A stretch of 64,000 nucleotides of DNA. It comes from Liolophura sinensis. Taxonomy: Eukaryota; Mollusca; Polyplacophora; Chitonida; Chitonidae. The notes below the pieces were generated by a model. The model made no database searches and had not been told where the DNA came from. It saw nothing but the letters and a program-made list of their open reading frames with translations. Location of the stretch: NCBI RefSeq assembly GCF_032854445.1, contig NC_088301.1, forward strand, positions 27,140,402-27,204,401. The letters run 5' to 3'. The position numbers were made by a program, and so were the translations under genes. How positions within the stretch are numbered: the stretch's first letter is position 1; each line of letters begins with the position of its first letter. This document shows positions 1 through 64,000 of this stretch, piece by piece.

Positions 1-27
1 CAGCTAGAGACAGAACAATATTTCTCT
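1..27 (+). CDS. ROCK: ROCK exon (partial, cut by window edge)
   Basis: Reads QLETEQYFS and ends TCT|GTGAGT in phase 0. It joins directly to the ALYKAQVKELKEE of the next exon, matching the ROCK coiled coil. Confidence 0.85.
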
Positions 28-3000
28 GTGAGTAGTCTGCACTTGCATGCAATTCCTTTACTAAAAAAAGTACGTAAGATAAAATTAAGATTAAAAGTTG
101 TTATTAAGAGATGTAAGATTATTCAGTTTTGGCTTGATTAGGGACTTAACTGTTAGCAGTGGTTAAGGATGCATGCCTTTCTGTCGCTAGGACACTTGTG
201 ATGCAGGTTCAAAACCAGCCATTGATAAGGAATTTGTGAACTTTACTGTTCTCTGTGCTTGTGAGGTCTTGGTCAAAATAAGTAATCTGTGATGCTGGTA
301 TAGTCGATGTGTCTTCCACCAATATGGTTTGTTTATTTGGGGGCCTCTGTGGCTCAGTTGGTTAGCGTGCTAGCGCAGCATAATGACCCAGGAGCCTCTC
401 ACCAATGCGGCCGCTGTGAGTTCAAGTCCAGCTCATGCTGGCTTACTCTCTGGCCGTAAGTGGGAAGGTCTGGCATCAACCTGCGGATGGTTGTGGGATT
501 CCTCCGGGCTGTGCCCGGTTTCTACCCACCGTAATGCTGGCCGCCATCGTATAAGTGAAATATTCTTGAGTATGGCGTAAAACACCAATCAAATAAATAA
601 ATAAATTGTTTATTTGTAGGCATCTATCGCATATGGGAATGTTTACCTCAAGCACTAGGGTTTCCCCCTCCCACAACACTGACCCCCAAAGTATAAGTGA
701 AAAATTCTTCATTGTTGGCATAAAACAAAAGTCAAATGAACAAAAAAAAAAACCGAATGTAGTGCTCTGGTTTTTGTATTGTTGTTCGCATGGATGAATG
801 TTGTTTGTTGTTCAGGCTCTGTACAAGGCCCAGGTGAAGGAGTTGAAAGAAGAGGTGGAGGAGAAGGGCAAACAAGTACAGGAGCAGGAGGCTAAGCTCA
901 AGGTCATGCTCCAGGAGAGGTGAGTTATCTGCTCGTGTCAAACTTTAGTGTGTCAACAAGTCAAGCAGTGCTTAGTGTGCACGTCAATGTGTGTGAGAAA
1001 GGGGTTGAAATGTGGCTACACATACAGCTTACCTGACAAGCATTTTGAAAACATCAGCAGCCACACCATTCTTATGTAAGAAGTGATGGAAATTACAAAG
1101 GTATCTCCAACTGACGACTACAGACTGCATGTCTTCAAACATTTGCACTCAGTGCAAACGACAAAATCACGAAGTAAAATAAAGTTCTTAATTGGCACAT
1201 CTTTATCAATGAGGCGATCAAATAGCTCTCAACATTGTTGGTCAAAAGAGAATATACACTCTTTATCCCACCCACTTTACCCCATATTCTTGGTCACATT
1301 TAAGGGGACCAGCCCCGATAGCTCAGCTGGTAGAGCATCTGCTTCGGGGGCGATAGATCCAGGGTCAATCCTGGTTCGGGTCACACATAAGACCTTAAAA
1401 GAGGAAGTTGTCCCCTACTTGGTGTTCAGTACTAAGGGGATAGTGCAACGACTTTTTGACTCGTATCATTATAATGGCTCAAGCGGGTGGTCTGCTTGCC
1501 GTTGGTAAGTTGTCTCAGTGAAGCAGCACTAGATAAGAAAGAGGGTTGGAAATCTGTCCTGCAACAAGGAGGCACATTACACGTACAAGCACTCTAAGGA
1601 TTCCTTCATCGTCATATGACTGAAAAATTTATAAGTACGACGTTAAACCCCAAGCAACACACTCACTCACTCACTCACTGGCATTGAAGGGATAAAACTG
1701 TGTATCTCACTTGTTGGAGTCCGCATTCGTCATTTATTTCCCACGATCCTCTCATAATTTTTGCAGGTTTTAGGGTGTTATTTGCTGAATTCACTGTATA
1801 AGCCTGTTGTTCATTGTGTCAGGCATGTGTTTCCCAGGGACTCTGTTGTGGATCAGCTACAGCTGGCCTTCTCCCGCGCAGACTCAGAGAAGTTGGCCAG
1901 GACTATCGCAGAAGACCAGTTGTCAGATGTGGAGAAGGAGAAGACAATGCTGGAGCTGGAGATTAAAGATCTGATGTCTCGTCATAAGACAGACCTTGCC
2001 AAGAAAGATGCCACCATTGATGATGTAAGTTTGGCCGTGTCTTAATTCCCCAAATCTGAATCTATTGCAGTATACATTGCCTCGGTAGGGGGCCACCGGC
2101 TTTTACCAATATGGTTCCTGTGATTTCAAGTCCAGCTCATGCTGGCTTCCTCCCTGGCTGTATGTGGAAAGGTCTGGCAGCAACCTGTGGATGGTCATGA
2201 GTTTCCCCAAGGCTCTACCGGGTTTCCTCCCACCATAATGCTGGCCTCCATTGTATAAGTGAAATATTCTTGAGTACAACGTAAAACTCCAATCAAATAA
2301 ATAACTAAATTATTTGCCCCGGCAGTGTTCACTGGCATAAGCAATTGGCCTCAGAAATGTATTTGACCTTAACCTCAACCTTATACTTATCTATTATGAC
2401 AAATTTGTGAATGTTTAGAGAACACATCTCCAGAGTTATGTAATACAGCAACATGTTAAGAAGGCTCTATAACTTAATAGTTGTATGAATGAATGAATGT
2501 TGATATTTAAAGTTCACATCCTCTGTATTTGATCTAAAATTTTATCTATGACTAAATTACTTGTGAGCGGGATTCACCAAAAGTAGTATTCAATGACCTG
2601 TTCGGCTTCATTCTAAAACTGTACTTTTGGTTTTGGTGTAAATTTCTGTTTCAAATAGTATTTGGGGTGTATGACATTGATCAGTACAGTAGATGAAAAA
2701 GTAAATGTATTTTGGCGTGAAGGAAATGTACTTGGTCTATTTGATAGATGGAGCAGACCAAAAGGGAGATGGCATCTCTGTGTGAAAAGTTAAAGGCAGA
2801 GAAGGAGGACTTAGAAAACAAATACAAGAGGTTGAAAGAAGGTGAGCAGGATTTTTGCAGTCTTCCCTCATTCTGTGCCAAGGACAGCAATAAGTTTTTG
2901 TCAAGCAGTTTGACAAATTTTTTTCATACTGGCATAATGTTTTTATATTTATACATCTAATTTGCTCATACCTATGAAAAGACATAGCACTTCACTGAGA

Positions 3001-6000
3001 GGCATATCTTGATTTACACATGTATTTGTGTTTCCCAAGTAATTTTTTTGATGGGACTGCGAGCAGGCCATGACCTCATGATTATGCATTAAGTTGACCT
3101 TGCTGTCACTCCCACTTATGTACAAGGAATTTGTTTGGTGCAAAAGCAATGATGTGTGAACAGTGTTCCGCTGTGTTGTCTCACATGAAGTTTACTGCAG
3201 ACCAGTTGTCTCCCACCATTATGACATGTCTAATGTGAAAAAGTTTGAGAGTACCTTGCCAAAGGCTGGTGGTTTTCTATGGGCATTCTGAAACCAGCCA
3301 CCATCCTTAGGTATGTGGCTTATAAAGAACAATACAGTACGTAAGTCAATAATGAAGGTACTTGGCGTGCCTGGCTGGCTAAGAAAGTTAATGGGTTCTG
3401 CTGTATGTCAACGACCCCGTGAGGTGGATTATTAACAGTCAACTCCAGGCTGCTTTGATTTCAGGATGATGTATTTTGGGAAACAAATGGGTACCTGTAT
3501 GCCGAAACAGTAAACAAATCCATTTAAGTCTTTAAGTTTTCTTCTATCATTTTAAGACATGAACTGATGTCAGTTTTTTTTCATTTTTGAACTTTCAGAC
3601 TTTAAAAACACAATGTCTGCTAATAAACATACAGACACAGACATTGCACTACTGAAAACCAAACTCAACGAAGAGAAAATCAAGAAAGAACAGGTGAGTT
3701 GGTATTAGTAAGTTAAAGAGGTCTTTTTGATTTTTTTTAAACAAGATTGAATGATATTCCCTCGTTTTAACCATGAGGATTTTTGTCTTGGGTCTCTCCT
3801 CACATCAGCATCAATACCAGTACCAGGGGTCACCCCATTTAACTGGTTAACTTGGGAGAGGCCTTGTGGGCCAAGAATTGTGGAATTCCCAGGCCTTTTT
3901 TAGGTTTAGAATTAACTGCAAAAAGTCGCTGACCGAAAGACACGTGTTGTTTGAGGTCTATGTACTTGTCCTCCTCAGTAATACTGGGATTTTCAGTCAA
4001 ATACAAAAGACATTATGAAAGTGTGCTATGATTTATGTTCATCTTATTGTTTAGCATCGAGTAGAAACCATCTTTTTAGATGATTAATTCTTTGTAAATT
4101 TCAGCACATTTAGGTGCTACTGAATTAAATGTTGAATGAATGAATCACAGACAAATCGAACAAGCACTTTGCCTCTTTGAGTAATTGCTGATCTAGCAGC
4201 ATGGGTATTGATTTATGATGTCAAGACTGACAACAAAATGTGCTGATTTATTCCCTCACAGGCTGTCAACAAATTGGCTGAGATTATGAACAGAAAAGAG
4301 TTTAGGAACACTAATAAACGTGGAAGCGTCAATTCATCAGAACTGAAGAAAAAAGAGAAAGAGTGCAGAAAACTTCAGCAGGAGTTAACAATGGTGAGTA
4401 AACAGGTTAAGGTAAGATAACTTGTTGGTTAGAGAGCAGAGAGCTCAAGTTCAGCTGATTCTAGCTACCTCTCCGGTAAATATTTGGGAAGACCAGCAAC
4501 TTTCAGACAGAAATGGGTTTCATCCCACCATATTTTTGAGTATTCCATAAAACATCAATCAGATATATAAAACAAGTTAGATACTAGAAATTGCAGCTGA
4601 TTTTGCCTAAGATTATGTTTTTGGACATTCTATTGCTTGTAGATATAACTTAGTGTGGGTTATAAATCTGCTACTTTAAATGTCTAAAGTAAATGAAAAA
4701 CTTCTGGCTGTTAGAAAAAAAAACTTGTTTCAGCCTCATGTGTTGGTTATGTTGAAAAAGTCAGACTTGAAATTGGTCTCCTTGTAAGGGCTAAGAAGTT
4801 CATAAAAGTTATAATGTTTCAATTTATGAAAAGCACTTTTGTCCAGCGTTTCTTTTTTGGTGACTATTTCAGGAGAGAGAGAAGTATAACAAAATGGTAG
4901 ATAAGTACCAAAGAGATTTGTCCGAGACTCAAGCTGCTCTGTACGAGGAGGGACAAGGTCGCAATAAACTACAGATGGAGATGGATGCCAAGGACTGTGA
5001 GATTGAGCAGCTGCGCTCTAAGTTGTTCTACATCAGTAATGACAGTGGTTCTGTGAACAGCGGAACTCTGGAAGAGGATGCTGCGACTGGTGAGAGACGG
5101 GCTCGATGGCTAGCCTGCAGTTTTTACGTTTTTTTGACAGGCCTCTAACTGGTGAGAGACGGGCTCGATAGCTAGCCTGCAGTTTTTACGTTTTTTTTGA
5201 CAGGCCTCTGACCAGCTTTTTCCTCTGCTCTGGACAGCTTTCAGTGAACAACTTAAAAACTTCAACTTCACTTGTAGATATTTTTGGCATTTTTCACCAG
5301 GCAGTATTGGTTTCACCTCAGTTGGTCTGTTTACACCATGTATAGATGCTGCAGATTACAAAATAAGATGATCTTACGGCAGTTATATGGATGGTGCTGT
5401 AACTTACTGGTTTTTCTATGCAAACAAGATGAAGTGTAAAGAAAATTTAGCCAACTGCTGAAATTACACCGAGTTGTGTTGAAGTAAAGCTGAAAGTTAT
5501 TTTATGAAAGCAGTAGTGAGTGAAAAAAAAGTTTGTTGAAGGTCAGAAGAAAAAGGAGGATCAAGAGCGGGGGCATGATGAAGGGAAAAAACTTTGAAAA
5601 GGGGAACAGCAGTACACAAAGAATGGGCGTTTCTGTTAAATCTGTGTGCACTGTGTATTCCAAGTTTCTCTTGTGCTCACCTGTCAGAGACCTCTGTGGG
5701 GGCCTCTTTGGGTCTAGAAGGTTAGTGTGCTAGCACAGTGCAATGACCCAGAAGACTCCCACCAATGCAGTCACTGTGAATTCAGCTTTTTCTGACTTCC
5801 TCTTCGACTGTACGTGGGAAGGTCTACCAGCAACTTGCAGGGCATGGGTTTCCCCTGAGCTCTGCCAGGTTTCCTCCAATCATAATGCTGGCCGTCTTAT
5901 AAGTGAAAAATATTCTTGAGCATAGCGACCGGCCCGGATAGCACAGTTGGTAGAGCGTCCGCTTCAGGACCGGTAGATCCAGGATCAATCCTTGATCGAG

Positions 6001-9000
6001 TCACACCTAAGACTTTAAAAGAGGAAGTTGTAACTTCCTCGCTTGGCGTTCAGCATGAAGGGGATAGTGCAACGACTGGTTGACCCGTATCAGTATAATG
6101 GCTCGGGCGGGGCGGCTTAGTTGCCTTCGGTAAGTCGTCTCAGTGAAGCAGCACTAAATAAAAGAGCGGTGGAAATCCGTCCTGCAACAAGGAGGCACAT
6201 TACACGTACATGCACCCTAATGATTCCTTCGTCATCATATGACTGAAAAATTGTTGAGTACGACGTTAAACCCCAAGCACTCACTAACTCACTCTTGAGC
6301 ATAGCGTAAAATAACAATCAATCAAATAAATAAATAAGTCAAATACCTGTGTTCCAGGTGAGAATCATATGGAAGGATGGCTAGCTGTACCTGCTGGGAA
6401 AAAGACCAAAGGAATAACGTGGAAGAAACAGTTCATCGTGGTCAGCAGCAAAAAAATATTTTTCTACAACTCGGAGAATGACAAGATGGCAGCAGATCCT
6501 ATTATGGTGATAGATATTGAGTACGTTGATGAAAATTGCCTTTTGTTGTCAGTTAAAACTGCAGATCAATTAACATGTAATACCAAAACAACTTGAGTCA
6601 TCTGAATTTCACTTTCGTCAGTGCCTGAAACAGTTATTTTACTTGTGTGCTATTAACAATGAATGATACATTTAATTGTAACATTGGTGTAGCAAAACTT
6701 ATTTTACATCTGATCCATATGATCCGTCATCTAAACCAGTTTATAAACTTGCTTAACTCTAAACTCAGTAGCAACATGCGGCTGGTCGTGGGTTTCCCCC
6801 CTCGGTTTCCCTCCGCCATAACACTGGTTGCTGTTGTATAAGTGAAATGTTCTTGAGTACGACCTAGATCAATATCGAATTTCGAACTATTTTGAGAAAT
6901 TACAGACCAACACAGAATTATCATCTTCTTTCCCTCTTCAGCAGACCAGTTTGTTGTTCTGACTGAATCTGACATTTAATCATATTTGTGATTCATGTTT
7001 CAGAAAATTATTCCATGTGCGTCCAGTTACACAGGGTGATGTGTACAGGGCAGAAGCCAAAGACATCCCCAGAATATTCCAGGTAACTAGGCACTGGGTC
7101 AGACAGCTGTCTAAAGCTTAGGAGAATAGGCTACCTTTAAAATGAAGTATACTTCATCCAAAAAGTTCATTTCATACGGCCCACAAATATGGTGTTCATG
7201 ATTTCTTTACACTTTATATTTGCAATGAATAAACTGTAAATAAATATAAATGTTCTGCGGTGCCTGGCTGAAGGTAAATGTTACTCCGTTCATTAGCATT
7301 TAATTCAAATCATATAGATGGGCTCGGTTTCAAATACATCCCAGTGAGGCGCAGTGACCCAGGAGCCTCTCACCAATGTGGTCATTGTGAATTCAAGTCC
7401 AGCTCATGCTGACTTCCACTCTGGCAATACGTGAGGAGATCTGTCAGCAGCCTGCGAATGGTTGTGCGTTTCGAGAGCCCGGTTTCCTCCTACCATAATG
7501 CTGTCCATAAAACAGCAATCAAATCAATACATAAATAAACAAATACATATATTTGACACAGTTAACATGAGTAGTAACAATTTCATATTAAAGAGCTGAA
7601 GTGTAAATTATGGGGATGGGCCGTGTATGGGGATTAGATCGGGTGTCTTTGTATGGTGTCTTTGACTTCATTAGCATTGAATTCAAATTGCATAAATGGG
7701 CTTTGTTGCAAATAAATATCTTTGACACTCTTAACATGAATAACAGGTTTATGTAAAACCTGACCTAAAATCGATAGGGCTTGTTCCAGTCAATGTAAAG
7801 GGGATCAGGTGGAGTGTCGGTGTCTGGTGTCTTTGACCTGATATTGTGATTATGCAGCATTAACTGAACATTTAGGATATCACATAACGGAAAGACACTA
7901 TAACCCCAGATAAACCAACCAACCAGTACTGCTTTGTGAAAACTAGCCGGTGTGATGTTACATATTTTGTTCTTCATGTGTAGATACTATATGCCTCAGA
8001 AGGAGAAAACAGGAAGCTAGAAAGTCCCCAGGATCAGCAGACACAGGTAAGTGGGGCAGTTTTGTTTATTTTATTGGCAAGAATGGTGTTTTAGGACATT
8101 TTAAACCATGCCTTAAAGTGGTGGTTTAGAACATGTTAAACCATGTGTCGTTTTTGAACATGCATGCAAGTACATGTAGCTTGCAGTTTAGGTCACTGTT
8201 TACTGAGAATTAGCTGAAGAAAGTTATTATATTAAGTAAACACTGGCATTTAATGTACAGATAGTTTTGTGTCATCTTTTGGTTGCTGGATGTTTTGCTC
8301 TTGCATAGCAGGTTTTGATTAAAGACCGTGTACGTTGCTGTGTAATGGTTGTGATTGACCCAACATTTCCATGCCTAGACAAGCCGATTCCAAGCCATGT
8401 AAAAACACACACCATTGTCTGTTAGGCTTCAGTACTTGTGAACTGTCTCTTTGCTTTATAAGCACAACTGTATGCAGAAAGAGAATATTTTTGAGTATGG
8501 TGTAAAACACCAATCCAATAAATAAAGAAAGAGCGATGTATCACAGCATTTTGATTTTGATTTTGGATGATTCAGGGTGGTAGATTTCCTATACCTACAT
8601 GCACAAAGCATTATCAGTGACTATTGACAGTTTATTGAGGCATTTATTTGATTTTGATGTCATGAGTGTGGCATGGAGTGCAAAGACCTTGATTTGCTTT
8701 TACTTACCATGTACTGTAGATGATTTATTGAGGCAGCGTTTTGTTTTGAATGTTTCAGGGTGGTATGGAGTACAAAGGCCACGATTTCCTTGCTCTCCAT
8801 TTCCGCACGCCCACAACCTGTGAGACCTGCAATAAACCTGTCTGGCACATGCTGCATCCACCACCAGCCTTAGAGTGTCGGCGTAAGTACATTATGTATA
8901 TCTTAGTATCTTGATGTAGTGCTCATATCTCCACTTATCTCCACTTATAAGGTGCCACTTTTATATGCTGATAAAACTAAGCACTTGTATTGTCCTATTT

Positions 9001-10795
9001 TCTCTTGCTTGGACACGTCAGGTGTGGGTCTTTGACAGGCAATTTGTGGATTGCTCGCTCGCTCTTTTCATCGGGCCTTGGTGACATGAAGTGGTCAATA
9101 CGTCTCCAATGGCTGTTTGTGCAGTTTAACAAAACATGACTGAAGACCACCAGTGTGGTGTGAATGTCTGTACAGCACAGGTGGAAAAGTTTGTCAGTTA
9201 CTTGCCAAAGGTTGGTGGATCCCCCAGTCCATTCCTGTTTCCTCGATCCATAAACCTGACACCCATTGTACAAGTAAAAAAGTAAATGCAATAGTCACAG
9301 ATAGGGAACACATGAATATGGTGTTTCAAAAGTTGTTACAAATAGTAATTCTGGCTAATTTTTATGGGAAATGGGGGCAGGGGGAGGGGCGGTTTTAGGG
9401 GGGCTAGAATGCGTCTGCAGTAGGTTGCACTAATGTTTATTTGTTTTGTTACAGGTTGCCATGTTAAAGTTCACAAAGATCATTTTGATAAAAATGAAGA
9501 ATTTATAGGATATTGTAAAGGTGAGTGTGACAATATGTTTGTTGGCATCGATGATTTTGAAGCTCAGTCAAATACCCGCAGGTTGTGGTTTTACCTTCAT
9601 ACTATTAGCTGCAAAAAAAAAAAAAGTCCAATAAAGACCGTAATTTACTATGTGTATCTCTCTGATGGTCACAACGTCTGCCTGGTCTCGCTTAAGGATC
9701 CTGATGTCTCTCAAGATGACGTGGACATTTTAACAAATGTGGCAGCTAGGGCAAATTTGCTCTTGTTTCTTTCACTCTCATTTATGGGATCTTGCCGTGC
9801 TGTAAATTTATAGCTGTGTTCGTTTCTTTCACTGTCGGTGTGTGAAGTCCAGCCGAGTATATACTAACAGAAGTACACCTTCATTTGTTTTGCAGTTGTC
9901 CTTGAGTAGCCTCCTTGTGTAAATGTCATAAATTTGTTTTTCTGTTTGTGTGACAGTCAACTTTGAGATCCAGGCTAAGGAAATGTTACTGCTGGCTGAG
10001 AGTCCTGACAAACAGCAGGACTGGGTGAAACATCTGAGGAAGAAAGTCTCAAAGAAAGGCATCGTCAGCTCAGGAAGCCTAGGGTAAGAACAACAGCGTT
10101 TTTCTCTGGGGCTTCCCTGGCTAAGTGATTAACGTGCTAGCACCATGACTCTAGTGTCATCAATGCAGTCGCTGTGTGTTCAAGTCCGGCTGATGCTGGC
10201 CTTCTGTGTGGTTGTACGTGGGAAGGTCTTCCAGCAACTTGCAGATAGGCGTGAGTTTCTGCTCGGTTTTCTCCCATCATAATACTGGCCGCCAACGAAT
10301 AAATGAAATATTTTTGAGTATGGTGTGAAACACCAATTAAATGAGCAATACATATTTGTATGTGACTTAGCCTGTAATTAACTGTATTTAGTCGGATGTT
10401 TTCTCTGTCTTCCAACGGTCAAATGTTTGACATCCTCAATTATGGAACGGGCCTGGTATATTTTGTCGTGGACAAATTCACTTCAGAAGGGACCTTAGTT
10501 TGACGACAACATGAAATTGTATGTGGGGGACGTTGTGCATTTTGAATTTCGAAATTGGACTGGTTTTCATTTCAGTTCATTTCGGTATGATAGCCTCATT
10601 TAAATCAAAGTATTAAAGGTTTGGTTAAAATGTACTTGGTTGATGGTTGATTTGCTTGCGTTTAATGTGGTTTGCTTTGTCTGTTGTAGGCCATCGGCCA
10701 CACGAGGCACCAAGCAGTACTCATCAATGCAACGGTCTTCATCCTCCTCCAGTACTGCCAGCAAGTCGTCAACATTACCAGCAGGGAGACCGTAA
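1..10795 (+). CDS. ROCK: Rho-associated protein kinase (ROCK), C-terminal half, 14 exons
   Basis: Serine/threonine kinase effector of RhoA that controls actomyosin contractility; only the regulatory C-terminal half is here. Joining exons 1-27, 816-919, 1838-2024, 2748-2841, 3599-3693, 4262-4393, 4873-5089, 6358-6520, 7004-7082, 7984-8046, 8759-8882, 9455-9520, 9957-10083 and 10690-10795 gives 527 codons plus TAA with all phases compatible. In order: heptad-rich coiled coil (about 1-285), including the ROCK-typical stretch AVNKLAEIMNRK at the Rho-binding region; PH domain first half (about 290-387; EGWLAVP, FHVRPVTQGDVYRAE); C1 zinc finger (388-451; H-x12-C-x2-C, then ALECRRCH); PH second half (about 452-495); serine-rich tail. 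The C1 inserted in the PH is diagnostic for ROCK. The kinase domain lies beyond the left edge. Family identification is by recognition of conserved motifs, not by a database search. Confidence 0.97.
340..605 (+). mobile_element. SINE family A, full length with 11-bp TSD
   Basis: tRNA-derived head with box A (TGGCTCAGTTGGTTAGCG) and box B-like GAGTTCAAGTCCAG, a conserved body (GGAAGGTCTGGC, GCTGGCCGCC) and the tail AAAACACCAATCAAATAA. Flanked by TTGTTTATTTG at 329-339 and 606-616. A decayed second copy lies at about 658-745. Confidence 0.93.
816..919 (+). CDS. ROCK: ROCK exon, coiled coil
   Basis: Acceptor TTGTTCAG, donor GAGAG|GTGAGT, ends in phase 2. Encodes ALYKAQVKELKEEVEEK, a charged heptad segment. 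Confidence 0.93.
1313..1678 (+). mobile_element. SINE family B
   Basis: tRNA-like head (TAGCTCAGCTGGTAGAGC, then a box B-like AGGGTCAATCC), body, and tail TGAAAAATTTATAAGTACGA followed by GTTAAACCCCAAGC and CACT repeats. The 141-codon open frame here is a by-product. Confidence 0.88.
1838..2024 (+). CDS. ROCK: ROCK exon, coiled coil
   Basis: Acceptor TTTCCCAG, donor GATGAT|GTAAGT. Contains SRADSEKLARTIAEDQLSD and MLELEIKDLMSRHK, characteristic of the ROCK coiled coil. Confidence 0.95.
2090..2312 (+). mobile_element. SINE family A, 5'-damaged
   Basis: Body and tail of family A (AAGTCCAGCTCATGCTGGCT, TTCTTGAGTACAACGTAAAA). Confidence 0.85.
2748..2841 (+). CDS. ROCK: ROCK exon, coiled coil
   Basis: Acceptor TTGATAG, donor GAAG|GTGAGC, ends in phase 1. 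Encodes MEQTKREMASLCEKLKAEKE. Confidence 0.9.
3599..3693 (+). CDS. ROCK: ROCK exon, coiled coil
   Basis: Acceptor ACTTTCAG, donor GAACAG|GTGAGT. Encodes a lysine/glutamate-rich helix ending EEKIKKEQ; both phases fit its neighbours. Confidence 0.9.
4262..4393 (+). CDS. ROCK: ROCK exon, Rho-binding region
   Basis: Starts AVNKLAEIMNRKE, the most conserved stretch of the ROCK Rho-binding coiled coil. Acceptor CCTCACAG, donor ACAATG|GTGAGT, phase 0 at both ends. A second donor 18 nt further on would extend it in frame (see findings). Confidence 0.95.
4430..4566 (+). mobile_element. SINE family A, decayed
   Basis: Weak copy of box B, body and tail (TTTTTGAGTA, ACATCAATCAGATA). Confidence 0.6.
4873..5089 (+). 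CDS. ROCK: ROCK exon, end of coiled coil and linker
   Basis: Acceptor CTATTTCAG, donor GCGACTG|GTGAGA, ends in phase 1. Encodes DKYQRDLSETQAALYEEG and KDCEIEQLRSKL, then a serine-rich linker to the PH domain. The donor sits at the start of a 62-bp tandem duplication. Confidence 0.94.
5086..5210 (+). repeat. Two-copy 62-bp tandem duplication across the ROCK donor
   Basis: Copy 1 (5086-5147) starts with the last four exon bases ACTG and the GTGAGAGACGG donor. Copy 2 (5148-5210) repeats it with one substitution and one extra T. Both copies carry a functional-looking donor. Confidence 0.95.
5697..6336 (+). mobile_element. SINE family A interrupted by a SINE B
   Basis: Family A runs from 5697 to 5927, is interrupted, and resumes at 6293-6336 with its tail. 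Confidence 0.93.
5928..6292 (+). mobile_element. SINE family B nested in a SINE A
   Basis: Full-length B copy with tRNA-like head (TAGCACAGTTGGTAGAGCG). Flanked by a perfect 14-bp duplication TCTTGAGCATAGCG at 5914-5927 and 6293-6306. Confidence 0.96.
6358..6520 (+). CDS. ROCK: ROCK exon, PH domain N-terminal part
   Basis: Acceptor GTGTTCCAG, donor ATTGA|GTACGT, ends in phase 2. Encodes EGWLAVPAGKKTKG, WKKQFIVVSSKKIFFYN and MVIDIE, the ROCK PH signature. Only about 20 nt separate the exon from the tail of an upstream SINE. Confidence 0.97.
6768..6866 (+). mobile_element. SINE family A fragment
   Basis: Body and tail pieces only (GTGGGTTTCCCCC, TTCTTGAGTACGAC). Confidence 0.6.
7004..7082 (+). 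CDS. ROCK: ROCK exon, PH domain
   Basis: Acceptor ATGTTTCAG, donor TTCCAG|GTAACT. Encodes KLFHVRPVTQGDVYRAEA, nearly invariant in ROCK proteins. Confidence 0.97.
7340..7550 (+). mobile_element. SINE family A, partial
   Basis: GCAGTGACCCAGGAGCCTCT through a shortened tail with CAGCAATCAAAT. Confidence 0.8.
7984..8046 (+). CDS. ROCK: ROCK exon, PH to C1 linker
   Basis: Acceptor GTGTAG, donor ACACAG|GTAAGT, phase 0. Encodes ILYASEGENRKLESPQDQQ. Confidence 0.93.
8485..8526 (+). mobile_element. SINE family A tail fragment
   Basis: TTTTTGAGTATGGTGTAAAA then CACCAATCCAATAAATAAA. Confidence 0.6.
8759..8882 (+). CDS. ROCK: ROCK exon, C1 zinc finger first half
   Basis: Acceptor TGTTTCAG, donor CGGC|GTAAGT. 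Encodes GHDFLALHF, the C-x2-C of CETC, then PVWHMLHPPPALECR; zinc-ligand spacing H-x12-C-x2-C as in C1 domains. Confidence 0.97.
9150..9280. repeat. Dispersed repeat D (CCAACCTTTGGCAAGT core)
   Basis: The word ACTTGCCAAAGGTTGGTGGA recurs in related form near 3,255, 20,835, 22,620, 53,150 and 57,720, in both orientations, each inside about 80-100 bp of loosely similar sequence. Confidence 0.6.
9455..9520 (+). CDS. ROCK: ROCK exon, C1 zinc finger second half
   Basis: Acceptor TTACAG, donor GTAAAG|GTGAGT. Encodes RCHVKVHKDHFDKNEEFIG then YCK. The usual HIKCH is HVKVH here, at a position that is not needed as a zinc ligand. Confidence 0.95.
9957..10083 (+). CDS. ROCK: ROCK exon, PH domain C-terminal part
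   Basis: Acceptor GTGACAG, donor CTAGG|GTAAGA. Encodes the final PH helix (LLLAESPDKQQDWVKHLRKK) that follows the inserted C1 finger. Confidence 0.95.
10108..10350 (+). mobile_element. SINE family A
   Basis: Diverged box A (TGGCTAAGTGATTAACG), box B GTGTTCAAGTCC and tail, directly after ROCK exon 13. Confidence 0.82.
10690..10795 (+). CDS. ROCK: ROCK last coding exon
   Basis: Acceptor TGTTGTAG. Encodes a short Ser-rich tail (SSMQRSSSSSSTASKSS) and ends PAGRP then TAA at 10793-10795. Confidence 0.9.
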
Positions 10796-10991
10796 CCATG
10801 GGACACGCCCCTCCTTAGATACTACTGATCTACTAATATTAGAACAATATGTTAAGGTGGGCAGTTTGCGCCAACTCATGATGTAGATTTTGTCTGAAGG
10901 TCTGACTTGTGCTGTCGGACATATTTATGTACTATTAGTTATGGCAGCCATCAAAATAGAAATCTGTCAAGGTTGCCAGTCAGAATTAATG

Positions 10992-10996
<5 letters not shown>

Positions 10997-11022
<26 letters not shown>
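10997..11022. repeat. (TA)n microsatellite
   Basis: Uninterrupted TA dinucleotides in the ROCK 3' region. Confidence 0.95.
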
Positions 11023-11028
<6 letters not shown>

Positions 11029-14000
11029 GGATCTATCATCTAGAGAATGATAAGTATTCTCCCTTCTAATTAAATTTGGTCCTACTGAAGATTTTCAACA
11101 AAGTCAGACTTAATTTTGTCTTAATTTCTAGGATGAAAAAAAGAATATATATGGTTACAAAGTAGCCAATTCTGTGCCATAATGGCAGCTTTTACCGCTT
11201 TAGAACGTAGTATTACATGCAGAGCTCATTAATATTTAAAGAACTTAATCACATGTACTATCTTTTAACTGGTCAAGCTTTCGACTGATGTGTGGTTAAA
11301 TTTTGTATTAAATAACAATGCATTTGCATAAATATATGAGAAATGAGACAAAATTCAGTAGAACTCGATGGACTGAAAATCTTCAGCACGGTCTTTGTAT
11401 TCCGCTTTCATGGCTGCTTCTTTGATGACATTTGTGCTTATCTTCTCATTATCGTTTCATTAACATCACTCATTGATGTACTCCCGTTTTGTTCTAATTC
11501 CCAAATTTATGAATCTACGTTGCATTTTAATGATTGTGCCAGTGTAAATATGGTTGCACGTATGGCTTTAAGTCTTTCTGTCAAGCAGCCACGTTTCGCT
11601 TTGGGCAGTTTTGTCATGCAAATTGTGGGACACACTTCATGTAATGCAAAATCCCACTTCTCAGCTTGTATTTTCTTCAAAAGTGATAGGACTGACGGAA
11701 CATCAGCCCATCTGATAACGTGTAAATCTCGTTCTAAAGTCTAATGTCATGTTACATGAAGTTCTCATTCAAATTGTATGTAAATTATCCCTGCTTTCCT
11801 ACATGTAAATGTATCACGACAAACATTTTTCTTATTGGTTGACGAATCCAGTATTTTTCCTCCTAAGTCATATGCTGTATGGAACTGTCCACTCAATGTT
11901 TCATTGATGACTTATTAACAGTGTATACGTTCCTGAACTCCTGAAATTGAAGACCTCTCGTTTCAAGGGAGACAACCTTTGATACCAATCCCATTTCACT
12001 TATAACACCTGATAAAACCAAGTGCTGATGAAGTTTGGACCGAGTGCTGATGTAATTATGTCACAATGCGGGGTGTCCCTCTATTTTTATACAAAAAGCA
12101 TGTGGTTGCTGTTGGCTTGTTGGTGAGTGAGTTTACAGCTGTTGAAGTGTATGCCAAGTTGTTAATGGTTGTGTTATTGTGGATATGTTAATATTGTAAA
12201 GTGTGACCCACATTTTGGTCACATTTTCTGGTGCAATTCTTTCAGGCTGCTGCCAAACTGAATGTCACACTGATTGACAATAGCTGAATACTCTGCTTTT
12301 TGTGTGCTGGAAATGTGTTGATTTCATGTTGATTAAAAATGGGTAAATCATCAAAAAAGCTTTGTTCGGGCTGAGAACCTGAATGTCTTATTGATAAAAC
12401 AAACATGGCTGAATACTCAAACAGTTTTTTTTTTCAGATGCAAAACTGAATGTCAAATTAATTAAAATTGGTTGAATCCTCAGATAGCTTATTGAAAATG
12501 GCTGAATCCTTATTTCGCTTTAAATCCATATATGCCTGCTTTAAAACTGTCATAATCTTGAATAACGCACATGTACAGATGAAACCCCACAAGCGAGGCT
12601 ATTCAGACTGCTTGAAAATGGCTGAAACCTGGAACAGCTATCCCGTCTTCTGTTCTGTTTTCTGACGCAAACAAATTCAAATTAACTCTCAAAAAAACAA
12701 AAAAACAAGAGCCCAAGTGTAAAGAGACCCATATTATTCAATGTGTCATAATTTATAAGTAATGGAGTTTTTGTGAGGAGTTTTTGAAACTATTAGGCTG
12801 CAACTAATCAATTACATGTAGTTGTCAGTTTGGAAGTGAACTAGTCTGAATCACAGCAGGGTATTGCGAGCAAAATGTGAATTACATGTAGTGTGTTTGA
12901 CCGAAAATTTCGTCCATGACTGAAAAGTTACTCATTTTGCCCATTCTGAAAGTTTTATTAACCTCATGAAGGTGTTCTGAAGTTATTTTAGAAGCCAAGA
13001 TGATATCCCACTGATGAAAATGTAAGCTTCAGCATTCAGAGGAGGATTTTATTACATTTGCCTCTGAAAACATTTTTCAGAAATAGCTCTGAAAACAGCT
13101 ATTTTAGCGTAAATGTAGTATAAATGGTTTTGCATGATTTGTTTGCATGGCAAGTGTTGTGTTAAACTTTGCATAATGAGTCAGCATTTATTCACCGGTA
13201 TGGTTGATGCAGAGTATGCACAGCTCTGTTTTTCACCTGAGTAAGTGAACTGGCTGTAACACCTATAGAATACATACATGAAAGTGCATTTACATTTTAC
13301 CCAGTGTTGAAGTAGAAAACTCCACACATATGCTGAAAATGTAAATGTTGATGCGCAGTTCTTTTTTCAGTGCTGGCATGTTGCCAAAGTCTTTATGTCA
13401 CAAGCTGACAGTTGATCCTTGGTTTACTGGACATGCTTGATTTGCGAGTCACAAGTGAAAAATTGTCACCCCATCCCCTCAACCCCACCCCCACGCTGGT
13501 TATGTCCTGAGATATATGTCCAAACGGTGCATCAGCAGTGAGTTTATAAAATCTATTGTACATTTATATGTGTATATATATATATATGGTGTAATCTGCT
13601 CTTGCCATTTCAGGTACTGTTTGGTTCATGTGTAAGGCTCTTGACAATAACTTGAAATGTATGTGTTGTAGGTAACAATATAGGGTGTCTTTAGGCCGGC
13701 CCCTACTACGTCATATGTACCATCATTTTTGTTAGAAGCCATACATATAGGTTACATAATTTGTTTGCTTTAATTTAACTCCTGTTTAACTCTTTTTTTT
13801 TTATGTTATTCATCCTGGTAAATCTTCATTCTGGGTTTTGTTGATGTGAAGTTCTGTATACTTAGTGCTGATTGGTCCACGTGTGTGAGGACCTTTTGAC
13901 TGATGGGCGGATGTTCCTTTCACAAAAGTTTGACCCTCATTTGTACATGTTGATCATTTCTACAGAAAAACTGTATATAAACTCCATATTGTACGAGAAT

Positions 14001-14245
14001 GCATGTTATACTCTGATCGAACACTCATTCCCACAGCTTGTACAAAATCGTAGATTCGTTTCCATGATTTACATATTGTTTTTCTTTCCTAGGGATAGTT
14101 GACCTCCAACCAAACCCCTGAGTAAACTAATTACTTAATAATACACTTTATTAAATCCTGTTTCCTTGGTTTTAATTTGTTTTAACTTTGTGCTGGGTCA
14201 TATTGAGGTTTCATCTTGGCAATATTTTGCACATACTTTTGACAC

Positions 14246-14352
14246 AATGACCCAGGAGCCTCTCACCAATGCAATCATGTAAGTTCATGTTCAGCTCCTT
14301 CTGCAGTTGGCTTCCTCTCCAGTTGTACGTGGGAAGGTCTTGCACCAACCAC
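14246..14352 (+). mobile_element. SINE family A, 3'-truncated
   Basis: CAATGACCCAGGAGCCTCTC to TACGTGGGAAGGTCTTGC. Confidence 0.75.
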
Positions 14353-14436
14353 ACAGGTCAGTTTACCCTTATTCATCCAATCGCCACAAAACTGGATATG
14401 GATTTAACAGACGCAACAAAAATGGTAGTTTTTGAA

Positions 14437-14465
14437 TAAATACAATAGGCCATATACATTTATTT
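14437..14465. terminator. Candidate poly(A) signals of both convergent genes
   Basis: AATAAA reads on the + strand at 14,437 and on the - strand (TTTATT on +) at 14,460. The two signals are about 25 bp apart where the ROCK and WDR11 3' regions meet. Which signal is used is not known. Confidence 0.35.
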
Positions 14466-14952
14466 TATATTTATGCAACAGCTTCACTAGCTGAAACTAA
14501 AAACAGCCATTACACAGATCACATGAGGGGGGAAAAATACTGCACAATTTCCTCTGCATATTAAACAAAATAACAATGCCTAGCACCATGACACCGCTTG
14601 ATACACGTCTTACAACCATGACAGAAGACACTTCAGAATGCGACTTTTAACATTGACAAAGCCAGCTTAACCAGACTGTTTAATTGCACAAGGAAATTTA
14701 AATGAAGAATTTTGTTCAGCAATTAACTGAAACAAGCATAATCTCTTGAACTACTCTAATTTATAGTATGTTACCTCCCTTAAGTCAGCCAGCCAGCCAG
14801 CCAGTGATATGTTCCAAAATTTTCTAAATTTAACCCATATGGGTTCACAGAGCCCAGACAGCATTGTACTCTGTCTTAACAAAATGCCTCAGATATTTAC
14901 ATGTACATTGTTTCACAGCAACAAACTGAATCCACTGAAAACACAGATTTGT

Positions 14953-14957
<5 letters not shown>

Positions 14958-14993
<36 letters not shown>
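14958..14993. repeat. (TA)n microsatellite
   Basis: TA repeats within the probable WDR11 3' UTR. Confidence 0.95.
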
Positions 14994-14998
<5 letters not shown>

Positions 14999-15067
14999 TT
15001 AGTAAATGCAAGATTTATCCACGAACATTAGCACTGTACACACAACTGAAAATGACCCAAAACTGAA

Positions 15068-15262
15068 TTATGGTAGCCTAGAGGTTAATAGAGCGTCTTC
15101 TTCAATCCTGAAGAAAACTTATACGTTTGCAGGCTAGACACCCCTATTGGTATATACACACATGTAAAGTGTCTGTGCTTCAGTGAGGCAGCATGGCTAC
15201 AGTGTCTCTGCCTATTTAAGTGAGGCAGCATGGTCAGTGATAGAACCGACAGTTAGCAGACA
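15068..15262 (+). mobile_element. tRNA-like repeat family C, copy 1
   Basis: Head TAGCCTAGAGGTTAATAGAG, body GAGGCAGCATGGTCAGTGAT. Homologous to the copy at 15,428. Confidence 0.6.
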
Positions 15263-15427
15263 TGATGCATGTACCAGGACTGCAAGCTGTCTTGAAACTA
15301 CAATGGAATAGACAATGATAAACAAACATTCCAGTTTTACCCTGTAAAATGAGAAAAATGAGATGTCAATTTACAATAGAGATAATACATTAATGCACCG
15401 GTCATCAAAGTACATTAACACTGTACA

Positions 15428-15625
15428 AACTACTGTGATGGCTTAGAGGTTTGCGCATCTTCCTCTAGAGTAAGAGGCCCCAGTTTCAATTCTGGGTTGT
15501 TTCAACCAATGTTGGGAGAGGATACAACTAGTACTGGTTAGTCTTGGTATTTGTGATACAGTGTCTCTATATCAGTGAGGCAGCAGGTCAGTACTGGAAC
15601 TGACGGTTAATATCTGATACATGTG
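15428..15625 (+). mobile_element. tRNA-like repeat family C, copy 2
   Basis: Box A-like TGGCTTAGAGGTTTGCGC and box B-like AGTTTCAATTCTGG, then the body shared with copy 1 (CAGTGAGGCAGCA, AACTGACGGTTA). Probably derived from a Leu- or Ser-type tRNA. Confidence 0.65.
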
Positions 15626-15937
15626 TGACAATGATGAGAATTTCCCCAATGATAACACCTAACCTGCACAGCTTCTCGACAAGTGAACGGTGAAAATGCA
15701 TCAACATGTAAGAAAATTTCCGAACAGATAAAGTTTCATAAATGTAGCTAACTGCTAAGAGATTGGTCCCATGATCGTTAATACACTAAATGTATGGATT
15801 CATGCTTGGGAAGTCTGTACATATCACGTCAGAATCACAGAGAATATGGGAATGTGCAGGCCAAATAAAATTAAATGCTAACTTATTGAATTCATAAAAT
15901 TAAGAAACTCCATACTGATGTCATTTGCATTCAATTG

Positions 15938-16186
15938 CTCACCAATGCAGTGGCTGTTAGTTCAAGGTCACGCCGGCTTCCTCTTCGGTTGCACATGGAA
16001 TCGTGTTGACCAGTTTCCTTCCACTATAATGCTGACTGCCATCATATATAATTTATTTATTTATTTGATTGGTGTTTTACGCCGTACCCAAAAATATTTT
16101 ACTTATGCAATGGCAGTCAGTATTATGGTGGGAGGAAACCGGGCACAGCCCGGGGGAAACCCACAACCATCTGCAGGTTGCTGACA
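15938..16186. mobile_element. Inverted pair of SINE A copies
   Basis: A + copy (15,938-16,055) abuts a - copy (about 16,051-16,186) head to head at their tails. Confidence 0.82.
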
Positions 16187-16189
16187 GAC

Positions 16190-16350
16190 GTTCCACACTG
16201 GCCATTACATCAACTCTGGCCAGTGAGTTACATCCACAACAACCAGTGAGTTACATCAACACTGGCCAGTGACTTACATCAACTCTGGCCAGTGAGTTAC
16301 ATCCACAACAACCAGTGAGTTACATCAACACTGGCCAGTGAGCTACATCA
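16190..16350. repeat. 23-bp tandem repeat with 69-bp higher order
   Basis: Six to seven units related to CCAGTGAGTTACATCAACA. Every third unit is the same variant, giving a 69-bp period. Confidence 0.9.
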
Positions 16351-17197
16351 AAGGTTTAAATGAGACAATTAGATCTATAGGCTGTTGCGTTCGTCCATTG
16401 ATCATGTTTTTGTCATCATATCCCTTAACAAGTGTGTTAAATGACATTGACTATTTGCTGGATATCACAGCTATGATGAATTTGCATCTCTACTGATGGA
16501 AACCATTTTGGACTGACATGCACATTTTCATAAGTATTCAATATTGTGATAAAGCAACACAATATGAAACAGAGTTTAATGGGTTGTGTCAAAGTGGAGT
16601 TGAACTGAACTGGTCAAGTTTTGTGTGAAAAAATTAAACCTGCAAAGGGCAGACAGGCAGTCTTGCCCAGGTGTGCTGTTCGTGAAGTCAATAGATTATT
16701 ATTAATACATTTGACAGATGAATTCTCCAAGCAGACTGGCAGCCATCACAGACATGAGAAGGAGGAGAAAATTATACTTGTATGGAAATGTACCCAAACC
16801 CTACGGATGTTATCTGATAAATGGGGACACATTAAAATACATACTAGGTAATTACATTTAACCAGAGTAACACAGAGTATTAATAGGTGCGTAGTTGGTG
16901 CACAACTCACCAGCTAGGTCTAACCAAGCACAAAACAGCAGCTTGCTTCATAGATATATAATAATAATAATAATAATAACTATAAAAGTATCTCCCAACC
17001 AACACTTTTAACTTTTCTTATATCATAACCATAAAACTCTGTATAAATTCCCCCCCACGGTTGTCCATGACTAGTCACACTTGAAAATGCTCAGCGTTAC
17101 AACTACACGAAACTGTGTTGAAAAACTGTCCAAATACTCAACTCAGCATGTGTCCAGACACTGTCCAAATATACATCATGTACACATGTAGCAGATA

Positions 17198-17340
17198 TTA
17201 TCCAAAGAGAATTTCCACTTCCTTCAGAAACTGAGCGCCTTTGTCTCCAGCCAGCTCACAGTAGTATTCAGCTGCTTTCCTGTGTCGCAGATTAGTGAGG
17301 TAGCGGGCGTACTCCAGGTAAACTGCTTCAAACAGTGGTG
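17198..17340 (-). CDS. WDR11: WDR11 exon 31 (last)
   Basis: Encodes PLFEAVYLEYARYLTNLRHR, then AAEYYCELAGDKG, and ends VEILFG with TAA at 17198-17200. Acceptor TTTTTTAG. Confidence 0.95.
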
Positions 17341-20300
17341 CTAAAAAAGTGACGTAAAGATGTGCTGACAAGTCGAAAACATTGTTTCAGAGACACAGGA
17401 AAAACACTTGTGCTGACAGGTTGAAAACAGTGTTGTAGAGACATGGGGAAGAGAGTAGTGCGGATGGGTTGAAAACAGTGTTGTAGAGACACGGGGAAGA
17501 GAGTAGTGCTGACGGGCTGAAAACAGTGTTGTTGAGACATGGGGAAGAGAGTAGTGCTGACAGGTTGAAAACAGAGTTATAGAAACAGGGGGAAGAGAGT
17601 AGTACTGACAGATTGAAAACAGTGTTGTAGAGACATGGGAAAAGAGTAGTGCTGACAGATGGAAAACAGTGTTGTAGTGACATGGGAAAGAGAATAGTGC
17701 TGACAGGTTGAAAACAGTGTTTTAGAGATATGGAGAAGGGAGTAGTGCTGACGGGTTGAAAACAGTGTTGTACAGACATTAGGAAGAGAGTATTGCTGAC
17801 GAGTTGAAAACAGTGTTGTTGAGACATGGGAAGAGAGTAGTGCTGACAGATGGAAAACAGTGTTGTAGAGACATGGGGAAGAGAATAGTGCTGACGGTTG
17901 AAAACTGTTTTATAGACATGGAGAAGAGAATAGTGCTGACGGGTTGAAAACAGTGTTGTACAGACATTAGGAAGAGAGTATTGCTGACGAGATGAAAACA
18001 GTGTTGTACAGATGGTTAATACTAATTTGAAGAATTGCAACAATAGCAGCACTGTAGCAGGGAAAATACAGTAGTTGGGGAAATAAAACAAAAAAATCCA
18101 AGAAAATAAATATCCAATTACATAAGCTAAATACGTACATGTATGGGGGTAGATGGCAAAGACAAAAGAGTGCAAATGTACCCATTTACTAGTCATTACT
18201 ACCTGGTTATTTAACCACATAATTTGTCAATTAAACAGAACTGCAATGCACTGAATACTCAGTGCCAATACATCTTATTACTCCCAAACTACACTTACAA
18301 GTTTCCTCAGTCTTCTCTAACAGTCCAAACTCCATGCAGGCTTCCAGAAAGCAGACGGCTCTGTCAAAATGTCTCATCCCGTACAACATCTCCACAACCT
18401 TGAGGAACTGACCCAAGGACAACATGACCAACACAGCCTTACTCTGTGAATGTAGAATGCGGAGATCAACGATGGACTGGATGGTAAAGGCATCGATATA
18501 TGCAACAAGAATCAGAGGTGTAGCAAGGCTACAAGTGGCGTAGCCCTGCGATATATGCATGTAGAGATGTAGCAGAACTACATATAGTGTAGCAGAACTA
18601 CATGTAGTGTAGCATCCCAAAAACAAAAGTTTCAGAACCTCAAGACAATCTCGTCGGTTAACACGCTAGCGCAGCGTAATGACCCAGAAGCCTCTCACCA
18701 ATGCAGTCGCTGTGAGTTCAAGACCAGCTCATGCTGGCTTCCTCTCCGGCCATATGTGGGAAGGTCTGCCAGCAGCCTGCGGATGGTCGTGGGTTTCCTC
18801 CTGGCTCTGCTCGGTTTCCACCCACCATAATGCTGGCCGCCGTCGTATAAGTGAAATATTCTTGAGTACAACGTAAAACAGCAATCATGAAGATCTGTTG
18901 AAAACTGATAACAATTGACCCAAACATAAAGCCTTACTCTGAGGCTACATATACATTTGTGAAGTGAACGTGAGCACGCCAAGTCCAGAACATGGTAGTT
19001 TTTACCAAAACAGAAAAATCAAGTACCGTTTCAAGTTTCATGAACGTATCATGAAAACCTGGACAACAGCTGACCCAAACAAAAAAGCTTACTTCGTACC
19101 GGTGAACTAAAAATGCAAATATCCCTATTTAGTCATAATGCTTAAATCCACAAATTTTGTTCACCATTTCCACCAATTTTCATATAGACAATGTGAAAAC
19201 TGTTGAAATATTTGACCCAAACATAAAACATTACACTGGCCTACAAAACTGAACAGTCTAAAAAACCTAACAATTTGAATACAAATGCAAACATCCCAAA
19301 TTTATAATCAAAATCAGCAAATGTTCAAATTATGTTCATCATTCCAACCAAGTTTCATAAAGGTGATGTGAAAACTGAAACTAGCAGACCCAAACAAAAG
19401 CTGTTACTCAACTGACCCAATCAAAAAAGCTGACTCTGACTCTGACACCGACGGACCTTTTCTCCCACACTCAAAATACCTTGCCTTACTTCGTCACAGT
19501 GAGCTAAAAACTGGCTTCTTGTAAATAAAATGACTTCTGAAGTTAGGACAATGAACTTATAAACTTAATGCAGTGAAAAGAAACACAAACTATGTTCTAA
19601 AGCTATCAGAATTCCGCTGGTGCTCAGACTGACCTTTTGGTTGGCATGAGGCCCACACAGATGATCTGCCCACCTCTTCATCACCTCACTATATTCTGAG
19701 AACTGCAAGCTGGCCTGAGAAGACAAAATGAGCACATGAAAATTGTTATTCTGTAGTCTAACAATGCATAATGAGCTCTTGAGAACTTTTTATGTGATCT
19801 GACCACAAAACTATCTGCACAAGAGAACTGTTATTCTTTGTCTTAACAGCACAAAGTCTGTACCATTACATGAGAACTATTATTCTGTGTCAAAAACAGC
19901 ACAAAGTCTGTACTGCTACATGAGAACAGTTATTCTGTGTCAAAAACAGCACAAAGTCTTTACTGCTACATGAGAACAGTTATTCTGTGTCAAAAACAGC
20001 AGAAAGTCTTTACTGCTACATGAGAACAGTTATTTTGTGTAAAAAAAAACAGGACAAAGTCTGTACAGCTACATGAGAACAGTTATTCTGTGTGAAGAAC
20101 AGCACCAAATCTCTACTGCTACAGGAGAATAGTTAATGTGTGCATTAACAGCACAAAGTCTATATCGTTACATGAGAATAGTTATTCTGTGTCAAAAACA
20201 GCACAAAATCTGTACTGCTACATGAGAACAGTTATTCTGTGTCAAAAACAGCAGAAAGTCTTTACTGCTACATGAGAACTATTATTCTGTGTCAAAAACA

Positions 20301-23300
20301 GCACAAAGTCTGTACTGCTACATGAGAACAGTTATTCTGTGTGAAGAACAGCACCAAATCTGTACTGCTACAGGAGAACCGTTAATGTGTGCATTAACAG
20401 CACAAAGTCTGTACCGTTACATGAGAACAGTTATTTTGTGTCTTAACAGCACAAAATTTGTACCGCTACATGAGAACTTTTATTCTGTGGCCTGACAACA
20501 CAACTGTCAATAAAGAAGAGCTGCTATTCTGTGATCTGACAATACAAAACCCTCTAGCCTAGTCGGCATTGTAAACTACATTACCTTAGCGAGCCAGGCT
20601 GCCTGATGCCAGACCCCATAAGTCTGGAGATAGCGACAGGCATCTAGTCCCTTGTCTATCAGACACAGCAACTGGACGCCCTCTGCAACAGGAATAGGCC
20701 ATGTTTACGTTTTACAATAAAGAACACTTAAATGTTAGATAGAGACTGACTAGTGCAGAAGGATATTTCACATGTAAAGTGACAATAAGTTAAATGAGTG
20801 GAGGAAAGCAGGGTGCCTGGAGCAAACCATGGACCTTTGGCAAGTAACTGAAACACTTTTGTAAGAACGTACAGATTTTCACTGGAAGAATAAACTCAAT
20901 GTGTATGCCACTACCTTGGTTATGGCCTAATGATTTGAACTGAACTGGAAATGGGACAGTGTTTATTAGTAGAAATTTACCAGAGAGGCGACCATTAGCG
21001 ATGAGGTTGGTGGCGACCAGTTTGATAGTGCTCTGCGAGGCTCCTGATGAACGAATACTGGCGACCAGGCAGGCTCTGTAAACAGAAAAGTCCACAAAGC
21101 ATAAGAGAGTATTTCAAAAGCAGGATCATACCATACAACATAGGGAGTTCTCTTGAACTGTCTTACTCAGAATCTAGAGTAGCTATATTCGAAATAAAAT
21201 TTCATCTGTCATGAAATTATTCATTTTGCCTTTAGAGAGTTCTGTGGATCATACAAAAGTTCTTTCAGTTTTTTTCGTTCAACCGCAGGATAATATTCTA
21301 CAGGTTTAATGTAAGTTTCAGCAGAAAACATAATGTTTTTTACCCTTTTTTTGTCTCTATTTGATTTTCTCAGGCTGATACCAGACCCGTCTGCTATGCC
21401 TCTTCAAGACATATCAAACATTTGAAAACAGTAAGCCATTAACATTGCTTGGAAAAACTGTGCAGTTTCACTTCGGCGTTACAATAAAAAACGTTATCCT
21501 CAAAAGATGACATTAATATAACCTGAGCTGCACATCAGTGAGTTCAGGCATTAAGGAGTGCCATACAAAATTCAGTCAACTGCCTTAGACTAGGCATATG
21601 CATGGTAGTGACACTATGATGTAGCGCAGCATCTTTATGGCAGAAAGGATATGATTTGGTTATATTTATAAAGGATATACGACGAGTGACCCATTATATC
21701 AGTTTCATTATTAAACGGTGGCGAGGAACACAGGAAAATTACATCACGAGTTTAAATAAATTTGATATAATGGGTCATGAATTGATGTAATTTGTTGCTC
21801 GCCAAAGGCTCAGAACAAATGAAAATTAGATCACGAGTTTAATAAATCTGATATAATGGATCAAGAATTGCATATCCTATTTATCCCATAAACTATTCTG
21901 AATGGATTTAGGTGGTTAATAGAGAAGATAACGTTTGTTTGTTTTGACAAGTATGTAAATGAGATGCGTATTGATATTGATATATGTGAAACGGTTGGAG
22001 CCGAACCACACATTTAACTACACAGCAGTTTTTGAAAACATTGAAGAAGTCCATGATTTCTGGGAACAGAAAACATACCACAGTCCTTTAGTGTGCTATA
22101 AAATGACGTGCTTTGATTTTTTTTTCTCAAAAATGTCGGCATTCATAACTGTTCATTTATGGAAACATTTGGCTCCAAAATTGTAACCTAAATATAGGTC
22201 GTATCTCAATGACGTCACGTGATGACATTTAGGGTGCGCGAAGTGGTGATGTTGAAATCATACTAAACAGAATATTTAAATTTACGCTTTTAATGTGAAT
22301 AATTCACTCAAAACTTATTTGCTGATCTTACTAACCACCACGGAGCTTGGAGAATGCATCAAAACAGTGCCAAACAATCAAGAATATTTTACTCATATGA
22401 CAGGGGTTAGTTTTATGGCTAGAGAATCTCACCAATGCGGTCGCTGTGAGTTCAAGTCTAGCTTCCTCTCCAGCTGTATGTGGGAAGGTCTGACAGCAAC
22501 CTGTGGATGGTCCTGGGTTGCCTCCCACCACAACGCTGGCCATCATGGTATAAATGAAATATTCTTGAGTATGGTGTGAAACATCAATCAAACAAATAAA
22601 TATGGATGCAGAAAACCACTGACCTTTGGCAAGTCTCTGACAAAACTTTGCCCTGTGTGACGTACAGAGGTGCACAATATATTGGTGGAAGATAGCTGGG
22701 CTTCAACAAACGGAAGACTAGCAAAGGCTGGGTCACACGAGTGTCGTCAACTGATTGTTTTCACTGCGCCTCTACTGATTCATTGAGAATCTACAAATTC
22801 CCCGTTCAAGGTTAGGATTGAACTCACACTTCACTAATCATACATCAATACACATTTGGTTCAGGACAACCTAGTTACACACAGACATGGTTTCCCAATC
22901 ATATCAAGGCGTATTCCTATGCACACTTACAAAAGCGAGTCGACATAGTAGCTGTCATTCTCAGACTCCGTCTCTAACAGCAGCTGTACAGCACGGTCGG
23001 TCTGACCCAGAAGAATGTAGTTCTCTGCGCACTTCTTGGTGTGTTCATACGTCGCTCGTTTACTGTCGTGTAGGGCCACGCGATCCAACTGATACTTCTG
23101 ATAATGACAGCAATATACATCCTGATGAAATCTTCAAATACAACATAACAGCTAAACACACTTTACAAAGTACAAGTCATGACAAAACTAACCAGTAACT
23201 TGCCTGTGGTATATGTTTAACAATTTTACGCACTCGGAGGATAAGTCCCCTAATTCTTCTAATTTTTGGGATACCTGGTCTGCTCTTTTCAGCCAATATA

Positions 23301-26300
23301 CATGTAACTGCAACAGGGATATTTACTTTCCTTTCTCTAATGAACAACTTTTTCATATCTTCACTTTTCCATACAGCTGGAAAAAAAAATGTAATATTCC
23401 GGTTTCAACATTCCTAATATTTGTCCCAAAAATAAAAAGAATTAGTTGTAAAAAGCCTGCAACCTACAGGTGCCATTGATAATCTGGTTCATACTGTACA
23501 CAGAATTAAAACTTCATTAAGTTTTAGTCTATGACTGCTATTTTTTTCTTTTTGTCTCTGTAGCAAAACTGACAAATGACTACTGTAATTCTTGAACCTT
23601 TTTGCAGGTTAGCAAGGTGTTTAATCAAGCATATTCTGGGGGCATTATTATGTGTGAACTGATAAAACTAGACTTTCTCTGAAGCCCTGAAATTGGCCAA
23701 CACAACGAATGCCGATTTGCCTCAAAAATTGAAGTGCAACGGTGCATAAATCACATTAATAGTTGCTCTTTAATATGTGAAAAGGTTGAGGAATTAGGGT
23801 ATGGGCATTTTTTTTATTATTAAAAAGATGGACAGTCCAAAATTATCTGTGAAATTCACTGCCATACATTTACAAGACTCAAGCCAAGTACCTAACTAAC
23901 ATACACATACAAGGTGTCATGACTTCCTCTGACGTAAAGCATATCTCTACAATATGAGATCTTTATTGATACTCAGTGAATTTACCTAGTTATGAAGTGG
24001 TATATTATAAAGGATATCAATCAACGAGACTACCAGCTGTTCTTTTCAAATACAGTTGCACAACAAGCATCGTCTTCTATTTACAAACTTTACAAAAAGT
24101 CTGATTTCAAAGTATGTGTTGGATAGGATAAACCGATTATTTTTTTTCTTCTTAGCTTTACAAAAAAGTACTTATAAATTACTTTCTATTACACTTATGT
24201 CAGTTCCTTACCGCTTTGCTCTGGCTAATTCATATGTGTGAGACTTTGTACAAGAACAAACCTGGAATGATTCTTTATCACAAAGCACATCGTAACATCT
24301 CTCTAACGGTTGGTCCCTGAACTCTTCACTGATGGAGGAAGACTGTGGAGTATCTTTCTCCAAATCAAGCTCAGATGTCTCCTTTCCGGGTGTGCCAGGT
24401 ACGAACACATCCGAACTGGACTCCGTTTGAGAGGAGACTCGACTTGGAGGCTGTAAAGATCAAAGAGAAAAAGATAAATAACTTTATAAAGTTATATATA
24501 GTAAAAATAAATTTTGACAACAGCTACAGCACTGGCAACACTTTTACTGCACGTTAATCTAAATGACCTAAAATCTTCGTTCACGCATAACTTTCTCATT
24601 TTCCCTGATGCGGAGAGTCTTCCTGACTTCAGAAAGGTCCTTTAAAATTTGCTTCTCCTACCGGAACAATGTGACGATATTTTATGACACTTTATATATA
24701 ATAAATGCATTTTTGGGGTGTAATATTCAGTCATTTTAATTGGGTACATTTACATTTTGTCTGAACATTTACACAAAAGTACACACTCGATACAATCACT
24801 GAGATGTGCGTCAACAGTAACCAGCACTGTCAACATAACAGTCGTTTACTTGAAGTTAAAATGCTGTAATCAAGAACTGTTTACTTAGATGATGGTGGTC
24901 ATCCTTATGGATGGAGGGAGCTATCAGAGATCACAAATGAACACAAATTTTGATCATTAGCTTGTATTGTGGTATGTTTGTCAGTGCCTGCGTAAACTGA
25001 CCTTACTGATTGGAGAAATCTTATTGGTCCTCAGGTAATGGAGGGCAACGGTCCAAAAATGTGTCTCAGACTCATCCCCAAACAACCTTAAACAACAGAG
25101 TACATACTGATTAATAGTCCTATAACACTAGACCAAATGTACACATCCATCGATACAGTGTGATACAGCTCTAAGTTGTTGCACACCTGAGATATCACTG
25201 TTCAATGTACACAAAATCGCCTACACTGAGACAACCAAAAGCACTGCTCATGTTATCAGTTTTATCCAATCAGGTTCCAAAAGCACTGCTCATGTTATCA
25301 GTTTTATCCAACCAGGTGCCAAAAGCACTGCTCATGTTATCAGTTTTATCCAACCAGGTTCCAAAAGCACTGCTCATGTTATCAGTTTTATCCAATCAGG
25401 TTCCAAAAGCACTGCTCATGTTATCAGTTTTATCCAATCAGGTTCCAAAAGCACTGCTCATGTTATCAGTTTTATCCAACCAGGTGCCAAAAGCACTGCT
25501 CATGTTATCAGTTTTATCCAACCAGGTGCCAAAAGCACTGCTCATGTTATCAGTTTTATCCAATCAGGTGCCAAAAGCACCATTCATGTTATCGGTTTTA
25601 TCCAATCAGGTGCCAAAAACACTGTTCATGTTATCAGTTTTATCCAATCAGATGCCAAAAGCACTGCTCATGTTATCAGTTTTATCCAATCAGGTTCCAA
25701 AAGCACTGCTCATGTTATCAGTTTTATCCAATCAGGTTCCAAAAGCACTGCTCATGTTATCAGTTTTATCCAATCAGGTTCCAAAAGCACTGCTCATGTT
25801 ATCAGTTTTATCCAACCAGGTGCCAAAAGCACTGCTCATGTTATCAGTTTTATCCAACCAGGTGCCAAAAGCACTGCTCATGTTATCAGTTTTATCCAAT
25901 CAGGTGCCAAAAGCACCATTCATGTTATCAGTTTTATCCAATCAGATGCCAAAAGCACTGCCTGTGTTATTAGTTTTATCCAATCAGATGCCAAAAGCAC
26001 TGCTTGTGTTATCAGTTTTATCCAATCAAGTGGGAGCTATTTCTATGACCTGAGGACACAGCAGTTTCTGCTTACCTGAACCCTGTTCTGCCTTTCTTAT
26101 GTAAACCATATGTAAGTCGGGTAAGAGTGACATGACATCGTATTTCTGAATGCTCTCTAAACATGGCACATACGATGGCCTCGTAAGAATGTCTGTGAAA
26201 ATTCAGGTCTGTTTTCCCCTCTTTCTAAATAACTTCAGCCTCAGGAGCACAAAGCCATTTTAAACTTAAGTCAGATGGAGGACTTAGCCAGAATTCTAAG

Positions 26301-29300
26301 TGTTTAAGTAGTATTAAAGTAAAAATTCTTTGGGTAAGTTACAATTTTAGCGCAGTAAAAGTAAGTGCAAATTACTACAACAATATCCCTTGACTGACTA
26401 TGGGTTAGAGGTGAAATAAAGATATATAAGACGGCTTGTGCAAAATCAGTATGCAGACAGAAACGCGAGCAAATAGCAGAAGAAGCTGAGTACCTACCTG
26501 GCTACTAACAGACATCTGTGAGCTGTGCCAAACTTACAGACAGGAAGGTAATCCGACAACTCACTGAAACATGGCAGACAGGTGGGAAATTAATGAACGC
26601 AAAAAGTGATCAAATTAACCACAGTAATTATATACACGTGGCTTGCTTTTCTTATTTATAAAGCCAAACCGCTTTCCACCAAAACCATATCCCATTAACA
26701 TTATTCCTTTTATTCCAAGCTTCTACTGGAGATTAGGTAAACAAATCCAGATTTAAATCAAATTTTTTTCAAGAATTGCTCAAAATAATGTCTGTCAGTA
26801 AATATCAGATATACTTCGGAGGTTTGAAAAAGTTATAATGTGACCCGCTACATAAATGTCACAAACTGTCTCACCTATATGTATACTTAATGGTAACATG
26901 TGCACGGATGAGGCTGACATTTTGTGAAAGGTAATTATTTGGGCTATTCCAAAACAGCAAAAATTTGATTCACTTTGATTTAATTTTTATTTTTGTTTTA
27001 ATGAAATTCTATCTTTTTCTTTAAACATCTCCATTTTCCTTTCGCATATACAACAAACACTGTTATGTAAAGCTTTCTCCTAAGAAAATGTTATTTTCTT
27101 TCTTTAAGAGTTATTAATTTGATTGTTGATCATGTCAATAGAACTCTGGGATATTTCTCTCACATGAGGAGAAAGTTAGTCTTATGGGTGGAGTAAAACA
27201 AAACAGGCCTTGAAGGAAACCACTGCACCCTGACAGGCACTTAACAAATATCCCGACACAAAGCTGCAGCCAAGTATGTGAGATTTTTCTTATTGGCTAG
27301 AAAGACGTAATTGATCTCTTCAGGTTTTGTTTTAGTTTATATCTGTCCACAAGCTACATGTAAAAAGCTGAAAACCACAGTGTATATGTGTATGCGAACT
27401 CACTGATCCAGCACTTCCAGCTGTTGGTTAATGCTTTTCTCCAGCTCTGCATCACTCTCTTCCATTCCCTCCAGCTTCAGGGAAAACTCTGTTTTCCAAG
27501 GTTGGTGCTGCAGGAGACATTTCAACAACAACGCTGCCTTGGATGAGAGCAGGTGTGGGCAAAATACCGGTTCTGGTAAAAGGAAGAAATATATATATAT
27601 AAATAATACACTGAATTATGGCATATTTGTATGACATAGTTAATGTACAAATGGCATAGTTAATGTACAAATGACATAGTTAATGTACAAAATGTACGTA
27701 CAGACTTTCATCATGTTTTTCTAATACGAAAAAGCAAAATGGCAGTGTGAGGCTGAACTATAAATGAAAACTCTTTTCTAAATATGTAACGATTATTAGA
27801 AATTTATTAATTTCACGAGTTTTGAGATAGGATGTTACTACACCAGAGTGATGCCCTTTGTGATGTGACTTTGTTTCTTTACAAGACGGTGAGGTCAATC
27901 TGACACTCCTTGGCTGAGGTGGTATACAGCACATGCATACACACAACTAATTTTATTTATTTGATTGGTGTTTTACGCCGTACTCAAGAATATTTCACTT
28001 ATACGACGACGGCCAGCATTATGGTGGGTGGAAACCGGGCACAGCCTGAGGGAAACCCACGACCATCCGCAGGTTGCTGGCAGACCTTCCCACTTACGAC
28101 AACTAATTAAAGTTAGATCAATCATTTGAATTATATTCTTGCATGAGTTTGGGTGTCAAATATTGCAAAAATATTATCTTGAAAGTTTCAAACACTGTGT
28201 ACTCTACATTTATTTGTTCTTTCTATAATATGCCCTTCTCTAAATTTACATGTACGTGTACTTTTGTCTGTAGTGAAATTCAATACACCTGGCAGTTCCC
28301 TCTCCTCCACAGCTGCTGAGACACTGATCAGCCTGACACACCTGTAATCAGCATAACTCACCTGGCAGGTCCCTCTCCTCCACAGCTGCTGAGACAGTCA
28401 TCAGTCTGACATACCTGTAATCAGCATAACTCACCTGGCAGGTCTCTCTCCTCCACAGCTGATGAGACAGTCATCAGCCTGACACACCTGTAATCAGCAT
28501 AACTCACCTGGCAGGTCTCTCTCCTCCACAGCTGCTGAGACAGTCATCAGCCTGACACACCTGTAATCAGCATAACTCACCTGGCAGGTCTCTCTCCTCC
28601 ACAGCTGCTGAGACAGTCATCAGCCTGACACATCTGTAATCAGCATAACTCACCTGGCAGGTCCCTCTCCTCCACAGCTGATGAGACAGTCATCAGCCTG
28701 ACACACCTGTAATCAGCATAACTCACCTGGCAGGTCCCTCTCCTCCACAGCTGCTGAGACAGTCATCAGTCTGACACACCTGTAATCAGCATAACTCACC
28801 TGGCAGGTCTCTCTCCTCCACAGCTGCTGAGACAGTCATCAGCCTGACACACCTGTAATCAGCATAACTCACCTGGCAGGTCTCTCTCCTCCACAGCTGC
28901 TGAGGCAGTCATCAGCCTGACACACCTGTAATCAGCATAACTCACCTGGCAGGTCTCTCTCCTCCACAGCTGCTGGGACAGTCATCAGCCTGACACACCT
29001 GTAATCAGCATAACTCACCTGGCAGGTCTCTCTCCTCCACAGCTGCTGAGACAGTCATCAGCCTGACACACCTGTAATCAGCATAACTCACCTGGCAGGT
29101 CCCTCTCCTCCACAGCTGATGAGACAGTGATCAGCCTGACATACCTGTAATCAGCATAACTCACCTGGCAGGTCCCTCTTCTCTACAGCTGCTGAAACAG
29201 TGATCAGCTTGACACACCTGTAATCAGCATAACTCACCTGGCAGGTCCCTCTTCTCTACAGCTGCTGAAACAGTGATCAGCCTTACACACCTGTAATCAG

Positions 29301-32300
29301 CATAACTCACCTGGCAGGTCCCTCTCCTCTACAGCTGCTGAAACAGTGATCAGCTTGACACACCTGTAATCAGCATAACTCACCTGGCAGGTCTCTCTCC
29401 TCTACAGCTGCTGAGGCAGTGGTCAGTTTAAGATCCATCACACGAACACACCCATCCTCTGTGGTTATGACTGGTTTGTCAGAGCATGACCACTCAGCAT
29501 CAATAATACGAGACATCTCCTTTGGAGTCTTAATGCTATACAGACTTTTACCCTATAAGACAAAACACATGCTAGTATTTCAATAAAAATTCACTTTGTC
29601 ATACAATAGCATATTGCATTATAACCTTAACATAGCAAAAACCATGTTACACTTTTACTATGTTTACCCAAAAACCCTTTTACCCTAACACAGAGAAAAC
29701 AAATTTTCCCTTGTTCAGGCAAAAACCCTTTTACCCTAACACAGAGAAAACAAAACATATTACAAACTCAGCCAAGGGGGCCAAACATCCTATTGTTATA
29801 TAACTATAAAAGCAGATTCCCCTAGTTTTGATTCACATGTCAGGACAAAAATATGAGTCCTGTTTGGAGCACAGTCCTGCTAGTTTTGAACCCGATTCTC
29901 CAATCAATAGCGACTGATGGTCGAGTAGATTAACTACACCGAGCATGATAACTTTGCCCACCTCTACAGCATCCCAGATCTCCAGCCCACTACTGAACAT
30001 GGCCAGGAATCTCATGTTACCCCGACCTGGGGCAAACCGGATCTTCTTCACCCAGCCACGGTTTGTTGGGAAATATCTAGGTGATGAAACGAAGAGATAT
30101 TTGACATATAATATAATTAACAATTAATTTCATATCCCAAAACTGAAAGTAATGATGTTCATTACAGGACATAAAGTCAGTACACAAACCTTGAACAAAA
30201 TATGAGCATACCATTAGTGACTCATGGAAAGTCCAATTAGTCACATGGCTACTCAGTGACTCAAGGAAAGTCCAATTAGTCACATGGCTACTCAGTGACT
30301 CAAGGAAAGTCCAATTAGTCACAAGGCTACTCAGTGACTCAAGGAAAGTCCAATTAGTCACATGGCTACTCAGTGACTCAAGGAAAGTCCAATTAGTCAC
30401 ATGGCTACTCAGTGACTCAAGGAAAGTCCAATTAGTCACATGGCTACTCAGTGACTCAAGGAAAGTCCAATTAGTCACATGGCTACTCAGTGACCCAAGG
30501 AAAGTCCAATTAGTCACATGGCTACTCAGTGACTCAAGGAAAGTCCAATTAGTCACATGGCTACTCAGTGACTCAAGGAAAGTCCAATTAGTCACATGGC
30601 CACTCAGTGACTCAAGGAAAGTCCAATTAGTCACATGGCTACTCAGTGACTCAAGGAAAGTCCAATTAGTCACATGGCTACTCAGTGACCCAAGGAAAGT
30701 CCAATTAGTCACATGGCCACTCAGTGACTCAAGGAAAGTCCAATTAGTCACATGGCTACTCAGTGACTCAAGGAAAGTCCAATTAGTCACATGGCCACTC
30801 AGTGACTCAAGGAAAGTCCAATTAGTCACATGGCTACTCAGTGACTCAAGGAAAGTCCAATTAGTCACATGGCTACTCAGTGACCCAAGGAAAGTCCAAT
30901 TAGTCACATGGCCACTCAGTGACTCAAGGAAAGTCCAATTAGTCACATGGCTACTCAGTGACTCAAGGAAAGTCCAATTAGTCACATGGCCACTCAGTGA
31001 CTCAAGGAAAGTCCAATTAGTCACATGGCTACTCAGTGACTCAAGGAAAGTCCAATTAGTCACATGGCTACTCAGTGACCCAAGGAAAGTCCAATTAGTC
31101 ACATGGCCACTCAGTGACTCAAGGAAAGTCCAATTAGTCACATGGCTACTCAGTGACTCAAGGAAAGTCCAATTAGTCACATGGCCACTCAGTGACTCAA
31201 GGAAAGTCCAATTAGTCACATGGCTACTCAGTGACTCAAGGAAAGTCCAATTAGTCACATGGCTACTCAGTGACCCAAGGAAAGTCCAATTAGTCACATG
31301 GCTACTCAGTGACTCAAGGAAAGTCCAATTAGTCACATGGCTACTCAGTGACTCAAGGAAAGTCCAATTAGTCACATGGCTACTCAGTGACTCAAGAAAA
31401 GTCTAAAGAAGTTACAGGGCCACTCAGTGACTCCTGAGTAAAATTAGTTACACAGTGACTCAAGAAAAGTCAAAATAGTTACACAATTACTCAGTGACTC
31501 TTGCAAAGTCAAATTAGTTACTTAATTACTAAGTGACTCATGGAAAGCCAAACAAGATACATGGCTTCTCAGTGACTCAAGAAAAGTCAAATTAGTTACA
31601 CATTCACTCGGTAACTCATGGAAAGCCAAATTAGTTTCACAGCTACTCACTGACAAGATATGTGGTTAGTATCCCTCATACTGGGCTTGACCCTATCACC
31701 CTATATAAAGGTTAATGACCCCATAAATTTCCATATCCTGTCACTGAGTAACTGTGTAACTAATCTATCTCACAGAAGATCCATCAATACGGAGCGGAAG
31801 ACAAATTTTATCAGTTTTGACAGCCACACAAAGGGAGGTAACTTTCTCTGCATTCGCCAATGACACAGGCTGCAAGATTCAGAAATATACAAGGTGAAGC
31901 TGCACTAAAACGGTCACTGGTTTTACTATTTATTTACATTTATTTATTTGATTGAGGTTTTACGCTGTACTTAATGATATTTGACTGATACGACAGCGGC
32001 CAGAATCACGGTAGGAGGAAAGCAGGCAGAGCCCGGGAGGACACCCACGATCATCCGCAGGTTGCTCACTACTTATTTACATATTGGTCACTGTAATACT
32101 TTTGATTTTGTTTATTCAGGCTACTTACTTTGACTTTTTATTTTTCAGGTCCCAAATATTAATGTGTCCTTCAACATCTCCAAAGATGATCTGGTCACCT
32201 TTCCAGGCTATACTGTTCACCACAGCCATTCCAGGCTACAACAACAACAACAACACACAGCGATATACCCCTCGTACAAAACAATACCAAATGAGCCAAT

Positions 32301-34445
32301 GAGCACTGTAGGAAATCCTACTCCACTACACTTGAAGTATCTTAGTACATCTGTGTATTAAGGAATTTAGCTTTGAAGAAATAACCGATTTCTAATTTTT
32401 TTTTCAGCTGTATAATGGCTATATACGTGTTTAAAACTGCAATGTGTAAATTCACTCATGCATTCTTGTCTTTGTGGATGGTCCAATGAAATTCCAAATG
32501 TTTAAATACAAATGTTATGAAAAAAAACAAGAAATAAACCACTATTATGTCACCTTTGGCTAAAGTGTCATTCCTTAATTTGGAATCCCATTCAATTGCT
32601 TTTTCAAAAAACTTTTCACAATATCCTAGATACAATGTACATGTCATGTAGCACAGGTGTACCTTGAAAAGAGGTATAAATACAGGATGGAATCTGAAAA
32701 AAATGTTTTTGTGTTTCATTTAAGATGAGTTTGTGGTAGTTTGACGTACATGTCGCAAACTACACAAAGGTACAATGAAAGAGAAACCGCCTGATAAATC
32801 GCTGGGCTCACCTCTGCCGGTATTTTGCTGCTGTCCGTGATGGTGCTGCCCTCTACAATGAAGTGGTACACCACGGATTCAGAATCTGTGATGATGACAT
32901 GTTCCTTCGCTGGAGATCTTAGAGCGTTCTTGGAGTCGCTGAAACGGTAGAAAAACTTTTTCATGCAGATACAACTAGTGCACACTGTGAACACATGTTC
33001 TGGACTTTAAGGATAACTATAAAAACTGCAAACACCTTTTTGCCCTCTTTTTTATACTAGAAATCAAATATCCTTTAAATTCTAAGATGCAGGTGGGGGG
33101 GGCGGGGGGGGGGGGGAAACAGACTGAGCCATGATCTGTCACTCAACACTGGCTTTGTATGGACAACTGTGGTAATTTTCGGCTTTTTATTATCTTAATC
33201 TGAATTATTTTCCAATACTTGCTCAAAACTACATATTAATAAATTCATATAAAAGTTTCTCACAACCTGTTATTCCTACTTGCAAAAACCTGGGGCTCTC
33301 AATATTTTGGCAAACTGACATCGAACACTGCTTATTTAGAATCAGTTATAGATCTTTTCTAATTATTAAATCTGCAAACTGTACTATGTTAAAAAAAAAA
33401 ATTATTAAAAAGCAAGCCATGTTCAGTGGTTAAAAAACTTACCTGTTTGACATCTCACTATACAGCAGCATGATTGGATGGAAAAGCGACAGGTGTGAGT
33501 AATGATAAAGGGGTTTATGATATATCGGAGCCCTGGATCTACTGTACATGTCTGATAAGAATGGGCTGACAATGTAACAATGTCATGAGCTGCGTTTTAG
33601 GGGGTTTAGTTTGTTTGATTGGTGTTTTACGCTGTACTCAAGAATATTTCTCTCATACAATGGTGGCCAGCATTACAGTGGGAGGAAACCGGGCCAAGCC
33701 AGGGGGAACCCCAAGATCATCCGCAGGTTGCAGGTGGAACTTTCTATGTAAGACCAAAGAGGAGGCCAGCAGGAGCTGGACTTGAACTCACAGCGATCGC
33801 ATTAGTGAGAGGGTCGTGGGTCATTATGCTGTGCTAGCATGCTAGCCAGCAGGCCATTGAAGTCCCTTAGAGCCTTTAGTGGAAATGTTAAACTACAACA
33901 ATATGGTAGAAGTTTCCAAGAATGTTGTCAAACTCTTGCACATCTTCAAACTGAACTCTTCAAACGAGAGCACACAAGTACATGTATACAAAAATGACAA
34001 TGGCAAAATAAAGGATTCTTTCTCGGTTTCATCACACCATAATGTTTGCTGACATGAGAGTGAAATATTGAGTGCAGTGTAAAACACCAATCAAATACAT
34101 AATTAATAATAATCAAGCATTCCCTTTCTAAATATGCAAAACTTATTCATGAAGCAAGCTGTGATCAAACTTGATTGAAGTGGCCACAAAATGTACTTTC
34201 ACACAAAATCAAATTTTATCAAACTTTTAAATTTAAAAAAAAAATTTAATTTTTATCGATTTTATCAAAATAAAAGTAGTTACCGCAAAAAAAATCAACA
34301 GCCAATCAGAATCAAGAGTATATATTTACAAACCTTATGGGCTGATCCATAACTTAATATACTTGGGATGGGTGAGTTTTGAATATTTGATGCCAGGCTC
34401 CACATAGTGAACCTGCACACAACATTTTATGTAATTCCGAGAGGC

Positions 34446-34476
<31 letters not shown>

Positions 34477-37400
34477 AGTAGTATCCCTTGCTTTTGTCGA
34501 AGGTTGCGATTAAAATATCACCAAAGACAGTGTCAGAAGCCTGCTCTCTGCCATGCACTGCCCAGACAGACAGATTTTCTGGAAAATCTTCTGCTTTTTA
34601 CAGCCTGGTTTCAGAAGGCTTGTTAGGGCTTTTGGAAGTGGTAGAGTTCAAATCCAGTGGACAGAAATAATGTTCTAGAAGAAGAGGTTAAATTGAGTTG
34701 ACCTCGGATTTTACCTCCCAGAGGGGTCAGTGATGGCTGTAATGGCAGGTCCCGGGGGTGCCTCCTGGTTGGTGGGGGGACTCTCGTGTCTCTGTAACAG
34801 ACGTCTCTTCAGGGTCTTGATGGCATGTGAAGGGGACCACTCCTGTGACAACAATCAGGGTGAATTGAAATGAAACTTTTATTTACAGAGGGTATAAAAC
34901 TGTCAAATTTGCTTGTCACAGAAGCCCCTCTACAACAACATATGGATAAGCATGGACAGTTTATGCCAAATTTGGATTATTCCATTTGTGAAATTTGAAG
35001 AAATTCATTAACACAATAATGACAATGATGTTATAATATCACAATGTGAATTCAAAACATGGCAAGACCTGTGCACTCGGATTGTGGTCAAAATGTGTAA
35101 ATCGCACAGGTTGCTTTGTTGAGTAGCTCTGTATGGAACAGCCCTGGCATTTCAGGGTGAGGCGTTACTGAAGACTGTGACAACGCAATGTGATATTTTT
35201 ACAGCTGTTGCAGAGTGTTTGTGAGAAATTTACTGCATCACTGTTGTTGTGGCCTTCAGAATGATGACATGTCGTCCTCATGCTGTTATTCACAGCCTGC
35301 ACTCAAGTGAAATGGGCTGAATTCTATGTGAAATTCTATGCCATAGACTGCACTCAAGTGAAATGGGCTGAATTCTATGTGAAATTCTATGTCACAGCCT
35401 GCACTCAAGTGAAATGGACTGAATTCTATGTGAAATTCTAAGCCACGGACTGCACTCAAGTGAAATGGGCTGAATTCTATGTGAAATTCTGTCATAGACT
35501 GCACTCAAGTGAAATGGACTGAATTCTATGTGAAATTCTATGTCGTAGACTGCACTCAAGTGAAATGGGCTGAATTCTATGTGAAATTCTATGTCGTAGA
35601 CTGCACTCAAGTGAAATGGGCTGAATTCTATGTGAAATTCTATGTCATAGACTGCACTCAAGTGAAATGGGCTGAATTCTATGTGAAATTCTATGTCGTA
35701 GACTGCACTCAAGTGAAATGGGCTGCATTCTATGCGAAATTCTATGTCATAGACTGCACTCAAGTGAAATGGGCTGAATTCTATGTGAAATTCTATGTCA
35801 TAGACTGCACTTGAGTGAAATGGGCTCATTTCAGAGCCATCCTTCTTCTACATACAAATAAACATTTCTGCCACATTACCATTTTGATGGCATCAACGTT
35901 TAGTGCCTCCATCTTGTTTGCGCCCCACAGCCCAACATTTTTCACATTATGACATGTGTTAATGTATGTAACACAGTGTGGTAATTAAATCTACTGACAT
36001 CCATTACTACATTTTATTACATTTTTCACATTATGACATGTGTTCATGTATCTAACATATAGTGTGGTAATTAAATCTACTGACATCCATTACTACATTT
36101 TATTACACTTTTCACATTATGACATGTGTTAATGTATCTAACATACAGTGCCATAATTAAATCTACTGACATCCATTACTACATTTTATTGCACTTTTCA
36201 CATTATGACATGTGTTAATGTATCTAACATACAGTGCCATAATTAAATCTACTGACATCCATTACTACATTTTATTACACTTTTCACATTATGACATGTG
36301 TTAATGTATCTAACATACAGTGCCATAATTAAATCTACTGACATCCATTACTACATTTTATTACACTTTTCACATTATGACATGTGTTAATGTATCTAAC
36401 ATATAGTGCCATAATTAAATCTACTGACATCCATTAACTACATAATTATCTTAAAGGTGGAGAAAACATAAAAATGACATAAAGTTCAGATGAAAGAGTG
36501 CGAATATTATTCTTAAATGTTTATTCTGATTTTTCCTTAAGGAGAAAAAGACTCTTGTAAATAATTTGTGTATGGCAGGTATTTGGGACCACCTTTTGAT
36601 ATTTATAGTCTTTGTTTAATAATGTCATAAATAAATATTGTTGCACTATCACTGTTCTTTTCAGCTAACAAATGTATTAACCATCAATTTGGATCATATT
36701 TATATTTTTAATGTGTTCATAAATATTATCATAATTTAGGTTAAATGCATTTGTTTCGATATAAACAATAAATTTACATTCAAATAAATTTATCAGACAA
36801 GCATCATATAACATTATTATTCAACAAAGATATATACCAAAAGTTGGTCCCAAATACCCACCATACAAAAATATTTTCAAATACCCTTTTCTCTTGAAAA
36901 AAAAAATCTAAAAAAATATTAAAGATCATATTTGCAAAAAAGTTTTGACACTCTTTCATCTGATTTTGGCATCATTTTTATGTTTTCTTCTCCTTTAAAG
37001 CTGTTAATAAATAAATATCAAGAAATATGTCCCACGACTCAAGTTTTGGCATTGATATTTAAAGATACACATAAACCCAAACTGCTCATTTCGCATGTTG
37101 TCAGGCATGATGAACATGGTCGTTTACCAACAAACACAAATTAATCTGCCTGATGACATCATGATGTTTGCAACTTGCAAATTAGGTCTATTATTAAAAT
37201 GATCTAGATATAATCCTAAAACCTCACAGATTTGAAGAGTTTGGAAAATGTATTAGTCCAGTGAAAGGGGCTACATATGAACTTCACAGAAATGACAAGA
37301 TAGCCTGCTCAGATGAGATAACATTCATCTAACATGTCCTAAACATGTATTATGTCTGTGTCGGATTTTGTTGAGGATTTAGGCCAGTTCCGAGCATCTG

Positions 37401-40400
37401 ACTTACCAGAGCAGTGACTGTAGGGAAGCGTTTGGGCATCTCCCTTAATAACGTCAAAGTCTTCATGTCCCATAGCTCAAATGGCTGGTCCTTAAAACAC
37501 ACTGCAAAGTACTGTCTGTAGCGAAAAAAAAATGTTACATCCACTTAAACATAATCATTTAGAGATCATTTTTATTAAAGACACAAAAGGAATGCAAACT
37601 TTGCCAACCGTATGAGAGGTTTAATTCACTACCGGACACTGCTTGTGACCACAGAGGTATTTTCAGCTTCCTATATTTTTGCAGGTCAAATACTCGCACA
37701 AATGCAGATCATGAAGAAGTCGGCAAGATGTGCGAGTGCAGATTATTTACATTCCAATAAGAAATCCAGGCTTGACCCCCAACAGTGGCACATTCAGTGG
37801 CCATTTGAGGGCACCATGTGACGTCACAATTTAACAAAAGGCTCCCATGAGCTAAGACACTATAACATAGGCCAATGCCTCCGCTGATGACAGACCTGGT
37901 CGGGGCACTGGCACCACAGGTGTCTCCTGTAGAGCGAACGAAACGACGTATCAGCTGAAACGGAACACACCCCTGATGTCAACCTGCTGGTTGGTTTTGA
38001 ACTTGAATCATGGTTCCTATATCTAGACTACTAGTCCTCCTCTGGATGCCAGCTAACATCAGACAGCATGATATTCCATACCAAGCAGGTCAACATAACT
38101 ATGTGAGATAGAACCATGAGTGAGTGAGTGAGTGCTTGGGGTTTAACGTCGTACTCAACAATTTTTCAGTCATATGACGACGAAGGAATCCTTAGGGTGC
38201 ATGTACATGTAATGTGCCTCCTTGTTGCAGGACGGATTTCCACCGCTCTTTTATTTAGTGCTGCTTCACTGAGACGACTTACCAAAGGCAAGTAAGCTGC
38301 CCCGCCCGAGCCATTATACTGATATGGGTCAACCAGTCGTTGCACTATCCCCTTCATGCTGAACGCCAAGCGAGGAAGTTACAACTTCCTCTTTTAAAGT
38401 CTTAGGTGTGACTCGATCAAGGATTGATCCTGGATCTACCAGTCGCGGAACCATGAGTGAAAAATTTGGTACTCACTTTAAACAAGAGACTTTAATGAAC
38501 TCTATGGGTGATTCTTCTCCCTTGTATTTTCTCACAGGTGTCATTTTACCTGTAAAAGACAATTAAGACTGAAATCAAGACAAGAATCCAGAAGATCACG
38601 GCCACGGGATAACGCAGCAATCTTTGAATAATGCAGCAAAAAAACTCGATAACGCAGCAAAAATTTGAAATCAGTTTAAAACTTTTATTTCTGATGTAAC
38701 AACGTCAAAAAAATTGCTTGATAACTGTACAAAAATCTGATTTATTTATTTATCTGATTGGTGTTTTATGTCCTACTCAAGAATATTTCACTTATACGAC
38801 GGCGGCCAGCATTATGGTGGGTGGAAACCAGGCAGAGCCCGGGGTAAACCCACGACCATCCGCAGGTTGCTGACAGACCTTCCCACTTACGGCTGGACAA
38901 CAAATTTGAGCTGAAATAACGGAAAGGAACATGCCAAATTGAATGACTAACATTTTGACTTATTATAAGTCTAAGTCTGCGTTGTGATCCCGGGACAAGG
39001 TGCTACATTACTGAGCATTTATTTAGAAGTGAACAAAAAAGCACATACACATATACATGTAATGACGAGAAAAAAAAATAATTTGGGAGAACAAATTGAA
39101 AACCTTGTGCACATTTTGAAACTGATAGTATCCATCACAAAACATGTATGTTTCACACGTTTCCTTACTTCATTTATACTCTAGGTTAATTACACAAAAA
39201 TATACCGTTACTCAGTGCGGTAGCACTGATATGACGGCAGACATATTTAATGATTATGCGTCAAAGCTTGTTGCTGCACCATACCATGTTAACCAAATGC
39301 TTATACCCACACCCCGCTTCTCTCGTTATCGAGAATACTTATTAATTTCTTTAGTTGATTGATGTTTATGCTGTACTCAAGAATATTTCACTTGTATGGC
39401 CATGGGCAGCAATCTGGTAAACTTATTAAAACTTTCTTAAAATTTCTTTCAAAAATTATTTAAATCCTGACTGTAATGGCATGACAGTAGTGATAAGAAG
39501 GATTGCCCTAAATTTGAATAATTTTTTTCAACAAGTCCTTTAATTGCTCACAAGATTACCATTAACACAAACAGGACCATAAACAGACAGGTATAAAATC
39601 AAGCTGCCCCTATTGCATTCAAATATTTGTCAAGTTCAGGTATAAAACGGGTATAAATCCCCATATTTATAAAACCATTTATATTTCTCATTTCTCCACT
39701 TCATCAAACCCAATTCCCAGACTTTTAAAATTTGGTCAGATTAGTTCCAAATCAAAAGACAAAATCAGTATAAAAAAAAACGGTCACTGTTTAATGACAC
39801 AAGCAGAAAGAATGAATGAACGAATGAATGATTATGGCTTAAAGCCACATCGGCAATCTTTCAGCCATATCGTGGCGAGAACAAGGTGAAAACAAGAGAC
39901 AGTTAAGGTTTTCGAAATGATGGTGAGAACATCAAAAATCAAACAAAAAGGTACTGACATGTTTAATATCAGATAAGAAAAAAAAACCAAAATAGTTAAA
40001 ACTCGAAAACCATCATATTTAAAAATAGTATATCTGGAAAGCTGTATGTATATAACTTTTATCTATAAATATTTCAGACAATTGAAATTTATATTTTATG
40101 ATATAGGCCAATGGCCTTCAAATATTTTATGACAACATCGCCACAAGCAGAAAGAGCGACCTACCAGACACGACATCCACCAGCATCACCTCATTCTTCA
40201 CCAGGTTATTTGTTCCCGGGTTAGGGAATGAGAATGACAAGAAGCTGTTCAGGTTCACCCATTCAATACCCCTGTAATTCAAAATATAGCAAAATATAAT
40301 TTCCAAAACGTAAAAAAAATGACGCAAACAGATACAATTACATGGAGATCCATACCAATGAGGGACATTTGTTATTTCGGGATAAGGGCCACTACACTCG

Positions 40401-43400
40401 CCACAACAGAGAAGCCGTGATCAAATTAATGACCATTTGCATACAGTGGCCCTGACATTTCTGTTTTTCACGGCCAATAAAACGGCAAGCTTTCAAAGTA
40501 ACACTTTTTACTCTTTGGCATTCTCACTTTCTCCATTGTTTTCCCCTATAAGTTACTGTAAATGGGGACAGGATTTCCAATGCAGAATTTCAAAGAAACA
40601 GATATTTAATGTAGCAAGCATGCTGCCGTTAGGTTAAAACAGACTGTTGAGTGAAAATTAGCACCCAGCTTCCGTGTAATGCGAGATCCCGCAACATTCC
40701 TGTTAAAAAAATGGCGGCCTTCTGAAATGCAAAAGTGACTTTTAGTGTAGGTATGGATCTGATATTTACTGAAACGTCATAATTGAAGTCATTCTTGGTA
40801 TAAATGGAAAATTTGTTTGGATCTGCGCTGATCGAATTCTTTGACAAAATTTGAAGATACAGCCTCTTTAATAAACCAGAGCTATGAGATTTACAGGTGA
40901 ATGGATCTTAAATGCCTGTAAATTGCAGATTTTAACATGACAAGACTTGCCAGGCCTAAGGGCAATGATAAAATGATGGATTTTTCACCTGATAATGGTA
41001 TAAAGGTGAGACATTCGTCAGGTTATACCATTATCAGGTGAGACATCCATCAGGTTATACCATTATCGGGGGCCTCCGTGGCTCAGTCGGTTAGCGCGCT
41101 AGTGCAGCGTAATGACCCAGGAGTCTCTCACCAATGCGGTCGCTCTGAGTTCAAGTCCACCTCATGCTGGCTTCCTCTTTGACTGTGTGTGGGAAGGTCT
41201 GCAGCAACCTGCGGATGGTCGTGGGTTTCCCCCAGGCTCTGCCCGGTTTCCTCCCACCATAACGCTGGCCGCCGTCATATAAGTGAAATATTCTTGAGTA
41301 CGGTGTAAAACACCAATCAAATAAATACCATTATCAGGTAAGACATTCTTCAGAGTATGCCATTATCAGGTGAGATATCCATCAGGTTATACCATTATTG
41401 GGTGAGACATCCTTCAGGCTGTACCATTATTGGGTGAGAAATCCATGACGTTAAGGCCCGTTCTCGTGATGCGATTTGTAGTACCAGCTTGTAGAATCGA
41501 CTTATAGTGTTTGACAAAAATCGCATGGAAAATGGTCACTTTTTCTGCTAAGGTACTGGCGTTTTTTGTTAACATGTTTGTCATGATGAGTTGCTGGCTG
41601 TAATTTACATGATGTGTAATTTCATGGTAGATCTTGACAGAGATAGTAAGCAAATGACAAATGACACAGTGAGAACAGGCCTTAACGTCATGGATTTCTC
41701 ACCCAATAATCGTACAGCCTGATGGATGTCTCACCCAATAATGGTATAACCTCATGGATGTCTCACCAGATAATGGTATAACCTGATGGATGTCTTACCT
41801 GATAATGGTATGAACTGATGGATGTCTCACCTGATAATGGTATAACCTGATGGATGTCTCACCTGATAATGGTGTAACCTGATGAATGTCTCACCTGATA
41901 ATGGTATAACCTGATGGATGTCTCACCTGATAATGGTATAAACTGATGGATGTCTCACCTGATAATGGTGTAACCTGATGGATGTCTCACCTGATAATGG
42001 TGTAACCTGATGAATGTCTCACCTGATAATGGTATAACCTGATGGATGTCACACCCAATAATGGTATAACCTGCTGGATGTCTCACATGATAATGGTATA
42101 AACTGATGGATGTCTCACCTGATAATGGTATGAACTGATGGATGTCTCACCTGACACTGGTATAACCTGATGGATGTCTCACCTGATAATGGTATGACCT
42201 GATGGATGTCTCACCTGATAGTGGTATAACCTGATGGATGTCTCACCTGATAATGGTATGACCTGATGGATGTCTCACCTGATAGTGGTATAACCTTATT
42301 GATGTCTCACCTGATAATGGCATGACCTGATGGATGTCTCACCTGATAGTGGTATAACCTTATTGATGTCTCACCTGATAATGGTATGACCTGATGAATG
42401 TCTCACCTGATAACAGTATAACCTGATGGATGTCTCACCCAATAATGGTATAACCTGATGGATGTCTCACTTGATAATGGTATGACTTGATGGATGTCTC
42501 ACCTGATAACAGTATAACCTCATGGATGTCTCACCCAATAATGGTATAACCTGATGGATGTCTCACCTGATAATGGTGTAACCTGATGAATGTCTCACCT
42601 GATAATGGTATAACCTGATGGATGTCACACCCAATAATGGTATAACCTGCTGGATGTCTCACATGATAATGGTATAACCTGATGCACGTCTCACCTTATA
42701 ATGGTATAACCTGACAAATGTCTCACCTGATACTGGTATAACCTGATGGATGTCTCACCTGATAATGGTGTAACCTGATGGATGTCTCACCTGATAATGG
42801 TGTAACCTGATGGATGTCTCACCTGATAATGGCATAACCTGATGGATGTCTCACATGATAATGGTATAACCTAATGGATGTCTCACCTGATAATGGTATA
42901 ACCTGATGGAGGTCTCACTCGATAATGGTATAACCTGATGCACGTCTCACCTTATAATGGTATAACCTGACGAATGTCTCACCTGATAATGGTGTAACCT
43001 TATGGATGTCTCACCTGATAATGGAGGTGTGAACACTGTACTCCTTCACCAGCTGACCACTAGACAGGTTGTAGATCTGTATATAGCCCGTCTGTGTACC
43101 TGTCCATGATACAAACAACAGTAAAGTATAAACACTGAAGATAATTTTATTATTTTATTTCAATGTTATACATTCACTTCTACAATGGGAGTCGGTTTTA
43201 TGGGTTTATCTACTGTAATTCATGCCAGAAGAAGGTATTAGGTTAACAAATTTAACCAAGCAATTGGTAGTTTTATCTTTTTGCAGTGTTCAAACATATG
43301 GACCTTTGGAAAGTGACATTTTGCAAAATGTGTGATGTATGGATATCTCCACCATATTTGTCAAAGGTCTTGAACACGTGTTCACGAGTAAGCTAGCGCT

Positions 43401-46400
43401 AACAGCCACACCAGTGACCCTCAACTGCTAAATGTCACCGAGTCTACACAAGGGGAAAGCAAATGTCCCACAAACTCCCTGTCCTTGAACTCGCATTCCA
43501 GTGACTGGAAGACTACTTGGCAATAACCAATGCCCCACTTTGTCATATAAAACATATATGTACACATATTGAATAATATAACTGCTGCAGGAAATGTGTC
43601 CCAAACTACATCTTACGTTGACAGCGCTGGATTTGTTTTATATATTTATTTGATTGTTGTTGTAATGCCATAATCAAGAATTTTTTTCTCCTACAGGTCA
43701 GGTTTTTGGTTTAGGACACCAGGGACAGCACTGGGCAGAGAGACATACCCAATGCTAACAGTGGTTGGAAGTAACTCCAATTCTTTGTGGTCATTGGTGG
43801 GCACATCCGCAGGACAGACACATGACCCATCACTCCGCTGATCAGACCGGTCAGCAGAAGTTTCATCACTACAGTGTGCTTAGGCTGAATGGCCACACTG
43901 TCAGACATGGTGTTCTGGGACTGGCCAATCAAATCTGCCATGGTCAGCCTTGGATATGGTACGTCACTCAGGATTGGTAGTTTAGCCATGGCTTCTGGTT
44001 TGTTGTTGATGGTCAGCTGACTGAAGTCTGTCAGAGACACCCCTGGTGTGTACAGTGGGGAAGAGAAGGCCTGGTTGTTCACATTGTTATCCTGGAACAG
44101 ACAAGATTAGCTGACATGAGGAGAGAGTCGTTAGTTGACAGAGAGACTTACTGATAATATAACTGATTCATGATGCAAAATGCATTAACTTTCTGAGATT
44201 CATACTGTCAGGTCTCTGAACTAGGTTCTCAAGTTACACTTAAGCATGAATGGAATACATGTGAAGTAATGGTTCCTGCCACACGGCCACATCTAAGTCA
44301 GCGGTCAAGGTCACATGATCTGACAGCTCATCAGAAAGTGCAGTTAAATATGCAAATTTTAGGGATGACATTATAATTCATGGGGATTGCATAATTCCAT
44401 GTTTACATTTTAACGAAGACTTTCTACTGAAAGTTATCCACATGACAGGAACAAACAAATACACCTACCATAACATTAATTGTCTTAATTTCCCAGAAGA
44501 TGACCCGGCTGTCACTCATAATAAGGGCCACTCCCCTTTCTGTGACTGGCGACATGGCCACGCCCAGCACCTTACTGTGTTTGGTTAATCTCATAGGGTC
44601 TGACTGACACCTCAGGTCATAGGCCACATCCAAGGACACCTGAGGGGGTGTGTCATCTGAAAATTGATAGCCAGTAATATTAAATGTATTCAGCTGAAGT
44701 GAGCAAATGGTTTCATATACTATAAAGTCATCAGACTGGATTAGTTGCAGTCAAATGAAGAAAAAGGAACACGTAAAACACAAGACATATTCTCCTCTCT
44801 TTATACGGTAATTATATGGCCTTTTCGACCAACTGAGCAGCACTCGTGGTCGAAGTCCTCAAGGGAAAGTTGACAAAACAGGGTCAGGGGCTGTAGGGGG
44901 AATCTGAAGTTGAACCGTGGGTGCTTCATGTTTCTCACCCATGTAACTATAGCTAATATAGAAAGTCTGTAGGTGTCAACTGGTCAGCGATGAGCATGGC
45001 TACACTCTCGCCAGTGAAGGGGCGACGTAGACTTGGAGTGGTTAGTCTGAGACAAACACACAAGGCAAAAATGTAGACCCATTCGCTCAGGTGATTTCCC
45101 AAGTCACGCTGTCTCTTACGTAATATCATTTGTTCAATGCTGGCAATGGTGGACTGCGAAACACTGTAATAGCCTATTACACTGCTTTATTTATTATAAA
45201 AGCTCATGTGTAAGAGCTTGCTTAAGTGGCATTTAGAAGTCGGTGAGGAGGTACACTGGACAAGGCATTCTTATGGATGTACAACTTCTTGGTTTATTTA
45301 ACACAACGTTTCGATGCAGATACTAGCATCGTTATCAAGTGAATGACATCAAAATTACTACTGCGCTTATATATAGCAAGAGATGCAAATGTCAACAGAT
45401 AAAACAAAAAAGAGGGTAAACAGTCCTCAGGGGATTAAGGTGTCCTGGGGTGGGTGTTGGCGTACTGACTAGGCTCGGTGGGGTTCCTGAGCGGTTTGGA
45501 GGATTAGCAGATCATAAGCTGAGGGGAGGTAGATGCCGTGATCTCTGTTCAGGCTGGGCTTTAATCTCTTAATCTGGATGGCTTCCTGTAGTTTTCGTTT
45601 CTTCCAATGGGGCTGATTCATGTTCAGTGTCCTGACTGTATTCCAGTTGATGATGTGGGATGTACTGATGATTGGTGTTCTTTAATTCTGGTTTGAAGCG
45701 GTCTGCCTGTTTCACCTATGTAGGAGTTGTTGCAACTGCATTTTAATTGGTAGACAACTCCTTTGGGTGGCTGGGGTTTGGTTGGTGTCTTCTTTCCTGT
45801 GGCATGTAGGTGGGTCTTTAGTGTAATCAGGCTTCTGATTCTTCTTGGTTTTGGGTGGGTGGTTGGACTTGTAGTGGATGTACTGGTCGGAGTGGGTCGG
45901 TTTGCGGTACACTGTGGTTTGGAGAGCGTCTGCTGTTCTCTTCACGTGGACATCTAGGAATGGTATTTGTTGATCTTTCTCAGTTTCCATGGTGAATTTG
46001 ATGCGTTGGTGTTGTGAATTTAGGTGGTCAAGTAAGGCAGATGGATCTTGGTGGTGTTGAAGTGCGACGAAGGTATCGTCCACTTTTCGCATCCAACAGA
46101 TGGGCTGGATGGGTGACGTGGCTAAGGCTTTGTTCTCTAGTTCAGTTAGGTAGATCTCGGAGACAATCGGTGATAGTGGGGATCCCATGGGGAGGCCATG
46201 GATCTGCTCATAAATTGTGTCACCCCAAGTGAAGTAAGTGGATGACAGGCAACAGTCCAGTAGGCTGATGATGTTATCTGGGGATAGGGATGTCGTCGGT
46301 GGTGTGGCTGTTATCTTGTCTCTTATCACATCTAGGGCTTGGCTGGTTGGGACATTGGTAAATAGGTCAACAACGTCGTAGCTCACAAGTTTGCAGGGTT

Positions 46401-49400
46401 CATTGATCTGACATATTTTGTAACAGAAGTCAGCTGAGTCTTTGATAAAGGAGTCGGCAGCCTTAGACCATAGTGATAGTAGTTTCGTGAGGTACTGGGC
46501 AGTGTTATAGAAGACAGTTCCTCTGGAGCATATCAGTAACCTGGCTTTTACAGGGTCCTTGTGGATTTTGATGGTTGCACGGGCATACGGTGCACGGGGG
46601 TGTTGCACTGTTAACTTTTGTTGGATTTCAGGTGTGATCTCACCACTGGTTTTGAGTTGGTTCAGGAGGGATCTGTGTTGCCGGTCAAACTTGTTGGTGG
46701 GGTCAGTTTTCAGGGTTCGGTATGTGGACTGGTCTGTTAGTAAGTTGTCTACCAGTTTGTTAAAATCTGTTTTGTCAAGAATGGCTGCGGCTTTTCCTTT
46801 ATCAGCTGGTGCTATGGTTATGGACTTGTCTTTCTTCAGTTCGACCAGGGCTCTGCTTTCTTCTTTACCCGCTGGGTAACCTGAATCACCCGCTGGGTAA
46901 CCTGAACCACCCGCTGGGTAACCTGAACCACCTGCTGGGTAACATGAACCACCCGCTGGGTAACCTGAACCACCCGCTGGGTAACCTGAACCACCCGCTG
47001 GGTAACCTGAACCACCTGCTGGGTAACCTGAACCACCCACTGGGTAACCTGAACCACCTGCTGGGTAACCTGAACCACCCGCTGGGTAATCTGAACCACC
47101 TGCTGGGTAATCTGAACCACCCGCCATAATCAGTCAAACTTTCTTGTTCAGGGTTTCCAAGATTTTTTTTTTGTCCTTTCATCAGATTGAACACAATATT
47201 GTTAAAAACGAGCCACTGTGCTGCTCTGACTCAACGTTACAAGTCTCTTCTTGTAAGAAAAACCCTCTTTGTTTGAACCAAAACATACATATGTCTCGAT
47301 CCTCGTGATTTAACAATAGCATTCTTTGTGTGGAAACTTAGGAGAGGAAGGGTCAATCTAAATTAAAACATTCACCGATGCAGTGTAGCTGACAGTTGGA
47401 GAAGCAGTTGTTAGCTTGCCAGTTTGACAGGAAAATGCTTTGAGACAGTTTCAGAATTTACAGGTACGTAAACAACTGTGACTTGATACTTTCTTCACTT
47501 TAATTCATGGGTAGAAATAAAGGTACTGTCAAGCCTGTACCCATTGGACTACTTTCATGTCACCAAGCATGTGCACTGCCTTCCCGTGCTTGTCTAGCCA
47601 CCAGTCGACTTACTTATTTATTTACTTGATTGGTGTTTTACGCTGTACTCAAGAATTTTTCACTTATATGATGGAATACAGCATTATGGTGGGAGGAAAC
47701 TCATACTGGTGGTGGACAAGTGGGTGAGGGAAACCTGAATACACACGGCCCACGAATTACAGCCTTGTGCGTCATACTGGTGGTGGACAAGTGGGTGAGG
47801 GAAACCTCACTGCACAAGGCCCACGAGTTACAGCCTTGTGCATCACACTGGTGGTGGACAATTGGGTGAGGGAAACCTGAATACACACGGCCCACGAGTT
47901 ACAGCCTTGTGCGTCATACTGGTGGTGGACAAGTGGGTGAGGGAAACCTGAATACACACGGCCCACGAATTACAGCCTTGTGCGTCATACTGGTGGTGGA
48001 CAAGTGGGTGAGGGAAACCTCAATGCACAAGGCCCACGAGTTACAGCCTTGTGCATCATACTGGTGGTGGACAAGTGGGTGAGGGAAACCTGAATGCACA
48101 CGGCCCACGAGTTACAGCCTTGTGCGTCATACTGGTGGTGGAGAAGTGGGTGAGGGAAACCTCAATACACGAGGCCCACGAGTTACAGCCTTGTGCGTCA
48201 TATTGGTGGTGGACAAGTGGGTGAGGGAAGCCTCAATACACATGGCCCACGAGTTACAGCCTTGTGCGTCATACTGGTGGAGGACAAGTGGGTGAGGGAA
48301 ACCTCAATACACGAGGCCCACAAGTTACAGCCTTGTGCGTCATACTGGTGGTGGACAAGTGGGTGAGGGAAACCTCAATCCACGAGGCCCACAAGTTACA
48401 GCCTTGTGCATCATACTGGTGGTGGACAAGTGGGTGAGGGAAACCTCAATACACGAGGCCCACGAGTTACAGTCTTGTGCGTCATACTGGTGGTGGACAA
48501 GTGGGTGAGGGAAACCTCAATACACGAGGCCCACGAGTTACAGCCTTGTGCGTCATACTGGTGGTGGACAAGTGGGTGAGGGAAACCTCAATACACGAGG
48601 CCCACGAGTTACAGCCTTGTGCGTCATACTGGTGGTGGACAAGTGGGTGAGGGAAACCTCAATACACGTGTTACAGCCTTGTGTGTAGTACTGGTGGTGG
48701 ACAAGTGGGTGAGGGAAACCTCAATACACGAGGCCCACGAGTTACAGCCTTGTGCGTCATACTGGTGGTGGACAAGTGGGTGAGGGAAACCTCAATACAC
48801 GTGTTACAGCCTTGTGTATGGTACTGGCGGTGGACAAGTGGGTGAGGGACACCTCAATACACGAGGCCCACGAGTTACAGCCTTGTGCGTCATACTGGTG
48901 GTGGACAAGTGGGTGAGGGAAACCTCAATACACGAGGCCCACGAGTTACAGCCTTGTGCGTCATACTGGTGATGGACAAGTGGGTGAGGGAAACCTCAAT
49001 ACACACAGCCCACGAGTTACAGCCTTGTGCGTCATACTGGTGGTGGACAAGTGGGTGAGGGAAACCTCAATACACGTGTTACAGCCTTGTGTGTAGTACT
49101 GGTAGTGCTTAAAGGAAAAGACCTCTAAAAATCGTAGATTTTCATAAATCCCACCATAGTTTTTACATATTTGAAAGACTCTTGAAAGAGTGAAATGAAA
49201 GCATTTTTATGCCTGCTTTTCAGTTGTCTGTATGATGAACCTTACTTCGTATTTTAGCTTTCTTTTACTTTAATGAACATAAAACTGCGCAAATGGCCCT
49301 GCAAGTGACATCATCCACTTTCTGTCACCATGGTAACGGCATAGTTTAAGGACTAAACGCTTGCAGTTACACTTTTCCCCCAAATGGGTGATTTTGCCAC

Positions 49401-52400
49401 TTAATATATAACAAGGTAGATGGAGGATAAGGATAGCAAAGGCAACATAGATATAATCCTACCAAATGCTCCAGTGCCTTCAGAGGCTGGCGTGCAGATG
49501 ACGTTGGTCTTCCTCCTCACACGTACAGTCACACTACCGTTGTCATGGAGACACATCAGCGCATCTCTCTGTCTGCAGGACAGTATCTGAAAAAATAGCG
49601 CAACAGAGTTAGTGAGATAATATTGATGAATTTTAGCACTAAACTAGCCAGACACATGATCTACAAATGTACTGTAAATGACCTAAAATTTTGTCCATGG
49701 CCAAGCTGCTCTGCCTGATTCTGAGATATCTACTGATGTTAACAAGGCATTCAGGGAATACTAGTACCTCACCTGATTGAACAGTTTGCTCATCATGTGA
49801 TACATTCAAATATTGGCCTTTAAAACAAAAAACGAGAGTGATTGACACTGTCATACACAGATATTATCCTCTAATTACATAGTGCTAGGATCTTGCCATT
49901 AAATCAACAAAAAAGAACAAAATTATTATACTGTCACAACTATGACTGTTTATCGTATGCATAGGAATTGCAGGGCAGTGACTTTGTATGTTATGGAGTT
50001 GTAAATTATTGTGGTGGTAAAATACATTATGGGAGTTTGGTGCACAACTTTACCACAGGGGTCTGCGATATGCAAATCGCAAACTGCAATTGTCAATCTA
50101 TGTACTATGGGAGGCAATTGCATTCCTGTGACTAGCTGAGCAAAGACTTCCTTGGTCTTTGCAGACTGCTACCCACGGTTGGCTATCTGTGTACTATGGG
50201 TGGCCATTGCAACCCTATCACTGGCCAAAACTTTAAACAAACTGGACACTGACACCAACAGCATCTGATTCAATACCTCTCCCTGATTGGTAAGTGAGCT
50301 AAAAAGAACTTTTGTGGTTGTTTGAAAAGTAAGAAAATATTCTCTTCAAAAAATATAAGATTCAGTACCAAAAGTAATATCTTATGACATTTGTTTGCCT
50401 GTGGAAAAGCACATTATTAGCAAAACCAAATACTCAGTTCTCAACACATAGGACAATTCACACAAATACAAGCGGCTGTCCCACCTGTCTGAAGGGTGAG
50501 CCAGTCCTCTCTATGCGACACCAAATACTCAGTTCTCAACACATGGGACAATTCAAACAAATACAGCGGGCTGTCCCACCTGTGTGAAGGCTGAGCCAGT
50601 CCTCTCCATGGGACACCAAATACTCAATTCTCACACACGGGACTATTCTCACAAATACAGCGGGCTGTCCCACCTGTGTGAAGGCTGAGCCAGTCCTCTC
50701 CATGGGACACCAAATACTCAGTTCTCAACACATTGGACTATTCTCACAAATACAGCGGGCTGTCCCACATGTCTGAAGGCTGAGCCAGTCCTCTCCATGG
50801 GACACCAAATACTCAGTTCTCAACACATTGGACTATTCTCACATATACAGCTGTCCCACTTGTGTGAAGGCTGAGCCAGTCCTCTCCATGAGACACCAAA
50901 TACTCAATTCTCAACACAAGGACTATTCTCACATATACAGCTGTCCCACTTGTGTGAAGGCTGAGCCAGTCCTCTCCATGGGACACCAAATACTCAATTC
51001 TCAACACAAGGACTATTCTCACAAATACAGCGGGCTGTCCCACCTGTGTGAAGGCTGAGCCAGTCCTCTCCATGGGACACCAAATACTCAATTCTCAACA
51101 CACGGGACTATTCACACAAATACAGCGGGCTGTCCCACCTGTCTGAAGGCTGAGCCAGTCCTCTCCATGAGACACCAAATACTCAATTCTCAACACAAGG
51201 ACTATTCTCACAAATACAGCGGGCTGTCCCACCTGTGTGAAGGCTGAGCCAGTCCTCTCCATGGGACACCAAATACTCAATTCTCAACACACGGGACTAT
51301 TCTCACAAATACAGTGGGCTGTCCCACTTGTGTGAAGGCTGAGCCAGTCCTCTCCATGGGACACCAAATACTCAATTCTCAACACACGGGACTATTCACA
51401 CAAATACAGCGGGCTGTCCCACTTGTATGAAGGGTGAGCCAATCCTCTCCATGGGACACCAAATACTCAATTCTCAACACATTGGACTATTCACAGGAAT
51501 ACAGCGACTATCCCACCTGTGTGAAGGCTGAGCCAGTCCTCTCCATGGGACACCAAATACTCAGTTCTCAACACATAGGACACTTCACACAAATACAGCG
51601 GGCTGTTCCACCTGTGTGAAGGCTGAGCCAGTCCTCTCTATGCGACACCAAATACTCAATTCTCAACACATGGGACAATTCAAACAAATACAGCGGGCTG
51701 TCCCACCTGTGTGAAGGCTGAGCCAATTCCTCTCCATGGGACACCAAATACTCAGTTCTCAACACATAGGACAATTTTCACAAATACAGCGGGCTGTCCC
51801 AACTGTCTGAAGGGTGAGCCAGTCCTCTCCATGGGACACCAAATACTCAGTTCTCAACACATAGGACTATTCACACAAATACAGCGGGCTGTCCCACCTG
51901 TGTGAAGGCTGAGCCAGTCCTCTTCATGGGACCCCAAATATTCAGTTCTCAACACATAGGACAATTCACACAAATACAGCGGGCTGTCCCACCTGTATGA
52001 AGGCTGAGCCAGTCCTCTCCATTGGACACCAAATACTCAGTTCTCAACACATAGGACAATGCACACAAATACAGCGGGCTGTCCCACCTGTGTGAAGGCT
52101 GAGCCAGTCCTCTCCATGGGACACCAAATACTCAGTTCTCAACACATAGGACAATTCACACAAATACAGTGCGCTGTCCCACCTGTGTGAAGGCTGAGCC
52201 AGTCCTCTCCATGGGACACCAAATACTCAGTTCTCAACACATGGGACTATTCTCACAAATACAGCGGGCTGTCCCAACAGTCTGAAGGCTGAGCCAGTCC
52301 TCTCCATGAGACACCAAATACTCAATTCTCAACACACGGGACTATTCTCACAAATACAGTGGGCTGTCCCACCTGTGTGAAGGCTGAGCCAGTCCTCTCC

Positions 52401-55400
52401 ATGGGACACCAAATACTCAATTCTCAACACATGGGACTATTCTCACAAATACAACGGGCTGTCCCACTTGTGTGAAGGCTGAGCCAGTCCTCTTCATGGG
52501 ACACCAAATACTCAATTCTCAACACATGGGACTATTCTCACAAATACAGTGGGCTGTCCCACCTGTGTGAAGGCTGAGCCAGTCCTCTCCATGGGACACC
52601 AAATACTCAGTTCTCAACACATAGGACAATTCACACAAATACAGCGGGCTGTCCCACCTGTCTGAAGGCTGAGCCAGTCCTCTCCATGGGACACCAAATA
52701 CTCAGTTCTCAACACATAGGACAATTCACACAAATACAGCGGGCTGTCCCACCTGTGTGAAGGCTGAGCCAGTCCTCTCCATGGGACACCAAATACTCAA
52801 TTCTCAACACATGGGACTATTCTCACAAATACAGTGGGCTGTCCTACCTGTGTGAAGGGTGAGCCAGTCCTCTCCATGGGTATCGTGCCCACTGTCTGAT
52901 TGATCTCCAAGTCCAGGATGAGCAGTTCCCGGGGGTAGAGCAGGATCAGATGGTGACGGCAAGCCTGGTGATACACCAGCTGTATACACTCATTCAGGTT
53001 CACACTCTCCTCCACTGACTTGTTGGAGCTGGAAGATTGAATGATTAGTACTTAATGTACCTGCCTGAGAATTTTCTTTTACATGACAGCAGTATGGTTT
53101 ACTGGCTGAGGAAACCTACATTGAGGTAAGTGCTTGGAATAAACCACCAACCTTTGGCAAGTACTAGGCCAAAAACGAAAGTAAGAAACAAAGTGATTTA
53201 TTATTAGATTGTGTGATCCACTGCAGTGCATTATTTTGGCAGATTTTGCGCATCACCAGTTTGGGAACCAAAAGTAGGAAATACATGTATAATGACATTA
53301 ACTCCTGCTGTGCCCTATCCATCTGATCCAACCAAAATTGAAAGACAGAAAGACAAAAATCTGCTTTTTCTTTGTATGAAGGTTTCGTGGAGATATTTAT
53401 GTAACACTTCTTTTAGCTCTGTTTTATACTGCATCCCAAAGATCTATGAAACTATCAAATTAAATCAGCTCTTGAACCTTTTGGATGGGCATCCAGACTT
53501 TTATCCAACATCTGACACTCATCAGGCTTACGTAGGAATTTTGATTTGATTCATATCTAAACACATTATTTCATTTATTTATTTGCGTGGTGTTTTACGC
53601 CGTACTCAAAAATATTTCACTTAGAAGACGGCAACCAGTATTACAGTGGGAGGAAACCGGCCAGAACCAGGAGGAAACTCACAACCATCCACAGGTTGGT
53701 GCCAGACCTTCTCAGGTACAGCCGGAGAGGAAGTCAGCATGAGCTGGACTTGAACTCACAGCGACCACATTGGTGAGAGGCTTCTGGGCCTTTGCACTGT
53801 GCTGGCGTGCAAGACACCTCTGTCACAGAGGACCCCATATGCATATAGAGGAAAATGGCCAGAACCTGAGGGAAACCCACATTCATCTGCAGGTTGCTGG
53901 CAGACCATCCCACGTATGGCCAGAGAGGAGTCAAGGAAGAGCTGGACCGCAATGGTGAGTGCCTCTAGTGTCATCATAATGGCGTGCTAACCACAGAGGC
54001 CTTGTAAAGATATGTCCCATACAACTTTGAGTGTGATACCGTTACAGGTACGTGAGTATGTATATGTACTTACCTTTGTTTCACTTCTCCCACGAGTATT
54101 CGGCTCACCCTTTTAGCTAAAGTGCTCGACTCTCTCCTCTCTGCATTGTTGTTCACATTTCCTGTATCAAAATTAGACATGAAGGATAACGCTTCACGGC
54201 AATCCTGGTGCTTTGTAAATTTGTTACATGTACCTCTGCCAAGGAGATTACTTTTTTTTTCAGGCTATTTATTCAATTTTATTTCACTTTTTTGACTTAC
54301 AAGATGGCAGTCAGCATTGTGGGTGGTACCTGGAATAAACCATCTACCGTAAATCGGGCAGAGCTTAGCCGACGATTTCAAAAAGATTATCCCATGATTC
54401 CTTGTGTGTGACTGTGATTCTTGGTAAGTGGACACAGCTGGAGGGGGGGCAGTCGGGGGGGGGGAGGGGCAGTGGGGGGTCTCAGGAGTGTGTTCACAGG
54501 ATTGCACGTGCCTGTGACCAGACCAGTAAACCTGTTCACGCTTCACTGAACATTCAACTGTTAGCTCTAGTAGAATCGCTACACAGCTACTGCCAGAATG
54601 CACATCTCATGTACATTGTGCCGAGTGATTCGTGCCAAAACGCTTCAGTGAGAAATGAAATGTTAGCACAAGTACCATCTACATATCTTCTACCAGAATG
54701 CATGTTTCACGCATGGTCTGCAACAGCATGTCGTGCAGACTGAGGTTAGACGGTGGACCAGTAACAAATAGGCCTACACTGATAAGTGTGCAGGTCGTTT
54801 AAAACAATCACTGAACAACAAATATGTGTCTAAAGTCAATAATTACCCATATGCGCTTAAGAAGCTAATTTTCAAAATACAAATACAACACTTCACTGCT
54901 CCGATTTACCGCGATTAGGTCCAGCTTTGCCTGTGTTAGAGTAGGAAAATCCACTTTCACGCAATTTGCTTGAATCAGAACTCATGATTACACCTTACCA
55001 GTGTAGGCCTTGACGACCTAACAATAGCACTCATTATATGGAAATTATAGAGGAGAAAGTGCCAAACTATAACCTATTAAGTATTCAGATATAAACGGCT
55101 GAGTTGTACTGATATCATGGGTAATCCCAACCTTTTGCACAGCTTTGGGTATAGTCACTGAAGTTTCAACATAGTTTAGGAGACCCGTCAATCACAGCAT
55201 AGACCCGATCCAAACATCTGATGTTTTGACAATTGTTTTTAATTCTACTTGCTGTAAATGGGTTACGTGTCTTGATTACATGGCTTTACTGAAATGGTTT
55301 AGCACCAAAATCCAAAACGGTCTCAGGAAAAATTACTGAACATGCATTTCACTGGGCACGTGGCTGTATGTAAATTAATGGACCTCCGTCTGCTAGTCTA

Positions 55401-58400
55401 GATTCACCGGGAGACTTCACAACTGTGACTATCCCAAGGGGCGGGTCAATGCAAATAAATGCATCTAACTGATTGGTGTTGAAATTGGAAAGTTGTGAGT
55501 TACGTGACTGTGAGTTCTCAGTCCTGTGCATGGCAATCGACCGTCACAACAATGCGAGAACGAGGTTAGAACACGTGGTATATCTAGTTCTGGAAACTTT
55601 GCCGCAATGTGTTTTCTGTGTTGAACTGAAGGTACCGGATTTGATAAGGCGGGAAAATACAACTCTTCTTGGAGGTGAGTTTCTATTGTAGTGAAACAAC
55701 ACCGTGGTTTAGATGTGGCAAACATAATTTCTATTTTGCCAGAGCCTGACGACTGATATTTACCATTCAGACCTATTTCGCTGAAATACCTTTGTATGCC
55801 AATTTGTGAAATTTATTTACGACATTGTAAACAGACAACTCTGTTCCCCAGATAATGCTATCATCGGTCGACCTTCACGTAACCTAAACAATTAAGAATT
55901 CGCCCTTTTAAATTGAGGCCAGCAAGTGTAACCCGCAAATTTAGGTAGTAAAGCTGAGAAGAAATGTGTGAAGTAGCCTGTTTAGCATGGACATTTTGGG
56001 AATTTACACATTTGTTCACTTTAATTCATGAGTAAAAACAAAGGTGTTGGGAAATCTTTAAGCCTCACTGTCAAGTACTGTAGCCGACCCCTATACGGTG
56101 TGGATTAACAACCTAAGCCTTTATGAAGTTTAATGAGGGAGGGGGGAAGGTTGCTAATACCTCATGTCGCACCACCCCCAACTCAGACTGTGTCGAAGTA
56201 ACTGATGGGGGAAACTTTAGCTCATTGTCTGCACGTTATTTCCACAAATTATTTTTTCAACGACCGACGGACCCAAATTTGAGAACAAGTCACTGCCTTG
56301 TTACGCGCAGCCAACAAAGTTGAGAGTCTAGCTGCACTCGTGGGTGTATAATCACCCTTCTCTCAGTCCATGCCTGGGGGAGTTTACGCTATGTGGCGAG
56401 GGCCAGCAGCCAGACAGTCACTGCTGTTTACGGCACAGCTGGGGGCTGATCACTCTCCTCTGTCATCTTGTCATGCAACCCAAATCGGCTAAACTTTATG
56501 ACCAGAAATTTTCGGCTAACCTCTACGTGATTTACGGTACCTTTGGCACGTTACTGACAAACTCTCGTACAGATGTGCACAGATACGTAAACCACATTGG
56601 CGGAAGCCAAGTGGTCTTCAACAAATGTTAGACTATGCAACCTGCCACATGAGCATAATGGATAGCTTGCTGCCCCTAGGGCCCCACCCAGGCCTCCACC
56701 AAGGCCCCACTAAGGCCAAACCCAGGCCTCCACCGAGGCCCCACTAAGGCCCCACCCAAGTCTCCACCAAGGCCTCACTAAGGCTCCACCATGGACAGCA
56801 GGGGAATCTACAATTTTTTTCCTGTCCTTTTTGCAGTTTTGAAACTGAACCTCATGTTACCTAGTAAATCAAAGGCCAGTACTATCGTCACTCCACCACA
56901 AAGTGAGCTCATTGTAGACCACCATTCTTTGGATGTTATGAACATTGGCGTCCTGAACCAAACTCACCTGGGCTGGAAGGGCTGGATATGTAAAACTTCT
57001 TCCCATTGCTGGATGGCACCCTAGTGATGGTGAAGTCATGAATAAACACGATGCAATCTTGTCCCAGAACTGCAAGATCCCATAGAGAAACTCATCAATA
57101 AATAATGTTATACCAGACAACAAGTAATTGCAGAGGCATGTCAAAGCATGTCAAAGTGTAATATTTATATTACACTAAGATCACTTGAGCGTCATCCACA
57201 GAAACATTTATCATGATGTTTACAGCATTTCTAAACCACAGGACCTTAAAGGATACAGGGAAAGCTTTGGTTTTATTTCTTAATATGCAAATTATCATGT
57301 GTAATAACATACAAAAGTACAAAAAAAAATTTGTTAACTTTCACTTTGGGGGGTAAAAATGGCTTCAAAGTAAATGTTTCTCAAGGCTCCAGCGGTCAGT
57401 CCGGAACTTAAGTAGCTTGCAGCAGTGACGTCAACGATGAACCCTTTGTAAAATTAACTCTGTAGGGCACAGATCAAACAGGTGTGTCTGAGTGGGGGCA
57501 AAGGTATGGGGAACAGGCCAAATGGGGGCAGGCCTAGGGGCGCTAAGCGGGGCGCTACGCTGGTTCGAAGAAGCCATGCAGTATCTGTGTACATATCACC
57601 TTGCTCACACTTTCTTTTTTTTGTTATGACTGTTGTTAGTCAAAATTGGTAACTTGTGCGTTAAACGGCCAGCAGGCATTACATTATGGATGGAAGAAGC
57701 TGAAGTGTTCTGTGTAAATCACCAACCTTTGGCAAGTTATACTTTCTCAAATTTCAGTGGAAGTCAAAGTATGTTTCCACTGATCTTCAAGTAAGTCTTC
57801 ACTTGGGAGCCCTGTTGACCACTAATTCTCCGCAAAGTTTAGATATACATATATTATAAATATACATAAAAATAACGTAGCAGGTGAACAAAATCTATTT
57901 TAGGAAAGTCATGGGTACTTACATGCAACCTGTTTGGGGTCAAAAGGATCAAACGCAAACGAGAGGAGTGGCTCTGTATAAGACTTCTTCCACAGCTTGG
58001 TGCCTGTGTCTGCATTCCACACGATCATGGAGTATGGGGGGTGGAGGGCAACCAGCAGATCTCTGGAGGCGTCCTGACCACTCACCCACTGTAAGTCTAC
58101 ACAAACAAAACATACTGTAACTTTTCAGCCTTTTCACATGTTTTCAAGCTGTGTTTTATTGAAGCATATTCTGAAAGCATTATTCTGTGTTGGCTGATAA
58201 AATTATACTTTTTGTGAAGCCCTCACACTGGCCAATCCAACCAATTTAGGCTTGTCACCAAAAAACACAAATTAAAAACGTGCACAAATTGCACTGAAAG
58301 TTGTTCTTTCATATGCGAAAATGTTGAGGAATTAGGGTAAGATCTATACAATATTCTATAACCATACAGTTTCAAAAAGCCAAATTTGATCCCTTGTCTC

Positions 58401-61291
58401 ATTCCCTCAGTCTGCAACATTATTCTTACAATGAAGCTGTGCCTGACACAAGGGCACCTGACACAATTATCTCCCTTACTTAGTGCTATCACCAAATCAA
58501 ACTCAAAATCTCCATATCTTCATTAGCATATTAGCTGTTACTCAACTGACCCTGAATGGACCGGCTCCCCTCACTAAACTCCGCCTTGATGTAACCCTGG
58601 GCAACATCCCAGACTATGATTGTGCCCGTTGTGTCGGCAGAGGCCAACCTGAGCATGTATGGGCTGCCAATGTCATGGTGGTAACTCTCATGGGCCCACT
58701 TCAACTAAACATGGTACAATGAATATGTAAACATATAAATTAGAAACAGTATCATCTTCCATGAACTTAATTGTAAAAAAAATTCAAAAGCTAACAAAAA
58801 TGAAATTATTGAGGAGATGAACGTTATACTTTGTAAGGAAGCACTGCTTATTGGATTTAAACACTAGACGGATAAGCATCTTCTTAACTTCAAAAAAAAA
58901 GCATGTGCCAGGTGGCATTAGGGAAATGTAGCTGATTTCTTTCTTTCTTTGATTGGTGTTTTACGCCGTACTCAAGAATATTTCACAGCAGGTTCAAAAT
59001 TTGAACAATAATAATAACGACAAATAATGGCTTTGACACAGTAAAATATTACATCATATTACCTTTGTAACATTGGCCTTATGACCTTCAAGGACTTGGA
59101 TGTTCTGGAAACAATCATAGTGAACTTTAAATCGCAATTAAAATAATACGTGTAAAACATCATTGGTTTTTGTTCACAGGAAAATTAAAAAATATTTATG
59201 GATAAGAAATAAGTTAAAGGTTAAACTAAAATTACCTGTTTTGTTCATCATTTTCATTTATAGAGAAATTAGAATCACTGTTTACATCTCATTTAATGTT
59301 GCAATTAACTGGATTAAAATAAAACGGAAGGATGTTCTAATATTTGCAGCTTCCTCAACTTTTATGCGTTTTTATTACTTTATATGAAGGGGAAAGAACA
59401 AATTTTATAAACAGACCAAAAAATAAACATGTGGAAAGGTTGACAATATATGCTGCATTGCTTTTGATGGCAAAATAATAAAAATTGTCTCATCTAATTA
59501 TAGAAGTTTTAATAACCAAACCCTGATCAATGTATTACAATCAATTATTGCTGTTTGAACAAATCAACCTGGACAAGGAATTGCACATACACTACTGCTG
59601 TTTGAACAAATCAACATGGTCAAGGAATTGCACATACACTACCGCTGTTTGAACAAATCGACATGGTCAAGGAATTGCACATACACTACTGCTGTTTGAA
59701 CAAATCAACATGGTCAAGGAATTGCACATACACTACTGCTGTTTGAACAAATCAACATGGTCAAGAAATTACACATATATTACTGCTGTTTGAAGAAATC
59801 AACATGGTCAAGGAATTACATGCAGAGGACTGCTGTTTGAAGACATCAACATGGTCAAGGAATTACACTGCTGTAGGGCCATACATAAAAGGTGTATGTT
59901 GGGGTAACAAAACTCTTATCAGAAAGTTTTGTTTTATTGTTTATTTGTTTTATTTTGGCTAATGAGGGTTGGTCAGATTAACTCCAATGAATACTTATTT
60001 AATGACGGCCTAATGTACAAATTACCCTGATCAAGCAGCTATCAAAAGTGGTCTGAAACTGCCGTTGTAATGATGATCCTGGTGATATCTGGACATGACA
60101 ACTTGATACAGGATGTCCCTCAAACTACTGGCGCAAATACTGCACTTGACCTGAATGACTAAGTTACGCATTTGTCCGATAATCTAGTGATCTTAGAAAG
60201 CTATTGGGAAGTTTATTTGGAAAGTGGGATATCCTACTGAGAATACAATTCAACACCAATTATAACATTTTATGGACTGCCAAAAAAGCCATCTTGGGGA
60301 CAAATTTTTAAGTCATATACAGTTCTATATACTTTTAATTATGAAAGAAATTATATTAGGACAATCACAAACATACCTGAACAGTTTTTGGATCAATGAC
60401 AACAACAAAACTCTGGCTCCCATGGGCTAACATACCCTGCCATCCCCTACAATACAAAACATGGGGATGAAAGACAATATGTTTTGATCAAATGATCATT
60501 TAAAAACTACCCACGTACATTTAGCTTGTAATTAATTGGAGAGAAGTAGATTTCATTCATATATCTTCTTTTAAATAGTAGTGTCGGCTCTCAGTACAGC
60601 TCTATCTGTCTTGATTCAAAACAGATGTGAGGGGCCTTCGTGGCTCAGTTGGTTAGCGCGCTAGCGCAGTGTAATGACCCAGGAGCCTCTCACCAAAGTG
60701 GTCGCTATGAGTTCAAGACCAGCTTATGCTTGCTTCCTCTCTGGCCGTATGTGGGAAGGTCCGGCATGCTGTTATACTAGTTTGTCCAAGGGTAACATCA
60801 CTGGACCCTTTCCTCCGGGAGGGGTGGTAAAGAGGCTAAACCTTTACTCTTTACTACTCTGTTTATTTACTAGGATATAATAAACCATAAATGTTTGACA
60901 TGGGAGTTAATGTGAGCAAAATCAGTTTTCCTGAGTTTTATCCAATGACAGCTGTTAAAGAAATTCTTGCATTTTTAAAGTCTGTACTGAGTATATTGTG
61001 CGGTCTGGTCATAGACTGGAAAATTAGAACTCTTTCTCATTAACTTTGATTTTCATTCACAAATATTTTAATCATTTTTAGCAATCTTTACCATGTTATG
61101 GTCAAGAATGGTTGATGAAACAGTCATTTTCTCGACAGAACTTCGACCTAACGAAAACTGGACCCTATTCAACCTTTTTCCGGAGTCATATGACAGTTGG
61201 TTATTTAAGACAGGCCCACTTACCAATCGCATGCACCCTTGTTGGCAGGGTGCAGCGACCCTGTCAACACTTTGGGAGCTAGTTTCATCAT
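17198..61291 (-). CDS. WDR11: WD repeat-containing protein 11 (WDR11), complete, 31 coding exons
   Basis: WDR11 is a large WD40 scaffold that, with FAM91A1 and C17orf75, helps capture endosome-derived vesicles at the trans-Golgi and is linked to Hedgehog signalling (family knowledge). Thirty-one exons join with matching phases to 3,882 nt, 1,293 residues plus TAA, against about 1,220 in vertebrates. Diagnostic stretches: YHHDIGSPYMLRLASAD (about 65-81), LLYPRELLILDLEINQTVG (about 262-280), RMCPPMTTKN in exon 11, GIEW at 540, ELWDMKTLTLLREMPKRFPT (612-631), EWSPSH (637-642), VKKIRFAPGRGN (796-807), RLFGDESETHFWTVALHYL (960-978), SQSTIKLVATNLIANGRLS (1120-1138), RWADHLCGP (1185-1193). The first two thirds form WD40 propellers and the last third is helical. 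The start ATG at 61,291 has an in-frame TAG directly before it. The gene converges with ROCK. No database search was run. Confidence 0.97.
17355..18015. repeat. 48-bp minisatellite in the last WDR11 intron
   Basis: About 13 units (core AGTGCTGACGGGTTGAAAAC). The frame stays open for 277 codons on the minus strand only because 48 is a multiple of three. Confidence 0.95.
18299..18443 (-). CDS. WDR11: WDR11 exon 30
   Basis: Encodes SKAVLVMLSLGQFLKVVEML and FDRAVCFLEACMEFGLL. Acceptor ATTCACAG, donor ACTT|GTAAGT. Confidence 0.96.
18645..18890 (+). mobile_element. SINE family A
   Basis: GCTAGCGCAGCGTAATGACC, box B, body and tail TTCTTGAGTACAACGTAAAA. Confidence 0.88.
19634..19714 (-). CDS. WDR11: WDR11 exon 29
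   Basis: Encodes EYSEVMKRWADHLCGPHANQ. Acceptor CTTCTCAG, donor CAAAAG|GTCAGT. Confidence 0.96.
19740..20520. repeat. 50-bp minisatellite filling the intron between exons 28 and 29
   Basis: About 12 clear units (core CTGCTACATGAGAACAGTTA), with decayed copies reaching almost to both splice sites. Confidence 0.93.
20585..20682 (-). CDS. WDR11: WDR11 exon 28
   Basis: Encodes GVQLLCLIDKGLDACRYLQT and WHQAAWLAK. Acceptor GTTGCAG, donor GCTAAG|GTAATG. Confidence 0.96.
20981..21075 (-). CDS. WDR11: WDR11 exon 27
   Basis: Encodes ACLVASIRSSGASQSTIKL and VATNLIANGRLS, highly conserved in WDR11. Acceptor GTTTACAG, donor TCTG|GTAAAT. Confidence 0.97.
21680..21875. repeat. Palindromic block, possible foldback element
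   Basis: GACCCATTATATCA and its complement TGATATAATGGGTC flank the left half. ATCACGAGTTTAA and TGATATAATGG recur in the right half. Confidence 0.55.
22420..22604 (+). mobile_element. SINE family A, 5'-truncated
   Basis: CTCACCAATGCGGTCGCTGT to the tail TGTGAAACATCAATCAAAC. Confidence 0.85.
22931..23097 (-). CDS. WDR11: WDR11 exon 26
   Basis: Encodes KYQLDRVALHDSKRATYEHT and YILLGQTDRAVQLLLETESE. Acceptor ATTATCAG, donor CTTTT|GTAAGT. Confidence 0.96.
23625..23806. repeat. Dispersed repeat E, copy 1
   Basis: About 180 bp homologous to 58,160-58,340; shared blocks include GCATATTCTG, GAAGCCCT and TTGAGGAATTAGGGTA. Type unknown. Confidence 0.75.
24262..24450 (-). CDS. WDR11: WDR11 exon 25
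   Basis: Encodes an acidic, Ser-rich segment, then LERCYDVLCDKESFQ. Acceptor TTTACAG, donor TTCCAG|GTTTGT; phase 0 at both ends. Confidence 0.93.
25002..25086 (-). CDS. WDR11: WDR11 exon 24
   Basis: Encodes LFGDESETHFWTVALHYLRT. Acceptor TTGTTTAAG, donor GTAAG|GTCAGT. Confidence 0.96.
25238..26035. repeat. 42-bp minisatellite
   Basis: About 19 units (core AAAAGCACTGCTCATGTTAT). Open on the + strand for 282 codons because the unit is 14 codons. Variant units recur about eight units apart. Confidence 0.97.
26498..26563 (-). CDS. WDR11: WDR11 exon 23
   Basis: A 66-nt exon encoding ELSDYLPVCKFGTAHRCLLV. Acceptor TGTTTCAG, donor GCCAG|GTAGGT. Confidence 0.93.
27404..27572 (-). CDS. WDR11: WDR11 exon 22
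   Basis: Completes the codon split after exon 21 to give LPEPVFCPHLLSSKA, matching the family's EPVWCPYLL. Also contains CLLQHQPWKTEFSLKL. Acceptor TTTTACCAG, donor GATCA|GTGAGT. Confidence 0.95.
27640..27695. repeat. Three-copy 21-bp repeat
   Basis: GACATAGTTAATGTACAAAT repeated three times. Confidence 0.85.
27953..28098 (-). mobile_element. SINE family A, 5'-truncated, with 10-bp TSD
   Basis: Minus-strand body and tail flanked by ACAACTAATT at 27943-27952 and 28099-28108. Confidence 0.9.
28283..29383 (-). repeat. 73-bp minisatellite of WDR11 exon-21 donor copies
   Basis: Donor hexamers recur at exactly 73-nt spacing from 29378 down to 28356 (15 copies of ACTCAC on +, that is GTGAGT on -, counting the real one), plus a degenerate GTGTAT copy at 28283. 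Each unit contains the exon-21 end (GAGGAGAGRGACCTGCCAG) before the GT. Confidence 0.98.
29384..29552 (-). CDS. WDR11: WDR11 exon 21
   Basis: Encodes SRIIDAEWSCSDKPVITTED and ends ASAAVEERDLP. Acceptor GTCTTATAG, donor CTGCCAG|GTGAGT at 29378-29383, phase 1. This donor is the first of a 73-bp tandem array. Confidence 0.96.
29962..30076 (-). CDS. WDR11: WDR11 exon 20
   Basis: Encodes NRGWVKKIRFAPGRGNMRFL and SSGLEIWDAVE. Acceptor ATCACCTAG, donor GTAGAG|GTGGGC. Confidence 0.96.
30222..31650. repeat. 39-bp minisatellite with 195-bp higher-order structure
   Basis: About 30 regular units (core CTCAGTGACTCAAGGAAAGT) up to 31,420, then decayed units. The variant ACCCAAGG occurs at 30491, 30686, 30881, 31076 and 31271, exactly 195 nt apart. 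Confidence 0.98.
31938..32070 (-). mobile_element. SINE family A, 5'-truncated
   Basis: TTTATTTATTTGATTGAGGT through CATCCGCAGGTTGCT. Confidence 0.83.
32129..32235 (-). CDS. WDR11: WDR11 exon 19
   Basis: Encodes VVNSIAWKGDQIIFGDVEGH and INIWDLK, a canonical WD repeat. Acceptor TTGTTGTAG, donor TCAAA|GTAAGT. Confidence 0.96.
32812..32938 (-). CDS. WDR11: WDR11 exon 18
   Basis: Encodes KEHVIITDSESVVYHFIVEG and SKIPAE. Acceptor CGTTTCAG, donor GCAGAG|GTGAGC. Confidence 0.95.
33092..33118. repeat. Poly-G tract
   Basis: G runs of 8 and 13 separated by one C. Confidence 0.95.
33443..33532 (-). CDS. WDR11: WDR11 exon 17 (less certain)
   Basis: Encodes SLFHPIMLLYSEMSN in the variable linker. Acceptor GATCCAG, donor AACAG|GTAAGT. 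Both phases fit and the frame is open for 29 codons. The residues MLLYSEMSNSDSK align plausibly with the family's linker helix. Confidence 0.7.
33611..33868 (-). mobile_element. SINE family A, near full length
   Basis: Minus copy from the tail TTTGATTGGTGTTTTACGC to the head-region GTGCTAGCATGCTAGCCAGC. Confidence 0.87.
34027..34115 (+). mobile_element. SINE family A fragment, decayed
   Basis: CACCATAATGTTTGCTGAC and TAAAACACCAATCAAATAC. Confidence 0.6.
34445..34476. repeat. (CAGA)n microsatellite
   Basis: About eight CAGA units. Confidence 0.95.
34715..34842 (-). CDS. WDR11: WDR11 exon 16
   Basis: Encodes EWSPSHAIKTLKRRLLQRHE followed by a Pro-rich loop. Acceptor GTCACAG, donor GGGAG|GTAAAA. 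Confidence 0.94.
35288..35825. repeat. 51-bp minisatellite
   Basis: About 10.5 units (core CTCAAGTGAAATGGGCTGAA), open in frame on both strands because 51 is a multiple of three. Confidence 0.96.
35925..36440. repeat. 86-bp tandem repeat
   Basis: About six units (core CACATTATGACATGTGTTAA) spaced 86 nt apart, directly after the 51-bp array. Confidence 0.94.
37407..37515 (-). CDS. WDR11: WDR11 exon 15
   Basis: Encodes QYFAVCFKDQPFELWDMKTL and LLREMPKRFPTVTAL, one of the most conserved WDR11 stretches. Acceptor CGCTACAG, donor CTCTG|GTAAGT. Confidence 0.98.
38124..38447 (-). mobile_element. SINE family B, 5'-truncated, with 13-bp TSD
   Basis: Minus copy lacking box A. Flanked by GAACCATGAGTGA at 38111-38123 and 38448-38460, next to WDR11 exon 14. 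Confidence 0.93.
38477..38549 (-). CDS. WDR11: WDR11 exon 14
   Basis: Encodes KMTPVRKYKGEESPIEFIKV. Acceptor CTTTTACAG, donor TTTAAA|GTGAGT. Confidence 0.93.
38741..38895 (-). mobile_element. SINE family A, 5'-truncated
   Basis: TCTGATTGGTGTTTTATG through GCAGGTTGCTGACAGACC. Confidence 0.87.
39350..39416 (-). mobile_element. SINE family A tail fragment
   Basis: GTACTCAAGAATATTTCACT with nearby body remnants. Confidence 0.65.
40165..40271 (-). CDS. WDR11: WDR11 exon 13
   Basis: Encodes GIEWVNLNSFLSFSFPNPG and LVKNEVMLVDVVSG. Acceptor GAATTACAG, donor TCTG|GTAGGT. Confidence 0.96.
41068..41324 (+). mobile_element. SINE family A inserted in the 32-bp array
   Basis: Full-length copy with box A TGGCTCAGTCGGTTAGCG. 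Flanked by ATACCATTATC (41057-41067 and 41325-41335), which is array sequence. Confidence 0.93.
41455..41681. mobile_element. 227-bp MITE, piggyBac-like (TTAA target site)
   Basis: Flanked by TTAA at 41451-41454 and 41682-41685. Terminal inverted repeats GGCCCGTTCTC and GAGAACAGGCC (one mismatch, weaker similarity beyond). There is no coding capacity. TTAA target duplications are typical of the piggyBac superfamily. Confidence 0.7.
43015..43099 (-). CDS. WDR11: WDR11 exon 12
   Basis: Encodes GYIQIYNLSSGQLVKEYSVH and ends CCATTATCAG|GTGAGA. Its donor (43009-43014) is the first unit of a 32-bp tandem array. Confidence 0.96.
43637..43700 (-). mobile_element. SINE family A tail fragment
   Basis: TATTTATTTGATTGTTGTTG with a decayed body. 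Confidence 0.55.
43749..44091 (-). CDS. WDR11: WDR11 exon 11
   Basis: The largest exon (343 nt). Encodes FSSPLYTPGVSL, LTGLISGVMGHVSVLRMCPP and FQPLLALG. Acceptor CTGTTCCAG, donor TTGG|GTATGT. Confidence 0.96.
44469..44656 (-). CDS. WDR11: WDR11 exon 10
   Basis: Encodes LDVAYDLRCQSDPMRLTKH and GVALIMSDSRVIFWEIK. Acceptor ATTTTCAG, donor GTTATG|GTAGGT. Confidence 0.97.
45312..45331 (-). other. PLE 3' hairpin, hammerhead-like
   Basis: Perfect 6-bp stem (CGATGC/GCATCG) with an 8-nt loop, flanked on the minus strand by TTGATAA before and AAACG after. PLE termini are known to carry hammerhead-ribozyme motifs with this layout (core CUGANGA, stem, GAAAC). Here the first core block is imperfect. 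Confidence 0.45.
46868..47125. repeat. 21-bp minisatellite fused to the PLE frame
   Basis: About 12 units of 21 bp (core GCTGGGTAACCTGAAC). The unit length is a multiple of three and lacks stops, so the array reads on as repeated GGSGYPA in frame with the RT. Confidence 0.95.
47612..47702 (-). mobile_element. SINE family A, cut by the 71-bp array
   Basis: ACTTGATTGGTGTTTTACGC to GTGGGAGGAAAC, where the 71-bp array begins. Confidence 0.8.
47702..49110. repeat. 71-bp minisatellite
   Basis: About 19 units (core GGTGGACAAGTGGGTGAGGG). Three units near 48,663, 48,797 and 49,071 share the same internal deletion of the GAGGCCCAC block. Begins inside a SINE remnant. Confidence 0.97.
49463..49586 (-). 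CDS. WDR11: WDR11 exon 9
   Basis: Encodes CRQRDALMCLHDNGSVTVRV. Acceptor TTTTTTCAG, donor TTTG|GTAGGA. Confidence 0.96.
50425..52847 (-). repeat. 95-bp minisatellite of WDR11 exon-8 donor copies
   Basis: About 26 units. Each carries 33 nt nearly identical to the exon-8 end (MERTGSPFTQ codons) followed by CACACAG|GTGGGA. The real donor is GTAGGA at 52842-52847, and the next copy is exactly 95 nt away. Confidence 0.97.
52848..53028 (-). CDS. WDR11: WDR11 exon 8
   Basis: Encodes LLYPRELLILDLEINQTVG and ends IPMERTGSPFTQ. Acceptor ATCTTCCAG, donor CACACAG|GTAGGA at 52842-52847. This donor is the first member of a 95-bp tandem array. Confidence 0.97.
53570..54005 (-). mobile_element. Two adjacent SINE A copies
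   Basis: A near-full minus copy (53,570-53,818) is followed by a second, decayed minus copy (about 53,826-54,005) ending just before WDR11 exon 7. Confidence 0.82.
54074..54161 (-). CDS. WDR11: WDR11 exon 7
   Basis: Encodes a polar linker, NAERRESSTLAKRVSRILVG. Acceptor TGATACAG, donor CAAAG|GTAAGT; both phases fit. Confidence 0.9.
54910..54985 (-). CDS. Possible alternative first exon of WDR11
   Basis: Inside the intron between exons 6 and 7. ATG followed by 25 open codons (SSDSSKLRESGFSYSNTGKA) to a donor CGCG|GTAAAT in phase 1, the phase exon 7 needs. It would make an N-terminally shortened isoform. A promoter-like cluster lies about 450 bp upstream on the same strand. Inference only. 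Confidence 0.25.
55437..55657. promoter_or_regulatory. Promoter-like cluster of transcription factor motifs
   Basis: Within 45 bp are a GC box (AGGGGCGGGT, 55437), an octamer (ATGCAAAT, 55449) and an inverted CCAAT (ATTGG, near 55472). Further on are TTACGTGAC near 55500, the E-box CACGTG near 55579 and an E2F-type GGCGGGAAAA at 55648-55657. It lies in a repeat-poor intron segment. Confidence 0.35.
56670..56790. repeat. Short GC-rich tandem repeat
   Basis: Alternating AGGCCTCCACC and AAGGCCCCACTA blocks, about three compound copies. Confidence 0.85.
56968..57069 (-). CDS. WDR11: WDR11 exon 6
   Basis: Encodes CIVFIHDFTITRVPSSNGKK then FYISSPSSP. Acceptor ATCTTGCAG, donor CCCAG|GTGAGT. Confidence 0.95.
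57923..58096 (-). CDS. WDR11: WDR11 exon 5
   Basis: Encodes DASRDLLVALHPPYSMIVWN and LLSFAFDPFDPKQ. Acceptor TGTGTAG. Donor GCAT|GTAAGT was preferred over an earlier GTTGCA because it keeps the phase with exon 6. Confidence 0.96.
58160..58340. repeat. Dispersed repeat E, copy 2
   Basis: Diverged second copy in the same orientation, in the intron between WDR11 exons 4 and 5. Confidence 0.75.
58551..58704 (-). CDS. WDR11: WDR11 exon 4
   Basis: Encodes LKWAHESYHHDIGSPYMLR and GTIIVWDVAQG. Acceptor ATGTTTAG, donor CAGG|GTCAGT. Confidence 0.96.
58950..58987 (-). mobile_element. SINE family A tail fragment
   Basis: TTGATTGGTGTTTTACGCCG then TACTCAAGAATATTTCAC. Confidence 0.7.
59063..59104 (-). 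CDS. WDR11: WDR11 exon 3
   Basis: A 42-nt exon encoding NIQVLEGHKANVTK, the first WD-like blade edge. Acceptor TTTCCAG, donor ACAAAG|GTAATA. Confidence 0.93.
59545..59875. repeat. 47-bp tandem repeat
   Basis: Six to seven units (core CTGTTTGAACAAATCAACAT) in the intron between WDR11 exons 2 and 3. Confidence 0.92.
60377..60446 (-). CDS. WDR11: WDR11 exon 2
   Basis: Encodes GWQGMLAHGSQSFVVVIDPK. Acceptor TATTGTAG, donor GTTCAG|GTATGT. Confidence 0.95.
60632..60765 (+). mobile_element. SINE family A, 3'-truncated
   Basis: Intact box A (TGGCTCAGTTGGTTAGCG) and box B, lost after GTGGGAAGGTCCGGC. Confidence 0.88.
61224..61291 (-). CDS. WDR11: WDR11 exon 1 (start)
   Basis: Starts MMKLAPKVLTGSLHPANKG and ends GATTG|GTAAGT in phase 2. 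TAG lies in frame immediately upstream of the first ATG, so the start cannot be further 5' in this exon. It joins WGWQG of exon 2. Confidence 0.9.
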
Positions 61292-61500
61292 CTATGTGTC
61301 TTGGTCAGGTAACCAAGCGACGAAGAGTTCAACTGCAAAAGCTAGAAAAAGAGCTTCGAACGAGATCAGCGCTTCCGGATCACGTCTTCATTTTCCTTGA
61401 CTGGGTTGATGTAAAATTGAAAAGGGGACATAAAACGAACTCGGACTTTCCTGTCGACAAACACTCAGTGCCTTACTCAGGCATGATGTCAAATTTTTTC
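61292..61500 (-). promoter_or_regulatory. WDR11: Probable WDR11 promoter and 5' UTR
   Basis: The 200 bp upstream of the WDR11 ATG lack a TATA box. They contain a minus-strand ETS-type CCGGAAG (plus 61372-61378) and a GACGTG element just beside it, which would suit a TATA-less housekeeping promoter. The transcription start was not determined. Confidence 0.4.
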
Positions 61501-61660
61501 AGCTGTTTTTGCCTAGTTATGTAATAATCTAACATTATTGGCTAAGACAAACATCCTTTGTCTTAGCAATTACTGAACTACCGGCACTCAATATTATTCA
61601 GTCTTGTAAATCATGAAACTCAAGCAAGCAATCATTCTATATACATGTACATGTGCATAT

Positions 61661-61926
61661 ATTTATTTATTTATTTGATTAATGTTTTCACGCCGTACTC
61701 AAAATTATTTCAATTATACGACGGCAGCCAGTATTATGGTGGGAGTAAACCGGACAGAACCTGGGGGAAACTCACAACCATCCACAGGTTGGTGCCAGAA
61801 ATTCCCACGTACCGTCGGAGAGGAAGTCAGCATGAGCTGGACTTGAACTCACAGCGACCGCATTGGTGAGAGGCTTCTGGGCCTTGTGCTGGCGCGCAAA
61901 CCACCTGCGTCACGGAGGCCCGTATA
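61661..61926 (-). mobile_element. SINE family A, full length
   Basis: Minus copy upstream of WDR11, possibly flanked by TGCATATA on both sides. Confidence 0.85.
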
Positions 61927-61934
61927 TGCATATA

Positions 61935-62810
61935 GGACTGTTCAATCAGCAAGCATTTATCTTCCGCAAACATGGCGTACAATGGAGAACCAGAAATTTA
62001 TAACATAAATTGTACCGGTACTTCAACTTTATCAGCGATTAGACCTACATTAAGAATTGCCCTATAGGCCCTATACCCTGCAGGTCAAAGGTGAAAGTTG
62101 ACATTAGTTCAATCCGTGTCACAGGTCATTAGTACCGGTACCTGGAATCAGTATGTAAATTATACAACCTCCTGCATATATGAGTCGCCTGTACAAAGTC
62201 GTCCCGAGGAGACTGATCACCAAAGGCCCGTCTAAAGCCCAACTAATGCACATGGAGTTATCACCTTAACATCAGGATAATGCATACCATTTGTTTTGCA
62301 ATCTTTTTGGCTTTGTTCCAAGAGGGTAAGTATATGTAGTTGAAAATGTTGTTTCTTTTTTTTTTTTGTTTTTTTTTTGTTTTTGTTTATATATATATAT
62401 AGGCCTGTACACCGATAGTACTAAGGCAGTAAGTTGGTATAGCTGCATGTATGATGTCTTATCACAGAAAATTACTTAGGTCCGCATTTTATTCACACAC
62501 AATGCCTCCCGTCGACGAAGAAAATTTTGCATGCAGGCCTAACAAACTGAATGTTAATGTCGTATAAAAGATTTGATGGGACCATACAGAGATATTTTTT
62601 GATAATTTTTCTTTCTTTCTATATGGAATGAAGACCACAAGCTCTTAGTCATGTCGCGTGTTCGACCCCAGCTTTGGCAGGATTGCCTGCGGCCTTGTCT
62701 GTAGTTTTGTCAAGTAGTACCTCATACCGTGCACGCAGCTATTTCACCCAGGCTGTACAGTTGTCTTTAACAAACACAAGACTTAAATATATGATTGATA
62801 TCAAAATACG

Positions 62811-62903
<93 letters not shown>

Positions 62904-64000
62904 ATATGACTGAAAACCTGTTAAGTACGATCACCATTTATTTAACGACACAATTCAATATTCTAGAGGCCAAAAGGCACTAAACACCTGAAGTCTGATA
63001 AGTGTATCAAGTTTTGCTCCAGTCAGATTGCAATGACCTTTCAGTTGGCAGATATGTATATGGGTGGCTTCATGTAACATTCAACGATACACAGGCCTTC
63101 CTACAGAAATGTTAAGTACTACAGAACCGAAAGATGGGGATGTGTCAACGGAAAGTATATCAAACTTGAGCAGCATGCGTTGATCCAAGTGTTGACTTCC
63201 TTCGGGTCTTTCCGGCACCTTCCGGCATAACCGCTAACTTTCTACCGCCACACATATACTATATCACAGTCCATTATTTACCACAGAGATTTTACGCTGA
63301 ATCAGGAGGAAACAACTTAATATATGTGCATTGATTGACCGAGATATTTTTCAAATGCGTACAATAATTAATTACAGAGGGACAGTAGACTGCATTCGGC
63401 AGTCAAATCGCACCCCTTTTTATTAAGGAACTTGACGTTGGGTGAGACCAAGCTGCGGTTTCTTTGAACTTTGAACCATATTATATCACAGCAGTTGTAA
63501 CGTTTACGTCATCTGCTCTTAACAGTAGAACGTTTACTCTCAAAGAAATATTCTGTTAAATTTAACAAACAATCTGCTGTCCGAATGATGCCAGAATGGA
63601 TTGTGCTATTGAAAGAGATTATTCTTTTAAATATGACATACATATTCTATTACTTCAAGAGAACGATACTATCAGAATAACAGGACTTTTTATTAAACAT
63701 GACACAATGGTGTGCTAAATTAACAGAATACAGTAGACTTTCTGTTAAAATTAACAGATTAATTTTTTGAGTGATATAAATAATTAAAGACCCCTAACCC
63801 CTACCCCCCCCCCCCCCTCAATTCCCTTATGCATAAATGCATGAAACTGCACGATTAGTAAATGTTTTGAGCAGACATACACACGAATAAACATCATACG
63901 CTACCAATATCACGCCGGTCCTTAAAGGTTCCAATAGGCAGGGATAATATACGTAGGCCAGGTATATAACTATCGGAGAGAGCCTCACATGATGCCAGCG
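61935..64000. other. Region upstream of WDR11 without recognised genes
   Basis: AT-rich sequence with no supported coding exon. It holds a long (TA)n tract, a SINE tail fragment, a poly-C run near 63,804 and a short block with repeated TCTGTTAAA/TTTAACA words around 63,550-63,765. Confidence 0.5.
62813..62900. repeat. Long (TA)n microsatellite
   Basis: About 43 TA units, directly followed by a fragment of the family-B SINE tail (CATATGACTGAAAA, about 62,903-62,935). Confidence 0.95.

Follow-up and report, generated by a model that had tools for sequence, protein, structure and literature searches.

Minisatellite arrays across exon edges in the genome of the chiton Liolophura sinensis

Tandem duplication of a segment containing AGGT has been described as a source of intron gain and intron sliding (PMC2891723; PMC4974935). 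The arrays described here were found in DNA of the chiton Liolophura sinensis (GCF_032854445.1, contig NC_088301.1, positions 27,140,402-27,204,401 of the forward strand), and "the window" is the whole 64,000-nt stretch analysed. As in AGGT-mediated intron gain, a tandem duplication bears a splice site and one copy keeps the exon intact; the segment duplicated in potato likewise crosses a boundary between intron and exon. There, however, single duplications create an intron, whereas in the chiton 2 to over 40 copies lie inside existing introns, the array being part of an intron whose acceptor (or donor) is elsewhere and not the intron itself. In the WDR11 cases described below the duplicated segment does not form a new intron, the next exon being located kilobases past the end of the array or unit.

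Tandem rows of AG/GT sites (the slash marks the exon end) also characterize the dual-specific splice sites of the polyubiquitin gene UBC (PMC10809524); AG/GT is found in 10 of the 15 chiton junctions spanned at the donor (7/11 in the sample outside the window, 3/4 within it). UBC units are whole coding monomers, whose number is varied by splicing, whereas most chiton units are intronic and either contain stops or change the frame. Units that keep the frame as in UBC are not the rule, an in-frame stop occurring within one unit in 11/14 arrays; three unit lengths of the sample (30, 48 and 66) are divisible by 3. Adjacent duplicated donor elements are similarly present at the intron start of the [D] stwintrons of Lipomyces (PMC7138796), but there the duplications measure 4-7 nt and the two copies both serve in consecutive splicing. 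In C. elegans, minisatellites near regions of alternative splicing (PMC4039745) are likewise intronic and adjoin exons; they form one dispersed family, CeRep25B, a candidate regulatory motif, whereas each array in the chiton is built from a local unit of its own. Introners (PMC9860276) also tie repeats to splice sites across a genome, but are one mobile sequence present in many genes. The same sequence at many loci was not found for the chiton units, the 95-bp unit, searched genome-wide, being confined to a single locus and the others being compared with the fetched loci only. A literature search for a genome-wide link between minisatellites and splice junctions gave, among the listed titles, only the works compared above, which is not proof of absence.

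Donor-spanning arrays in the window

Tandem arrays of the window were located by TRF, and exon ends were derived from the sequence and from an ab initio exon map. As the sequence-only reading had noticed, four arrays with unrelated units each include an exon end with its donor and extend into the intron, one in a ROCK gene and three in WDR11. On the plus strand, a 62-bp unit is duplicated (2.0 copies, 5086-5209) across the donor of a coiled-coil exon of ROCK (4873-5089, coding score 33.2; intron from 5090). On the minus strand, 15.5 copies of a 73-bp unit made up of exon tail, GTGAGT donor and intron head (28286-29420) cover the 3' end of the WDR11 exon 29384-29552; 41.9 copies of a 32-bp unit, composed of 10 nt of exon end, a GTGAGA donor and intron head (41683-43024), cover that of the exon 43015-43099, whose upstream boundary is uncertain; and 26.0 copies of a 95-bp unit, with exon tail, GT[A/G]GGA donor and intron head (50425-52880), cover that of the exon 52848-53028. 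The junctions read CGACTG/GTGAGA at 5089 (plus strand) and TGCCAG/GTGAGT, TATCAG/GTGAGA and ACACAG/GTAGGA at 29384, 43015 and 52848 (minus strand); the parts of the arrays lying within the exons, as delimited by TRF, measure 4, 37, 10 and 33 nt, respectively. The window arrays resemble minisatellites in being composed, according to TRF, of head-to-tail copies of units of ~10-100 bp.

Two additional minus-strand arrays of WDR11 do not span a junction: a 50-bp array (19815-20489) fills most of an intron, ~100 nt from both exons, and a 48-bp array (17362-18012) stops 22 nt short of the last exon's acceptor. The latter is the closest approach to an acceptor in the window, where none of the exon-map acceptors falls within the 18 merged arrays.

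Judging from their sequence, the exons bearing the arrays are genuine. The four joined minus-strand exons, i.e. the three array-bearing ones and 29970-30076, match WDR11 (PDB 8xfb_D, E 1.7e-46). Within this match, the exon of the 95-bp array has an i-E of 5.8e-16, that of the 73-bp array shares with 29970-30076 one matching stretch (i-E 7.6e-23), and that of the 32-bp array matches weakly by itself (i-E 1.4), in the correct order. The exon downstream of the 62-bp array (6358 onward) matches the ROCK2 PH domain (2rov_A, E 4.7e-11); family and structure searches with the coiled-coil exon gave no specific match, and its assignment to ROCK is based on the reading frame, which continues into the PH-domain exon.

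An origin from transposons or from the assembly is very improbable. Transposons bearing tandem repeats are present in molluscan genomes and could in principle supply such arrays; the units found here, however, hold local coding sequence, and the tested ones match no other fetched locus, except for a SINE inside 41004-41453. Among 13 window arrays, sequence is shared only between the 32-bp array and an inverted array beside it. Transposon origin was rejected on the single-locus 95-bp unit and on the lack of unit matches across the loci. An assembly artefact is considered unlikely, since the copies are diverged and the PacBio HiFi reads used (14x, mean read 8.3 kb; PMC11068029) exceed the arrays in length.

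Array edges around exons outside the window

A sample of 175 exons with enough surrounding sequence was located by Pfam outside the window, by using rows from the search lists for myosin (79/81), kinesin (125/132), SNF2 (51/58) and kinase (20/138) domains; omitted rows mostly contained several stops, and the kinase rows are short internal matches, picked by hand. The exons are not independent, as they fall in ~85 gene clusters, and 43 of them, retained in the sample, have a stop inside the match where this enters the intron. Splice sites were called by approximate matrices, resulting in 165 donors and 166 acceptors. A site was counted as spanned when covered by the founding unit, i.e. the unit at the exon-side edge of the array, arrays being read by eye. 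Four calls were altered by hand after the arrays had been seen: one change removed a spanned donor (L068, from 12 to 11), one added a spanned acceptor (L044, from 5 to 6), and two moved donors spanned in either position (L088 and L121).

The founding unit covers the donor in 11/165 cases, against 3.3-4.2 expected at the deep-intron rate (P 0.0006-0.004); two of these donors (L019 and L026) belong to the same myosin gene, ~2.5 kb apart, L100 is the least certain call, and L121, which scores 90, is lost under a strict filter, leaving 10/165 (P 0.002-0.010). Acceptors are covered in 6/166 cases against 3.1-4.2 expected, which is not significant alone (P 0.10-0.24); for both ends combined, P is 0.0004-0.006. 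Spanned junctions occur alike in myosin, kinesin, SNF2 and kinase genes. In the window, four of ~29 donors, hand-picked from the exon map, are spanned against 0.57-0.73 expected (P 0.003-0.007), a post hoc figure, as the window prompted the idea; this proportion does not differ from that found outside (Fisher P 0.25). These data support the occurrence of donor-spanning arrays above chance as a property of the genome rather than of the window.

The density of exon-side array edges in an interval comprising the outer 60 bp of the exon and the adjoining 100 bp of intron is ~2.1 times that at 200-1400 bp. After masking of exon-like and dispersed-repeat sequences, 36 starts in 46.0 kb were counted near exons and 47 in 127.0 kb deep in introns (ratio 2.11, P 0.0007); for the exon side alone the ratio is 1.95 (P 0.027). 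The masked excess is 2.39-fold at donors and 1.85-fold at acceptors, the latter being weak in long loci alone (1.90, P 0.08). The 0-100 bp bin contains 22 starts and the 100-200 bp bin 6 (P about 0.003). Rotation of 60 long loci revealed 8 donor-side edges against 2.06 expected, a value reached in 0/2000 rotations, and 4 acceptor-side edges against 2.28 (P 0.19); spanning alone was not significant in this test for either donors (P 0.17) or acceptors (P 0.57). Of the non-exon sequence of 60 loci (175.4 kb), 16.2% is occupied by arrays, as opposed to 1.24% of the exons (19.1 kb). Deeper than 60 nt within exons, exon-proximal edges are nearly absent, with 2 starts on the donor side (14.8 kb) and 0 on the acceptor side (14.9 kb), a pattern that would be expected if tolerance were restricted to units straddling an exon edge.

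Splice motifs in tandem were also counted genome-wide, independently of annotation, and compared, relative to singles, with the reversed motif. The resulting ratio is 1.52 for CAGGTAAG, 1.63 for AAGGTAAG and 2.59, the largest excess, for the acceptor motif TTYTNCAGG. These counts agree with the exon-edge excess; ratios of 1.5-1.6 are suggestive only, since control motifs disagree among themselves (1.95%, 1.13% and 0.45% tandem per single).

The arrays are therefore linked to exon edges, with no significant preference for donors. The sequence-only reading had tied them to 5' splice sites: donor spanning does exceed deep-intron placement in the sampled loci, but a special status of donors is not supported, given the covered acceptors, the density of edges at both exon ends and the larger motif excess at acceptors. 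Promotion of duplication by the 5' splice site itself, through U1 binding or an RNA-DNA hybrid, would fit the four donors and no acceptors spanned in the window, the 11 and 6 of the sample and a rotation test significant for donor-side edges only; since 11 vs 6 is not a significant difference (P 0.24) and acceptors have both an edge excess and the strongest motif excess, it is regarded as unlikely. The slippage proposal, which invokes donors or their hybrids, could be extended to cover exon edges of both kinds.

Alternatively, arrays may be born uniformly along genes and be merely tolerated at junctions, the apparent excess reflecting unmasked transposons and exons in deep introns, together with chance in the window. 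The near/deep ratio fell from ~2.6 to 2.1 on masking, and the mask is incomplete, covering only 8% of the loci against a published repeat content of 27.9%, so that part of the excess may be confounding; moreover, within 60 bp of the donor, edge density is about equal on the exon and intron sides. The excess, however, survives masking, the 100-200 bp bin is already low and the genome-wide motif counts agree with it, which makes pure tolerance a possible but doubtful account. The earlier suggestion, that duplications are tolerated because the exon is left intact by the first donor, agrees with the anatomy and is a necessary element; by itself, however, it would lead one to expect the deep-intron rate and nothing higher.

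Base composition and array age were also considered. G+C is 0.428 in intronic and 0.430 in spanning array units, 0.370 in non-array intron and 0.468 in exons; it was rejected as the cause of the intron-side excess, because introns within 100 bp of exons are not richer (0.34-0.38), and could contribute on the exon side. This analysis and that of motif sense used stricter filtering and a single array for each cluster, leaving only 9 donor-spanning and 4 acceptor-spanning arrays. Longer retention was rejected, as near-exon arrays are not clearly older (median match 89 vs 93%, P 0.15); they have more copies (9.1 vs 6.5) and are longer (600 vs 364 bp).

Decoy splice sites and the origin of the arrays

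Later copies of the donor are still strong, 112/155 scoring 7 or more, and their 9-mer is conserved as well as the remainder of the unit (0.947 vs 0.940), so that neither score nor conservation gives any sign that decoy donors are weeded out. GT is retained in 304/310 later copies against 94% for other positions, a raw comparison that could hint at selection for keeping it. Skipping of the first donor leads to an in-frame stop before the second, i.e. within one unit, in 11/14 donor arrays; for a functional gene, the first donor must hence be the principal site, and the sequence points to it as the one probably used.

The strength of the later donors and the retention of their GT would be expected if repeated U1 sites, as had been proposed, or other splicing enhancers were favoured in long introns. 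This explanation is disfavoured and seems quite improbable: among 63 intronic arrays not spanning a junction, donor-like motifs show no sense excess (5 sense vs 3 antisense at a score of 8 or more, 13 vs 11 at 6 or more), the whole 9-mer is no better conserved than the rest of the unit, and use of the inner donors would give truncated products in the 11 arrays mentioned above.

With moderate confidence, we favour very active birth of minisatellites, tolerated because the exon-adjacent site still works, combined with a roughly twofold excess at exon edges. The L. sinensis genome would form minisatellites at a high rate from any locally duplicated sequence. When the first duplicated unit straddles an exon edge, the exon beside the original splice site would remain whole, and the first donor (or last acceptor) would still join the right nucleotides, extra copies merely lengthening the intron. 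Such tolerated duplications would then expand like other intronic arrays, generating rows of decoy sites, which the cell must presumably ignore, as exon definition would allow. Tolerance of edge-straddling duplications may thus account for the existence of junction-spanning arrays, and the excess within ~100 bp of exons, on both sides, is beyond what tolerance alone gives; it would most likely reflect a higher frequency of duplication close to exon edges in the course of transcription and splicing. More tentatively, tandem duplication might have mutational hot spots at the donor and acceptor junctions of this chiton, where transcription pausing and spliceosome assembly would leave DNA open to slippage or to the repair of breaks; minisatellites would then be seeded by splice sites, and intron growth would begin at exon edges.

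If the sampled rates hold, about 1 donor in 15 and 1 acceptor in 30 lie within the founding unit of a minisatellite, and in conserved genes such as WDR11 up to ~40 strong decoy donors follow the real one. Such rows are a natural experiment on the choice of the spliceosome among near-identical sites. Junction arrays also indicate a route by which introns may lengthen from their ends and supply material from which introns could be gained through duplication; with them, whether duplication has hot spots at splice sites becomes a matter of direct counting.

Arrays astride exon ends and their decoy donors

The window (C7:27140402-27204401, within a genome of 609 Mb and 632 contigs) contains, on the plus strand, the 3' portion of ROCK, whose PH exon was matched to PDB 2rov_A, and, convergent with it on the minus strand, WDR11. 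TRF arrays with a period of at least 20 and a score of at least 100 were merged, giving 18 tandem arrays, which make up 19.0% of its length. Four of the window arrays straddle donors, exactly as the sequence-only reading had described: one of 62 bp at a ROCK exon end and three, of 73, 32 and 95 bp, at WDR11 exon ends. In all four the unit runs from the closing nucleotides of a coding exon through the donor and some tens of bases into the intron; the units show no kinship with one another, and the 95-bp unit is found at one genomic place. A transposon was set aside as their source, the units being local.

In 11 of the 14 donor arrays, reading on past the exon-adjacent donor leads to an in-frame stop before one unit is complete; L096, L121 and L091 do not follow this pattern, with 1.3, 2.1 and 6.2 units before a stop. 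Later donor copies score at least 7 in 112 cases out of 155 (65 of 82 in the window), the GT pair is kept in 304/310, and the donor 9-mer is kept as well as the rest of the unit; decoy donors are therefore neither purged nor, over the 9-mer, specially kept. Exon definition would be a natural means of ignoring them.

Other repeats were observed in the same stretch. Inverted copies of the 32-bp unit (array 41683-43024) lie at 41004-41453; there about 130 bp align with about 82-85% identity, and a SINE-like insertion interrupts the copies. Bordering the gap, the sequences at about 41437-41483 and 41668-41710 make up an inverted repeat, so that the array together with its flank appears to have been duplicated head to head. 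SINE copies, of a type which we take to be tRNA-derived, occur at 1305-1508, 5930-6330 and 41075-41320; they are common in the fetched loci, and the exon finder took one copy for an exon. Within a WDR11 intron, a 473-aa open frame (45715-47133, minus strand; Pfam RVT_1, E 6.8e-8) is of reverse-transcriptase type, presumably Penelope-like, and its N-terminal part is a coding 21-bp array (46867-47124). A 39-bp array of 37 copies (30216-31654), which begins upstream of a WDR11 acceptor at a distance of 140 bp, can be read on either strand over a long frame free of stops (441 aa on the minus, 403 aa on the plus).

Excess of arrays near exon edges

Exons of myosin heads, kinesins, SNF2 helicases and protein kinases were located by Pfam models and fetched with their flanks; this gave 175 exons, with calls for 165 donors and 166 acceptors. 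The founding unit of an array covers 11 of the donors and 6 of the acceptors; the sequences were also read by eye. Before a kinesin exon (L044, C8:682171), a 64-bp unit repeated 11.8 times holds the polypyrimidine tract, the AG and the opening codons of the exon, whose start encodes EAMSINKS. On the donor side, a 31-bp unit is repeated 18 times around the donor of a myosin locus (L019), the 73-bp unit of another kinesin (L057, 21.6 copies) starts 54 nt inside the exon, and the 62-bp unit of an SNF2-family locus (L088), repeated with its donor, is at its start wholly exon-side.

Within introns, 200-1400 bp away from the exon, array starts number 0.28-0.33 per kb, or 0.37 per kb once exon-like and dispersed-repeat sequence is masked. 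With this deep-intron rate and the mean unit of 68 bp, chance predicts 3.3-4.2 covered donors versus 11 observed (P 0.0006-0.004), so that in the sample donor-covering arrays exceed chance, as had been supposed; for acceptors 3.1-4.2 are predicted versus 6 observed (P 0.10-0.24), and for both together 6.4-8.3, versus 17 observed (P 0.0004-0.006). Between -60 and +100, the density of exon-proximal array edges surpasses that deep in the intron by a factor of 2.39 for donors (P 0.004), 1.85 for acceptors (P 0.044) and 2.11 for both together (P 0.0007); for the exon side alone the factor is 1.95 (P 0.027). In the long loci alone the ratios are 2.56 for donors (P 0.013) and 1.90 for acceptors (P 0.084). 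Farther inside the sampled exons, array edges are scarce.

When arrays were rotated within 60 long loci (2000 rotations), donor-side edges numbered 8 versus 2.06 (0/2000), while acceptor-side edges (4 versus 2.28, P 0.19) and spanning alone (2 versus 0.74; 1 versus 0.83) were not significant. The proposed focus on 5' splice sites was not supported: with the present numbers donors are not separable from acceptors.

Genome-wide motif counts, made independently of annotation, compared tandem copies of a motif with those of its reverse. For CAGGTAAG, matches to three copies at 20-50 bp spacing were 895 versus 285 and singles 30137 versus 14611, an excess over the expectation from singles of 1.52; for AAGGTAAG, 458 versus 309 and 25000 versus 27440 (excess 1.63); for the acceptor-like TTYTNCAGG, 795 versus 167 and 68095 versus 37096 (excess 2.59). 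Matches overlap inside arrays, about 4-5 per array among the matches listed on contig C1; the one-sided P values corrected for clustering are 0.0015, 0.0008 and <0.0001, respectively, the correction applying to AAGGTAAG and to the control motifs the clustering found for CAGGTAAG. Because control motifs differ among themselves, these counts back the exon-edge excess as supporting evidence only.

Possible origin of the junction arrays

Selection for U1-binding sites, also offered as an explanation, would favour donor-like motifs in the sense orientation. In 63 junction-free intronic arrays no sense preference for such motifs was detected (5 sense versus 3 antisense at score 8, 13 versus 11 at score 6; block-shuffled expectation 2.6 and 8.2), which disfavours this selection.

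The known relatives comprise models in which introns arise by tandem duplication (PMC2891723, PMC4974935), dual-specific splice sites in tandem-repeat genes (PMC10809524) and duplicated donors in stwintrons (PMC7138796). In the open-access literature searched, no description was found of many-copy arrays seeded on existing junctions genome-wide. The chiton assembly described in PMC11068029 has since had its species assignment corrected to Liolophura sinensis (PMC12441733).

The simplest account would be an active minisatellite-forming process combined with tolerance at exon edges. The leftover twofold excess would need some factor acting there, unless residual confounding accounts for it. Candidate factors are pausing of transcription and the formation of RNA-DNA hybrids at splice sites, for which the abstract of PMC9613458, linking a 5' splice-site factor with R-loops and replication stress, offers a lead, and chromatin edges at exons. 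That exon edges are a true mutational hot spot in this chiton seems rather doubtful.
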